Shown in pieces: positions 1 to 64,000 of a DNA stretch of 64,000 bases. The stretch comes from Chloranthus sessilifolius (lineage: Eukaryota > Streptophyta > Magnoliopsida > Chloranthales > Chloranthaceae): NCBI GenBank assembly GCA_021018995.1, contig CM037595.1:77377159-77441158 (forward strand), given 5' to 3'. Made by a program: the position numbers and the translations under genes. The notes under the pieces are model-generated. The model did not search any database. It was given only the letters and a program-made list of their open reading frames with translations, and had not been told where the DNA came from. The stretch's first letter is position 1. Each line of letters opens with the position of its first letter.

Positions 1-1318
1 CGGTCCATTCATCTATTGCATCAAATTTGATTAATGATGTGGCGTCTCCCTATTATCTTCATCCATCCGATCATCTGGGTGCTACCCTCGTTTCAACTTC
101 TCTTATCGGTGAAAACTACTCTACTTGGAAAAGATCAATGAAAATTGCATTGAATGCTAAAAACAAACTTGGATTTGTTGATGGCACCTCAAGAAACTAA
201 ACTATGAACTCGGCAGAGCTTCAAGCGTAGGATCGTTGCAATGACATGGTTTTGTCATGGATACTCAATGTCATCGACAAAAGTCTCACCAGTAGCATCA
301 TCTATGGCGATACACCGTGTGACGTATGGTTGGATATCGAAGAATGATTCTAACAAAGCAATAATCCTCAAGTCTTTCAACTTAAACGTGCCATATGCAC
401 GTTGCAACAAGATCAACAATCATTGGTAACCTACTATAATACCATGAAATCCTATTTGGATGAATTAAGAATTTATGTATTGACATCCGAATGCACTTGT
501 GGAGCATTCAAAGGCTTCAACAATTTCAAGAAACGGAACGAGTCTACCAATTCTTAATGGGACTCAATGAGACGTATTCTTTCATTCGTAGCCAAATCCT
601 AGTCATGGATCCTTTCTCCATAGTTAGTAAAGCATATGCCATTATCAACCAAGAAGAGAAGCAAAGACTCCTCCACTTGTCCTCTCCACACATCAATGAT
701 TCGGCGGCACTCATTGCTAATACTAGGAATCTTAATGTTGGTGGAGATAACCAGCACAATCGAATTAGTGGACAAGGCCGAGAACGTCCTCGTTGTGATC
801 ATTGTGGTATGATGGGTCACATAAAAGCAAAATGTTACAAGATAGTTGGTTACCCACAAAATTTTGGAAAAGAAAAATTGAACCAACCTTATAACAATCG
901 CACTTCATCAAACGTTATTACTACTCATAATGCTTCACTACTTGGGACACCTAGCAATCCTCGAGATGGGATGAATCCAACCGCCGATCATGCTCTCACC
1001 AATCTCTCGGCAGAACAATACCAACAACTCTTATCATTACTCAATGCAAATGAAAAATTCGCCAATCTTGCTGATAACATGTCATTATTTTCTTGCAATT
1101 CTGTAATTTCATTTCCTTCCACCACATGGATCATCGATAGTGGTGCGTTTGATCACATGACCCCTTATACATCTTCTTTCACAAGTTTGATTCAAACTCA
1201 TGAAGCCAAACCTGTTAAGCTACCTACTGGTGATATGACAATCGTCACACATGTTAGTTCAGTCAATCTTTCTAATAATATTGTTTTACATGATGTTCTT
1301 TGTGTATCCCAATTTTAA
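1..1318 (+). pseudogene. Cop1 gag and protease region
   Basis: Translation of the first 200 bases gives the copia-type gag N-terminus (UBN2_3-like: GENYSTWKRSMKIAL). A CCHC zinc knuckle (CDHCGMMGHIKAKC) is encoded near 800-835, followed by the usual VGYP. The aspartic protease core WIIDSGA lies near 1130-1150. Gag would package the RNA and the protease would mature the polyprotein. The region belongs to a broken element and is not expected to make protein. Confidence 0.88.
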
Positions 1319-1354
1319 TTCAATCTACTATCTGTCAGAAAACTAACCCAACAA

Positions 1355-2780
1355 TTGAACTGTGCTGCTATATTTTTTCCAACATTTAACGTTTTTCAGG
1401 ACCTGTCATCGAGGAAGCTGATTGGAGTGGGTGAAGTAAGAGATGGTCTTTATCATTTCATCCAACCACCAACATCAACACCATCAGCCATGCCTGTTAC
1501 AAGACCAAACTCCAACCTCTGGCACATGCGACTTGGGCATCCTTCTACTGCTTGTCTATTTAATTTGTCTTCCCTTTCTAAAAATATTTTTCACTTTAAC
1601 TCTCATTGTGATGTTTGTCAAATTTCTAAATAAACACGCAGTCTTTTCTTTAAGTGATAATCGTAGCAGTCCTCCTTTTGATCTAGTATATTATGATATT
1701 TGGGGTGGATATCCTACTGCATCTCTCACTGATGCATATTACTTTCTTACTATTGTAGATGATTTTTCACGTTGTACATGGGTTTATCTTATGCGTTTTA
1801 AATCTGTAACATATTCATTTATCATAAAGTTATGTACAATGATTAAAAACTAATTTCAAAATCCGATTTGTCAAATAAGGACCGACAATGGCATGAAATT
1901 TCTTTCTACTGCTATGCAAAAATTTTTCCACGAAAATGAAATTCTTCATCAACGAACTTGTATTGAAACCTCACAACAAAATGGGGTGGTAGAGCGAAAC
2001 CTCTGACATCTTCTTGAAGTAGCCCGAGCCTTGCGTTTTCAAGCCAACTTACCATTATATTTTTGGGGAGAATGTGTACTCACTGCCACTTATCTTATCA
2101 ATCAAATTCCTACACCAAACCTTAATGGTAAGACCCCTTATGAAATACTTTTCAATTGTACCCCTACCTATGACCACCTTTGGACATTCGGGTGTCTTTG
2201 TTACGCTCGCACATTAAGTGCACATCGCCATAAATTTTCCTCCCGCGTCTCACAGTGCATATTTGTCGGATACCCTTTTGGTCAACATGGTTATCGAGTT
2301 TATGATATTAATACTAGACGTCTTTTCACTTCTCGTGACATTGTATTTATTGAATCTACATTCCCTTTCCAATCACAAACAAAGTCCATCTCCACTGTAT
2401 TTCCTTTACCAGTTAATGATCAAGGAAATATTACTATTGATTTGGAAGATCAACCTTTTACATTTCCCATTCCCGACATAGCTCATAATATTCCTCCACC
2501 TACAATCCAACCCCAAGAACCTAATTTAGGTATTATACCCACTTTGCAACACCTTGAATCACGTCGATCTAAGCGAAATATTACACATTCAACTCACCTT
2601 AAAGATTTTATTTGTCCTATTTTACCTCACAAGACTTCTCATACTTCACCAACTGCACAACTATCTACAGGAACTACCTACCCTATTTTTAAGTCTCTCT
2701 CATATGCATATTTTTCTCCTAATCATATTGCTTTCTTATCTGCTATTCATTCCTATGAAGAACCCCAAACTTTTTTATAA
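1355..2780 (+). pseudogene. Cop1 integrase region
   Basis: The GAG-pre-integrase signature LWHMRLGHPS is encoded near 1518-1547. It is followed by the integrase core (YDIWGGYPTASLTDAYYFLTIVDDFSR near 1690-1780 in short), a target-contact part near 2030-2340 ([19 protein letters not shown]) and the weakly conserved C-terminal linker. The order and content are those of copia integrase. It is broken in several places. Confidence 0.88.
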
Positions 2781-2864
2781 GATGTTAAATATCATTATTG
2801 GCGTGATGCAATGTCTACGGAGATAGCTGCATTACAATAAAATCAGACATGAACTTTACAACCA

Positions 2865-4240
2865 TTGCCACCAGGCAAGAAACCTATTGACTATAAATGG
2901 ATATACAAAGTCAAATATTGGGCTGATGGAACTGTAGAACGATTCAAGGCTCGCTTAGTTGCTAAAGGTTATACTAAAAAAGAAGGGTTAGATTATCATG
3001 AAACCTTTGCTCCTATTGCTAAACTCGCCACTGTGCGTTGCCTCTTAGCCGTCGCGTCTATTAGAAACTGGCCTCTTCACCAATTAGATGTTAACAACGC
3101 CTTCCTTCATGGAGACCTGCACGAAGAAGTTTATATGTAAATTCCTCCTGGTTTCTCTCGACAGGGGGAGCATCTCGTTTGCCGCCTGCACAAGTCCCTC
3201 TATGGCTTCAAACAAGCATCACGTAACTGGTTTGTAAACTTTTCTACTGCCCTCAAAGATGCCGGTTACTCTCAATCAATTGTAAATTATTCTCTGTTTA
3301 CATGGTACAAGGGTTCTACATTCACAGCCGTCTTGGTATATGTCGATGATATCATCGTGACAGGCAACTGCAACACTTCTATTAATAATCTGAAGATCTT
3401 TCTCAATAACCGTTTTCATATTAAATATTTGGGCCTCCTAAAATATTTTTTAGGAATTGAAGTTGCACGATTTCTAAAGGGCATTTTTTTGAGCCAACGA
3501 AAATGTACTTTTGACATACTCGCTGAGAGTGGTCGTCTTGGAACTCAACCTACTACATATTCGATGGAACAAAATCTTCGTTTAACCAACGAACATGGCG
3601 AACTTCTTCATGATCCAACAGTTTATCGTCGCCTAGTTGGTCGACTCATTTACCTTACTATTACAAGGCCTGACATAGTTTACTCTGTGAATATGCTTAG
3701 CTAATTCATGCATCAGCCTCGTCAACCACATTATGTTGTAGCTACTAGAGTACTCCGATATCTAAAATCTTCTCCAGGCCAAGGCATCATGTTACCATCC
3801 AATAATTCCTTCAATCTCTCCGCATACGCTGATTCTGATCGGGCAAGTTGTCTCAAGGCACGGCGCTCTACCACAGGAAACTTCATCAAGCTCGGTTACA
3901 ATCTAATTTCATGGAAATCTAAGAAACAATCTGTTATTTCTCGCTCTTCCGCTGAGGCCGAATATAGAGCTATGGCCAATAGTACTTGTGAACTTGTCTG
4001 GTTAAAAGCACTTCTTCAAGATCTCCGAGTTAATCATCCAAAACCTATGCAACTATTTGGTGACAATCAAGCAGCACTTCACATTACGGCAAATCCAGTC
4101 TTTCACGAACGCACAAAGCACATTGAGATTGATTGTCATTCAGTTCGCGAAAAGATTACTTCAGATATCCTAGTCACCTCTTAAGTACACACGCGCAATC
4201 AACTAGCAAACATCTTTACCAAAGCACTAGGCCGTGATCA
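2865..4240 (+). pseudogene. Cop1 reverse transcriptase and RNase H region
   Basis: The start of the copia RVT_2 domain ([20 protein letters not shown]) lies near 2900-2960. [14 protein letters not shown] follows near 3078-3120 and the catalytic YVDDII near 3338-3356. RNase H appears near 3820-4180, with [13 protein letters not shown] and the ADP-like integrase-adjacent tail HIEIDCH. The domains are collinear with canonical copia pol. The region is broken. Confidence 0.9.
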
Positions 4241-4292
4241 ATTTCAATTTTTACTTACCAAGTTGGGCGTTTCGAATCTCCACGCTCCAACT

Positions 4293-4302
4293 TGAGGGGG
4301 AG
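4293..4302 (+). other. Cop1 polypurine tract
   Basis: TGAGGGGGAG lies immediately before the 3' LTR and after the RNase H region. This is the usual plus-strand primer of plant copia elements. Confidence 0.8.
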
Positions 4303-4529
4303 TATTAGAACCCCACTACCCCACTTCCTACAAACTACCCAAACCCCCCACCTTCTACAAACTACCCAAACTACCCACTACCCCACTTCCTACAAACTAC
4401 CCTCTATATTGTATTATAAATATAGCATGTTTGTGCATTTGTAAATCATTGATTTGTAAAGCATTGAGGAATAACAAAGTGAAAACTTTGTCCCATTTAT
4501 TTTTATAATATTTTTATGTTTATTTAACA
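4303..4529 (+). repeat. Cop1 3' LTR
   Basis: About 227 bp from just after the polypurine tract to a CA-ending AT-rich tail. It contains about three imperfect tandem copies of CCTACAAACTACCC at 4325-4400 and a TATA-like TATTATAAATATA near 4411-4424. The end point is an estimate because the partner LTR is outside the window. Confidence 0.65.
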
Positions 4530-4976
4530 AAATCAACTATATCTAATGTGAAGGAGAAACTCTAGAGTTAAATTGGATAAATTATTTTGTAAACGAAATT
4601 GCTTTAGATACAAATAAGAGTAATAAAGGCAACCTTCATCAAATTTACATACAAAAATTGTAAAAGCAATATGTAATCATACAGAGAAGTTATCTAAAAC
4701 TACTAACCTCATATACGCAAAACAATCATAACAACAACATGATAAAAGCCATCAAATAGATATATAAAAAATTCAAATAAGCAAGTTAATCCAAACGAAA
4801 ATTATAAAACACGAAATTAATCCAACAAGTATGCTCCTTTAAACCTAAATTTCTATCAAAATCTACTAGATAAAAAACGGAAAATTCAGATCGAAAATAA
4901 AGTGAAAAAAATCTTTAGCGTAACCAAAAAGATCAAATTTTGAACAAATTCAGAAGCAAGGAATTGATTCCATACC
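4530..4976. other. AT-rich stretch without recognised gene
   Basis: No coding signature on either strand. If the minus-strand leader exon at 4977-5125 is real, this stretch would be the start of its first intron, with Cop1 inserted further in. A splice-donor-like GTATGG sits at its right edge on the minus strand. Confidence 0.4.
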
Positions 4977-5125
4977 TTTTGCAGAAACTTAAGTGATGGA
5001 AAGTTTGTGGTTCGATTCAGATCGACTGCAAAATCCAATCTACGAGGGTTAAAACCCTAGATTATGAAAGATTCGCGGTTGGAGAATGCAGCTTGAGAAG
5101 AAAGCAAGTGTAGCAGAGTTGAGAG
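4977..5125 (-). other. Possible 5' leader exon of a host gene reading leftwards
   Basis: Read on the minus strand, the stretch opens with a pyrimidine-rich start (CTCTTTCTGCTCTCTCAAC). It holds a telo-box (TAGGGTTTTAACCCT context near 5043-5062) and ends in AAAAG followed by GTATGG, a plausible splice donor. Telo-boxes, pyrimidine-rich starts and leader introns are typical of plant ribosomal-protein and translation-factor genes. No start codon with a recognisable protein follows inside the window, because Cop1 occupies the next 4.5 kb. The downstream gene, if any, lies left of the window. Not proven. Confidence 0.4.
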
Positions 5126-5148
5126 AGCAGAAAGAGGTATTATTTATT

Positions 5149-5160
5149 TTTATATATATT
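5149..5160 (-). promoter_or_regulatory. TATA box for the possible leader exon
   Basis: ATATATATAAAA reads on the minus strand about 30 bases upstream of the pyrimidine-rich start near 5120. Spacing fits a plant core promoter. Confidence 0.4.
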
Positions 5161-5326
5161 CTAGTCATATATTTATTATAATTAAAATAGGAAAATAACA
5201 AGTGTTAGTGTCACACCTCTTTTAACTATTGCCAAATCAGTTATTAAACTCGCTTATTACACCTGTATCGTTATATGACGGTTGTGGTTCCTTTACCTCG
5301 TTGATACCTAGCGAAGTAACGAATTA

Positions 5327-5650
5327 AAGGTTGCCAACGGGCCGGGCCGGTTCAGGTCGGACCAAAATTTTAATTCCTCAATTAGAAAATGGCTTATGCT
5401 CGACCTGACTTGATGTGTCACCCGACCCGACCTGACCAGATGGTGCACTCACCCTGTGCGACGCCGAGCCCAAAAACTCAACCCGACCCGACCCAAAAAC
5501 TCTTTTTTTGTGAGTTTTTTATATATAACATTACAAGTCGGGTTTGATCAACTCGACTCCACCGATTTTGCTAAACTTGACCGAACACAACCTCTTAACC
5601 AACCCAACCCAAAGGATGGATCGGATGTCTCAGCCCTAACCCGAATATAG
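5327..5650. repeat. Low-complexity hAT-like relic rich in CCCGACC
   Basis: The left edge reads TTGCCAACGGGCCGGGCC and the right edge is a weak inverted counterpart (AGGGCTGAGACATCC on the minus strand). The middle is filled with CCCGACC or GGGTCGGG words. This composition is common in plant non-autonomous hAT elements whose ends resemble AGGGGTGGCAACGGG. No clear target duplication was seen. Confidence 0.35.
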
Positions 5651-5940
5651 GGGTAGAGATTTGGTTAATCAAAATGAATTGAAACTAAAATTTAAGATTT
5701 TCGGTTCAGTTCAGTCTGAACTGAAACCAAACCAAAATGATTTGGTTTCAGTTAATCAAAATTTCAAAAAATCCGAATCGAAAATAAAAATAATTTGGTT
5801 TGGATCAATTCAGTTTCAGTTTTATTTATTTATTTTTTTGTTTTTTTAAATTTCTTCGCTTTTTTAGTTTTGCTATTTTCAGATTTTTGTAATTTTGGGT
5901 CGGTTTTTTAAACCTACACAACCAGTTTCCTAAACCAAAT
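5651..5940. repeat. Second hAT-like MITE relic
   Basis: Starts AGGGGTAGAGATTTGGTTAA and is rich in GGTTCAGT / ACTGAACC words, with an internal inverted repeat TTCAGTTCAGTCTGAACTGA. The style matches the element at 9396-9937. The right end is unclear and may be obscured by the adjacent microsatellite. Confidence 0.35.
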
Positions 5941-5941
5941 T

Positions 5942-5943
<2 letters not shown>

Positions 5944-6019
<76 letters not shown>
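5944..6019. repeat. (TA)38 microsatellite
   Basis: Uninterrupted 76 bp run of TA dinucleotides. Likely length-polymorphic. Confidence 0.98.
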
Positions 6020-6021
<2 letters not shown>

Positions 6022-6114
6022 TAGATGGATATAAAGTCACCGTATAACGCTTGTTGCATGTGAGGATGTATCATTGTTACCGGTGATGACAACGAGAAAA
6101 TATTGAAGATACAA

Positions 6115-6965
6115 TATGATTTGAGTAAATTCTTTGATATATAAGATTTGGATCCATTGAAATACATTTTATGATTGCAGTGGTTAGATCAAGGAGGAAT
6201 ATAATTTTATTTCAAAGGAAATACACTTTTGATGTATTAAGACAAACTGGTAAGTACCTGCAATTACTTTCCATTTAGCAGAATCATTGACTTAATGGAG
6301 ATGAAGGTGAACTCCTTACGAATCCACTTATGTGTCAATGGTTCGTAAGAAAACGCAACTACTTAACTATGACAATTTCAGACACTGCGTATGTCATGTG
6401 AGTGGTGAGCCAACATATGCATCCAAATCCACTCTATGGTATGTCTTATACTAGATCCTGAAATATTTGAAAGGCAGCTAGCCCAGAAAGGGGCCTACTT
6501 TACAATAATCATGGGCATCTAGCTATTGAAGTTTTTATTGATGCCGATTGGGCCGGTTCATTGAGTGATAGGAGGTCTACTTTGGGTTATTGCACATTTC
6601 TAGGTGGGCATAGAGGAACAAGAAGTAACATGGTGTTTCCAACTCCAGTATTGAAAAGGAGTACATAGTCATGTCCCAAGGTACTCGCGAAGGGATGCGT
6701 TATCCTAGCAGATTTTCGTATAAATGTTGAACGTCGATGACTTTCCATGGAGACAATGAGACTGCACTTCATATTATATTGCTGAAAATTTCGTTTATCG
6801 CGAAAGAACCAATCACATAAAAATCGACTAAGCTATCACTTTAACCGCGAGAAGGTTGAGGTGAAAGTATACGACAAGTGCAATCTGAAAATCAGTTGGC
6901 TAATATTTTCAGCAAAATAATTGAAGAAAAATGATTGTATGACATACCACCAAGATGAGAACAAT
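6115..6965 (+). mobile_element. Cop2: copia relic, RT end to RNase H
   Basis: Plus-strand translations in several frames still match the end of copia reverse transcriptase (LKYIL, then a GIFISQRKYTLDVL-like stretch near 6165-6250). RNase H follows (DADWAGSLSDRRST-like near 6538-6580), then the tail near 6800-6940. It is heavily decayed and much older in look than Cop1. No LTRs could be set. Confidence 0.7.
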
Positions 6966-7306
6966 GGCTAGATTTATACACCAACTAGAGTTCTCCCGAT
7001 TCTTCCTATTCTCCTCTCCTCCTTCATCTGAGAACTCTAGCCGTTATTGACAGAATCACAGAATCCTTATCTCACTTTTAACTTAGTTTACCCTTAAATC
7101 TGACCCATCCTTAAATCGCCTGCAATTGGGATTTAAGAAGGTCGCTTTGACCCGACCCTAAACTTCAGTTCGAGGTAGGCCAACTAACTGGTCAGGTCAA
7201 ATATTCATGGACTAACGTACGAACAAAACAAGGCCAAATAAACAGAAAGGTAATCTGTTTGAGATAAAGCTTTCTATACGTGTTAAAAGCATATAAATTG
7301 TTTACA
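6966..7306. other. Non-coding stretch
   Basis: No coding signature. A pyrimidine-rich segment (CTTCCTATTCTCCTCTCC near 7002-7019) just after the Cop2 relic could be residual LTR. Otherwise nothing is recognised. Confidence 0.3.
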
Positions 7307-7349
7307 TTTTTATTTTTTTTTATTTTTTATAATAAGAAGATTTCATTGA

Positions 7350-7631
7350 TTAAAATTTAGAAATTACAACGTCAACAACTGGTGGTGGATTATCTTCCAC
7401 CCAAACATGGTCAATCTCAGAGTTCAAACTGAACTTGAAGAAAATATCAATGACAAAATTGGCTGATCTATGGACGGCTATACATTGGACCTGAGCAAAA
7501 GAAGATAACAATTCCTTGATAGAATAAATAATCATACCAGAGAGATTTGTATATGTGTCATTTATACTTGTTATCACATCGGTAGCATCACTTTCAAGAA
7601 TGAAGTTATTCAACCCTAGATCTCTAGCCAT
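7350..7631 (-). pseudogene. L1a RNase H-like (RVT_3) domain
   Basis: A 93-residue open stretch (MARDLGLNNFILESDATDV...) has the E-x-D core typical of the second half of plant LINE RNase H (ESDATDVI near residues 14-21) and the late AVHRSAN motif in place of the usual HV.R.AN. The first catalytic part is not in frame. It would degrade the RNA of the RNA:DNA hybrid. It ends close to the A-rich tail, as expected at the ORF2 C-terminus. Because it sits in LINE context, it is not a host RNase H gene. Confidence 0.75.
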
Positions 7632-8421
7632 TTTAACACCTTCAAATGCAACCGCATCTCGACTTGTTCCACACTTTGAACACCTTTGATTTTTTGAACC
7701 ATGGACCCCACCGGTTTGACACCCGAGTCCCTGATGATGATCCCAACTTTGGCAATTTGTGGAGACGCCTTCTAGGCTACGTCGACATTAATTTTAAACA
7801 CAATAGGCAGAGTCGTGTCCAACTTGGAATATTTGCTACAACAGATGTGGACGTTGATTGTTTATTTACCTCCAAAATCTCCAATAGGTATTCCGTGGCA
7901 AACTAGGCTATTTTATCAATTGCCTCCATTTTGTCTCCATGAACAGACTCCCCCCCCCCCATAGCGCCTAGGCTGTTGTAAAAAAAGAGTTAAGCTGTTT
8001 TGTTCTGTAGTCAACAATAAATTGCTCCATCCATCGAATAAAGTCATGGTTGTTTGATGGGTGTACCCTTCCGCCAAGAGGGCAAAGGAACCATACTCTC
8101 GCTACTTTGTCGCAATCTCGTAGTGCATGCATGATATTTTCCAGATCCGTTCCACAAATTTCACATCTTTTCGTTTATTTGTTGAATTTTAACTTTTTAA
8201 TTTGCATGTACCAGGAGAATGTTCTTGTATGCCCGCGAGGCAAAGGATTTGATTTTATTGAGCATTTTATATTGTCAATTCTCCTTCCAAATTTTGCCTT
8301 GCGACGTATTACTTGAGCATAATTGAGGAAATTGGTCATGGTACACCACATGATACACCGATTTCATTGAGAACTTTTTGTTGTTTGAGAATATTCATGC
8401 TTTAGTTGTCAGTAATGGGAT

Positions 8422-8670
8422 TTAGAGAATAAAATTTGCATCTTCCTTGAAAAACAGAGCTCGAATGAGGTCTTCATTCCACGCAAAGTTATGTTGGTTG
8501 AATAATTCAGATACCCATGTTGGAGCATTGGCTGGTTTTGGAGTGAAAACTTTGAAAGTGGAGGGTCTTGGGACCCATCTGTCCTTGCAAATGTCTATGC
8601 TAGTATTCGACCCAACACGCCAAATAAGACCACCTTCCATCATGCTTTGACCCAGAGAAGGCTCTGCCAT
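8422..8670 (-). pseudogene. L1a ORF2 connector between RT and zinc-binding region
   Basis: MAEPSLGQSMMEGGLIWRVG and DICKDRWVPRPSTFKV are hallmark stretches of the plant LINE region that follows RT (G..WRVGNG..I..W.D.W.P). WVSELFNQHNFAWNEDLIRALF matches the V.DLI...W....I...F segment. Open for 82 residues, then continues leftwards in other frames. Confidence 0.8.
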
Positions 8671-8875
8671 GTATATGAAGAATTGACGCCTTTTTTTGCC
8701 CCTCGAAATTTTGAATGCACATAATATTTTGCTTTTAGCATTTTTGCCACAAGGGAATGAGGATAGTTTTCAAGTCGCCAAAACTGTTTTGCAAGCATAG
8801 CCTTATTAAAACATTCTAATTTGCGGAAGCCCCATCCTCCACTCGCCTTATTTTTCTTATACCAAGGATGAAAAT

Positions 8876-9395
8876 AGGATGAAATTGGATTAATTGTACC
8901 ATTTTTCCCATGCCATTAATGAAAATAAATTGATTAAAAAAATATGCACTCAAATGTTATTTTTTTATCCAGCAATTGTGGTTTTCCTCCAAGATTGGGG
9001 AAAACCTCTAATTGGTAGCATAACACCAAATTGATTACACCCAGAGTAGGGGTGCATTGCTTAAATCATATTTAGCAAAAAAAAATTAGAAACTCATCTC
9101 CACCATATATTTTTTGAGCCTTGAAATTTAAACCATTAATATTAGTCAAACTCTGACAAAGGCTTTAAAAATAAAATTTTTGAAATCTTTTTTTGAGAAA
9201 TTAATCTAAGCCGTTCCCTTATACTCCCCATCGCACCCAATAGTGTTTTGGATGCCACATTGATCTCCACGAAATCTTGGAGGACGGAACCGGCTCCCAT
9301 ATAAATACTATATACAAATTAGATATTAATATTTACAAAACATCCCCGAAGCAATGTCCGACAAATCTTTTTTAACTTTAGTTTCTTGTTGCGAT
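8876..9395. other. Non-coding stretch
   Basis: AT-rich with no recognisable coding region or element ends on either strand. Confidence 0.3.
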
Positions 9396-9937
9396 ATTAG
9401 GGATGGAGATTCAATCGAGATGAAAATTTCGGTTTCCAATTCGGTTCAGTCTGAATCGAAACCGTACTGAAATAAATTGGTTTAGTTTTATTCTAAAAAA
9501 AAATAAAAAAATTCATTTTTTGTTTCTTTTTGGATTTTTTACTTTTTCAACTTTCTTTAAGGGATAATTAGAGAAACATACCTCAAAAACAAACTTTTTA
9601 GCAAAAAAGACCAGACCTCAAACGTTTTAGAAAGACTGTGCTTTCACGGATTTTGGAACTTCAGAAAATTGTGAAAGCACTATTTAAAAAAAAAAATGGT
9701 TTAAAAAATTTGATTTTGGAACTTCAGAAAGGGCATTGTTTTCTAAAGTGCCCTTTTCTTTATTTCCTTATTTTTTGGTTATCTGCCATCCAAAGTTGAA
9801 AGCGAACGGACTTAGAATCGGCTCGGTTTGGTTTTTTTATTTGGTTTCGATCTGATTTCATGATCAGTCTGGTTTGGGTCGCCAGTTTTCAGTCAATTTC
9901 GGTTTTTGGTTCCAAACTTGCATCTCTGGTTAATATC
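9396..9937. mobile_element. hAT-like non-autonomous element
   Basis: Left end AGGGATGGAGATT, with an imperfect inverted counterpart at the right (CAGAGATGCAAG on the minus strand). Inner flanks are rich in GGTTTCGATT / CGGTTC words, including an inverted repeat around 9433-9470. The central 200 bp (about 9560-9775) looks unrelated and carries its own repeated phrase GATTTTGGAACTTCAGAAA (9649-9667 and 9714-9732). The 8 bp at either side match only partly. Confidence 0.45.
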
Positions 9938-10288
9938 ATCCATTAATACATGTTTACGGGTCGACCCGACCTGGTGCCCGCCCCAACCACTTTGATTGAA
10001 ACAAAAAAAATCCCAACCATCTAAAAATGTGCTTTCTCATACTAAATATGAACTGTTGCCCTATAGGTGCCACATGAAATTTGATTGAATAATTTTTTGT
10101 AAGGAAAAGTTTCATTCATGATGAACAATCGGATAGAATATCATCATGGAACTGAGGAGCATTCTCCATCCAGATCTCATAGCAGCCAATGTTCAACCCA
10201 ATTTTAGCTAAAAGGTCTGCTAAACTATTTGCAGATTTTTCACATGACAACAAGATTAAAACAGAAAAAAATGTAAACTTTCTCTAAC

Positions 10289-10528
10289 TTATTCAAACAT
10301 AAAAGAAAACTCGGAGAGGTCCTGGGATGTAAATGAGATTGCATTCAAAGCTTTTAAAGAGTCCTTCAAATATAAAAAGCCCATAAGCCTCACAGTAATC
10401 AGAGTTGGATATATGGTTGAAATTCTTTGCATGGAAGCCAACACCCTACCCTCATGGTCTCTAATCACCACTCCAATTCCAGCCAATTTTGAATGGGCAA
10501 ACCACTCACCAATAAATTTCAAATACAC
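10289..10528 (-). pseudogene. L1b RNase H-like domain, N-terminal half
   Basis: GIGVVIRDHEGRVLASM near residues 17-33 is the first beta strands of plant RVT_3 RNase H. The run ends before the later catalytic positions are reached in frame. It sits at the C-terminal end of LINE ORF2, close to the 3' tail. Confidence 0.75.
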
Positions 10529-10564
10529 TTTCCAGAGGTGGGTGGGGGTTCTGAAGGTGAATTA

Positions 10565-10889
10565 GGCTGTGTATGACATAGTTCTCTGCTAGCCTCTGCT
10601 ATAAGAGAGTTCACTTGTTTTAGTAGGTTCCCCTTCTCATTGATAACTCCTTGTATGACAAGATTTCATGCAAGATTTACTTGTTCAACAGTTCTACCCT
10701 CCTCTCTACGCACTCCTTGCCAAAGCAGATTTTATTTGCTCTGATAGGGAGTTAGTAGAGAGTAGGGAGATTGCTTTTAGAGCAGATAAATCCTCCTTTG
10801 AAGGGACTTAGAAAAGAAAATGAGAACCAACTAAAACAGGTGAACTCTGTTGTGGCAAGGGCTAACAGAGAAGTATGCCACACACAACC
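10565..10889. mobile_element. Tourist/Harbinger-like MITE, 325 bp
   Basis: Ends GGCTGTGTATGACATA and, on the other strand, GGTTGTGTGTGGCATA. The inverted similarity continues for about 75 bp (TTCTCTG.TAGCC, GAGTTCAC.TGTTTTAGT). It is flanked by TTA on both sides (10562-10564 and 10890-10892), the 3 bp duplication typical of PIF/Harbinger. It has no coding capacity and splits the zinc-binding region of L1b. Confidence 0.8.
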
Positions 10890-10892
10890 TTA

Positions 10893-11475
10893 AACTCTAT
10901 TAGTGGTCGAATTCTCATTGACATGCTCAGCAAGGAAGTTCTCCGCCTCAGAAGATATAGTAGTCTGATCTCTACTTTTTTTCTGTTTCTGCCGTTCCAA
11001 ATCGCCCCTAAAGATCCTTCCAAAAATAGTACATATCAGAATTTCTTGAAGAACATGAATTTGCCACCGTGGTTCCAAGGTCAAAGTGCTTCTAACGGAG
11101 AGCTTTCCACTTTTCTCATGAGTCCAAGCCACCATATATCCACTTTCATAAATCGGTAAAGGAATCCACAGTATCACATCTATATCTTGATCAAGGAACG
11201 TAGACCGAATTGCATCTTCATTCCATCGTCTAGAATTTAGCAACAGAAGATCTGACACATTTTCCACCTGACTGTTAGCCTTAGGGATACGACACTAATG
11301 TAGAAGCTCTTGGTAGCCATCTATTACTCCACGCCTTAATAGATTTCCCATTCCCCACCTCCAGATCATGCCATTTTGGATAATATGTTTTGCCGATAAA
11401 ATACTAGCCCAAGTAAAGGACGCGTTATACCCCGATTTTGCTTCAAGTAGACTAGTGTTAGGGAATATTTTGCTT
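10893..11475 (-). pseudogene. L1b connector and zinc-binding region
   Basis: Near 11290-11475, translations match the plant LINE phrase I..GMIWRWGMGNL. Further left, VSDLLLLNSRRWNEDAIRSTF and the IPLP...W..EKSGKLSVRS block (10890-11267) match the region before the zf-RVT zinc finger. ENFLAEHVN near 10905-10945 fits the LPT..NL segment of the finger, cut by the MITE. Confidence 0.75.
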
Positions 11476-13111
11476 TAAAGAGTCGACCAATGAGACAATT
11501 TTCGGTTCGAAAAAATTCTCCACGCTTGTTTAGCCAACATAGCCAAGTTGAAAGCTACAAGGTTCTTAAATCCAAGACCTCCTTGATCTTTAGGAATGCA
11601 TACATTCTTCCAAGCTTTCCAATAAATACTATTTTCCTTTCCACTTTTCTCCCACCAAAACTTTGTGATAATTGAAGGGATCTCCTTCATGAGAGTTATT
11701 GGAAGTTTAAAACAACTCATCATATAGGCGGGTATAGCTTGTACAACGATTTTATGAGAATATCTTTGTCAGCCTTGGAGAGAAGCTTTCCTTTCCAACC
11801 CGCAATTTTCTTCCAAATCCTTTCCTTGACACTTTGAAATGCAGCTTTGTTCGATCTTCCCAACATTATGGGATGGCCCAAGTACTTCTCTTGAGGAGCA
11901 GTTCTTTTTATCTGAAATATAATAAGAATTTTGTAACAAAGATTATGTTGAACATTATTACTGAAAGAGAGCGTTGATTTGTCAAAGTTTATCATTTGAC
12001 CCGAATTAAGCCTCTTCATATAATTTAAAAATCTTCACAATTTTACCGCACTCATTTTCATCTGCCAAGTGATAGGTGAGCTATCATCAGCAAAGAACAA
12101 ATGGGACATAACACTGCAATCCCGATTAACAAGGATACCATAAATTTTTCTTTGATTAATAATGAAAGTAAGAACATTAGAGAAAACTTCAGTACCGACA
12201 ATGAATAAATAGGGGGATAGGGGGTCTCCTTTTCTAAGTCCTTTACTTGGACTTACTTAACACATGACCATTGACAAGAAACTCAAAAAACACTTATTGA
12301 ACACAGCTCATAAACAATTTAATGTTCCCACTCGTTACCGAAACCCATTTTTTGTAAAGTTTTTTCAAGAAAACACCATTCAACCCTATCATAAGCTTTG
12401 CTCATATCTAATTTCAAAGAGCACCAACCCTTTTTTCGTAACGCTTGTTTTGACGAAACGAGCAATTTCAAAAGCGACTAGGGAGTTATCAGTTATGAAC
12501 CTCCTTGGGATGTTTAGGACTCTTGACCTTAGGGATGAGAAGACTATAGGTTTTGTTTACAGAAGACAAATCAACATTACTATTCAGATATGCAAGCACG
12601 AATCTAGAAAGTAGGTCCCCTACAGTAGACCAATAAGATTTGAAAAATAAAGGAGGCATACCATCAGGCCCGACCCCAAGGTTTTTATAGGATGCATCTG
12701 GAAAAGAGCTTCGCGGACTTCCGTGGAAGAAAAATCCCTAACCAACCAGTTGTTTTGTTCCAACAAAACCCGAGGTTGGATCCCACGCAAAGCTTCATCA
12801 AATCGGCACGGCCCAGATGACCTGAATAGTTTAGAAAAGTGTGATGAAATGATTTTTTCCACATCTTCCTTAGAGGATTTCCAACGACCACTTTCATTCA
12901 ACAGCCCATCAATATGCTTCTGTTTTCTTCTTTGTGAAGCATTAGAGTAGAAAATTTTTGTGTTCTTATCTCCGTGTTTGAGCCAAAGGTGTTTCGATCT
13001 GTGATGCCACAACAACTCTTCTTTTTCCAAGAAATCATCAATTTCCTTCTTCACTTGAGACTCCTCAAAACGATTGCGCTCGGAAGCCCCGCATTTTCTT
13101 ATATGGTTCAA
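11475..13111 (-). pseudogene. L1b reverse transcriptase core
   Basis: Includes ELLWHHRSKHLWLKHGDKNT (about 12960-13030), the motif A stretch with LDMSKAYD, the FADD active site and the QMINFDKS.L.FS segment (motif D region, 11940-12000), followed by [17 protein letters not shown]. The domain would copy LINE RNA at the nicked target. At least four frame changes or stops separate the pieces. Confidence 0.85.
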
Positions 13112-13279
13112 ATGGTTCTGAAGTTGGTGAAGATAGTGGTGAATATTCCCGAATTTAGTTCTATTCCACTGTAGAAGAATGTGTGATATCCTTAAATTTT
13201 TCCATAAACACGAGTAGCATTTGCATCAGAACTACATAAATCCCTGTTATGTCGGATTACCTCCTCACAATCTTTTGAT

Positions 13280-14045
13280 CGTGTCGGGATAAAGATTGGA
13301 ATGAAGAGATAGGCAGATCTGGCTCGAGACATGCTAAATAACGTTGTCTTTAAATCGAAATTTGCCCCTACCACTATAATCAAATGATCACCATAAGGTT
13401 ACCGGCAAATCGGTTTCAAGATATAACGAACTAGCAGCGTATTCGTGTAATCAGATCTGGTGAATCTGATCACGCAACCAGAACAGCAAATAGCGCAGAA
13501 CGAGACTCTAAAACTATCTTTAAAATGGGGCAAAAGAAATGTAAAAATGCAATGAAAACAAAGAGGGTCTCGGGTCCCTTATATAGAACTCAAAGGGAGC
13601 AAACGCACCATTTCGGATAAGATATATTCATTTAGAATAACTGAATGGACACATATAATGGAACAAACACAAATAACTGAATACATCGGTTATAAATAAA
13701 AAAGTTTGAAATTTAAATAAAGTTAATAAATTGCGGTTACACTTTTGTTCAAAAAATTAACTAAATGCACCGCATCGCCACGCCACGCCACGCCACGTAC
13801 ACGTACAAGTACACGTGCTTGTGCCCGTCCCGACCCGACTCAACTTGGCTTAGCGCGCACGCACGTGTGTGTGTTACAGATGGGGTGTATGGCGGTGGAA
13901 GGTACAAAATTTGGTGCCCCCTGAGTGAAGGCTACAAGCCTTGAGCCAAGACAACGAATTATAACTCAAACCCCAAAACGTGTTTTACACAGTATGGGAC
14001 CATTCTTAATAGTCCAAACGGCTAAAATATTAAAAATATCCAACA
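13280..14045 (-). repeat. Cop3 left (3') LTR
   Basis: Homologous along its length to 33195-33965 (shared GAATCTGATCA..CAAC, GGGTCTCGGGTCCCTTATAT and the terminal ATATCCAACA). The outermost left bases are poorly conserved, so the outer end is approximate and no target duplication is claimed. It contains a GC-rich stretch with repeated CCACGCCACG and CGTACACGT words near 13773-13820. Confidence 0.85.
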
Positions 14046-14091
14046 ATCTCTCACAATTTTAAAATATTCAAAATCTCCATTATTTTAAAGA

Positions 14092-14111
14092 TTAAAAAAA
14101 AAAAAAAAAAA
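14092..14111. repeat. Poly(A) run inside Cop3
   Basis: A-rich homopolymer of about 20 bases within the non-coding part between the left LTR and RNase H. Confidence 0.7.
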
Positions 14112-14549
14112 GTAAAGCCAGAAATATGCGCATAAATGAAAATATCTTACAGACTTGAATTTTCATTTTAGTGAAATAATTTAAGATTTGTCAAAGTTTT
14201 TAGTAAAACTAAGTCTTGAATTAACGATCTTGTATGACAAATTGGAACTTTGTCACACACATGTTTCACATATTTGGTGTTGAATAAATATGTTAACACA
14301 TTTAGGCCCTATGCTATTACCTTGATTTTCGTAAGTGTTTATGAGATAGAGTCATATCTCATTAAAAGCGGCTCCACTCTCACACTTATATAGGTATACC
14401 TATAAGAGATATCTCTGTAACTTTAACGTATCAACACAAAGTGTTATAGGACTATTAAGAGTAATGCTCAACCTCCCCTTATCCATTACAGGTAAAACAC
14501 TACTCTTCCTTAAATGTATATGAGAATTATTTCTCATTAATGTAGTGTC

Positions 14550-16200
14550 TTTTAGCCGTCACGTATTTACAACTTATTTTTTTTTTTGAATCTAAATATT
14601 GATTAAACAAATATTAGGTAGGGTTTTTATCATAAGTGACTGTTTAGGTTTAGTGACTTTAAACCCATCCTGGTTGATGTCTTCTGAATTTGATCTCTGT
14701 CAAGGCTTTTAGTAAACGGATCTGCCAAGTTTTCCTCAGACTTAACTCCAATTAAAGAGATTATTCAATCTCTAAGTAATTATTTTACATAGCTATGTTC
14801 TAGACCAATGTATCTATTTTTACCATTATACGTTTGATTATAAGCCTTTGATATTATGCTTCATTATCACAATGGATAGAGATAGGTGATAATGGCTTAA
14901 TCATGATTGGAATTTCGATTAATAAATTTCTTAACCATTCCGCTTTTTTTCCATTTGTCGGCAAGGCAATGAATTTTGATTTCATAGTGGAATGTGTGAT
15001 GCAAGTTTGCTTCTTTGATCCCTATGAGATCGCAACACCTCCAAAAGTAAATATTCATCCACTTGTAGACTTTGATTCTTTCAAACCAAATATCCAACTT
15101 GCATCGCTATATCCTTCTAACACTTGAGGATATCCCGAAAAATGTAAACCATAATCAATAGTACCTTTTAAATATCTAAAAATATAAAAAATGACATTTC
15201 AATGAACAGAACTAGGGTTACTTATAAATCTACTTAATTTATTTACGAAAAATGCAATGTCCAGTCTTATACAATGCATTGCATACATAAGGCTACTAAT
15301 AATCCTCGAATATTCTAATTGTTGTACACATCTTTCATCATTTTTAGTTAATTTAATATTAATATCTAAAGGTGTATTGACAGGTTTCAAATTAAAATAA
15401 TGAAATCTTTTCAAAATCTTTTCAATATAATGAGATTGAATTAAAGTTAACGTATTCTCATTTCTTATAATTTTGATTACCAAAATAGCATCTGTCTGTC
15501 CTATGTCTTTCATGTTAAAAGAACTTTAAAAAAAATTTGTTTCCAAAATAACTGTTAAATTAGTTCTAAAAATAAGCAAATCATCTACATAAAGACATAT
15601 TATAACACCATGATTATTAGAAAATTTATAATACATACATTTATCTGCTTTATTATTTTTGAAACCAAATTTATTAATTATATTATCAAACTTTTCATGC
15701 CACTATTTTGGTGCTTGTTTTAACCCATATAGAGAATTAATAAGTTTACAGACTTTCTTTTCTTGTTCAGGTAGAACAAACCCTTCTGATTCTTTCATAT
15801 AGACTTCTTCTTTTAAATCATCATTTAAGAAAATGATTTTAACATCCATTTGATAGATTTTTAAGTTGTGTATAGAAGCTAAGGTAATTAAAAGTCTTAT
15901 AGTAGAAATTCTAGCAACGGGTGTATAAGTGTCAAAATAATTAACACTTTCTTTTTGTTTATATCTTTTGACAACCAATCTTGCCTTAAATTTCTCTATA
16001 GTTCCATCAAAGGATTAAATTTTGGATTTCATTTCGGTTTTGGAGGGGACTGAAATTGAAAATTTGAATTTTGACTGAAATTTTGGCCGATAATTTCAAT
16101 CTCATACAAAAATATGATTGAAATCTCGATCATTTCGGCCGAAATTTTGATCCTTGGTTCCATCTGTTCTAAGTTTTCTTTTAAATATCCATCTACACCT
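14550..16200 (-). pseudogene. Cop3 reverse transcriptase and RNase H region
   Basis: Minus-strand translations show ARISTIRLLITLASIHNL and IYQMDVKIIFLNDDLKEEVY (15780-15920) and LINSLYGLKQAPK, all typical copia RT. The later RT part is TPLDINIKLTKND...SLMYAMHCIRLDIAF (15199-15513). RNase H is decayed to the left. A small MITE sits at 16009-16156 near the RT start. Broken. Confidence 0.85.
16009..16156. mobile_element. 148 bp hAT-like MITE with 8 bp target duplication
   Basis: Flanked by perfect 8 bp direct repeats GTTCCATC (16001-16008 and 16157-16164). Ends are inverted: AAAGGATTAAATTTTGG on the left and CAAGGATCAAAATTTCGG read from the right. It has no coding capacity. An 8 bp duplication is typical of the hAT superfamily. 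It interrupts the RT start of Cop3. Confidence 0.85.
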
Positions 16201-16539
16201 TATGAGTTTTGATCTTTTGGATAAGTCTACCAATTTTCACATTTTATTTCTCATTATTGAGTCAATTTCATCATTGATAGTTTCTTTCCAAAAGGCACTA
16301 TCTCTAGATTTCATGATATCGTTAAAAATAATAGGATCATCGTCTATATTTAGACATAAATGTTTTTTAATACTTTTGGCCTTATTTCCTTCAATTAATT
16401 AGACATAATAGTCTTTTAAAAAATTAGTTTCAAATCATTGACGTTTACTTCGTCGAGGTTCAATGATGACCTCTTAATCACTCGAAGATTCAATAACTTC
16501 TTTAGATTTAAAAGATTCTCCATCTTCATAAGTTTGACT

Positions 16540-17050
16540 TTAAATATTTAATTTATTAGACAGAGTAGTAAACTTAGATTCATAGAATATAACATCTATA
16601 GATTCGATTATAGTATTGTTATCTATATTATCATTAGATTTTATAACTAGAAATTTGTAAGCTTTACTATTTTGGACATAGCCAACAAATGTACACTCAA
16701 TAGTTCTAAGGCCTATCTTAGGTCTTTTAGGATCTACTAATCTAATAAGTGCCCTATAACCCCACACTTTAAAACAGGTTAGACTAGGTTTTCTATTCTT
16801 CAAAAGTTTATATGGTGCAGTTAAAGTTTTCTTATGTGAAATTCTATTAAAAATATGAGTAGCAGTTAACAAAGCTTCACCCCATAAATTTTTATCTAAA
16901 TAAGTGTTGACCAACATTGCATTAGTCATTTCTACTACGGTTCTATTTTTTCTTTTCGCAACTCCATTTTATTGCGACGTGTAAGAGGTCGTCACCTCAT
17001 GACGAATTTCATGAATTTTACAGAAATCGGAGAACTCATTTGACATGTAT
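16540..17050 (-). pseudogene. Cop3 integrase, C-terminal part
   Basis: MSNEFSDFCKIHEIRHEVTT and then VEMTNAMLVNTYLDKNLWGEAL match the second half of the copia integrase core. KVWGYRALIRLVDPKRPKIG...CTFVGY matches the following linker. It is cut from its N-terminal half (19223-19525) by SoloC. Confidence 0.88.
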
Positions 17051-17395
17051 TGTGACAGCCCAAATTTTGGCATCCCGAAATCCGTGCCTTCTGCACGACC
17101 CTCAAGGCCGTGCCTTACATTCATATCATAACTCCTCTTCATATATACAGCCAAACGGAAATTGAAGCACATGCGAATACTCTAAGCAACAATAAGAATT
17201 TATAAATTAGTTGATCCTACCAGGCTGTTCTTGTTCCATGCCAATTCATGGACATAAGGACATACCCGAAAGTTTAATGATACTCATTCCTCCTAGGTGG
17301 TCTACCAAGTGACAGTATTTAAAACATTCAAATTAAAAAGGCTCGATATACCAAGCCATACACAGTACTCTCTCTCAACTCACTATCAAAGTATG

Positions 17396-17545
17396 CGGCG
17401 GGTTTCCTAGAAGAATTCCTCAGGAGGAGGTTCTGACTCTTCTGTGGGTACAGACACCGATGCCTTTGGATTTACTTCACCCGAAGTCCTTGCTGCCGTT
17501 AGTCCTTGACCTGCGACGTATAGTCTAAGGGGGTGAGCTACATCC
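17396..17545 (-). other. SoloC copy of a conserved LTR block with coding-like character
   Basis: On the minus strand, a GAGCTAGGATGTAGCTCACC box is followed by CGTCGCAGGTC and an open acidic, proline-rich stretch ending in SEPPPEEFF. The TekB LTR encodes a similar ELEPPPEDFF ending at the same place despite clear nucleotide divergence. Function unknown. Confidence 0.5.
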
Positions 17546-17830
17546 TAGCTCCGTAGGGAAAACAAAAGAACATATAGATTATCTCCCGCACATATGTTAG
17601 TACCAACAACATAAATTCTCAAGAAATATTTAGGTACAACCATTTGAAGGATAAAAGTAATTCAATGACTCCCAACCAATCTTAACACAGTTTCTGTTTA
17701 ATCTCCTTATGAATTTATTTGTGAACTTGGCCTAATCACTTAAATCTTAACTTAAGTAATCCTCGAGCACTATAGCATCGAGCCCCGATGGAATACCCGC
17801 CATCGTCGTCTAACTAGACAGTTATTATGT

Positions 17831-18192
17831 GTATCCCCTGGGAATACTGCCCAAGCCCCTTTCTCATAGGCGGCGGGGTCTATTCTCAATCTACATCCCT
17901 GGGATGTGTTACAACTATACGGATTGGCCGCCGTACCGGTCACGGATATCCTGCCGAGTCAGTCGTGGGTATCCCGCCACGTCGGTGGGGTATTCTGATC
18001 AACCTTAAATAATAAAAATATCAATGTGCTTTACATATAGTTGTTCACCGTGAATGTGCTAGATATATTACATTAGGCCTTATCACATTGTTTCTGTTTC
18101 TCTATTTTATTTCTTACGCATCCCTGGGATGCCTCATACTTCTATTTCAACTTTCTCTGATTTAACCACATCATATTTCGTCCCCTGGGGAC
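17831..18192. repeat. SoloC palindromes with CCC-T-GGG core
   Basis: Four sites: 17831-17847 (one mismatch in the arms), 17893-17907 (ACATCCC-T-GGGATGT), 18118-18132 (GCATCCC-T-GGGATGC) and 18180-18192 (GTCCCC-T-GGGGAC). The core is constant while the arms differ yet remain complementary. Confidence 0.8.
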
Positions 18193-18474
18193 CTCAGGAT
18201 TCTTCACACTTTACACACACACACACTTATCATGAGAGTTTATAGTATATACTACTATTTAAATAGACTTTACTACGCATATGAGTTCACAGAATAATGC
18301 ACATGTTTCAAGAATACTCCCTACCTCAACAATCTCAAAGCATGCTTGTCCTTAGCGGTTATAATGCATCAACCTACATTAAAAGAGAATTTACTTTAGG
18401 GTGGTTTAAGGTCATTTGGGGTGTAGGACACCCGAGTTCCTCTCCTTAGAAAACCAATATTTGAGTGGTCACTA

Positions 18475-18705
18475 GACCTCGCTCGAGCGGTCACTTGACC
18501 TCGCGCGAGCGGTCTCTTGACCCCGCTCGAGCGGTCAAACGAGATCGCTCGAGGGGTTAAATCGAGCTTTTAAATTTTTGATGTGGACCCTCGCTCGAGC
18601 GAGCCTCCCTTTAGTTTCAGGGACCGCTCGAGCGAGCCCAGAGTCTTTTTTTTCTATATTCATCCTCGCTCGAGCGAGCCTCTTTAGACCGCTCGAGCGA
18701 GAAAC
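18475..18705. repeat. SoloC cluster of CGCTCGAGCG palindromes
   Basis: About eight copies of CTCGCTCGAGCGAG or close variants (GACCGCTCGAGCG), spaced about 20-50 bp. This is the SoloC counterpart of the palindrome clusters in TekA, TekB and Ath1. Confidence 0.9.
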
Positions 18706-19222
18706 ACCGATTTTTGTCCATGATCAGATCGAGATCATGCCTCCATCCTTCATTTTACCTTAATCTTATATAAAGCAACATACAGCCAACATCCTTCCTA
18801 CTATTTAAAACATTCCTAAGCATCTATATGTTTTTAACGTACCTCTGACGATGAAACACGCACAGGTTCGATTTAAGATTTGTAAACCAACTAGGCTATC
18901 CGGTCTCCCTGGTCCGTCCTCCCGTCATTACCTCTAATCTCCCTTGCCGAGCCAAGTTTCTGCAACCCTAGTTCTCCCAGGCTCCTTTCTTCCCTTTCTT
19001 TTTCTCTATAGTCTCCTCCTCTCTATTTAGGTTAGAATAGTTTCACGTAAGGACTCCTCTTCTCTCTTCTTCACTTTTATATTTATCACAATTGGGATAT
19101 ACTAGTGTGTTTCCCATGTACACACTTTAAGTATTTGGGTGTTTTGGTCCCTTTGTGAAACGCATATACCTATGTGCAACAAAGTGTGCCATGCACAGAC
19201 CTCAAAAATCTGGGTTGTGACA

Positions 19223-19525
19223 TGTATTATCTACCCCGATCAGATCTAATGACTTTTATTCTTTTATTTAATTAATTTTCTACTAATGCTTTATAAACTT
19301 TAAAATTTTCAAACGCCTCATTTTTAGTGTTTAATAAATAAATATGATCATATTTTAAAAAATTATCTATAAAAGTAATAAAATATCTTTTCCCTCCTTT
19401 AGTAGGAATATTTTTTAAATCACAGATATCACTGTGTATTATATCTAATAAACATAAATTTCTTATTACACTAGGAAATGACTTTCTAATAATCTTAGTC
19501 TTAGAACATACACTACAAGCATTAC
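19223..19525 (-). pseudogene. Cop3 integrase, N-terminal part
   Basis: Between SoloC and TekA, the minus-strand translation reads SKTKIIRKSFPSVIRN, then LLDIIHSDICDLKNIPTKGG and KRYFITFIDNFLKYDHIYLL, the start of the copia integrase core. It places the two nested insertions on either side of the catalytic core. Confidence 0.85.
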
Positions 19526-20207
19526 CGTAACGACCCTAAAATTTAGAACATGAACCTGACTGTTTCGATCTACGTGCCTGGCACAAAAATCGAGGCTGAC
19601 TTAAAACTTTAGAATTAATATTAGTTAAGAAAAAGTTGCACGGTGATCAGATGAGTTCACATGTGCGTTTTCGTTTAAGTCCGAGTTGTGTAGAAGGGTA
19701 ATGTGATACGTTGCACCGTAGCAACCGTGTTCGTGCTCCACAACGGAACGTGAACTAGGGGCAAAGCAAAAAATATCTGTTTAGTAACTTATAAGAGAGG
19801 AAAGGGAGACTTAGGGAGAGATCCCCTTCTTCTTCTTCTTCCTTCCCTTGCCCTAGTTGCTCCAGTAGCTAAAGGATCTGTAGCTAGGTGGGTTTTCAAG
19901 AGAGTTTTTGGAGAGAAAACAGGGTCAGCAAGAGTGAGATGATGAGTTTCCTAAGCTAGGGTAGGTAGAGTTCAGTGAGATGAGCTTAGGTATGGTCTAA
20001 GCTGTGTGTGTGTGAAGTCTCTGCGTGCTGAACCGGAGCTAAAGGGTTGCTCATCGGACTTGGATCGGTGATGAACTCCGAGAACTAGATCCGAAACCCT
20101 CATCCGTATCGATTTGCCGAAACCCTGAGAAGGCCCAAACAAAGGTGAGTCTGTGTGTTTAAATAGGGGCAAATGAGAAGCCCAAGTATGTGCATTGATG
20201 TTGTGAT

Positions 20208-20227
20208 AATGGTTCTTGAGAACCATT
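20208..20227. repeat. TekA LTR inverted repeat AATGGTTCT-TG-AGAACCATT
   Basis: Perfect 9 bp arms around TG, just upstream of the palindrome array. The same AATGGTTC / GAACCATT arms recur in the hairpin at 21985-22025 and in a near palindrome inside the extra gene near 28100-28117. Confidence 0.8.
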
Positions 20228-20290
20228 AATGAAAAATAGAAAAAATAGGGTTGGAGATGAACTCCATTAATGACAGAGTTTCTATCATTA

Positions 20291-20946
20291 TTGATCGATC
20301 AATGAAGGTATTGATCGATCAATGATAAGTGGTGATCGATCAATGAAAGCCATTGATCGATCAATCTGTATAAAATAGAAGGGGAACAGAAGCCCCTAAA
20401 TTCTGGAAGTTCAATGCCCGAAGGGCATTGATCAATCAATTTGGGCATTGATCGATCAATCCTGGGCATTGATCGATCAACAAGAGAGTGATCGATCAAT
20501 GACAGTTGGTGATCGATCAACAAAGACATTGATCGATCACTGTAGGGTGTTGATCGATCAATGAGGGCATTGATCGATCAATCTGTATAGATAGTTAATG
20601 TGGACAGAAGGTGGGAATTTTTGAAAAAGGGTTAGGGATCGATTAATGAGGGCATTGATCGATCAACAGGAGGCATTGATCAATCAACCCCAGTGGTGAT
20701 TGATCAATTTAAGCTGTGTTAAAAGTGAATAGAAGGGAGGTTATTGATCGATCAATGAGTGTATTGATCGATCCATGATGATAGGTGATCGATCAATAAG
20801 GTGTATTGATCGATCAATTGGCTTGTTGTAGAAAGAGAGCTAAGAGGGTGGTGATCGATCAATGAGAGGTATTGATCGATCAACAAGGGGTATTGATCGA
20901 TCAACAAGGGGTATTGATCGATCAATAAGAGTGGTGATCGATCAAT
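20291..20946. repeat. TekA 5' LTR array of TTGATCGATCAA palindromes
   Basis: About 25 sites of TGATCGATCA, roughly 20 exact, falling in runs with start-to-start distances of mostly 20-22 bp. Linkers vary in sequence but stay similar in length. The array is matched in the 3' LTR, with fewer copies. Confidence 0.97.
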
Positions 20947-21699
20947 CACCCCTGTTTTGTTCTGTTTTGGTTTTATGGATTAAACACCACCGGACATTGT
21001 GCCGATTAACTTTCGGACATCCCTGACACTTAAAGTACTATGTTTATGGTCTAGGATCAAACCCTAACACATTGAAAAGGCTTTGGATTTGCTTGAAAGA
21101 TAAATTGATCTGAGGTAGGAGAAAATCAACTTAAACTATTTTTTTTTTAGTATGATTCCATGTTTATTTCATATCTATGCCCTGATTTCTGTTTTTACCA
21201 AGCATGTATGCATATCGTGATTTCTGCTATTTTGATTTTTGTTTCTTGATTCGTATTCAGAAACTTGCTTCTGATTTCTGCCATCTGATCTGTGAGGTGT
21301 ATATGTATATAATTTGATGATTTAAACCAGATGATCCCCACCGACCCGGCGGTATATCCGATGCATGGCACACTTGTGCACCTGCTTTCAATCCTCGGCA
21401 CAATTGCACTCCATAGATGAGGCATTGTTGCACTTTCAAAATTATTCATGTGAACGACGATTGGTTGGGGTTTCCTATCGGACATTCCTGTTTACTCCGT
21501 GCTATATAGTCACGGGAGTTTCTTAAGTTAAATACACACAATTTAAGTTCTTTGATAATATACTTGCATAACATCTGATTTCTTGCATAAAACTTCAGCT
21601 CTTAGTTAATTCGTCATGATTATACGTTCCTGATTTGAATTCTGTTATGAGATAGCATGATCTGCATATTCATTGCGTTTAGTTGAAATTCTTCTATTG

Positions 21700-21862
21700 A
21701 GCTATGATGTAGCTCACCCTGCTTTCTAAATCAATTTTAGGTTCTGAGGCTGTAGCTCCCGGCACAGAGAGCGACCCAGACTACCAGCCTGATCCAGAGG
21801 CTGAGGCCGAGGACGAGGAGACGTATTATTCGGGACGAGTTCTATCCGTAGCCTGGGTACTT
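21700..21862 (+). other. TekA copy of the conserved LTR block
   Basis: GAGCTATGATGTAGCTCACCCT is followed by a pyrimidine- and A-rich tract ending in TTTTAG, then an open acidic stretch rich in Glu, Asp and Pro. It matches the position and character of the block in TekB and SoloC on their sense strand. The tract ending in TTTTAG looks like a splice acceptor. Function unknown. Confidence 0.5.
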
Positions 21863-21984
21863 GAGTCCGATGTCCTGTATTTTGACCTTTTGGATTATTG
21901 TGTGCCTGGTGGCCACTTTTGTATATATTTTTAGTAGAATTACTTATTGTAGTATTTATGCATTCTATTCGGAACCACTATCGG

Positions 21985-22025
21985 GAACCATTGTTTGGGT
22001 GATGGATGTCCATCACCAATGGTTC
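21985..22025 (+). repeat. TekA LTR hairpin
   Basis: GAACCATT, a 5-base bulge, GGTGATGGA, TG, TCCATCACC, AATGGTTC: a two-part stem with 9 bp and 8 bp arms. It is intact in both LTRs (31435-31475 in the other). Confidence 0.85.
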
Positions 22026-22263
22026 TTCTTGGTTCCTTTTTGAGAATGTGTATTCTTTTGGTTTATATAGAATTAATTGTTTTATAATTATTGTTCTTTA
22101 TGTTAAATGCATTCTTAGATGACTGACTCGATCTACCACTGCTGGATTGTGTCTGCTTGGCTTCCGCTTTACAAGCAGACACTTATACTTTATCCCGGGG
22201 ATCATCCAGAGTATGATCCCGATGGCACGGATTTCTGGGTGCAGAATTCTGGGCTGTCACAGT

Positions 22264-22276
22264 TGGTATCAGAGCC
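22264..22276 (+). other. TekA primer binding site (iMet)
   Basis: TGGTATCAGAGCC two bases after the LTR is the standard initiator-Met tRNA complement used by most plant Ty3/gypsy elements. Confidence 0.95.
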
Positions 22277-22435
22277 TAGACGTTAGGTTGAACTCAGGTT
22301 CAGGTTGGATTGTTTTCACAATCTATGTACTGATCAATGTTGTTGTTTTCACAATGACAGACCAGTATGGGCCCTAAGTTCAGATGAGGGCACAGTGGAG
22401 GTAGAACAGGTCAGAGAGAGATTCCTCTAAGGGAT

Positions 22436-23690
22436 GTGCCCGAGGTCATAGGCACGTTGAGGGGTTTGGAATTCCTCTCACATGCAAATGCAGTTCTGGT
22501 GGGACCAAGAGGAGGTAGAAGAAGAAATGAAGAAAGGATGGAGCAGGTGTTGGAAGCATTAGCTACCAACGTCGCTCAACAGACAACTGCTTTGGCTCAA
22601 CAGGCAGCTAGACCACCCCATCAGCCTAGTGGATTTGCGGAATTTAGGAGAATGAGACCTCCTAACTTCTCGAGTCAAACGGATCCCATAGAGGCAGAAG
22701 GATGGATAGAAGAGATGGAAAAGCTCTTTGAAGTATTACAGTGTAGTGAGGTGGAGAAAGTGCGTTGGGCCACTTTTAAGTTGGATGGTGACGCCGGACC
22801 TCGGTGGAAGTCGGTGTCACAAAATAGACAGAGGGAGTTTCCTCACACTCCTTGGACATGGGAGGAGTTTACAGAGGTGTTTTATCACAAATACTTTCCG
22901 AAAATTGTGAGGCATCAGTGGGAAGTGAAAGTTATAGAGTTGAAGCAAGGCGCCATGTCGGTAAGGGACTATGGAGCGGAGTTTGATAGATTGGCTAGGT
23001 TTGCACCCCAGCATGTAGCCACGGATTTGATGAGAGCAAGGAAATTCCAACTTGGCCTGAGACAAAATTTGCAGAAAGACGTCGCCATGTGGGAAATGGA
23101 GACTTATGAGGGAGTCATGGCCAAGGCTCTCATAGCTGAGGAGGAGAATCAGAAACAATTCTCTTGGAGGGACAAGCAGGCGAGAGAGAGACCATTCCAA
23201 GGGCAATCTCAGGACACAGAGCAGAACAAGAGGGCTAGATTTTCCAGACCTCCGAGATACCCTACGCACTCTCGACCGGCGATTTCTTCAGGTCCGAGTT
23301 CATATCAGAGAGCAGCAGCGCCTACATCTTCCAGATCATTTCGACCAGCTGGATCTTCTGGTAGCAGCCTCAGTGACTCAGGGACCTTCAAGAGTCTCGT
23401 CCTTCACTCCGGCCGCGATATGTGCAAAGTGTGGGAAACCACACAAGACAGAGGACTGCAGGAGAGAGGCAGGGGCATGCTTCAGGTGTGGCAAGATGGG
23501 CCACTTGGTTAGGAACTACCCTGAGGAGAGCAAGGAGCGGTCAGGATCGGTATCTACACAAAGATCATCTCGACCAGTGGTTCACGGTCGAGCTTATGCC
23601 GTCACCGCGACCGATGCTCTGACATCGAATGACGTCATTCAAGGTATGATTAGAATTCAAGAGATATGGTGTTGTTTAATATGATGAACT
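22436..23690 (+). pseudogene. TekA gag region
   Basis: The capsid core is FAEFRRMRPPNFSSQTDP, then AEGWIEEMEKLFEVL and the PWTWEEFTEVFYHKYFP block, typical of Tekay-type chromovirus gag (Retrotrans_gag). A zinc-binding tail follows near 23410-23520, with two Cys clusters (CAKCGKPHKTEDC and CFRCGKMGH). The region before it is Ser/Arg/Pro-rich. It would assemble particles and bind RNA. Confidence 0.93.
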
Positions 23691-23794
23691 GGAAAATTTG
23701 AAAATATAAAATTTATTTGATTAATTTTGATTATAATAGTACACATAAGCCTACACATCTAAAACGTTAAAGTAATGTTGAAATTGGTGTATAG

Positions 23795-24160
23795 GTGAGC
23801 TGAAACTGTATAGGAGTTGCGACATTTGCTTCCATAAGGCACGAGCTCTGATAGACCCAGGCTCAACTCATTCCTTCGTACGGCCTCAATTTACAAAGGA
23901 GTTGAGTGCCACTCCAGAACAACTAGATTTTATTTTGACAGTGTCAATTCCCACGGGTAGTGCAGTGAATGCACTCACTGTGTGTAAATTAGTGGTAGTG
24001 GCAGTAGATGATCACGAGACACGGGCAGATTTGATTCTGTTGGATATGAAGGGATTTGACATCATTTTTGGGAATGGACTGGCTATCTGCTTACCACGCA
24101 AGTGTGGATTGTCTTCGGAAGATGGTAGTTTTCCGCCCTCCAAAGGAGCGATCCTTTAGA
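23795..24160 (+). pseudogene. TekA protease region
   Basis: [12 protein letters not shown] near 23845-23880 is the chromovirus retropepsin core, followed by VSIPTGSAVNALTVCKLVV and LILLDMKGFDIIFGN. It is separated from gag by a non-coding stretch (about 23645-23795) that also exists at the same place in TekB. Confidence 0.88.
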
Positions 24161-24164
24161 TGGT

Positions 24165-25015
24165 AGTTTATGGACCTGATGAATCGTGTGTTTAAACCAC
24201 ACTTGGACAAGTCAGTGGTTGTTTTTGTAGACGACATCCTTGTCTATTCTAAGACAAAGGAGGAACATGAAGAGCATCTACATGTAGTCTTGTGGACCCT
24301 CAGAGAACACAAATTATACGCAAAGCTCAGTAAGTGTGAGTTTTGGTTGAACCAAGTGAGTTTCTTGGGCCATATTGTCTTTGCTAAGGGTATAACCGTG
24401 GATCCGACAAAGATTGAGGCCGTTGTGAACTGGGAACAACCTAAAATAGTGACAGAGGTCCGTAGTTTTCTTGGTTTGGCAGGATACTACAGGCGATTCG
24501 TAGAAGGTTTCTCTAAGCTATCAAGTCCGCTTACTCAGCTCACTAAGAAAAATGCTAAGTTTGATTGGACCGAGCAATGCAAGAAAAGTTTCCAGGAATT
24601 GAAGACGCGTCTGACTACAGCACCAGTGCTAGCTATACCTTCTGGCAGAGGAGGCTTGGCTATCTAGAGTGACGCATCGTATAGTGGTTTGGGTTGTGTT
24701 CTCAACCAACATAAGAAGGTTATCGCATATGGCTCTAGACAACTTAAGGAACATGAGAGAAACTACCCGACTCATGATCTGGAATTAGCGGCGGTGATCT
24801 TTGCTTTGAAGATTTGGAGGCACTACTTATACGGCGAAACGTTCGATATCTACACCGACCACAAAAGCCTTAAATATTTGTTTACCCAAAAGGATTTGAA
24901 TATGCGACAGCGCAGATGGATGGAGTTCTTGAAAGACTACGATTTTTCCATCCAGTATCACCCTGGGAAGGCCAATGTTGTGGCAGATGCTTTGAGCAGA
25001 AAGTCTTCAGCTCAG
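24165..25015 (+). pseudogene. TekA reverse transcriptase and RNase H region
   Basis: RT signature [22 protein letters not shown] near 24205-24270, then [15 protein letters not shown] (thumb) near 24460-24505. RNase H follows at about 24660-25015: [18 protein letters not shown], then [17 protein letters not shown] and [16 protein letters not shown]. The chain ends with the classic [13 protein letters not shown]. Part of a broken element. Confidence 0.92.
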
Positions 25016-26150
25016 TTGACACATCTTATCACCAGAGTACAAAGGTGGCATCTACTTGAGGACCTGGCCTTATGTGATACGCTGATTGATGTCAGAGGTT
25101 CAGGGACACTGATGGCTACCATTGTGATACGTCCCACATTGTTTAACAATGTACGTAAGCTGCAGATGATTGACGATGAACTTATGGCAATACGAAGGGA
25201 TGTGATCAACGGAATCAAACCTGATTTTACCATCAAGGATGATGGCACTTTGCTATTCCGAGATCGGATGTGCATACCGGATACAAAGGACCTAAAAGAC
25301 ACAATTTTGGAGGAAGCGCATAAGTCTACATATGCTATACATCCTGGGAGTACCAAGATGTACCAAGATCTCAAGCGAAGTTTTTGGTGGAGAGGATTAA
25401 AGAAGGATGTGGCAGATTATGTTTCTCGGTGTTTGGTCTGCCAGCAGGTGAAAGTGGACCATCGGAATCCAGCGGGTTTGTTGCAACCATTGCCAGTGTC
25501 AGAGTGGAAATGGGAAGCCATTTCTATGGACTTTATTCTAGGATTACCGAGCACATTGAGAAAGAACAATGCCATTTGGGTTATTGTAGACAGAGTGACG
25601 AAATTTGCACATTTTCTACCGTATCGGACTACATTCATAGCCAATAAACTAGCTGAGTTGTATATGAAGGAAATAGTTCGATTACATGACATACCGGTCA
25701 GCATCGTGTGTGATAGAGATCCGCTATATACGTCGCAGTTTGGCGACGATTCCAAGAAGGCATGGGTACTAAATTGGAGTTCAACTCAGCGTTTCATCCT
25801 CAGACAGATGAGAAAACTGAGAGAGTGAACCAGATCATAGAGGATATGTTGCGTGCATGTATCTTGGACTTTCATAGTTTATGGGATCAACACATGCCTC
25901 TGATCGAGTTCGCTTACAATAACAGTTATCAGTCAAGTATTGGGATGGCGCCTTATGAAGCCTTATATGGACGTCGATACAGATCTCCACTGAATTGGGA
26001 AGAAGTCGGCGAGAAGCTTGTCTTAGGACCAGAGATCGTGGACAGTACCACCGAGACGGTTAGGGTGATTCACGAAAGATTGAGGATGGCCCAAAGCCGT
26101 CAAAAGAGCTATACGGATCTTCATCGGACGCAAGTGGAGTTTCAGGTATA
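25015..26150 (+). pseudogene. TekA integrase zinc-binding and catalytic region
   Basis: HHCC domain near 25320-25455 ([17 protein letters not shown]... [11 protein letters not shown]). The catalytic core follows: [25 protein letters not shown] and [11 protein letters not shown], then [19 protein letters not shown] and LIEFAYNNSYQSSIGMAPYE. Standard Ty3/gypsy integrase in a broken element. Confidence 0.92.
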
Positions 26151-26219
26151 ACCAAATACGTCAGACGATACGTATGTCCATGGTTAAATTAAATCACTAG
26201 AGAATTAACACTTGTTTTC

Positions 26220-26641
26220 AGGTTGGAGATAAGGTGTTTGTGAAGATTTCGCCAACCAAGGGTGTCATGCGTTTTGGGAGACGCGGAAAGCTGAGTCCTC
26301 GATACATTGGACCATTTGAGGTACTCGGACGGGTTAGTGAAGTAGCTTATCTGATTGCCTTGCCGCCACAGTTGGCAAGCATGCATAACGTCTTTCACGT
26401 GTCCATGCTACGCCATTAGGTACGCAATCCGACTCACGTCTTGGATTTCCAACCAATAGAGCTTCAGGAGGATATGACGATGATTGAAGAACCGATTGCT
26501 ATTTTGGATCGACGTGATCAAGTCTTGCGGACTAAGTTGATTCCACTGGTACTAATCAAATGGAGGAATCATACGGACGCTGAAGCTACTTGGGAGCGAG
26601 CAAACGAAATCTGCGAACAATATCCACAACTGTTTACCTGA
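26220..26641 (+). pseudogene. TekA integrase C-terminus with chromodomain
   Basis: VGDKVFVKISPTKGVMRFG...LSPRYIGPFEVL is the GPY/F module. After VFHVSMLR comes a chromodomain: EEPIAILDRRDQVLRTK, then LVLIKWRNHTDAEATWE. The final W..H....ATWE pattern is that of chromovirus group II chromodomains, which can target integration to marked chromatin. This assigns TekA to the chromoviruses. Confidence 0.9.
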
Positions 26642-26844
26642 GAAGAAAGGTAAATTCAAAAAAAAAATCTTCGTTTAAAGATTCGTCACCATAGTGAGGT
26701 CGTTGTGTGTGAGCAGGCATCATTTACTCGAGAAATCTCCTTCTATGGATTATCGGTATGATATACATGTATCATTAAATTCGAGGTACGGACTGTTCGC
26801 TGTAGAAAGAGCTGACTGTGTTAACATATATAGTCTCACAAGCA

Positions 26845-27262
26845 ACATTGATCGATCAACACAAGTATTGATCGATCAATTTCATGAGTGATCTATCAAC
26901 AAAGAGGGGTGATCGATCAATAACAAGTGAAGGATTTCACTCAAATGTTAGGCTGGTGATCGATCAATAGGAGGATTGATCGATCAATAATGGTTCAGGT
27001 GATCGATCAACAAGGGTTAGTGATCGATCAAATTTGCATTGGAAAGTAATCATTGATCGATCAACATAGGTAGTGATCGATCAATAAGGGTGTTAGTGAT
27101 CGATCAACAGAGGATGGTGATCGATCAATGCATCGATTTAGGGCTTAAAGATGCTGCATTGATCGATCAACAAAAGCATTGATCGATAAATCCTGGGGTT
27201 TAAGTTAAAGATTGGGGATTTCGAACGGTCATTTGCACGAAGCTCCTATAGTGATCGATCAA
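26845..27262. repeat. TekA internal array of TTGATCGATCAA palindromes
   Basis: About 15 sites, 13 exact, between the end of pol and the extra gene. It uses the same motif as the LTR arrays but the linkers are not copies of the LTR linkers, so it is a separate array and not LTR sequence. Its last site (27251) lies about 175 bp before the extra gene's start codon. Confidence 0.95.
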
Positions 27263-27426
27263 GGGTTTTGGATTCCGACCGATTCAACTATCTTCCCCAC
27301 TCTTCTCCGGCCATTTTCGTCCGTTCTCTGGCTTGATTCGAGTGGACGTCGCTCCATTCATCTGGTAAGGTTCTCGTTTTGCGTTCTTTCAAGTCTCATT
27401 TTCATTTTTTTTGCAAGTATTCGACC

Positions 27427-28840
27427 ATGGGACCTCGCACGAAGAATGCTTCGCATAAGGTACCCACGTCTCGGGCTCGTACACCGGTACCGCCTTCCGT
27501 TTCCGTTCCCCCGCCACCCGTGCCACCCATGGCACCGGTTTCGACCCTTGTTCCACCCGTTCCGCTCCCCGTCGAGCGTGAAGTCCCCAAAACGTGGTGG
27601 GCTTCCAAAACCTTCTTACCCGAATACGTTTTTGCTTCCTCGCTCTACGAGGACCAACCCGAAATGGCTTGGGCCAAGGGTTATATCCAAAAGCTCGGGT
27701 TAAAGCCCTTGCTTGAACCATTCCACGACCATTATTGCCCACGCCTATTGAGGCTTTTCTTCCAAAACCTACGATGGGGTGATAGTCGCCATTGACTTGT
27801 CACGACCATCGATGGTTTTGAGTACAAATTTAACCACTTCCATGTCGCGGCGGCACTTCAATGCCCGTCCGCTTATATCGAGACATGTGGCCTTGATGCC
27901 CCGTACATCAAGGAAGTCTCATACGCCGATGTGGTCACTAAGATGACCCAAGGCCAACACGGGAGGGGCCAATCCATATCTAGGCCCCAATTACCCGATC
28001 GCTTGTGGATGCTTGATACGTATATCAAGTGTGCACTAAACCCCTTTCTGCACAAGTCCTCGCGGACTGGAGTAGTGCAACAGGCACTATTCTCGACCTA
28101 TGAGAACCATTGGTTCTCTATGGCAGATTTGGTCATTGAGGGCATCATCAATGCAATGACCTTATGTTTGAAAAGGTGAAGTCGGGGGTTAAGAAGCAAA
28201 TCCCCTATGCCCGCCTCATCACCAAGCTAGTAGAGCAGTATGCCGCTCTACGCGAGGCCTACACCTTGGCTCCTCACGAGCCACGCTTGGTCGACAACAC
28301 CAAGGTCTTTCAACTGAAGGACTGGACCAAGAGTTACAACCTGTTAGTGCGACGACTTCCTGAGGAGGAGGAGGGCGCCGCCGAGCCCATTCCGCCTACT
28401 GTCGCCGAGGGTTCGATCCCTGTCGAGCCTACATCAGGAGAGGGGGAGGCCCCACGTGACCCACCACCTCCACTTGAGGTGTCTGCCCGACCGGCCCCCG
28501 TTACACCCCACCGACCGATTCGTCACACCACAGCCCATCCCCCACCATTGTCCTCCGACGACGTCGCCGCGATGCTTCCGGAGCTGGTGGAGGGCAACCG
28601 CCGTATCCATGAGAGGCTGGACGACATGGAGGCATTCCAGCGATAGATGCATCGTCGTCTGGATTACCACGAGGGGATGCATGAGCTGGTCATGCAGCAT
28701 CTGTATGCCACGACGTCCACGCCGATGATCGCTCACGCTCATCAGCACGTTGTGGACCAGCGCGACTACCGCACACTGCCACCTCGTCCCAGCAGACCTA
28801 CGCCTGACGAGGCCGGTCCATCCGATGTCCCCACAGGTAT
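27427..28840 (+). pseudogene. TekA extra gene: plant transposon protein-like, unknown function
   Basis: Starts MGPRTKNASHK with a basic and Pro-rich N-terminus. A globular part follows (WWASKTFLPEYVF, CPRLLRLFFQNL, LWMLDTYIKCALNPFLH, QQALFSTYENHWFSMADLVI, IPYARLITKLVEQY). The tail is Pro/Glu-rich with a short helix (NRRIHERLDDMEAFQ). The pattern (reading-head W, LLRLFF.NL, then a late RA/QALF..I..I) resembles the Pfam putative plant transposon protein family (Transposase_32), from memory. TekB has a clear homologue in the same place. It is sense-oriented, between chromodomain and 3' LTR. Broken copy; function not known. Confidence 0.7.
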
Positions 28841-29058
28841 TACTATGTTACTATATGTTATTTTTATGTTACTTAGATGTCTGTATCTATATTTATCTCT
28901 TTATCATAGAAATTTTGTTCTGTATACGTCATTCTCCCTGCGTGGTATGTCGCCTGTCTGATTCTCACTTTCATCTATCTGTTAATCTTAGAACCACTAC
29001 TTCCCTAACTGCACCTCTTAGACATTTTCGAGGATGAAAATTCCTAAGGGGGGGATAA
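28841..29058 (+). other. TekA 3' untranslated stretch and polypurine tract
   Basis: AT-rich, with runs of TTATTTTTATG and TATCTATATTTATC. It ends in AAGGGGGGGATAA (29046-29058), the plus-strand primer immediately before the 3' LTR. Confidence 0.85.
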
Positions 29059-31711
29059 TGTAACGACCCTAAAATTTAGAACACGAACCTGACTATTTCG
29101 ATCTACATGCCTGGCATGGAAATCGAGGCTGACTTAAAACTTTAGAATTAATATTAGTTAAGAAAAAGTTGCACGGTGATCAGATGAGTTCACATGTGCA
29201 TTTTCGTTTAAGTCCGAGTTGTGTAGAAGGGCAATGTGACACGTTGCGCCGTAGCAACCATGTTCGTGCTCCACAACGAAACGTGAACTAGGGGCAAAGC
29301 AAAAAATATCTGTTTAGTAACTTACAAGAGAAGAAAGGGAGACTTAGGGAGAGATCCCCTTCTTCTTCTTCTTCCTTCCCTTGCCCTAGTTGCTCCAGTA
29401 GCTAAAGGATCTGTAGCTAGGTGGGTTTTCAAGAGGGTTTTTGGAGAGAAAACAGGGTTAGCAAGAGTGAGATGATGAGTATCCTAAGCTAGGGTAGGTA
29501 GAGTTCAGTGAGATGAGCTTAGGTATGGTCTAAGCTGTGTGTGTGAAGTCTCTGCGTGCTGAACCAGAGCTAAAGGGTTGCTCATCGGACTCGGATCGGT
29601 GATGAACTCCGAGAACTAGATTCGAAACCCTCATTCGTATCGATTTGTCAAAACCCTTAGAAGGCCCAAACAAAGGTGAGTCTGTGTGTTTAAATAGGGG
29701 CAAATGAGAAGCCCAAGTATGTGCATTGATGTTGTGATAATGGTTGTTGAGAACCATTAATGAAAAATAGGAAAAATAGGGTTGGAGATGAACTCCATTA
29801 ATGACAGAGTTCTGTCATTATTGATCGATCAATGAAGGTATTGATCGATCAATGATAAGTGGTGATCGATCAATGAAAGCCATTGATCGATCAATCTGTA
29901 TAAAACAGAAGGGGAACAGAAGCCCCTAAATTCTGGAAGTTCAATGCTCGAAGGGCATTGATCGATCAATTTGGGCATTGATCGATCAACAAGAGAGTGA
30001 TCGATCAATGAAAGTTGGTGATCAATCAACAAAGGCATTGATTGATCACTGTAGGGTGTTGATCGATCAATGAGGGCATTGATCGATCAATCTGTATAGA
30101 TAGTTAATGTGAACAGAAGGTGGGAATTTTTGAAAAAGGGTTAGGGATCGATCAATGAGGGCATTGATCGATCAACAGGAGGCATTGATCGATCAACCCA
30201 AGTGGTGATCGATCAATTTAAGCTATGTTAAAAGTGAATAGAAGAGAGGTTATTGATCGATCAATGATGATAGGTGATCGATCAATAAGGTGTATTGATC
30301 GATCAATTGGCTTGTTGCAGAAAGAGAGCTAAGAGGGTGGTGATCGATCAATGAGAGGTATTGATCGATCAACAAGGGGTATTGATCGATCAATAAGAGT
30401 GGTGATCGATCAATCACTCCTGTTTTGTTCTGTTTTGGTTTTATGGATTAAACACCACCGGACATTGTACCGGTTAACTTTCGGACATCCCTGACACTTA
30501 AAGTACTATGTTTATAGTCTAGGATCAAACCCTGACACATTGAAAAGGCTTTGGATTTGCTTGGAAGATAAATTGATCTGAGGTAGGAGAAAATCAACTT
30601 AAACTATTTTTTTTTAGTATGATTCCTTGTTTATTTCATATCTATGCCCTGATTTCTGTTTTTACCAAGCATGTATGCATATCATGATTTCTGCTATTTT
30701 GATTTCTATTTCTTGATTCGTATTCTGAAACTTGCTTCTGATTTCTGCCATTTGATCTGTGAGGTATATATGTATGTAATTTGATGATTTAAACCAGATG
30801 ATCCCCACCGACCCGGCGGCATATCCGATGCCTGGGACACTTGTGCACCTGCTTTCAATCCTCAGCACAATTGCACTCCATAGATGAGGCATTGTTGCAC
30901 TTTCAAAATTGTTCATGTGAACGACGATTGGTTGGGGTTTCCTATCGGACATTCCTGTTTACTTCGTGCTATATGGTCACGGGAGTTTCTTAAGTTAAAT
31001 ATACACAATTTAAGTTCTTTGATAATATACTTGCATAACATCTGATTTCTTGCATAAAACTTCAGCTCTTAGTTAATTCGTCATGATTATACATTCCTGA
31101 TTTGAATTCTGTTATGAGATAGCATGATCTGCATATTCATTGCGTTTAGTTGAAATTCTTCTATTGAGCTATAATGTAGCTCACCCTGCTTTCTAAATCA
31201 ATTTTAGGTTACGAAAGTAGCTCCTGGCACGAGAGCGACCTGACTACCGGCTGATCTGAGGTCGAGGCCGAGGACGAGGAGAGTAGACATTGACGAGAGT
31301 TCTATTGTACTTGAGTCCGATGTCCTGTATTTTGACCTTTTGGATTATTGTGTGCCTGGTGGCCACTTTTGTATATATTTTTAGTAGAATTACTTATTGT
31401 AGTATTTATGCATTCTATTCGGAACCACTATTAGGAACCATTGTTTGGGTGATGGATGTCCATCACCAATGGTTCTTCTTGGTTCCTTTTTGAGAATGCG
31501 TATTCTTTTGGTTTATATAGAATTAATTGTTTTATAATTATTATTCTTTATGTTAAATGCATTCTTAGATGACTGACTCGATCTACCACTGCTGGATTGT
31601 GTCTGCTTGGCTTCCGCTTTACGAGCAGACACTTATACTTTATCCCGAGGATCATCCAGAGTATGATCCTGATGGCACGGATTTCTGGGTGCAGAATTCC
31701 GGGTTGTCACA
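29059..31711 (+). repeat. TekA 3' LTR
   Basis: 2653 bp starting TGTAACGACCC and ending GGGTTGTCACA. It carries about 20 TTGATCGATCAA sites at 29820-30415, the 41 bp hairpin at 31435-31475 and the conserved block near 31160-31310. Over most of its length it differs from the 5' LTR at a few percent of sites. Confidence 0.95.
29820..30415. repeat. TekA 3' LTR palindrome array
   Basis: About 20 sites of TGATCGATCA with the same 20-22 bp rhythm as the 5' LTR array. It lacks some of the units found in the 5' copy, so the array changes length. Confidence 0.95.
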
Positions 31712-33181
31712 ATTACTATCAAAATATTCATATTTAGGAATTAAATCTAAATTAGTCATACATTTCATAGATCGAAAATTAACATATCCTAATCTATCAT
31801 GCTATAAATTAGAAAGAAAGACCTAATAAGAAGAAGAAGAAATATTATTGATTGGATCAATTATATTTAATTTGAACATGCCTTCCAGGGTATATCCTTT
31901 CCGAACAAATTCACCATTCTTGGATAAGATAAACTTATCCAATTCCAATACAAGTTTGAAATCATACTTGATTGGTAAACTATCCGATACAAGATTCTTA
32001 CAAATGTCGGGTACATGGAGCACATCAGTAAGCGTCACGACTTTTTCAGATGTGAAATTCAATTTCACTTTTTCATGCCCTATGATCTTTATCGTAGATG
32101 AGTTCTCCATGTAGAGATCTTGATCATCGTCAGCTTTGTTATACATCATAAACATGTCACGATTATTACAGACATATTTTTTGGCACCCGTGTCGATCTA
32201 CCATTCATTGATGTCACCAATCAGACTAGCACCCGTGTCGATCCGCCATTCATTGATGTCACCAATCAGACTAACTTCCGAGAGAATGACTACGAAGTTA
32301 TTTTTCTCTTCTACTGCATTCGCTTGATTCTTCAATTTCTTGAAGATGCGACAATCTCGTTTGAAGTGTCAGGGTTTCTCACAGTGATAGCGTCCACCGC
32401 TCTTCAGTATCATGGTCTTGGCGAATTTCTTATTCTCCTTGAATTGAGAATATCCTTTCTTCCTCTTCTTTTCCGGTCCACTGACAACCTTAGACTCAAC
32501 CAAGTGTGCCTTTGATATTATATCAATGTGACTTTCGATTTTGTCCCTAACTCGGGATTCTTTCTCACTATGTAAATGAAGAAGATTTTTTATAGAAATC
32601 TTCTCATTATTACGCTTAAGAATTTTTCGATAATATTTTCAAGATGGAGGCAACTTGGCGATTACCGCACCAACCAGAAAATCCTTATCGAAATGAGAAC
32701 CATTAGCGATCATATAATTTATAACTATTTGAAAATCAAGCACTTGTCTAAGAATCGATTTATTATCGACCATCTTAAAATTAAAAAACTGACTGATTAT
32801 GTAAGAATTATACCCTGCATCTTCAATTTTGTATTTCTTCTCTAGTGCGTCACAGAGTTCCTTCGACGTGTTGTAGGCACGATAAACGTCGAACAATGAA
32901 TCCGACAATGCATTCAGAATGTAGCCCTTGCATGTGTAGTCGTCTTCTTCTCATTTATGCTTTTTTCGACCTTCATTGAGTGTTGATGATTCGATAACAG
33001 TTGGGCACGGATTCGTGATAACATACAAAACTTTTAGTGCAGTCAACAGAAAGTGCAATTTCTGTTGCCATCTTCTGAAGTTTGAACCCTCGAAACTGTC
33101 TAACTTGTGGATGTTGTTGGGCAGCGTGGGATGAATTTTGTCGATTAGTACGGAAGAAGTCGATGACTGGGTATGGGCCAT
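31712..33181 (-). pseudogene. Cop3 gag, protease and GAG-pre-integrase region
   Basis: Gag starts MAHTQSSTSSVLIDKIHPTL near 33181, with the copia phrase LDSFEGSNFRRWQQKLHF, then a UBN2-like part (CDALEKKYKIEDAG) at 32639-32908. A zinc knuckle of the CHYCEKP..HFKRDC type lies near 32340-32390, the protease core IDTGA near 32190-32250, and VVTLTDVLHVPDICKNLVS at 31950-32040. The GAG-pre-integrase end is at about 31712-31790 where TekA cuts in. Broken. Confidence 0.85.
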
Positions 33182-33194
33182 CTCAGTTTAAAAT

Positions 33195-33965
33195 TGTTGG
33201 AAAATGTGGTTCGGGTTACAAGAAAAGATAAAGATTGGAATGAAGAGATACGCAGATCCGGTTCAAGGCACGTTGAATATCGTTGTCTTTAAACCGAGAT
33301 TTGCCTCTACCACTATAATCAAGTGGTCATCAATAGGTTACTGGCAAATCGGTTCTAGGATTCAACGAACCGATAGCGTATTCGTGTGATCAGATCTGGT
33401 GAATCTGATCATGCAACTAGAATACCAAATAGCACAGAAGGAGACTCTGAAACTATCTTTAAAATAGGGCAAAAGAAATGTAAAAATGCAGTGAAAACAA
33501 AGAGGGTCTCGGGTCCCTTATATAAAACTCAAAGGGTGCAAATGCACTGTTTCGGATACGATATATCCGTTTAGAATAACTGAACAGACACAAATAATTG
33601 AACAGACACAAATAACTGAATACATCGGTTATAAATCAAAAGTTTAAAATTTGAATAAAGTTAAAATTTTGCGGTTACACTTTTGTCCAAAAAATTAACT
33701 AAATCCATCGCATCACCACGCCACGTACACGTGCTCGTGCCCATGCCCGTCTCGACCCGGCTTTGCTTGGCTCGCCCGCACGCGCGTGTGTGTGACAGAT
33801 GGGGTGCATGGCAGTGGAAGGTATAAAATTTGGTGTCCCCTGGGTGAAGGCTACAAGCCTTGAGCCAAGAAAATAAATTCTAACCCAAACCTCAAAAAGT
33901 GTTTTACATGGTATGGGACTATTCTCAATAGTCCAAACAGCTAAAATATTTAAAATATCCAACAA
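33195..33965 (-). repeat. Cop3 right (5') LTR
   Basis: 771 bp. On the minus strand it starts TGTTGGATATTTTAAATA and ends CACATTTTCCAACA, with TG...CA ends and a short TGTTGG / CCAACA inverted repeat. Matches 13280-14045 with roughly 12-15% difference. Confidence 0.88.
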
Positions 33966-34503
33966 TAGATTCATACTGGAATATTATGGGTCCTCTTTTC
34001 CACTTGTCGCTGGTAGAGATATCAGATATGAAGATGGGAGCATGATCAGATTTGGACGAGTTTAGATGGGTGACAACAGCCTTGGAGAAGAGATTTCTTC
34101 GATGTAATCCACTCCCTCCTTTTTGTTGGACCAAGTAAACTTGGGACCGACGAATCCCAAGTCCATCAATCCACATGAATCAATAGTAGCTTGTAATAGA
34201 TTTGTGCTCGCGATTTAGGAAGACCCCCAATCCTTTCATGGGCAAACAAGACTCCATTGAAATCTCCAATACAAAGGCAGGGTAAGGAAAATTGACTGTT
34301 TAACTTTGCTAGAACATCCCATGAATAACTTTTGTTGCGAGCTTCCAGCCATAGAATCCCGTCAATCTCCATTTTCCACACGCATTCTGATTAGAGATTG
34401 TCACATCAATATGCAATTTTGAAAATACTGGAGTTTGACATAAAACTCCTTTTCCACAGAAAATCCAAGCTACCCAATCGAGCTATCGAATCAACAAAGA
34501 AAC
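33966..34503 (-). mobile_element. L1b middle part: LINE endonuclease, C-terminal two thirds
   Basis: Minus-strand translations give KWRLTGFYG (about 34350-34375), the catalytic CIGDFNGVL (34255-34285), GLGIRRSQVYLVQQKGG (34110-34160) and the SKSDHAPI motif (34040-34065). All are landmarks of the plant L1 apurinic-type endonuclease, which nicks the target. A late KWKRGPIIFQYES stretch ends exactly where Cop3 begins, and the expected continuation (DCEEVIRHNR) is found at 13230-13279. Confidence 0.88.
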
Positions 34504-35188
34504 TGTGACGATCCAGACCCACGCACATTAATATTGTCCGGTTCTGGGCTTAGGTTCCCACCCCAGTTTTGTTTTTGGCATGGGCTTAAGTCCCCATCCA
34601 GAATGCGTCATGACATGTAGTGTCTGTAATCACATATAGCCTAGGGTCAAGACTTTTTTCTATCCAATGACACTTCTAGAAGAGTCATCCTTGGCTCTGA
34701 TACCATTCTGTAATGCCCCGACACCACGTGTCAAGATATTGTCCTCTTTCGGTAGCTCCACTTGGTCCCACCGGACTTCCTTGGTCATTATAAAGTCCCA
34801 CATCAAGTAAGTAGTTGTCTTGGCCATGGGAGATAAGTAACGACCCCACTCTTACATGCAAGACACATTTTGGGTGGGTATGACAGCCCAAGTGACGGGG
34901 TGGGTATGACAGCCCAAGTGAAGGGAAAGGGATGTTGGTAGGGACTAGGGATGTAAAGTCTCACATCGAGTAAGTATTTGTCTTGACCCTGAGAGATAAG
35001 TAACAACCCCACTCTTACATGCAAGACGCGCTTTGGGTGGGTATGACGACCCAAGCGATGGGTCGGCCTATACAAAAAATAAAACCTTGAAGGGAAAGGG
35101 CACTGGTAGGGACTATGGAAGTCTTGTGGGACCAAGTGGAGCCACCCAAAGAGGATAATATCTTGATACGTGAATTCGGGGCATTATA
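34504..35188 (-). mobile_element. TRIM-like element with long inverted ends, inserted in L1b endonuclease
   Basis: Flanked by GAAAC / GAAAT and splitting the endonuclease of L1b. On the minus strand an LTR-like unit (35188-34709) ends in ATTACA and is followed after 3 bases by an iMet primer-site match (34693-34705), then about 190 bp of internal sequence. There is no coding capacity, as in TRIMs. The left end TGTGACGATCCAGACCC only weakly resembles the right unit, so the second LTR may be partial or from another family. Confidence 0.6.
34709..35188. repeat. 480 bp unit with about 72 bp terminal inverted repeats
   Basis: Left end (TGTAATGCCCCGACACC...) and the reverse of the right end (TATAATGCCCCGAATTC...) match over about 72 bp through TCCACTTGGTCCCAC..GACTTCC. 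Inside, a segment of about 75 bp is duplicated in tandem (near 34795-34870 and 34958-35035, both with CTCTTACATGCAAGAC). Confidence 0.85.
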
Positions 35189-35340
35189 GAAATCATGCTG
35201 ACAATTTAACTTCACATTTAGATTTTCTATCTGTTTATTAGAAAGACAAAATCAGGAGCTTCTCTCCGAATTAAAAAGCGGAGAGCACGAACTGTTTAGG
35301 TGTTCCCAAGCCTCCACCAGTTCTAGCTTAATGTTTTCAT
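35189..35340 (-). pseudogene. L1b endonuclease N-terminus with ORF2 start
   Basis: The start codon at 35340 (minus) begins MKTLS, followed by a GLGNTxTVRALRFLIRREAP stretch and DFVFL, the canonical opening of plant L1 ORF2 (usually MK..SWN.RGLG...VR.LR). Stops occur within the run, so it is dead. The sequence continues beyond the TRIM-like element at 34503. Confidence 0.8.
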
Positions 35341-35890
35341 TGTGTCCATCGAGGTTGCAATGCAACCATCATGAAATATTGAAAAAATCTTTAGTAACTT
35401 TCCAATTGCTCTTATTTTCCTTCGAACTTTTGGTTTCCTGATAGATAAAGATTTTGAGAAGATTCAATAGGGAATTGGTGGAGGAGATTCCTTGATTGGG
35501 CCTTAAAGAGATGGTTGGGCCTTTAAAAGGAACTTAACCTCTTAGGAAGATGTTGGTGGTTTGGTGCATTTGGAAGAAGGAAGAAGAATAGGGTGGGAGG
35601 TTTGGGTGTTGCATTGGAATTTGGGATGGAATAGTTCTTTAAGTTTGGTAGAAATCGGGTTAATGGGTTTATAGCTGGGTGGGGTGGATATATGGATGTT
35701 GGTAGAAGGTTGGTAATTTGAATTGGGGATATTTTGGATGATGTCAGATATGATTTTAAAATTTTATTATGAGTGTCTATTTATGAAAAAGAATTAATTT
35801 TGATCTCTTTTGAAAATAATAGATCTAAGGTTAGAAATTTTGATTTAAAACTAAAAAAAATATTTAAATTTTAAAATAGTAGATTTTAAA
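35341..35890 (-). other. L1b leader, probably ORF1 end and inter-ORF region
   Basis: Minus-strand reading gives a Pro/Ser/Lys-rich low-complexity translation (35480-35740), as seen at the C-terminal end of plant LINE ORF1, then KPKVRRKIRAIGKLLK-like basic residues just before ORF2. The AT-rich stretch beyond 35740 shows nothing more. Boundary with Ath1 is approximate. Confidence 0.4.
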
Positions 35891-35897
35891 CAAAATC

Positions 35898-37380
35898 GAT
35901 ATATAATTGTGATGTTTTAGATGCGCGCATTATAAATAATGAGAACAAGCTTTTAAAGTCTAAAAAGTCAAATTTAAGAAATCTATCGAATCTAAGGTAT
36001 TCTAAAATGATTTCTTTGGCTGACAATCAACAAACTAATTGTGATAATTAAAAAAAATGAATGAAGAAATGAAGATACTAAATCTTCATCCTCTTGTCCA
36101 AAAAAATCTGAGTTAAATATAGAATGAAGAAAAACTATGGAATAAATGGAAAATGAGTTGTTGCATCGAAGGGTCTTGAGATGATTTTCATATATAGTGT
36201 GGGTCTTGCTCCGATCTGAGCTTCTAAAAATCATCCTGTAGGTGAAAATTCTAGAGAATCCATAGATTTGAGGCATGCTATGAGGTGAAATGGTAAGATA
36301 AGGTTCTAGATCTGATACACACACTGATAGATCATAATTTGATCGATGAAAGAAAGACCATATAATAATGATTGGGTTTAGGTTTGAAATCTTGGGCATG
36401 ACTTGCTACGATCCCGATTAGTGGCGGGGATTTCATAGATTAATGATTTTAACAACCACAAAATAAATCTCATATTTTGCTAAATTTATATTATTGAAGT
36501 ACATCCCTGAAGAATCATTAGATCCCCATCCCTATGAATTTAGCCACACATGCTATAATTAAATGACATAAATAAATAAGGAAGGAAAAATAACATTAAT
36601 TTAATGAATTAAAAATACCTCAAATTTTAATAGAAATTACTTTGATCCAAAAGTACAATGATCTTCAGGAACGAAATTAATGCAGGAATCAACTGAACAA
36701 AAATAATAAAATGAAGAAATGAATACTGAAAAATTAAAGGAACAAAGCTCTCATAAAAAGGAAAAATAAAAAATCTCTATCTCTAGAACCTACTCTCAAA
36801 AATAAAAACTCTCCTAAACTAATAATCCTTCCTTTTCAGAACTCGTAGCATCCTTTTTATAAGGTCGAACTAACCTAATCCCTAATACCTCAATCGATTG
36901 GGACTTAAATCTCAATCGATTGACTCTTAAGTAGGGAAAAAGTGGTCTTCTCATGTCAATCGATTGAGACTTAATTCTCAATCAATTGAGGTCTAAAAGC
37001 AATTTTCGTGAACTCCCGCCAAACTTTGTATTAGACACCGCCTCGGTATTTTGGCCATAACGTTCTGTCTCAAACTCGGATTGAGATGATTCTTATGGAG
37101 TTGGAAAGCTGACGACGAGCTCTACAACTTTTGTGTTTTAGCAATTTCTTGAATCTAACGTCTTGAAGGTCAAAATTGAGCTGTAAGTAGCACCAGGTTC
37201 TCGATGACCCAAAGTTGCAGTGTTTTGATATTATTTTCGGAATTCTTGGGCTATTTTCTGCACTTGGATTATATTTACTTGAAACACTTCAAATCTAGTA
37301 ATTCTCATCAGATAGCCTTCATCGAATAGCTAAATGTAGGTATTTAGGGGTGAAATATCATCATATTTCGCTACTCATCA
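35898..37380 (-). repeat. Ath1 left (3') LTR
   Basis: Matches 45574-47313 from the GTGATGTTTTA start through TTTAGCCACACATG and AGGAACGAAATTAATGCAGG to CTACTCATCA. It is shorter than the partner. Outer end degenerate, so its start is approximate. Confidence 0.85.
36885..36995. repeat. Ath1 left LTR TCAATCGATTGA sites
   Basis: Four sites (TCAATCGATTG, TCAATCGATTGA, TCAATCGATTGA and TCAATCAATTGA) within 110 bp, separated by short spacers such as GACTTAAATC. Confidence 0.9.
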
Positions 37381-39094
37381 CACCCCCAAACCTACACTTT
37401 GCTAGTCCTCGAGCAAAGCAAACTAAAGAAAATAAATACCACTTTCATAGGGAACACGATTGCACTTAGCATGTGCAACAAGCCTTTAAACCCCTAGGTG
37501 ATCCCTAGTGGAGGAGTTGTGTCTCTTGAGGGTTTACAGTAAAATTACCCATACACTTCCAAAAATTTTAAACCGTCGGCAAAATTGAGTTTTCAAAACA
37601 TGATTTTTATAATATCTTTAACTTCAAAACTCAAAATCATTAATCAATTCAACATGCGAATTCTCAATTTTAAATAACAATGTTATAATAATCGTACTAA
37701 TATCCATTCCAATTAGTCTAATGCTCAAGTCGTTAGATAACTCATCCATTCATGCTTAAACGTGTAGTGTGTGCATATCCAAACCAAGATTCATCCATCT
37801 CAGAACTAGTTCAAATGGGAAACCATCAGATCTCATGTGTCGACTCAGTCCTCACTTTAGGTATACTCTCAAAATAAAATCACTCCGATGATGGGTAAGT
37901 TTTCGTACACATGTGAGAGATCAATACAAAGCAAATAAAAAGGTCTCACATGATAAATGAAACACGATGCAATCAATGAACAAAAATAAATCTCATAAGA
38001 AGATACTTGTATATCCTCTGCATGTCATATCAAGTGTTATAAGTATCACATATTTACTCTCCACAAGGCAGTTACCAATGCAAGATCAGATCATGAAGGT
38101 CTTTTTGTAAGGCTGTAATGGGGCTCAGGTAAGGGTAAGAAAGAATTAGAAGTTGGATTCAAAATTTCTGAGAAATCGAAAAAGAAACTAACTTTTGATT
38201 TTTCTATTGCTCTTCTTTTTCTTTTGTAATCTCTGGCTATTTTTTTTAGTATTTTTCTTTTCTCACTCTTTCTTTTTCTTTTGAAATTCCTTTTCTTGAA
38301 GCACCTCATATTTTTTATTATTTTTCATAATTTTCTTTTTCTTTTTCTCCCCCCTTTTTCTTTTATATTTTTGCCATACACTCTCAGTAAACACCACAAC
38401 TCAGTATCTCTCCACTTACTCTCTTTTCGTTCACTCTCATCCCTCGTTCCTAATTTCTCATAAATAAGAAGGGTAAAGATGAATTTTCAGAAATTGTGAA
38501 GGGTTAAAGGTTAATGTGGCTTATCAAAAAATGTATAAAGGTAAACTTTTCAATAGGCTCAAAGGGGTACTAGAAGGATAAATTTATATGAGGTGGGGTA
38601 TTTTAAGCACAGACGAGTCAAAGATGGCCTTCAATCATATCCTTAAAAGATGGTAACCTTGCCTATTTGTCTTGAGTAGATATACAGTACGTTCTAAAAC
38701 AATAATATGAATTTGATTGCATGCAAAGTCACAAGCCAAAGTGAAATGTATGAGATTATGCAAAATAATTCGTATTCAAAGAAAACTCCGAGTTTATGTA
38801 TTCACTTATCAATGACGGGAAATTAGCTCTAAAGCTCACTGGGTTTAGTCTCCATTAAGAACCTAAGATTCAAAGTTCAAAACAGTTCATCGATTTCTAA
38901 GTCTTAGCTTGGTATAAGTGCAAAAATTCTAAGCATGAATATCAAAATTACCGACAAAATATCACATTAAGCTTCATTATCCTAGATATAAGTAATCAGA
39001 ATATGACATCAGTATTCTCAAAATTAAATTCACATGCATCATCAACTAAAGTTTGAAAACAATCACAAAATAATGTGCATGATGATTTCAAAGT

Positions 39095-39125
<31 letters not shown>

Positions 39126-39538
39126 TTATTTTCTATAAAAAAAAAATTAAGTGACGCAAAATAGAGAACCATACCCCCAAACCTAAAGATGACAATATCC
39201 TCATTGATTGAAATAGGTATTGCACCCCCAAACCTGTTGAAAAGTACCTCAACATAAAGATCAGGTGCGGAGAATATGTTCAGCAAATAGGAACATGACC
39301 AAAAATTTAATGAAGGGAATATGGTTATACTATTTAGGGAATTAAAACAACCTAAACTAAACAAAAAACTAATATTCTAGAACTAAATATACGAAATAAA
39401 GAAATCCTAAATCCTAAAGTTACAATGTTTTATTTTTATTTTTATTTTTCAAAGAAAAAAATAAAAGAAACTACACAAAATTGGGTTGCCTCCCAATGAG
39501 CGCTAGTTTAATGTCGATAGCTCGACCATGTGAATTGC
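37381..39538 (-). other. Ath1 3' non-coding region
   Basis: No gene found in about 2.1 kb between integrase and 3' LTR. The LTR-proximal edge carries the polypurine tract (minus GTTTGGGGGTG, 37381-37392). Includes a pyrimidine-rich block at 38196-38360 and an (ATT)n run at 39103-39131. GGGTTGCCTCCCAATGAGCGC at 39482-39502 is a phrase often seen after integrase in Athila/Tat relatives, from memory. Confidence 0.7.
39103..39131. repeat. (ATT)n microsatellite
   Basis: About nine ATT units inside the Ath1 3' non-coding region. Confidence 0.9.
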
Positions 39539-40882
39539 TCAGTCAGGGTGAGACATTGGAGCACTCAAGGAAAGGGTGTCAGAGAATGCAATTGCATCCT
39601 CAAGGAACAGTTTTAATCTTTGACCATTAACTCGAAAAATATTCCCGTATCTCTGATTGATAACATCAACTGCCCCATTGGGGAGTATTCGAGAGATTTT
39701 GAAAGGGCCACTCCAACGGGTTTTTAGCTTCCCTGAAAATAGATGAAATATGGAATTGTAGAGTAGAACCTGTTGACCAACGACGAAAGATTTACGTAGA
39801 ATAGATTGATCATGAACCCGTTTCATATGGTCCTTGTACGATTTAGCACAGTCTTATGCATCAGCACGGATTTCTTCTAATTCATTCATTTGCAAACCCC
39901 TTTGGGTACCAGATTTCAGGAGATCGAAATTTAATGACTTAATGGCCCAAAATGCTTGATATTCCAGTTCGACCGGGAGGTGACAACCTTTACCAAAAAT
40001 CAACCGATACGGCGACATGCCAATTGGAGTTTTAAACGTAGTTCGATACGCCCATAGAGCATCATTCAGTTTTAACGACCAGTCCTTACGGTTCGGATGG
40101 ATTGTCTTCTCTAAAATCCGCTTAAGTTCTCGATTAAAGACTTCAACTTGGCCACTTGTCTGAGGATGGTATGGTGTAGCAACTTTGTGTGTTACACCAT
40201 ATTTCTTCATTAATTGGGTGAACACTTTATTGTAAAAGTGCTTTCCACCATCGCTGATTATCGCCTTTGGAATACCAAAACGTGAAAACACTTGATCCTT
40301 CAGAAATTTGATCACTACTTTGTGATCATTCGATTTACAGGCCATAGCCTCTACCCATTTTGAGACATAATCAACACCGACAAGAATGAACATATTTCCA
40401 AACGAATTAGGGAAAGGACCCATGAAATCGATCCCCCAAACATCAAACAATTCAACTTCTAAAATTGGATTGAGCGGCATCATGTTGCGCTTTGAGATTC
40501 GGCCCAGCATTTGACAGTTGTGACAAGATTTGCAATGCTGATGACAATCTTTAAAGATCGTCGGCCAGTAAAAACCACTTTGGAGGATCTTTGCTGCAGT
40601 CTTTTTGAAACTAAAGTGACCTCCACAAGCTAACTCATGACAGAACGAGATGATCCGTGGTTGCTTAGATTCAGGAATGCATCTTCGTATGATTTGGTCG
40701 GGACAGTATTTGAATAAATACGGATCCTCGAAAAAGTAGTGTTTCACCCGAGCGAAGAAAATGGATTTCTCATTCTTAGACAAATGGTGAGGTAATTTCT
40801 CTGTGACTAGGTAATTGACAAGATCCGCATACCAAGGTGGGCAATCAATCCTGAATAACTGTTCATCTGAGAAGTGCTCCAA
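39539..40882 (-). pseudogene. Ath1 integrase region
   Basis: Zinc-binding domain: [15 protein letters not shown], then [11 protein letters not shown]. Catalytic core: [27 protein letters not shown], then [14 protein letters not shown] and [39 protein letters not shown] stretch and a C-terminal part (GQQVLLYNS..., RWSGPFKISRILPNGAV) follow. Typical Athila/Tat integrase without chromodomain. Confidence 0.93.
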
Positions 40883-40918
40883 GATCTGAACAGGATCATC
40901 AGATTTTTCAATAATTAT

Positions 40919-42574
40919 TCATGACAAGTGATCTGCCACCACATTTTCTGAGCCTTTCTTGTCTTTGATCTCTAAATCGAACTCTTGCAACAACAAGATC
41001 CATCTGATTAAGCGTGCTTTAGCATCTTTCTTAGCGAACAGATAATACAGAGCAGCGTGATCTGTTAATACCACGACTTTAGATCCTAATAAATAGGATC
41101 GAAATTTATCTAACGCAAAAACTACGGCCAAAAGTTCCTTTTCTGTGGTTGAGTAGTTCAACTGAGCATCGTTAAGAGTACGACTCGCATAGTAGATTAC
41201 ATGCGGTAATTTTTCTATTCGTTGTCCCAGAACAGCTCCGATTGCATAATCAGAGGCGTCGCACATGATTTCAAACGGGAAGCCCCAGTTCGGAGATTGA
41301 ATTATCGGAGCTTTTATCAATTCAGCCTTAATGGTTTCAAAGGCTTGCAAACATTTATCATCAAAGAGGAATGGGGCATCCTTTGAAAGTAAGATGCATA
41401 GCGGTCGCGCTATCTTGCTAAAATCTTTAATAAAACGCCGATAAAAATTAGCGTGGCCCAGAAAAGATCTGATTTCCTTCACTGTCCTCGGTGGTGGTAG
41501 ATTGGCAATTAAATCAGCTTTAGCCTTATCGACTTCGATACCCTGGGACAATATGATGTGTCCCAAAATAATGCCATCTTTAACCATGAAGTGACATTTT
41601 TCCCAGTTAAGAACAAGGTTCTTTTCCTCACATCGTGCAAGCACTAGCGACAAATGATTTAAGCAGTTAGCAAAACTGTTTCCATGGATCAAGAAGTCAT
41701 CCATGAAGACTTCGAGGAATCTTTCGACCATATCCGAAAAAATACTCAGCATACATCTTTGAAATGTAGCTGGTGCATTACAAAGCCCAAATGGCATTCG
41801 TCGATAGGAGAAGGTACCAAAAGGGCATGTGAATGTGGTTTTCTCTTGATCCTCAGGCGCAATGACTATTTGGTTATAACCGGAATAGCCATCGAGGAAG
41901 CAATTGTAATCATGCCTGACCAATCTTTCTAACATCTGATCGATAAACGGAAGTGGAAAGTGATCTTTCCTAGTCATCAAATTTAACTTTTGATAATCGA
42001 TACACACTCTCCAACCTGTTTGAATTTTTATAGGAATCAGTTCGTTTTCCTCATTCTTCACCACTGTGACTCCCGACTTCTTAGGGACCACTTGTGTGGG
42101 GCTGACCCATTTACTGTCAGAGATGGGGTATATGATTCTAGCATCTAAAAGTTTTATTACCTCATTTCGGACCACGTCTTGCATTATAGGATTCAGTCTC
42201 CTCTGTGGTTCCCTAGAAGGCTTAGCATTGTCTTCCAAATGGATCCGGTGCATACACACCGTCGGACTAATACCTTTGATATCTTTTATCGACCATCCGA
42301 TGGCACTTTTATGATCTTTGAGCACATTCATGAGTTGGCCTTCCTGATTCACATCCAATTTTGATGAGATTATGACGGGTTGAGTTTCATTCTCCCCCAG
42401 GTAGGCATACTTAAGATTTTCCAGAAGAGGTTTACATTCTAAGGACACTTTCTCCTCCTCTTTCGGCTTTTCCTTGATTAATTCAATTTGAGCTCCACAA
42501 TCTATTTCCTTTTCTTCTCCCAGAAGTGGTGTGGAGTCCAACATGTGATTCACTTCTTGGATCAGTTGATCCAC
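40919..42574 (-). pseudogene. Ath1 reverse transcriptase and RNase H
   Basis: A long open stretch of 551 residues. N-terminal linker, RT with [20 protein letters not shown] and [16 protein letters not shown], active site [10 protein letters not shown], thumb [16 protein letters not shown]. RNase H has [19 protein letters not shown], then [20 protein letters not shown] and [11 protein letters not shown]. It ends at ENVVADHLS. The best-kept coding stretch in the window. Belongs to a polyprotein with gag, protease and integrase. Confidence 0.95.
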
Positions 42575-42643
42575 ATCAAAATTCTCTCCAAAATGCGCAA
42601 GACAAGCTGCTAAAGGATCTTCAATTTCGGATGCATGAAATAT

Positions 42644-43588
42644 TTATTCTACGATTTCATCGAGTATGCATGCTTGTGCATGTTCATCATCCTCCATAGG
42701 CTGCTTGGCAATATTAAAAATGTTGAGTTCCACTGTCATATTCCCAAATGACAGATTCATGATCCCGTTTCGACAATTGATTAGCGCATTAGAGGTTGCT
42801 AAGAATGGTCTTCCTAGAATCACTGGAATGTTATTCTTCAAATTTGGCACCGGTTCAGTGTCTAAAATAATAAAATCAACAGGAAAGTAGAAAGAATCAA
42901 CCTTGATGAGGACATCTTTCACAATTCCTCGCGGGATCTTTACTGACCGATCAGCTAACTGAAGGGTCATCGCAGTGGTTTTAAGCTCTCCCAGTTCGAG
43001 CTCCTTGTACATAGAATAAGGCAACAAGTTGACACTTGCTCCTAAATCCAAAAGGGCCTGATCAATACGGTTATCGCCGATGATGATTGAGATTGTAGGA
43101 CAACCTGGGTCCTTGTATTTAATTGGGAGCTTTGCTTGCAACACTGAACTAACCTGCTCGGCTAAGAAAGCCTTTTTCGGAATATTGGTCTTTCTTTTGA
43201 TTGTGACCAATTCCTTCAAAATTTTTGCATAAGCAGGCACTTGGCGGATGGCATCCAGGAAGGAAATATTAATTTTTAATTGCTTAAAAATCTCATTTAT
43301 TCCTTCCACATCGTGATTTTTCCGTGGTGCCATCAATCTTTGTGGGTACGGTGCTTTAGGAATAAAACTTTTCTTCTGTTCACTCCTTTCTTCTGTTATT
43401 TCTTTTGCTTGTACTTTTTCTTCAATTTCTTCTTTCTCTTCAAATTTCTTCTCTCCATCAGACTTTCCCTCCTCCTCTGGCAACACTACTTTGTTATCGA
43501 CCTGCTTCCCAGACCTCAACGTTGTGATCGCTCGAATTTGTTGTTGATTATCAGCTTGTGATGAAGTTGGTATTTGTTCAACAACCAT
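42644..43588 (-). pseudogene. Ath1 gag end and protease region
   Basis: ITTLRSGKQV opens the stretch, as in Athila/Tat elements, followed by a Glu/Lys-rich linker, PYPQRLMAPRKNHDV, and FKQLKINISFLDAIRQVPAY. The retropepsin core lies near residues 180-250 (DQALLDLGASVNLLPYSMY, and PVILGRPFLAT later). Confidence 0.92.
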
Positions 43589-44110
43589 CTGACCCCTTGG
43601 GTTAGGAACTGGTTGGCTAGGAAACGATCCTTATTCTGTTTCACAGAGAAAAGTTGTCAATTTCCCAATTTGGGTCTCTATTTTAGAGATTGAGGATGTG
43701 TGAGAATGGATAAGTTTCATCAGGTCCTCAGTAGAAGGAGTTTGTGTATGAGGACGTTGGGCAGTATTTCTCAGTGGATTGTTAAATCCGGGTGGTGAAA
43801 ATGTTGGCACAAAATTCAGTTGTGGTTGGTTTTGATAACCTCCCATTGGTTGTGCAAACTGATAATTCTGATTTAATTACCGTGGCTGCCCCATCTGATT
43901 TTGATTGTATTGAAATTAATTTGGATTATTGAACCCTTGATGTTGAAATTGCCCTTGACCGTAGTTTTGCTGTGGTCCTTGGTTGAAATTTTATTGGGGA
44001 TAAAAGTTCGTCCCCTGTTTCCTGGGCTGTATTATTTGTTTATCTTGTTTCCATGAGAAATTTGGGTGATTTCTCCAACTATTTAGGTTATTCTCATTGA
44101 AAACGTTTCC

Positions 44111-45268
44111 TTAATTCTGCCCATAGTTATTCACAACATTTAGCTGTTCAAATGTGTCTTCATGGTAGGTCTGCATTGAAGGACAATCATATGCTATATG
44201 CATTGGACTTGCACAAATTGAACATGGCTCAGGTTGTGTCTTTACCATATGCACACTCTTCTTTAATTTCAATTTCTCCACTTGTTGAGAGAGGAAATCA
44301 ATTTTAGCCATCAGATCTGGGGAATCTTTTACTACGTATAGTCCTCCCTTCTTGGTTGAACTTCCGGCTTGATCACGAGCTTTGACTGGTTGTTCCTGAG
44401 CCCAGTGCTGAGAATCCTCGGTCAGCTTTTCTAGGAAAGCATAGGATTCAGTTTCCTTTAGGCTTAGGAATCCTCCGCCATTCATTGACTCCACCAGATG
44501 TCTATTTGGTTGACTCAGTCCATTGTAGAAACACTGGACCAGTCTCCACTTTGAGTATCCATGGTGTGGACATTTGAGTAAGAGATCCATGAATCTATCC
44601 CAAGCTTCATATAATCTCTCATCTTCCTCTTGCGTGAAATCCGTGATTTCACGTCTGAGGACATTCGTCTTCGCCATAGGGAAGAACTTTGACAGAAACT
44701 TTTTGACCATCTGATCCCAAGTGGTTATGGATCCCGATGGTAGAGAGTTTAACCCGGCTTTTGCTTTATCCTTTATAGAGAAAGGAAATAAGCGTAGCCT
44801 AACAGATTCTTTGCTAAAATTTTGGTAAACAGATGAGCAGACTTCGACGAAGTCTTTAACGTGTTGGTATGGATCTTCTCTCTCCATGCCATGAAAGATT
44901 GGAAGGATTTGGATGACATTTGTACGGATTTCAAACCGGCCACCAGGTGTGGCGGGGTATACAATACATGATGGGGTATTTGTAGTTAGTGGAGAAAACA
45001 GTTCTCTCAATGTTGGTTATTCCTCTTATTCGAGTTGCCCATTCATGTTGTCAGTCATATTGACTTCAGTGGATGATTCACTAGAGAATTTTTGCCTTGA
45101 TCTAACGTCCTTACGATTTGACCGACAAGTATGTTCGATCTCAAAATTTAAAGGCTCTAAAGTTCTTTCTTTAGAAGACCTAGTGTGCATGAAAATGACG
45201 CACAGAGTGGAGGTTTCAGGCAGGAAAACCTCATATATATATATTTTATTTTTTTTCAAAACACTCAC
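44111..45268 (-). pseudogene. Ath1 gag
   Basis: Main part of 299 residues with the Retrotrans_gag core: HGMEREDPYQHVKDFVEV, then RLRLFPFSIKDKAKAGLNSL, TWDQMVKKFLSKFFP, and REITDFTQEEDERLYEAWDR. The zinc knuckle CSICASPMHIAYDC (C-x2-C-x4-H-x4-C) lies near 44190-44235. The N-terminal part (HTRSSKERTLEPLNFE) is encoded up to about 45268. Region 43600-44110 to the left carries Gln/Asn/Pro-rich low-complexity protein. Confidence 0.92.
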
Positions 45269-45271
45269 AAC

Positions 45272-45435
45272 AGTCGATCGATCGACTCTTTCGTGTCAAT
45301 CGATTGACAAAGTGGTGCTCAAAACCACAGAACACAGTCAATCGATTGAGGAAGATTTTTTTTTTTTACCACAGAACACAGTCAATCGATTGAGGAAGAA
45401 TTCTCAATCGATTGAGGAAGAATTCTCAATCAATT
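45272..45435. repeat. Ath1 leader cluster of TCAATCGATTGA palindromes
   Basis: About six sites (including one TCGATCGATCGA variant) just upstream of the gag start and downstream of the primer site, so in the transcribed leader. Partly a tandem copy of GAATTCTCAATCGATTGAGG. Confidence 0.92.
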
Positions 45436-45550
45436 GAGGAAGAATTTATTTTTTATTTTTTATTTTTTTAGTAGAGATACTATTTTAATCCACGAAAATT
45501 CCTAAAATTATCTGTCTATTTCCTAAAAATTTAGATTTTCTTGATTTAAT

Positions 45551-45567
45551 CCCCGGCAACGGCGCCA
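45551..45567 (-). other. Ath1 primer binding site (Asp tRNA)
   Basis: On the minus strand TGGCGCCGTTGCCGGGG, complement of the plant Asp tRNA 3' end, as used by Athila/Tat elements. Confidence 0.93.
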
Positions 45568-45573
45568 AAAACT

Positions 45574-47313
45574 TGATGTGATATTTAAATTGTGATGTTT
45601 TACTCGCAAGCGCACGAATCAGATTATAGATAGTGGATGTAGAGTACAAGATCGTTCCCACAAGGACTATTTTGGAAGATTTAAAAAGATAAGACAGTAA
45701 TTCAAGAAATCTATCAAGATCTAACAGTATTCTACTAATATTATGATCTAGGCGGTTTTGTGAGATGACAATTACTGACTACAAACTAAAATTTAACTGA
45801 TAATTCAAAAATTAAGGTAAAGAAAAAGATACTAAATCCTCCCATCTTTGGTCTGTTCTTCCCGTAATACAAATCTAAGGATTAAACTATGAGATATATC
45901 ATTGAAGAAAAAGATCTTTTATGGAAGATAAATGGTCAAAACCCTGATAGGTTCCACGTTACATCCCTGCAATCAGGACTTAACTTCAGAGATGATTTTC
46001 ATATATAGATCTGGGATCAAGGGCATGGCTTGGCTCACATGATCTCAGGTTCAAATAAAAATTATCCCCAAAGTGGGTGAAAATTCCAACAAGAATACCA
46101 CCATAGATCTGAAATTAAGGGCATGGCTCGGCACACTTGATTTTAGATCAGGGAGTAATTAAGATAAAATTACTATTACAAATCCAAGATCCAGGGCATG
46201 CTCGGCACACTCGATCCCGGATCATAATCGTAAGTAGATCCACACGATGAAAGCAAAAAGACCATATAAAAATGATTGGGTGAAATTATCGTCACAGATC
46301 TGAGATCCCAGGCATGGCTCGACACACGCGATCCCAGTTAGTGGCGGGGATTTCATCCGTTCGTGATAACACAACAACTATAAAATAAAATCTCATATTT
46401 TAATCCTAAATTTATATTATTAGAAGTACATCCCTCGGACGGGAATCATTAGATTCCCATCCCTATGAATTTAGCCACACATGTTGTAATTAAATGATAT
46501 AAACAAATAAGGAAGGGAAAATAACATTAATTTAATGAATTAAAAATACCTCAAACTTCAATAGAAATTACTTTGATCCAAAAAAATACAATGATCTTCA
46601 GGAACGAAATTAATACAGGAATCAACTGAACAAAAATAATAAACTGAAGAAATGAATACTGAAAAATTAAAGGAACAAAGCTCTCATAAAAAGGAAAAAT
46701 AAAAACTCTCTATCTCTAGAACCTACTCTCAAAAATAAAAACTCTCCTAAACTAATAATCCTTCCTTTTCACAACTCGTAGCATCCTTTTTATAAGGTCG
46801 AACTAACCTAATCCCTAATACCTCAATCGATTGAGACTTAAATATCAATTGATTGACTCTTAAGTAGGGAAAAAGTGGTCTTCTCATGTCAATCGATTGA
46901 GACTTAATTCTCTATCGATTGAGGTCTAAAAGCAATTTCTGTGAACTCCCGCCAAACTTTGTATCAGACACCACCTCGGTAATATGGCCATAACTTTCTG
47001 TCCCGAACTCAGATTGAGGCGATTCTTATGGCGTTAGAAATCGGACAACGAGCTCTACAACTTTTATGTTTTAGCAATTTCCTGAATCTGACATCGTGAA
47101 GGTCAAAATTGAGCTGTAAGTAGCACTAAGTTCCCGATGACCCAAAGTTGTAGTGTTTTGTTATTATTTTTGAAATTCTTGGGCTATTTTCTACACTTGG
47201 ATTATATTTACCTGAAACACTTCAAATCTAGTAATTCTCATCAGATAGCCTTCATCGGATAGCTAAATGTAGGTATTTAGGGGTGAAATATCATCATATT
47301 TTGCTACTCATCA
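45574..47313 (-). repeat. Ath1 right (5') LTR
   Basis: 1740 bp. On the minus strand starts TGATGAGTAGC and ends TATCACATCA. Contains four TCAATCGATTGA-like sites at 46823-46925 and, near 45960-46350, several near-repeats of an AGATCTGGGATCAAGGGCATG phrase. Confidence 0.9.
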
Positions 47314-48852
47314 CACCCTAAAGGTCAAAATGGTCAACAAGTCAAACCCCAATCTCAAAATTTGAGGTAAAAACTTATAGGTACTGTTCATAAGTCTGAC
47401 ACAACTAATAGATGCGCCAGACATATGTATAGTAAAATAATGATGCACAGTGATTTTGGGAAGTTGCAAACCCGCGGGGGGACCCGCACATATTTGGCGC
47501 AACTATTAGTTGCTCCAAGCCATTTCTGGGGAGAAATGGCTTGAACTTGCGCCAAATTCTTAGGGGGTTCACACCAAATTTACTAATTTGCCCCCGAGCT
47601 TCAGAATTCCGTAACTTCTTACGTACAGCTCTGATTGGGGTGATCCTTGGCTCGTTGGAAAGCTGACGACTTTTACTTTTCAATGGTATGAGATTTGATC
47701 ATAGTAGAAGGTTATAGCTAGTCCTAGTGTACCACTCTTTATCTATTTCTCGGAAAAGCTAGGTTTAGGTATGGAATGGTTTCCAAGGGTTGGGATGGGT
47801 TTTTGAGACTTCGAGAAGGTTCCTAAGAGATCTAGGGTGATTCCTAAGGATTTGGAATGGATCCTAAGGGATTTAGGGTGATTCCTAAGGGTTTAAAATG
47901 ACTCCTAAATTTTTGAAAAGGTTCCTAAGGGTTCCATACATGCCATTGAAAGCTCGAAGATGCGCCTCTCTCGAAATGTGTCTCGATCGGGCCTTGGGCC
48001 AAATTTGGGTGTCTACAGATGCCCCTCTTTGATATCTGATCACTAATGATCGAATGCAAAAAAAAAAGACATTTGAAGAGGCCCAAGGCATTACTGACGG
48101 GTCTGCTGCATTCAGAACGAACTTCAAACATCAGATGAGTATCATGGTGAGAAAACGAATTCCCTGTATGTCGGGAAAAATGATCGTTTCTCAAGATAAT
48201 CGGTCCCCAAGCGCTTAGCGATATTACTGCGCATAATCGAGGTGAAATGAGTTACGAAAACCTAATAGCTAGGAAAAACGGTCGCTTCTCGAGATGATTT
48301 GAAGGAGTTTGATGTTCATGATTCATTCTGAATACAACAACTTCGTAAGTAAGGGGGGTGATTGACCCACATTCAAAGATAGGCACAAAATAAGTACACA
48401 AGGTTCCACGGTTTGTGTCTAATCATATGAGACATTGATCGCCTCATCTGACTAGTCACGAGTGCCCCTGCTTGAAGCAGGGCTCGAGGTCATTGGAGCA
48501 ACCCATTGATCCCAATGTTTATTTAGCATGACTACCAGAGCGGAGCGAACAGATGTCATAACACTTTTTGGGAGTACGTGCTACTTTTTTATAACGTGCC
48601 CTAGATCATCATGACCCAGAGTATCTAACCTCAAATGACACTGAATAGATCCGGCCAAAATCATGTGCCCACCAAATGGGACACCTAATCCTAGTCTCTA
48701 CTGATAATGATCTACAAATCATTTAACTATGCATAAACATGCACCCATTAGGGGCGATAAGCAACAAAGGCGATGGAAGTCTCGATTCAGATCTCGTCTG
48801 GGTATAATTTACGAGAATAAACAACCATCCAAACGGATACTCAGACGCATGG
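47314..48852. mobile_element. D, left part: unclassified repeat, possibly Tat/Ogre-like non-coding region
   Basis: No protein-coding signature. Contains a loose tandem series of TTCCTAAGG phrases (47800-47935), the unit GGCGCAACTATTAGTTGCTCC near 47498-47518 and a 200 bp block (48400-48600: CTCATCTGACTAGTCACG...GAGCGGAGCGAACAGATG). The last two recur right of TekB. TekB splits it at CATGG. Its class is a guess; no LTR ends were found. Confidence 0.45.
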
Positions 48853-49199
48853 TGTGACAGCTCGGATTTCGACACCCTGAAACCCGTGCCATCAGCACGA
48901 TCATCTTGACCGTGCCCCTTAGCTATGCATGGAACATTGGTATATCAAGCAATGAATCAAATTGAAATAGTAAATGAAACTACGGTATTAAATCACTATA
49001 TAAGCATTTCTCAAAATACAGTTCTACCCTCATGCCTCTACATGAGTGGAGAACCGATCCGAACCATCGATGATAGCTAATCATCACAGATGGTTCGCCC
49101 CAAAAGAATTATCCCAAAACCCAGTATACACATTGTTTAGTCAAAACAAGGCTTGACATACCAAGCCGTACAAAATCACTCTGAGGCCCTCAAAGCTGC

Positions 49200-49370
49200 A
49201 CAACGGAGTCCTCTAGAAGAAGTCCTCAGGAGGTGGCTCCAACTCGTCTCCGGTCGCAAGGTCCGACTCACCGGGGTCAGCGTCTCCTGAAGCCTCGGCA
49301 GCTGCTAGTAGTGGACCTGCGACGTATAGTCTATAGGGTGAGCTACATCCTAGCTCAATAGGGAACAAAA
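49200..49370 (-). other. TekB copy of the conserved LTR block with coding-like character
   Basis: Minus-strand: GAGCTAGGATGTAGCTCACCCT, then GACTATACGTCGCAG, then an open acidic stretch ending in ELEPPPEDFF. Also present in the other LTR (59680-59850). See SoloC and TekA copies. Confidence 0.5.
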
Positions 49371-49609
49371 CACAATTGAACATATATTCCATGATATGCC
49401 ATGCATGATGTGTCTATGCAGTACTGATGAAAACAGTTAAAAAGCATCACATTTTACTGGTAGTTTACTCATGTCTTTTACTTATCCATGAATGATGCTG
49501 AAAAGGCCTAAAGCAAAACTTAAACTTTCAACTTAAGTAATCCCCGAGCAATATAGCATCGAGCCCCGATCAGATACCCATCATCGTCATCTATATAGAA
49601 AATTTTAAC

Positions 49610-50002
49610 GTATTCCCTGGGAATACAATTAGTACCCAAGCCCCTTTCCCCTGGAGATTGGTGGCTGGGTTTCACTAGTCTCAATCAACACCCCTGGGGT
49701 GTGCTTACTGTGTACGGATAAGCCTCCGCACTGGCCTACGGTTTCGTCGCCGTATCGATCACGGATATCCTGTCGGGTCAGTCTTGGATATCCTGCCACG
49801 TCGGTGGGGTACCCTATCAAACCTCAAATAACAAAAATATCGGTGCCTTACATATAGTTATTCACCGTATAAGTGTGCTATCTTATATTAGTTAGGCCCT
49901 ATCAAACATGATTCAATCTTGGATACATCCCTGGGATGTATCCATTCACTTGCATCACACCTGATGCTCTTATCTCTTTACTTCCTCATCCCCTGGGGAT
50001 GA
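49610..50002. repeat. TekB palindromes with CCC-T-GGG core
   Basis: 49610-49626 (GTATTCCC-T-GGGAATAC), 49688-49702 (ACACCCC-T-GGGGTGT), 49921-49943 (11 bp arms ending ATCCC-T-GGGAT) and 49986-50002 (TCATCCCC-T-GGGGATGA). The right LTR has equivalents near 60107-60123, 60405-60427 and 60471-60485. Confidence 0.9.
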
Positions 50003-50328
50003 CTCATTATGATTACTTTTATTGATGTCACACACACACACACACTTTTTCACAACTCTTTAAGAAATAAAACATTTGAATTTAAATCTATATCACTACA
50101 TACATGCTCTTGTAAAATAAAGTACATGTTCAAGGAGTTCCCTACCTCAAGTCTTCGTTTGATCAATGCATCAAGGTCCCACGTGGCTCCTTGTGCACAA
50201 GCTCACACGTACCACCTATGGTACCACATAACATGTGAAACACATCATTAAAGATGTAATAAAGGAGGTCCAAGACCCCCCAAGAATCTTAAAGTCAAAC
50301 TCAAAAGTCAACATAAACTGGCCCAGTC

Positions 50329-50685
50329 GATTAATCGATTCCCATTCGATTAATCGAAATTCTCTGCTCTATCCAGTCGATTCTCAATTCGAGTAATCGA
50401 ATTTCCAAAGTCGATTAATCGATCCCAAATCGATTAATCAAAATTATAAATCGATTAATCGAACTCTCATTTCGATTAGTCAATTTCTTTAAGCTAAATT
50501 CTTTCCTCCACTGGAGTCCACTGTAGGTTCCCAGTCGATTAATCGAATTTAGTTTCGATTAATCGAAATCCAAAGTCGATTAATCGAAACTAAATTCGAT
50601 TAATCGAGATCGGGGTCCTTTGACTTTTCAACTTCTTGGCCAATTTCGATTAATCAAAACCCAATTTTGATTAATCGAAATTACC
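50329..50685. repeat. TekB left LTR cluster of TCGATTAATCGA palindromes
   Basis: About 14 sites, most of the form TCGATTAATCGA or one base off, in short runs with about 18-25 bp spacing. The partner LTR has a longer cluster. Confidence 0.95.
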
Positions 50686-51256
50686 AGATTCAGCCCCCTT
50701 TTGGCTGTTCTTCCCAATCTCTTCTCTTACTTTTTTCCTCCATCTTTCTAAGGATAAAGGCTTAGAATCTAACCACAATCTAACCTTTTAATCTATGCAT
50801 TTAAACTACAAAAATTTACCTTCAATCAATCTCAAATTGATTTCAAATCGAGTAGTTGGAAAGGCTAGGGTTCCAGCTTTAGCTTGAACGGATTCTCCGC
50901 GTCGACTCGGTCTCTTTAATGTTAGAATCCCCCTTCCAATCACTCACAATAACTCTTGTTCAACCTCTTTACTCCTCTCTCTCTCTTCTTTACTCCTCTC
51001 TCAACAACCAAAATACAGATTTTAGGGTTATTAAACCCTTTTATCTCTTTCCTCACTTGTGTGTTGAGCACATGCACCACGATAGGTGTATGCGACTTCA
51101 CATTCACATCACACACCATGCAGTCAGTCAAACTATCACATCTCATCCATTCATCACACTCTATGCTAACCATTGAACTCCTAATTGGTCAAACCTGTGA
51201 CCAATCGGGCACGAATCCCGAGGTCACTGTTTAATGTGATTTTTTGGGATATTACA

Positions 51257-51541
51257 TCCTCCCCACCTTGGGAATTTTCGTCCTCGAAAATAATCCAAAG
51301 TGCATCGGTCTGGGTCTCTACCCCCCCCCCCCAACACTCTGAGGTGAGGCGGTCTAGTTGACTCAGATGCATCTAGGTAATTAGACGAATTCAAGCATAG
51401 AATTATAATTTGACGAAAATGAACGATTTACACAAAAATTTGATTTCTATTAATATCTGAAAATTTTACAAGGCGCCAGATAAGTTGGCGTACAAAATCT
51501 ACATGTATACAATCATGACTCAAACAAAATAAATACAAGAC
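51257..51541 (-). other. TekB 3' untranslated stretch and polypurine tract
   Basis: Adjacent to the LTR, minus-strand CCAAGGTGGGGAGGA is the polypurine tract (51257-51271). The rest is non-coding with a C-run at 51321-51332. Confidence 0.85.
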
Positions 51542-53140
51542 TCAGGCAGTCCCCTCGCCAGGCTGGTCGGGTGCTGGAGCAGGCTGCTCCATCTGAGCTG
51601 ACGGTGCTACGGGGGCTGGTGGGTCTGCTGGAGCTGGCTGTGACTGCGGTGGTGGAGACTGTGCTGGCTGGGTAGTCGGAGGTAGCGGCGGCTGTGGCTG
51701 CGGCGTCTCTGTCGGCGGAGCGGAGGTAGATGTGGAAGGAGTCGCGTCAGTAGTGGCGGTGGTGGGATGGAAGACGGGACCTCTGTGGAAGGCGGTCCGT
51801 CCCGCAGTCCACTCCTCCTCCTGAGCGAGGTAGCGGTGGTAGTCCATCGGGTAGATGTAGCGGAGGGTGTGGAACATCAAGAATTCCATCCTCCGGTTCA
51901 TTCGCTCGTTGTTGGCCTCCATGCGAGCCAACACCTCCTCAATGGTAGGACCGGATGGAGCCGCGCGCCGGCGGTATGATGAGGTGGGTGTAGCGGGCGC
52001 GGAGTGAGCTGGCGGTGTCGGTGAGGCCGTAGTATGAGAGGTGGCCCTCTCCACTGAAGGCTGGGCTAGGTGTGCCCCACCCACGGGTGGGTCCTGCTGT
52101 GGTGGTGGGGGTGGCGGTGGCACCTGCTGGCCGCGCCAGCTGGGCGGAGCGGACCCGAGCCAGAGGGTCCGCTTGAGTAGGTTGTAGCTACGGGTCCATG
52201 AAGACTTGGAGAATGTCTTCACGCAATCCGTAACTCTCACCTCGTGAGGCGAGATGGTATAGTCGGGAGTGTTGGAGTAGCACTCAAATATGCTCGATAT
52301 GAGCCGTGCGTACGGCATCTTCTCCTTGGGCCGGAGGTTGCCCTTCATTAGCTTCCCCTTGATGTACCTCATCCCTTTTAGGATGACCATGGTGGCGTCG
52401 AATCACCGGCCACAAAAGGCCGCGTAGAGTGCGTGTTGCACTCGGTCCATGCGCTCGGTATCGTGGCGCATCGGGTAAAGGTTACACTTGATCACCGAAT
52501 TAAGCATCCACATGTAGTGGGGAAGGTCAACCCTCTTGATGGAGGATCCCGACCCCTTTTTTCCGTTGGTCATGCGGGTCATGACCTCCTTAAATCGAGG
52601 GTCCTCCTCAAAGGGTGGGAATAGGGTGGTCTCAGGTGTGAAATCGAGGTAGCACTCAAGCACCTCGTGTACGTGGCGACGTGTGATCGTGTAGTCTCGA
52701 CCCTCGATGGTGGTCTTGATCATGTCGTCCGTCGGGCCGTCCACAAGCCCTTGGTAAAACAATCTCACCAATCTAGGATAATAGGAACCCCAGATTGGTT
52801 TGAGAAGGTTGCCGAGACCGGCATTGTTAAGGTAATTATGAGCCCATTAGGTCTCGCCCAGTACATTGGGATTTGTGAAAAGGGTAGGGTCAATGAGGTA
52901 CTCGACCTCAAAGGTCTTCGCGGCCCACCACTCATTAGGTTGTACCACGTTAGTGGGTGGTGGTGGCATGGGTGTAGACTCGCGCGAAGATGCACTCGTC
53001 GAACCGGAGGTGGTCTCCAATGCCGACGGTGATGGAGTCCTCACCGGCGATGGGGTAGGTGGTGGTGGTGCAGCTTTCTTACGCCGGACCAGTAGCTTGG
53101 AGGTTGCCTTCTTCGAAGACAAACGGGTTTTGGGTGGCAT
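51542..53140 (-). pseudogene. TekB extra gene: plant transposon protein-like, unknown function
   Basis: Starts MPPKTRLSSKKATSKLLVRR, a basic stretch followed by Pro/Ser-rich sequence. The globular part has EWWAAKTFEVEYL, then LVRLFYQGLVDGPTDD, DYTITRRHVHEVLECYLDF, LPHYMWMLNSVIKCNLYPM, and MPYARLISSIFECYS. The tail is very rich in Pro, Ala and Gln, with IEEVLARMEANNERMNRRME, a likely helix. Homologous block by block to the TekA gene (WW..KTF, LLRLFF/LVRLFY, WML.S.IKC, PYARLI). Sense-oriented with the element. Resembles the putative plant transposon protein family. Broken copy. Confidence 0.72.
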
Positions 53141-53154
53141 TTTGGCAAAATTTC

Positions 53155-53380
53155 TGGTAAAAACTAGGGTTTTCGACTTGAAATTGAAGAAATACGCGAG
53201 CCTAGGGTTTACCTTAGGTTTCAGATGCGAATGTGTGCGATTGCGGATGCAAAATCGGCAGAAATCCCAAACCCTAGATCACTCGGTCGGTTGGAGAAGA
53301 AGGAGAAGAAGAAACGCCCAAATCAACAAAAGTCCAAATGTTTTCAGATGGAAAATAAAATCCCCAATTTTATATATATA
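53155..53380 (-). promoter_or_regulatory. Candidate internal promoter and leader for the TekB extra gene
   Basis: Minus-strand TATATATATAAAA (53368-53380) lies about 30 bp upstream of a likely start near 53340. The leader down to the start codon at 53140 is pyrimidine-rich (TTCTTCTTCTCCTTCTTCTC) and holds three telo-box words (CTAGGGTTT or AAACCCTAG near 53165, 53203 and 53269). The palindrome array begins directly upstream. This layout is that of a plant gene promoter and not of LTR-driven transcription. Confidence 0.5.
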
Positions 53381-53387
53381 GGCCCCG

Positions 53388-54095
53388 GCTCGATTAATCA
53401 AAATCCAAAGTCGATTAATAGAGATTCAAAACTAGGTTAAGCCGCGCAAAATCGATTAATCAATCCCCAAAATCGATTAGTCGAAAGTCAAAATCGATTA
53501 ATCGAACTAATTTCGATTAATCGAAATCGTATCCGTTTAAAAATTTAAGTTTTAGAGCTCATTGGCGCGAGCCAGTCGATTAATCGAAATCCATTTCGAT
53601 TAATCGAAATTTTAAAATCGATTAATCGAAATTTACTTCGATTAATCGAAATCGTGCAGTCCCTTCCAAAATTTTCAGGATTCTTAAGTTATTCGATTAG
53701 TCGAACTATGGTTCGATTAATCGAAATCTCAAATCGATTAATCGAATTCTACTTCGATTAATCGAAATCGTTTCTCTGGCTTAGAATTTTCATAGTTCCC
53801 TTAAGTAAATCGATCAATCGAAACCTCCTCGATTAATCGAAATTTCATTAATTCATTCCTAATTTCTTCTAACATTCCCAGTATGTTCGATTAATCGAAC
53901 ATGCAATTCGATTAATCGAAAACCTAAATCGATTAATCGAAACCAAAATCGATTAATCAGAAATTTCATTTTGTATCTGTTCTAACTCTCATCCCAATTT
54001 CCAGTCACTGGCACATGCCAGTCGACTAATCGAACAAAATCGATTAATCAAAATTCCAAATCGATTAATCGATTTGAAATTTGATTAATCGGTTT
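53388..54095. repeat. TekB internal array of TCGATTAATCGA palindromes
   Basis: About 24 sites, many exact, often in pairs of opposite-flank form (TCGATTAATCGAAAT and ATTTCGATTAATCGA). Lies between the integrase end and the candidate promoter of the extra gene. Confidence 0.95.
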
Positions 54096-54356
54096 TGCCC
54101 AAATTTCTGCAGATTCTCAAGTTCTTTGGTTCTTTGATTTCTCTTGTTAGTTTATGACATCAAGTGGCTCATAGTTCCATAAAAACACATACACTTGGTC
54201 ATGTGCATACAAAAATCTGTTCCTTTAATCATACTTTGATCAAAACTTCCATTGAATTACAAGTATTGTTGAGATTCCACAAACATGCTTGTGGTTTACA
54301 TTGGATTCTCACGTCGTTGGAAATAAGGCTGGATATTGTTCTTTCACATCGGCCTC

Positions 54357-55860
54357 TCATTCCCAAGTAGCCTCTTCCTTTGGATGATTGTTCCACCGGA
54401 CAAGCACTAAGGGAATCACTTTAGTGCGCAGTACCTGTTCCTTTCGATCCAAGATTTCCACTGGTTCCTCTATCATGCTCATGTCCTCACACATCTCCAT
54501 AGGTTGACTTCCTAACACATGAGATGGATCGTTCACATACTTTCTGAGCATCGATATGTGGAAAATGTTATGTACCCGATTGAACAGCGGTGGTAAGCCA
54601 ATGCGATACGCAACTTCACCTACGCGTCCCAAAATTTCAAATGGTCTCACATAACGGGGACTTAGCTTCCCTCTCTTGCCAAACCTCATTACACCTTTCA
54701 TAGGCGACACTTTCACAAACACGTGTTCACCCACTTTATAGTCGACACTAGTCCGCTTGATGTCGGCGTAACTTTTCTGTCTACTCTGTGCTGACTTCAG
54801 CCTTTCTCTGATTATTTGAACGATAGTGGCGTTGTCTTCTAGTAGTTTTGGCCCTAAAATAAATTTCTCACCTGTTTCTTCCCAATTGAGTGGTGATTTG
54901 TATCGTCGTCCATACAGAGCTTCATACGGTGCCATGCCAATGCTCGTTTGGAAACTGTTGTTGTATGCGAATTCGATCAATGGTAGATACTCATCCCAGT
55001 ATCCTTGCATATCTAGCATGCACGCTCTGAGCATGTCTTCTATCACTTGGTTCACTCGCTCTGTCTGCCCATCAGTTTGAGGATGGAAAGCTGAACTAAA
55101 ATCTAGTCGTGTTCCCATTCTTTCTTGAAATTTCTTCCAAAACTTGGACGTATATAGTGGATCACGATCTGAAACTATGCTACTTGGAATCCCGTGTAAC
55201 CTTACGATCTCCTTCATATATAAGTCTGCCAGTCTTTCTGCCGTATACATAGTATTGTATGGCAAAAAGTGCGCTGATTTGGTCAATCGATCTACGACGA
55301 CCCAAATGGCATTGTGTCTCTTGACAGTACGTGGCAATCCAACAATAAAATCCATCGAGATCGATTTCCACTTCCATTCTGGTATTGGTAAAGGCTATAA
55401 TAGTCCAGCAGGATGTCTATGATCAATCTTCACTTGCTGACAAGTCAAACACCGTGACACGTATTCGGCCACGTCTTGCTTCAGACCTCTCCACCAGTAG
55501 TTCTTTTTCAAGTCCTGGTACATTTTGGTGCTACCAGGGTGGATAGCATAATTTGACTTATGGGCTTCATCAAGAATGGTTCGTCTTAGATCGGCATTGT
55601 CCGGAATGCATAGACGACCCTTAAATAATAAAGAACCATCTTCTTTAACTGAGAAGTCCTACCTGATGCCTTCACTCACGTCTTGATGAATCTTTGTTAA
55701 TGTTGGGTCTTTCATCTGTAGATCGTGGATATGCTCAAATATCACTGGCCTTATTGATATGTTAGCCAAAAAGGATCCGGTAGCTTTTGACTCAATGTTC
55801 GCATCGTAAAGTGCCAGGTCTTCCAATAATTTCCATCAGTGCATACCCAAAATCAAACAA
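54357..55860 (-). pseudogene. TekB integrase with chromodomain
   Basis: Zinc-binding part near 55430-55580, then the core from 55355: MDFIVGLPRTVKRHNAIWVV, then [42 protein letters not shown] and LIEFAYNNSFQTSIGMAPYE. GPY/F module KRGKLSPRYVRPFEIL and a chromodomain at the end: EEPVEILDRKEQVLRTKVIP, LVLVRWNNHPKEEATWE. Clear homologue of the TekA integrase. Confidence 0.93.
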
Positions 55861-55865
55861 GTTAA

Positions 55866-57764
55866 CTAAGCTGAACTCTTCCGACTCAAGGCGTCTGCTA
55901 CTACGTTCGCCTTTCCTGGATGGTACTGTATAGAACAATCATAATCCTTGAGAAACTCCATCCATATGCGCTGTCTCATGTTGAGCTCTTTCTGTGTAAA
56001 TAGGTATCGGAGGCTCTTATGATCGGTGAAAATTTCAAAAGTCTCACCATACAAGTAATGTCTCCAAATCTTCAGCGCAAAAATGACTGCTGCTAGCTCC
56101 AAGTCATGAGTTGGGTAATTTTTCTCGTGTTCTTTCAGTTGTCTTGATCTATAAGCTATCACCTTCTTGTGTTGGTTGAGCACACAACCCAAACCATTGT
56201 ATGACGCGTCGCTGTACACGGCGTATCCTCCACTGCCCGAAGGAATATCTAGCACTGGAGCTGAAGTGAGTCTTGTCTTGAGTTCTTGAAAACTCTTCTC
56301 GCATGCCTCACTCCACTCAAATCTTGAATCTTTTCGTGTCAGCTTTGTGAGAGGTCCCGATATCTTTGAAAACCCCTCGACGAAACGTCGATAATAGCCT
56401 GCTAAGCCCAGAAAACTTCGGACATCGGTCACTGTCTTTGGTTGCTCCTATTTAACCACTGCTTCTATCTTTGCTGGATCTATAGTGACACCATGCTTTG
56501 AGACGACATGTCCCAAAAAACTCACCACTTCCAACCAAAACTCACATTTGCTGAGTTTGGCGTACAATTGGTGTTCACGTAGCGTCTGTAGGGCAATCCT
56601 CAAGTGTTCTTCGTGTTCCGTCTTGGGTTTGGAGTATATCAATATATCATCAATGAACACTATGATGCAGGAGTCCAAGCGTGGTTTAAACACTCGGTTC
56701 ATCAGATCTATAAACGACGCCGGAGCATTCGTCAACCTAAACGGCATCACAAGGAATTCATAGTGTCCATACCGTGTCCTGAAAGCTGTCTTCTGGATGT
56801 CCTCTGCCTTGACTCGCAACTGATGGTATCCAGATCTCAGGTCGATCTTGGAAAAATACCTTGCTCCTTACAGTTGATCGAACAAATCATCAATTCTAGG
56901 CAAAGGGTAGCTGTTCTTCACAGTGATTTTGTTTAATTGTCGATAGTCAATGCATAGCCGCATTAACCCATCTTTCTTCTTGACAAACAAGACCAATGCT
57001 CCCCATGGAGACACGCTCGGTCTAACAAACCCCTTGTCCATAAGCTCTTGTAGTTGTTCTTTCAACTCCTTTAACTCAGCAGGAGCCATTCGATATGGCG
57101 CTTTTGAAATAGGCTCCGTTCCTAGTGCTAAGTCAATGGCGAATTCTACTTCTCTCTCTGGAGGTAATCTAGGCAATTCTTCTGGAAACACATCGGCAAA
57201 GTCTCGCACAACTGCTATCTCAGAAATGACATTCTTTTCTTCCTTGTCCTCCTTTAAGAAAGCCAAGTATCCACTGCAACCCTTTCTGATAATTTTTTCG
57301 GCCCTTACTGCTGAGATTAGTGGCACAGATGAAGACCTCACTCCTTGAAATCGAAATGATCTCCTTGTGTTGGGTCTGAAAATGACAATCTTGTTCTTGC
57401 AATCGACTGTTGCACAGTGCTGCGCCAACCAGTCCATGCCAAGAATCACATCAAACCCTTGCATGTCTAACAGTATCAACTTCGCTTCCAATTCATGCAC
57501 CTCTAGGTCTCGAACTGCTACAATGACGGATTTGCAAGCTAACTCCGTGTCCACTAACTCTCCAGTCGGAATAGACACAGATAGGAGGAAGTCCAACGCC
57601 TCTGGAAAAATCTTCATCCTCTTGGCGAAATGTGGAGTGACGAATGAGTGGGTAGACCCTGGGTCTATCAACACTCGAGCGTCATATCCAACGAAGCATC
57701 CTTTCTCATATATAGTTAAAGTACCTATAGTATACATACATACATACAATAATTTACACATCAA
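55866..57764 (-). pseudogene. TekB protease, reverse transcriptase and RNase H
   Basis: Protease core [17 protein letters not shown] near 57640-57690. RT start [16 protein letters not shown] and [20 protein letters not shown], active site [20 protein letters not shown] (56600-56660), thumb [17 protein letters not shown]. RNase [20 protein letters not shown], then [17 protein letters not shown] and [15 protein letters not shown]. Standard chromovirus pol order; a few breaks. Confidence 0.94.
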
Positions 57765-57982
57765 TTTACACCCCTAAGTCACATATAATTTAGGATTGAG
57801 AAAAAGAATCTATACAAATCCCTAATGTATGCACCTTCTCTATCTAAAATTTTAATGAAATGGAAATTTCTTTAATTTAAAAGAGTCTCACCTTGGATGA
57901 CCGCTTCCCGAAAGGATCGCATAGGCTCTCCCCGACGACGACTTCCTTGCTTGAATGGGTCGGTGTCAATAAACCGCTTTCT

Positions 57983-59239
57983 TTATCCGTCCTGGCAATC
58001 CTTGATCAAGTGGCCCACCTTGCCACATCGGAAACAACCCCTAGTCCCCGCTCTACAATCCACCGTCCCATGAGGCTTGCCACACTTTGCGCAAGTCTCC
58101 CGAGGTGTGAAAGAAACAGTATGAGAACCCTGTGTGATAGTGGCACCAGTAGACATGGCAGGGCTCTCATAACGTAAAGGTCTCCCCGATGCAAGTAACG
58201 GAAACCTCTGTTGGTGTTGTTGTTGCGCCGGCCTTCCAAAACCTCCTTGAAACTGTGGTCTCTGAGCTTGGGTCACGAACTTCAGCTTTTTGTTCACTGG
58301 TTCGTAGTTCCCCGTTCGTCCTTGATCATTTCCTCCTCTCTGTTGCTCTCTATGTCTATATCTATTCGTATTTTCTTCTTCTACAACCAATGCCTTGCTC
58401 ATGACCTCTTCATAGGTCCTCAGCTGAAATGGAGCTACGCCTCCCCTAAATTCAGGCTTCAAGCCTTGTTGAAACCTCTTTGACTTCATCACGTCGGTAG
58501 CGACGTAATCCAGAGCAAAACGGGCAAGTCGTAGAAACTCCACCCCATATTCTCTCACTGTCATTCTCCCTTGCACTAACTGTAGAAATTGTATCTCAAG
58601 CTGATTCCTCACCACTTCCGAAAAATATTGTTTGTTGAACTCCTCAACAAACTCCTCCCACGTCCAAGGCAACTCCGGGGTCTCCTGAGCCCTAGTCCGT
58701 ATCACGGACTTCCACCAAGGCCCAGCCTCCCCATCCAACATATAAGCTGCCCATCTCACACTCTCATCTTCCGTGCATGTCAGCACGCTAAAGACTTTCT
58801 CCATCTCCATAAGCCAATTCTCAGCGGCCATTGTGTCTGCCTGCCCAGAAAATGAAGGAGGTCTCATCCTCCTAAACTCTGTAAAGGATGAGGGCACAGG
58901 CAGCGCAGGTCCTACAGGTGGTGTAGGTGGCTGCTGTTCTCTTGCTGCATGAGCTGCAAAGGATGCGGCTTGTTGTGCCATGGCAGCTGCCATAGTCTCC
59001 ATAGTATGCATCATCCTTTGTCGCTCTTCTCTATCTTCTTATCTCTCTCTAACTCTCTCCTGTTCCCTTTGATCTCGATCCTCTTCATCATGCTGTCTAC
59101 TACTACTGCCCCCTGAGGCCTCAGTACCTCCTAAAGGCACTCTATTAGTAGGAGAGATGTAATCATCTCCACTACGTAGACTCCTCTGTTGGCCTCCCCT
59201 TGGTCGGCCTCTTCCTCTAGATGACATTTGCGGCTGCAT
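57983..59239 (-). pseudogene. TekB gag
   Basis: Basic N-terminus (MSSRGRGRPRGGQQRS), coiled Ala/Gln-rich stretch, then the gag core (FTEFRRMRPPSFSGQADT, ENWLMEMEKVFSVL, PWTWEEFVEEFNKQYFS). Two Cys clusters at the C-terminus (CAKCGKPHGTVDC, CFRCGKVGHLIKDC). Homologous to TekA gag over its whole length. Confidence 0.94.
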
Positions 59240-59318
59240 TTGAAACTAAAGTTTCGTTAGCAGAAGCCCCTATGTTCTGACCAAAAAGAATGATTGTCAG
59301 AATTGCTAAAAGAAATGG

Positions 59319-59330
59319 CTTTGATACCAA
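59319..59330 (-). other. TekB primer binding site (iMet)
   Basis: Minus-strand TTGGTATCAAAGCC next to the right LTR matches the initiator-Met tRNA complement with one difference from the usual TGGTATCAGAGCC. Confidence 0.88.
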
Positions 59331-59331
59331 C

Positions 59332-61818
59332 TATGACAGCCCGGATTTTGACACCTCGAAACCCGTGCCATCAGCACGATCATCTTAACCGTGCCCCTTA
59401 GCTATGCATGGAACATTGGTATATCAAGCAATGAATCAAATTGAAATAGTAAATGAAACTGCGGTATTAAATCACTATATAAGCATTTCTCAAAATACAG
59501 TTCTACCCTCATGCCTCTACATGAGTGGAGAACCGATCCGAACCATCGATGGTAGCTAATCATCACAGATGGTTCGCCCCAAAAGAATTATCCCAAAACC
59601 CAGTATACACATTGTTTAGTCAAAACAAGGCTTGGCATACCAAGCCATACAAAATCACTCTGAGGCCCTCAAAGCTGCACAACGGAGTCCTCTAGAAGAA
59701 GTCCTCAGGAGGTGGCTCCAACTCGTCTCCGGCCGCAAGGTCCGACTCATCGGGGTCAGCGTCTCCTGAAGCCTCGGCAGCTGCTAGTAGTGGACCTGCG
59801 ACGTATAGTCTATAGGGTGAGCTACATCCTAGCTCAATAGGGAACAAAACACAATTGAACATATAAATTATTACTCACATATATTCCATGATATGCCATG
59901 CATGATGTGTCTATGCAGTACTGATGAAAATAGTTAAAAAGCATCACATTTTACTGGTAGTTTACTCATGTCTTTTACTTATCCATGAATGATTCTGAAA
60001 AGGCCTAAAGCAAAACTTAAACTTTCAACTTAAGTAATCCCCGAGAAATATAGCATCGAGCCCCGATCAGATACCCATCATCGTCATCTATATAGAAAAT
60101 TTTAACGTATTCCCTGGGAATACAATTAGTACCCAAGCCCCTTTCCCCTGGAGATTGGTGGCTAGGTTTCACTAGTCTCAATCAACACTGTGCTTATCGT
60201 CGGATAAGCCTCAGACCGCCTACGGTTTCGTAGTCAGTATGATCACGGATATCCTGCCGTGTCAGTCGTGGATATCCCGCCACGTCGATGGGGTACCCTA
60301 TCAAACCTCAAATAACAAAAATATCAGTGCCTTACATATAGTTATTCACCGTGTAAGTGTGCTATCTTATATTAGTTAGGCCCTATCAAACATGATTCAA
60401 TCTTGGATGCATCCCTGGGATGTATCCATTCACTTGCATCACACCTGATGCTCTTATCTCTTTACTTCCTCATCCCCTGGGGATGGCTCATTATGATTAC
60501 TTTTATTGATGTCACACACACACACTTTTTCACAACTCTTTAAGCAATAAAACATTTGAATTTAAATCTATATCACTACATACATGCTCTTGCAAAATAA
60601 AGTATATGTTCAAGGAGTTCCCTACCTCAAGTCTTCGTTTGATCAATGCATCAAGGTCCCACGTGGCTCCTTGTGCACAAGCTCATACGTACCACCTATG
60701 ATACCACATAACATGTGAAACACATCATTAAAGATGTAATAAAGGAGGTCCAAGACCCCCCAAGAATCTTAAAGTCAAACTCAGAAGTCAACATAAACTG
60801 GCCCAGTTGATTAATCGAACTCCAAAATCGATTAATCGAATCTGATTCGATTAATCGATTTCCAAAATCGATTAATCAATTCTCAAATCGATTAATCGAG
60901 ATTCCCATTCGATTAATCGAATCCCAATTCGATTAATCAAAATTCTCTGCTCTATCCAGTCGATTCTCAATTCGAGTAATCGAATTTCCAAAGTCGATTA
61001 ATCGATCCCAAATCGATTAATCGAACTCTCATTTCGATTAGTCGATTTCTTCAAGCTAAATTCTTTCCTCCACTGGAGTCCACTGTAGGTTCCCAGTCGA
61101 TTAATCGATTCTCAATTCGATTAATCGAAATCCAAAGTCGATTAATCGAAACTAAATTCGATTAATCGAGATCGAGGTCCTCTGAATTTTCAACTTCTTG
61201 GCCAATTTTGATTAATCGAAACCCAATTTTGATTAATCGAAATTGCCAGATTCAGCCCCCTTTTGGCTGTTCTTCCCAATCTCTTCTCTTACTTTTTTCC
61301 TCCATCTTTCTAAGGATAAAGGCTTAGAATCTAACCACAATCTAACCTTTTAATCTATGCATTTAAACTACAAAAATTTACCTTCAATCAATCTCAAATT
61401 GATTTCAAATCGAGTGGTTGGAAAGGCTAGGGTTCCAGCTTTAGCTTGAACGGATTCTCCCCGTCGACTCGGTCTCTTTAATGCTAGAATCTCCCTTCCA
61501 ATCACTCACAATAACTCTTGTTCAACCTCTTTACTCCTCTCTCTCTCTTCTTTACTCCTCTCTCAACAACCAAAATACAGATTTTAGGGTTATTAAACCC
61601 TTTTATCTCTTTCCTCACTTGTGTGTTGAGCACATGCACCGCGATAGGTGTATGCGACTTCACATTCACATCACACACCACGCAGTCAGTCAAACTATCA
61701 CATCTCATCCATTCATCACACTCTATGCTAACCATTGAACTCCTAATTGGTCAAACCTGTGACCAATCGGGCACGGATCCTGAGGTCATTGTTTAACGTG
61801 ATTTTTTGGGATATTACA
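59332..61818 (-). repeat. TekB right (5') LTR
   Basis: 2487 bp copy of 48853-51256. Carries a longer TCGATTAATCGA cluster at 60804-61245 (about 17 sites), the coding-like block at 59680-59850 and the CCC-T-GGG palindromes. A TATA-like GATAAAAGGG on the minus strand near 61600 may be the element promoter; the cluster would lie downstream, in the leader. Confidence 0.95.
60804..61245. repeat. TekB right LTR cluster of TCGATTAATCGA palindromes
   Basis: About 17 sites. Has units absent from the left LTR cluster, although the surrounding LTR sequence is nearly identical, so the cluster changes copy number quickly. Confidence 0.95.
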
Positions 61819-61823
61819 CATGG

Positions 61824-64000
61824 CATACACTTTACATGGATATCGTGCCAATACAAGTTTTAAGCCTGCGAAAATAAGAGAAATGAACCCTTCTTCATGC
61901 ATGTTTGTACATAGTTGATTGATATGAAGTTTCATTTTTAACAGGTTGGTCTCAACCAACGATTGACCTTTTTTTGAGGAATCTGAAGCTTAAGATTCTA
62001 AAGTTCACATGAATCAAAAGACAGAGCGCTTTGCTCAAAGATTTAGCAGTGGAAACAACCTGATCGAAACATTGACTGCTTGTTCGGGATTGACGTCACT
62101 ACTCCTACTTTGAAGTGTGATCCAAAAACTCTAAGGTGAACCTTAGACTTAGGACATTGATATTGCACAGTTGCGTTGCTGATAAAATATTGACAATTTT
62201 ATCGCTTCGAAATACGCATGTACACAGCTGTGCGTCAAATCATATGAGGCATAGACCACCTCATTTAACTGGTCACGGGTGTCTCTGCTTGAAGTAGGGT
62301 TTGAGGTCCTTGGGCGAACCCATTGAACTCGAAGTTTATTTAGCACGATTACCCGAGCGGAGCGAGTAGATGCCATAATGCTTTCTAAGAGTACGTGTTG
62401 TCTTTTCAAGATATATATATATTTTTTATTTTATATGGGAAATTTTTTGGCCTTTTTTATGTTTATCATTTTATGTGATTTTTAGATTTTGAGTTATCAT
62501 TTTATGTGATTTTTTGAATTTTAAGTTATCATTTCATGTGATTCTATCACTTTATCACTTCTATTATTTTATGCGAATTATTTTTGGGATTTTCTTTATC
62601 TCTTTTTTTTTAGAATTTTTAAAATTTTTAGGTTAATCATTTTACATAATTTCTTTTTTGGTTTTTCAAAGCTATCATTTTATGAGATTTTTTCTTTTTC
62701 AAAAACTATCATTTTACGTGACTTATTCTATCATTTTATGTGACTTATTTTTGGCTTTTTATGTGAGATTTTTTCTCCTCATTTTTTGGACTTTTCTGTG
62801 TAGGATCGGGATGCTTATTGATCTTGATCCATTTTATTCTTGCACGGCCTCCCGGGCAAGTCGAATGAGAATCGACATGCCATTTGAGAGCATGTGCATC
62901 TGCCAGGAGTAACAAAACAAAGAGAGGGAGGGACTGGGCTATGCTTGTGACCTGCACCAGGCCCAAAACCCAACCCCTAAGTGGCTGGCGGAACTAATAG
63001 TTGTGCCAAGCCAATTGGGGGCTCAAAATAACCTAGCGCAACAAATAGTTGTGCCAAGCCTGGCTGGGGATTCGAATTTAAAGCGCTCGAGTTCGGGCAG
63101 CAGGGGTGTATTTTCAAAAAAATTTCCTCCCCCTCTCTCCAAACTGAAAACAGGCCTCTCCTAGGGTTCCTTTACATTGCCTCTATACATGCCTTATTAC
63201 TGGCATTTGCTTGCGCCGATTGATCGTTCGCACCGCGCTAGATCAAAGACCTCTTTTTTCTTCAAAGGTAACCATTTAAAACTCATTTTATTTTATTTTT
63301 CTTGCAAATGTGCTCATGATCTAGCATTTTTAGATGGTGAATGGTTTATTTTCGTTGTAAGCTTGTTTATTGATGATGTGCTGATGATATTTCATGGATG
63401 ATGCCCTATTTTTATTGTTTTATGGGTTTCATTAATACATAATATATATATTTTTTGTTGTTTTTATTTGTGCAAGGATTTTTGGTCTTTGTTTTTGGGA
63501 AACTAACAAAAGAAAGAGGATTTTTGGTCTCTATTTTTTTGAAAATTAATTAAGGAAAATGATTTTTGGTTTCTATTTTTTGAAAATTAATTAAGGAAAA
63601 GGATTTTATTTTTGGTTTTTGCTGTTTTTTTTTTTTAATTTGAAAAAATAAGGCATTGGTTTATTGTTGGTTTTTCTTATTCTATGAACATAAAAGAAGG
63701 GATTTTTTAGTTTTAGTTTTCCTTTTTATAAACATAAAGGAAGGATTTTTTTGGTTTTTGATTTTGGTCGTAGAAGCATAACGAAAGGATTTTTTGATTT
63801 TTTGTTTTTTTAACTTGCTTTATTTTTGGAAGATAGAGGGGGCGGGGGGAATTTGTTTTATTTTTATTTATTTTTGAAGATAAAAAGGAAGGGATTTTTT
63901 TGTATTTTCATTCTATTAAAAAAAGAAAGGGATTTTTTTGGGTTGTATATGTATATCTTTATTTATGAAAATAAAAGAAAGGGATGAGCATACTTACCTT
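61824..64000. mobile_element. D, right part: unclassified repeat with low-complexity tail
   Basis: Continues D after TekB. 62230-62410 repeats the 48400-48600 block (CTCATTTAACTGGTCACG...GAGCGGAGCGAGTAGATG). 62979-63065 has two copies of the AACTAATAGTTGTGCCAAGCC unit. 62440-62780 is a loose series of TATCATTTTATGTGA, and 63470-63960 is a loose series of GGATTTTTTGGTTTTT / AAGAAAGG. The stretch near 63140-63270 (pyrimidine-rich, CTAGGGTTCC, then AAAGGTAACC) resembles a leader with a splice donor. No coding region recognised. Confidence 0.45.
62405..62780. repeat. Degenerate TATCATTTTATGTGA tandem series
   Basis: About nine imperfect copies of a 15-base word at irregular spacing inside D. Confidence 0.7.

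Follow-up and report, generated by a model that had tools for sequence, protein, structure and literature searches.

Family-specific palindrome arrays before an extra gene of plant LTR retrotransposons suggest that the protein of this gene may recognise and control its own family

In maize, the TnpA protein of Spm is element-encoded; it recognises a 12-bp motif repeated close to the promoter of the element and activates the methylated promoter. Spm is a CACTA DNA transposon with a non-palindromic motif and, to our knowledge, TnpA is unrelated to the protein of the extra gene (aORF) considered below. In Arabidopsis, the VANC proteins of VANDAL elements form an element-encoded family whose related members have differing targets, these being family-specific motifs clustered in non-coding DNA (Hosaka, 2017; PMC5735166). 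A family-specific clustered motif in non-coding DNA is also found here, but VANDAL elements are DNA transposons with a non-palindromic 9-mer, YAGTATTAY, and both binding and methylation loss have been demonstrated for VANC (PMC5735166).

The RM boxes of the Ty1/copia Sireviruses are palindromic repeats located in the LTRs and before env (Bousios, 2010; PMC2829016). They resemble the arrays described here in that a high-copy short palindrome, with element-specific variants, lies in the LTR upstream of the TATA box and before the env-like gene; in the sections of that survey devoted to the motif, internal copies are reported solely from env-bearing elements (PMC2829016). Among the 13 motif-bearing Sireviruses of its Table 3, copies before env are listed for all 9 elements that have env and for none of the 4 that do not (PMC2829016), which favours a pairing of env-like gene and array. 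Six env-bearing Sireviruses in print are given without the motif, which counts against a pairing of aORF and array. The survey, which covered Ty1/copia only, called the boxes Sirevirus-specific, whereas the arrays here also occur in Ty3/gypsy elements, and its description of the motif makes no mention of helical spacing or of the env-like gene as binder (PMC2829016). The Ty3/gypsy cases, the spacing and a common aORF family are the additions made here to this prior art.

The role of extra or env-like genes in plant LTR retrotransposons has been presented as an open question (PMC7264820). Such extra ORFs, as far as the descriptions consulted go, resemble the present ones in being conserved, with predicted nuclear signals (PMC11728184; PMC7264820). 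In the sunflower data discussed there, the 3' aORF of Athila shows partial Transposase_32 similarity and a predicted nuclear signal, and for the Tekay aORF, which lies 5' of gag-pol whereas the aORFs here lie 3' of pol, a role in RNA silencing was favoured from fold resemblance (PMC11728184), which counts against the DNA-binding role proposed below. Retand TRP28 is described as a predicted DNA binder near tandem repeats (PMC11963269), and gene23 of Grande as having its own promoter. The passages of these accounts that deal with the extra ORFs draw no link to palindromic arrays (PMC11728184; PMC7264820; PMC11963269).

The window analysed here is a stretch of 64,000 nucleotides from Chloranthus sessilifolius, in which the initial annotation had assigned to each of four LTR-element families, TekA, TekB, SoloC and Ath1, clusters of about 4 to 25 units of one palindrome of its own. 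Both the assignment and the cluster sizes agree with the counts. Exact copies in the window number 31 for TTGATCGATCAA of TekA (13 in the 5' LTR, 5 internal, 13 in the 3' LTR), 32 for TCGATTAATCGA of TekB (10, 14 and 8 in the same order), 6 for CGCTCGAGCG of SoloC and 8 for TCAATCGATTGA of Ath1 (2, 4 and 2). With up to three mismatches, the clusters contain 26, 15 and 23 units in TekA, 17, 24 and 13 in TekB, 8 in SoloC, and 4, 6 and 4 in Ath1. The slots had also been correctly identified, namely both LTRs and the interval between pol and the extra gene in TekA and TekB, and both LTRs and the region before gag in Ath1. Within the window, each motif is confined to its own family. Chance origin is excluded by shuffle counts, both in the window and at the aORF loci described below: the most frequent palindromic 12-mer of the window has 32 copies, against a maximum of 2 in 60 dinucleotide shuffles with the (TA)n tract excluded. 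The gag or pol matches of TekA, TekB, Ath1 and the SoloC copies are presumably of Ty3/gypsy type, and the lineage names Tekay, Athila and Sirevirus are used here as an assumption, resting in part on the initial annotation.

TekA lies on the forward strand, its 5' LTR (19527..22271) matching the 3' LTR (29060..31721) at 93.5% in self-BLAST; the 5' LTR is followed by tggtatcagagcc, which we take to be an initiator-Met-type primer binding site. The 5' LTR array (20291..20945; 24 cores at one mismatch or less) is made up of blocks with unit steps of 19-21 bp, the fourth unit being followed by a gap that contains TATAAAATAG, and the 3' LTR array is at 29821..30413. The open part of gag (22388..23509; PF03732, 5.8e-17) and the RNase H and integrase zinc-binding part of pol (24668..25825; PF17917, 2.2e-32; PF17921, 1.2e-19) are followed, between pol and aORF, by the internal array (26848..27262; 15 cores at one mismatch or less). 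The aORF behind it (27427..28643) is broken into the open pieces 27427-27792, 27796-28176 and 28167-28643. It has no Pfam match of its own and is Transposase_32-like through homology to TekB, with 82.3 bits against a TekA-free profile that included TekB and 37% identity to a TekB piece. No chromodomain was seen in the scanned parts of TekA.

TekB has the same order on the reverse strand, from the 5' LTR (59334..61818; self-BLAST with the 3' LTR at 48855..51256, 93-95%) through gag (57986..59038; PF03732, 1.9e-18, with a zinc knuckle) to the integrase end with SH3_Tf2-1 (54360..55394; PF24626, 1.6e-23), where a weak chromodomain match (PF00385, E 0.011) falls below the cut-off. Its arrays occupy 60807..61240 in the 5' LTR, 53390..54092 internally and 50327..50678 in the 3' LTR. 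Downstream of the internal array, a TATA box, TATATATATAAAA (53368..53380, reverse strand), starts 10 bp past the last core, upstream of an aORF (51545..53140) that is broken into the pieces 52850-53140, 52406-52846 and 51545-52402. The middle piece matches PF20167 (Transposase_32) with E 3.1e-7 and 30.9 bits, under the 45-bit cut-off. TekA and TekB thus both carry, behind the internal array, homologous broken aORFs of the Transposase_32 kind.

SoloC is present in the window as an LTR fragment whose array (18480..18699; 8 units at one mismatch or less) has unit steps of 22-23, 33, 42 and 46 bp. Further genome copies exist at 90-97%, among them L064 and L065, which have both LTRs. A homologous aORF is found in both copies read (best pieces of 35.9 and 38.7 bits against a SoloC-free profile), and an internal array in one of the two, L064 having it and L065 being without; a chromodomain match in L065 (E 6.2e-4) is below the cut-off. 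The Sirevirus-type slots, i.e., the LTRs and the region before the env-like gene, are accordingly occupied in TekA, TekB and SoloC L064.

Ath1, on the reverse strand, has arrays in its LTRs and before gag only. Its 5' LTR (46329..47318) has the array at 46823-46922, with TATAAAAAGG starting 29 bp past the last core, and its 3' LTR (36409..37385) at 36890-36989. The array before gag (45274..45437) has unit steps of 22, 42 and 44 bp and is followed by gag (44114..45016; PF03732, 2.7e-18) and integrase (39857..40918; PF00665, 1.4e-15). No aORF was found in three copies within the parts examined, the interval between pol and 3' LTR included; a weak match to the aORF profile (E 1e-4) falls within gag and was judged spurious. 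With arrays and no aORF found, Ath1 is a real exception to the aORF-array pairing.

A genome search with PF20167, blind to the motifs, led to three further groups with arrays before the aORF, namely a family with CGGACGTCCG, the only Ty1/copia one here (RVT_2, 8.9e-63, in one copy, L059), a group with CGATTAATCG and, within Ty3/gypsy, one with CTCGCGAG. An intact copia aORF, that of L006, has 394 residues. All 150 genome places scored exceed the 45-bit cut-off of PF20167, as do the copia aORF (67.1), L043 (55.8) and L044 (55.9). An array test was passed by 44 of 54 aORF loci and failed by 10, compared with a single pass among 270 shuffles and none among 13 control stretches or 6 gag-pol stretches; by raw count, three or more cores of the respective group lie upstream of the domain at 49 of the 54 loci, one mismatch being allowed. 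The copia loci are near-copies and weigh less than their number. Two predictions, an aORF in SoloC copies and arrays at motif-blind PF20167 loci, thereby mostly held. On the aORF tree the motif classes cluster, requiring 8 changes where shuffled labels need 15.7 on average. The coupling between aORF and motif is nevertheless loose, since distant aORFs have one core: the group with core CGATTAATCG is only 24-30% identical to TekB, and one motif is common to copia-group proteins down to 50% identity.

One copia aORF gave 2841 candidates in a large protein collection, none at E 0.001, and no match among PDB sequences, and a structure model of a 147-residue TekB piece, built with one homologue, had an unusable mean pLDDT of 43. 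Homology to DUF1985, which we take to be the VANC domain, was not found when five DUF1985 proteins of the genome were compared with the aORF groups (probability 0.1-0.4%), the profiles being so shallow that the copia group, compared with the remaining aORF groups, itself came to no more than 24-67%.

Adjacent units usually follow one another at 19-23 bp, close to two turns of the helix, or at roughly double that distance. Among exact neighbours no more than 70 bp apart, the share at 19-23 bp is 41/53 in TekA, 18/23 in TekB, 62/109 in copia, 19/45 in SoloC and 4/10 in Ath1, many of the others being at about twice that distance; in the CTCGCGAG group no such 20-bp rule is seen. At two helix turns, many neighbouring sites would be presented on one side of the double helix. 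It could be supposed that the arrays are instead kept for RNA or DNA hairpins, e.g., in packaging or reverse transcription, or are mere small-RNA targets. In four array stretches the initial 300 nt do fold far better than 40 mononucleotide shuffles each (z -6.9 to -18.7), the LTR array of Ath1 additionally forms an imperfect inverted repeat of 106 bp, and palindrome clusters of maize Sireviruses are reported, in the results consulted, to accumulate small RNAs (PMC10760457). However, strong folding follows from palindromes anyway, and hairpins would need pairing between units, not within them, and no helical spacing, whereas most units here are perfect dyads of a single word and are often separated by 19-23 bp. 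This explanation appears improbable.

Linkers had been described as not being copies of one another, which is right with the qualification that their identity (0.37-0.48) is above chance (0.25-0.30). Between units, identity in the motif reaches 0.87-0.97 in the same six sets, and information per position is 1.68-1.93 bits in the motif and 0.47-0.85 in the flanks (CTCGCGAG set: 1.29 and 0.28), with units chosen by core similarity (up to 3 of 10 mismatches), a choice biased toward the motif. Where the LTR pair of a single copy differs by indels in the array, these are unit-sized, being 20, 21 and 21 bp in TekA and 21 and 103 bp in TekB, which indicates that arrays gain and lose whole units, the motif being kept while linkers drift. 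Such indels, and linker identity above chance, are what neutral tandem-repeat expansion would give, as is the absence of a consistent substitution deficit within the arrays. Yet with the units aligned, the motif is far better conserved than the linkers, which rules out neutral duplication as the whole story and comes near to refuting it; the repeated words are moreover palindromic in all seven families and recur in the same slots. Neutral expansion is thus highly improbable. With regard to substitutions between the LTRs of one copy, inside and outside the array they amount to 2.5% and 4.2% in TekA, 4.8% and 2.6% in TekB, and 5.0% and 7.1% in Ath1; selection after insertion is not expected.

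What binds the arrays had been left open by the initial annotation. The data speak for the extra gene that the element itself carries, in families where there is one, though not for Ath1. We put at slightly better than even the chances that the aORF protein is a putative dimeric binder of its own family's array, controlling both the LTR and itself. The arrays would be groups of sites for a DNA-binding protein, located in the regulatory DNA of the retrotransposons. In the LTR the protein would control the genomic promoter, and at the array before its own gene, itself. The likeliest sign would be activation or anti-silencing, and a copy escaping silencing would switch on its own family and not others. 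The wider proposal, that the env-like sense genes of Ty1/copia, Athila-like and chromovirus-like elements here form one family of putative self-targeting dimeric DNA-binding regulators, is more tentative, its chances falling somewhat short of even. Under this proposal each element family would have a palindromic code of its own, read as a phased array in the LTR and before the extra gene, and retrotransposons would possess an equivalent of the VANC and TnpA systems. Since the arrays name the expected target of each protein, the function of env-like genes is now directly testable. If the proposal is true, copy-rich plant elements have largely private DNA-recognition systems that allow self-regulation without waking other families, and the family-motif pairs are natural data on specificity change in such a fold.

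An aORF protein that binds the arrays might also repress, as a phage-repressor-like control of copy number. Autoregulated palindromic operators before a gene suit repression and activation equally, and in some copies a TATA word lies 9-13 bp beyond the last core. On the other hand, arrays that reach 24 sites within 0.7 kb, as the internal one of TekB does, are more like activator clusters, and plant elements are already silenced by their host; repression seems quite improbable. The TATA words adjoining arrays in some copies are weak evidence for an aORF promoter of its own. Picked examples lie 9-10 bp past the last core in TekB, SoloC L064 and copia L009, the latter being the only one of five copia loci inspected with such a word, and no close downstream TATA is found at the internal array of TekA or the LTR arrays of TekB and SoloC. 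As TATAWA occurs within 60 bp past the last core at 14 of 49 aORF loci, against 10 of 49 for the 60 bp that precede the first core, the odds of the aORF protein being the binder, and those of the wider proposal, are slightly lowered.

Alternatively, host transcription factors may bind the palindromes, a different one for each family, the role of the aORF being unrelated. Some cores resemble sites of plant factors, GACGTC being a bZIP site and ATTA a homeodomain site. Host-factor binding was already proposed in print for the Sirevirus motifs, for which PLACE, in the analysis reported, mainly returned stress-factor sites (Bousios, 2010; PMC2829016). Ath1 would also fit, having arrays and no aORF found, and a core, CAATCGATTG, equal to that of Tnd-1, a Sirevirus listed as env-less. 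This explanation does not account for the arrays that six of the present families have in front of the aORF, the missing internal copies in the motif-bearing env-less Sireviruses listed, and the mutual avoidance of motifs by families in one window, and is considered unlikely.

The arrays are best read as candidate binding-site arrays under selection for specificity, as had been suggested. Their privacy in the window, palindromic form, conservation relative to drifting linkers and frequent two-turn spacing support this. Arrays of this kind were already known from Sireviruses in 2010. When seven motif cores were compared with seven families and the remaining 26.4 kb of the window, copies in the own set numbered 52 for TekA, 32 for TekB, 31 for SoloC, 9 for Ath1 and 242 for copia, with none in foreign sets barring the common core CGATTAATCG. 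The four cores originally named are thus absent outside their own families, except that the TekB core is also that of another, distant aORF group. Since CGATTAATCG is common to two groups and the Ath1 core is also found in Tnd-1, specificity is not absolute. The CGG-CCG signature is absent from the TekA, TekB, SoloC and Ath1 motifs and present in CGGACGTCCG; the Tnd-1 motif is likewise without it (PMC2829016). Among the Sirevirus motifs listed, ACAATCGATTGT of Tnd-1 includes the Ath1 core (PMC2829016, Table 3) and GTCGGACGTCCGAC of Usier includes the core of the copia family found here (PMC2829016).

Self-comparison of the window delimited three elements by their LTR pairs, namely TekA (19527-22271 and 29060-31721, + strand), Ath1 (36409-37385 and 46329-47318, - strand) and TekB (48855-51256 and 59334-61818, - strand), in all of which Pfam detected gag and pol parts; SoloC is represented by an LTR piece at about 18480-18699. 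Exact and mismatch-tolerant mapping confirmed that each family carries its own palindrome in the slots named by the initial annotation (the LTRs, the stretch between pol and the extra gene in TekA and TekB, and the stretch before gag in Ath1), at a frequency far above chance. Within the window, the rule of one motif per family also held, each ten-base core being found in none of the three elements of other families and nowhere in 26.4 kb of the rest of the window. Self-comparison also returned a further repeat pair of 86% identity (13288-14047 and 33227-33966).

Broken ORFs lie 3' of the internal array in both TekA and TekB. The middle piece of this additional ORF (aORF) in TekB has a weak Pfam match to Transposase_32 (3.1e-7, below cut-off); that of TekA gave no match in the Pfam scan, scored 82.3 bits against a profile built without TekA, and is 37% identical to its TekB counterpart over the aligned part. 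It was predicted that SoloC, if of the same kind, would have an aORF in copies with both LTRs. Two spans with LTR pairs were read among the 41 genome matches listed: in L064, CGCTCGAGCG arrays occupy both LTRs as well as the stretch that separates pol from an aORF split into two open pieces (35.9 and 32.0 bits), and L065 has LTR arrays and an aORF (38.7 and 29.0 bits) with no internal array found.

The second prediction was that a search by protein family alone should turn up arrays. Searching the 2.17 Gb genome (G000, with the window on contig 12) for PF20167 gave 13,856 first-look candidates, of which 150 were scored, all above cut-off. A palindromic 8-mer present three or more times within 600 bp was found at 44 of 54 aORF loci (the best 30 of the 150 and 24 chosen for varied profile ends), 34 of the 44 with a 19-23 bp gap, vs 1/270 shuffles, 0/13 control stretches and 0/6 gag-pol stretches. 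The words were GGACGTCC (36 loci), GATTAATC (5), CTCGCGAG (2) and CCACGTGG (1); the test was failed by L005, L017, L028, L036, L040, L048, L049, L051, L052 and L058. Counted with one mismatch in the ten-base core and no shuffle control, at least three cores lie 5' of the domain in 49/54 loci (by group, 41/43, 5/5 and 3/6). The GGACGTCC family belongs to Ty1/copia, judged from the reverse transcriptase (RVT_2) of one copy, L059; the pol upstream in the CTCGCGAG group (L067) is of Ty3/gypsy type and by eye looks like that of Athila. The upstream ORF of the CGATTAATCG group (L066) has no Pfam match and by eye looks like an Athila gag. At L053/L066 (G000:C7:31390110-31395800) aORF and array stand behind this gag-like ORF and the 3.5 kb read showed no pol, an arrangement that may represent a non-autonomous gag-aORF element. 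Arrays of L045, L053 and L066 mix CGATTAATCG with CGATGCATCG, which have the half-site CGAT in common and differ in the central pair, possibly a specificity in transition. The aORF locus L041 (G000:C10:12498700-12501100) contains CCACGTGG three times, together with several occurrences of GACGTC and GCATGC; its motif may be a diverged form of that of the copia group.

Allowing up to three mismatches, the typical step between adjacent units in TekA and TekB is 19-23 bp, in blocks split by longer gaps, and that in Ath1 and SoloC is 22-23 or 42-46 bp, with 33 bp additionally in SoloC. Among exact neighbours at most 70 bp apart, 19-23 bp steps make up 41/53 in the TekA sets, 18/23 in TekB, 62/109 in copia, 19/45 in SoloC and 4/10 in Ath1. 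Two turns of B-DNA measure about 21 bp. Steps of 21-23 bp recur in the CGATTAATCG arrays, and none of that kind was found in those of the CTCGCGAG group. Genome-wide, 33,268 pairs of TekA units are separated by 5-30 bp, vs 0 for the reversed pattern. With units chosen by core similarity and CTCGCGAG left out of the pair test, the ten motif positions carry 1.68-1.93 bits vs 0.47-0.85 in the flanks (six sets; 1.29 vs 0.28 in CTCGCGAG), and unit-to-unit identity is 0.87-0.97 in motifs and 0.37-0.48 in linkers (chance 0.25-0.30). The earlier statement that linkers are not copies of one another thus stands insofar as they are much less alike than the motifs, but their identity exceeds chance. Indels between the LTRs of one copy are unit-sized, so array turnover goes by unit. 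All seven cores contain CpG, and changes of CpG to TpG or CpA among one-mismatch units (TekA 14/25, TekB 13/21, copia 35/99, SoloC 7/14, Ath1 4/11) would fit decay of methylated copies.

In a tree of 32 aORF domains (with long branches and near-copies), motif classes from the array test cluster, with 8 changes vs a shuffled mean of 15.7 and 8 or fewer in 0/200 shuffles. The TekB core is common to an aORF group only 24-30% identical to TekB, so protein-motif coupling is loose at that depth, and the proposed family specificity, private within the window, is not absolute across the genome. Such core sharing tempers the suggestion of binding-site arrays under selection for specificity; conserved, family-private palindromes between drifting linkers argue for it, and from sequence these are very likely DNA-binding arrays. 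The balance tips slightly towards the element's own aORF, where present, as the predicted binder, and activation would be the likelier direction of its effect.

No aORF was found in the window copy of Ath1 or in the parts read of two further copies, which keep the motif before gag and whose one weak profile match (E 1e-4) falls in gag; either the regulator is borrowed from elsewhere or a host factor is used. The entire Ath1 LTR array (36887-36992, about 106 bp with linkers) is an imperfect inverted repeat, and a genome search with the Ath1 3' LTR hits copies on both strands, the element that supplied the query included. Fifteen exact CGATTAATCG cores within an Ath1 copy (L072, G000:C14:25128900-25133900, at 2456-2925) probably belong to a nested element bearing that motif.

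The architecture is already known in Sireviruses: Bousios 2010 describes palindromic repeats in 13 of them, located in the LTRs, 5' of TATA, and again ahead of env. These are missing from six env-bearing Sireviruses and from classic Ty1/copia elements, and the paper proposes regulation by nuclear factors (PMC2829016). Tnd-1, a Sirevirus listed there without env, shares the Ath1 core (PMC2829016). Among open-licence papers, searched mostly by listing, we found no report of this architecture in Ty3/gypsy, none of helical spacing of units and no proposal of the extra gene as binder. The closest working model for arrays plus aORF is VANC (PMC5735166); profile comparison with DUF1985 proteins (very shallow profiles) found no sequence kinship. 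A DUF1985 genome search gave 4,046 first-look candidates (150 scored, 150 above cut-off), and five loci read had no palindrome arrays.

Some TATA words were picked by inspection. Downstream of the final core that precedes the aORF, they begin at 10 bp in TekB, 9 bp in SoloC L064, 10 bp in copia L009, and 35 and 108 bp at two CTCGCGAG loci; in both Ath1 LTRs the distance from the last array core is 29 bp. Likewise picked, one follows the fourth unit of the TekA 5' LTR by 5 bp, and TATTTAAATGG lies at 41-42 bp in two CGATTAATCG loci. None lies close downstream of the TekA internal array or the TekB and SoloC LTR arrays. Under one rule for the 49 aORF loci with cores, TATAWA occurs within 60 bp past the last core in 14 (copia 12/41, CGATTAATCG 0/5, CTCGCGAG 2/3) vs 10 loci that have it in the 60 bp ahead of the first core, so a fixed-place TATA box is a feature of some copies and no general rule. 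Eleven of the 12 copia words lie 11-13 bp from the last core, and a TTTTAAAA-type word follows it within 30 bp in 15/41 copia loci. In TekB (53141-53360) and L064, AG|GTAA-like donor sites seen by eye between TATA and aORF start suggest a spliced leader of the aORF mRNA.
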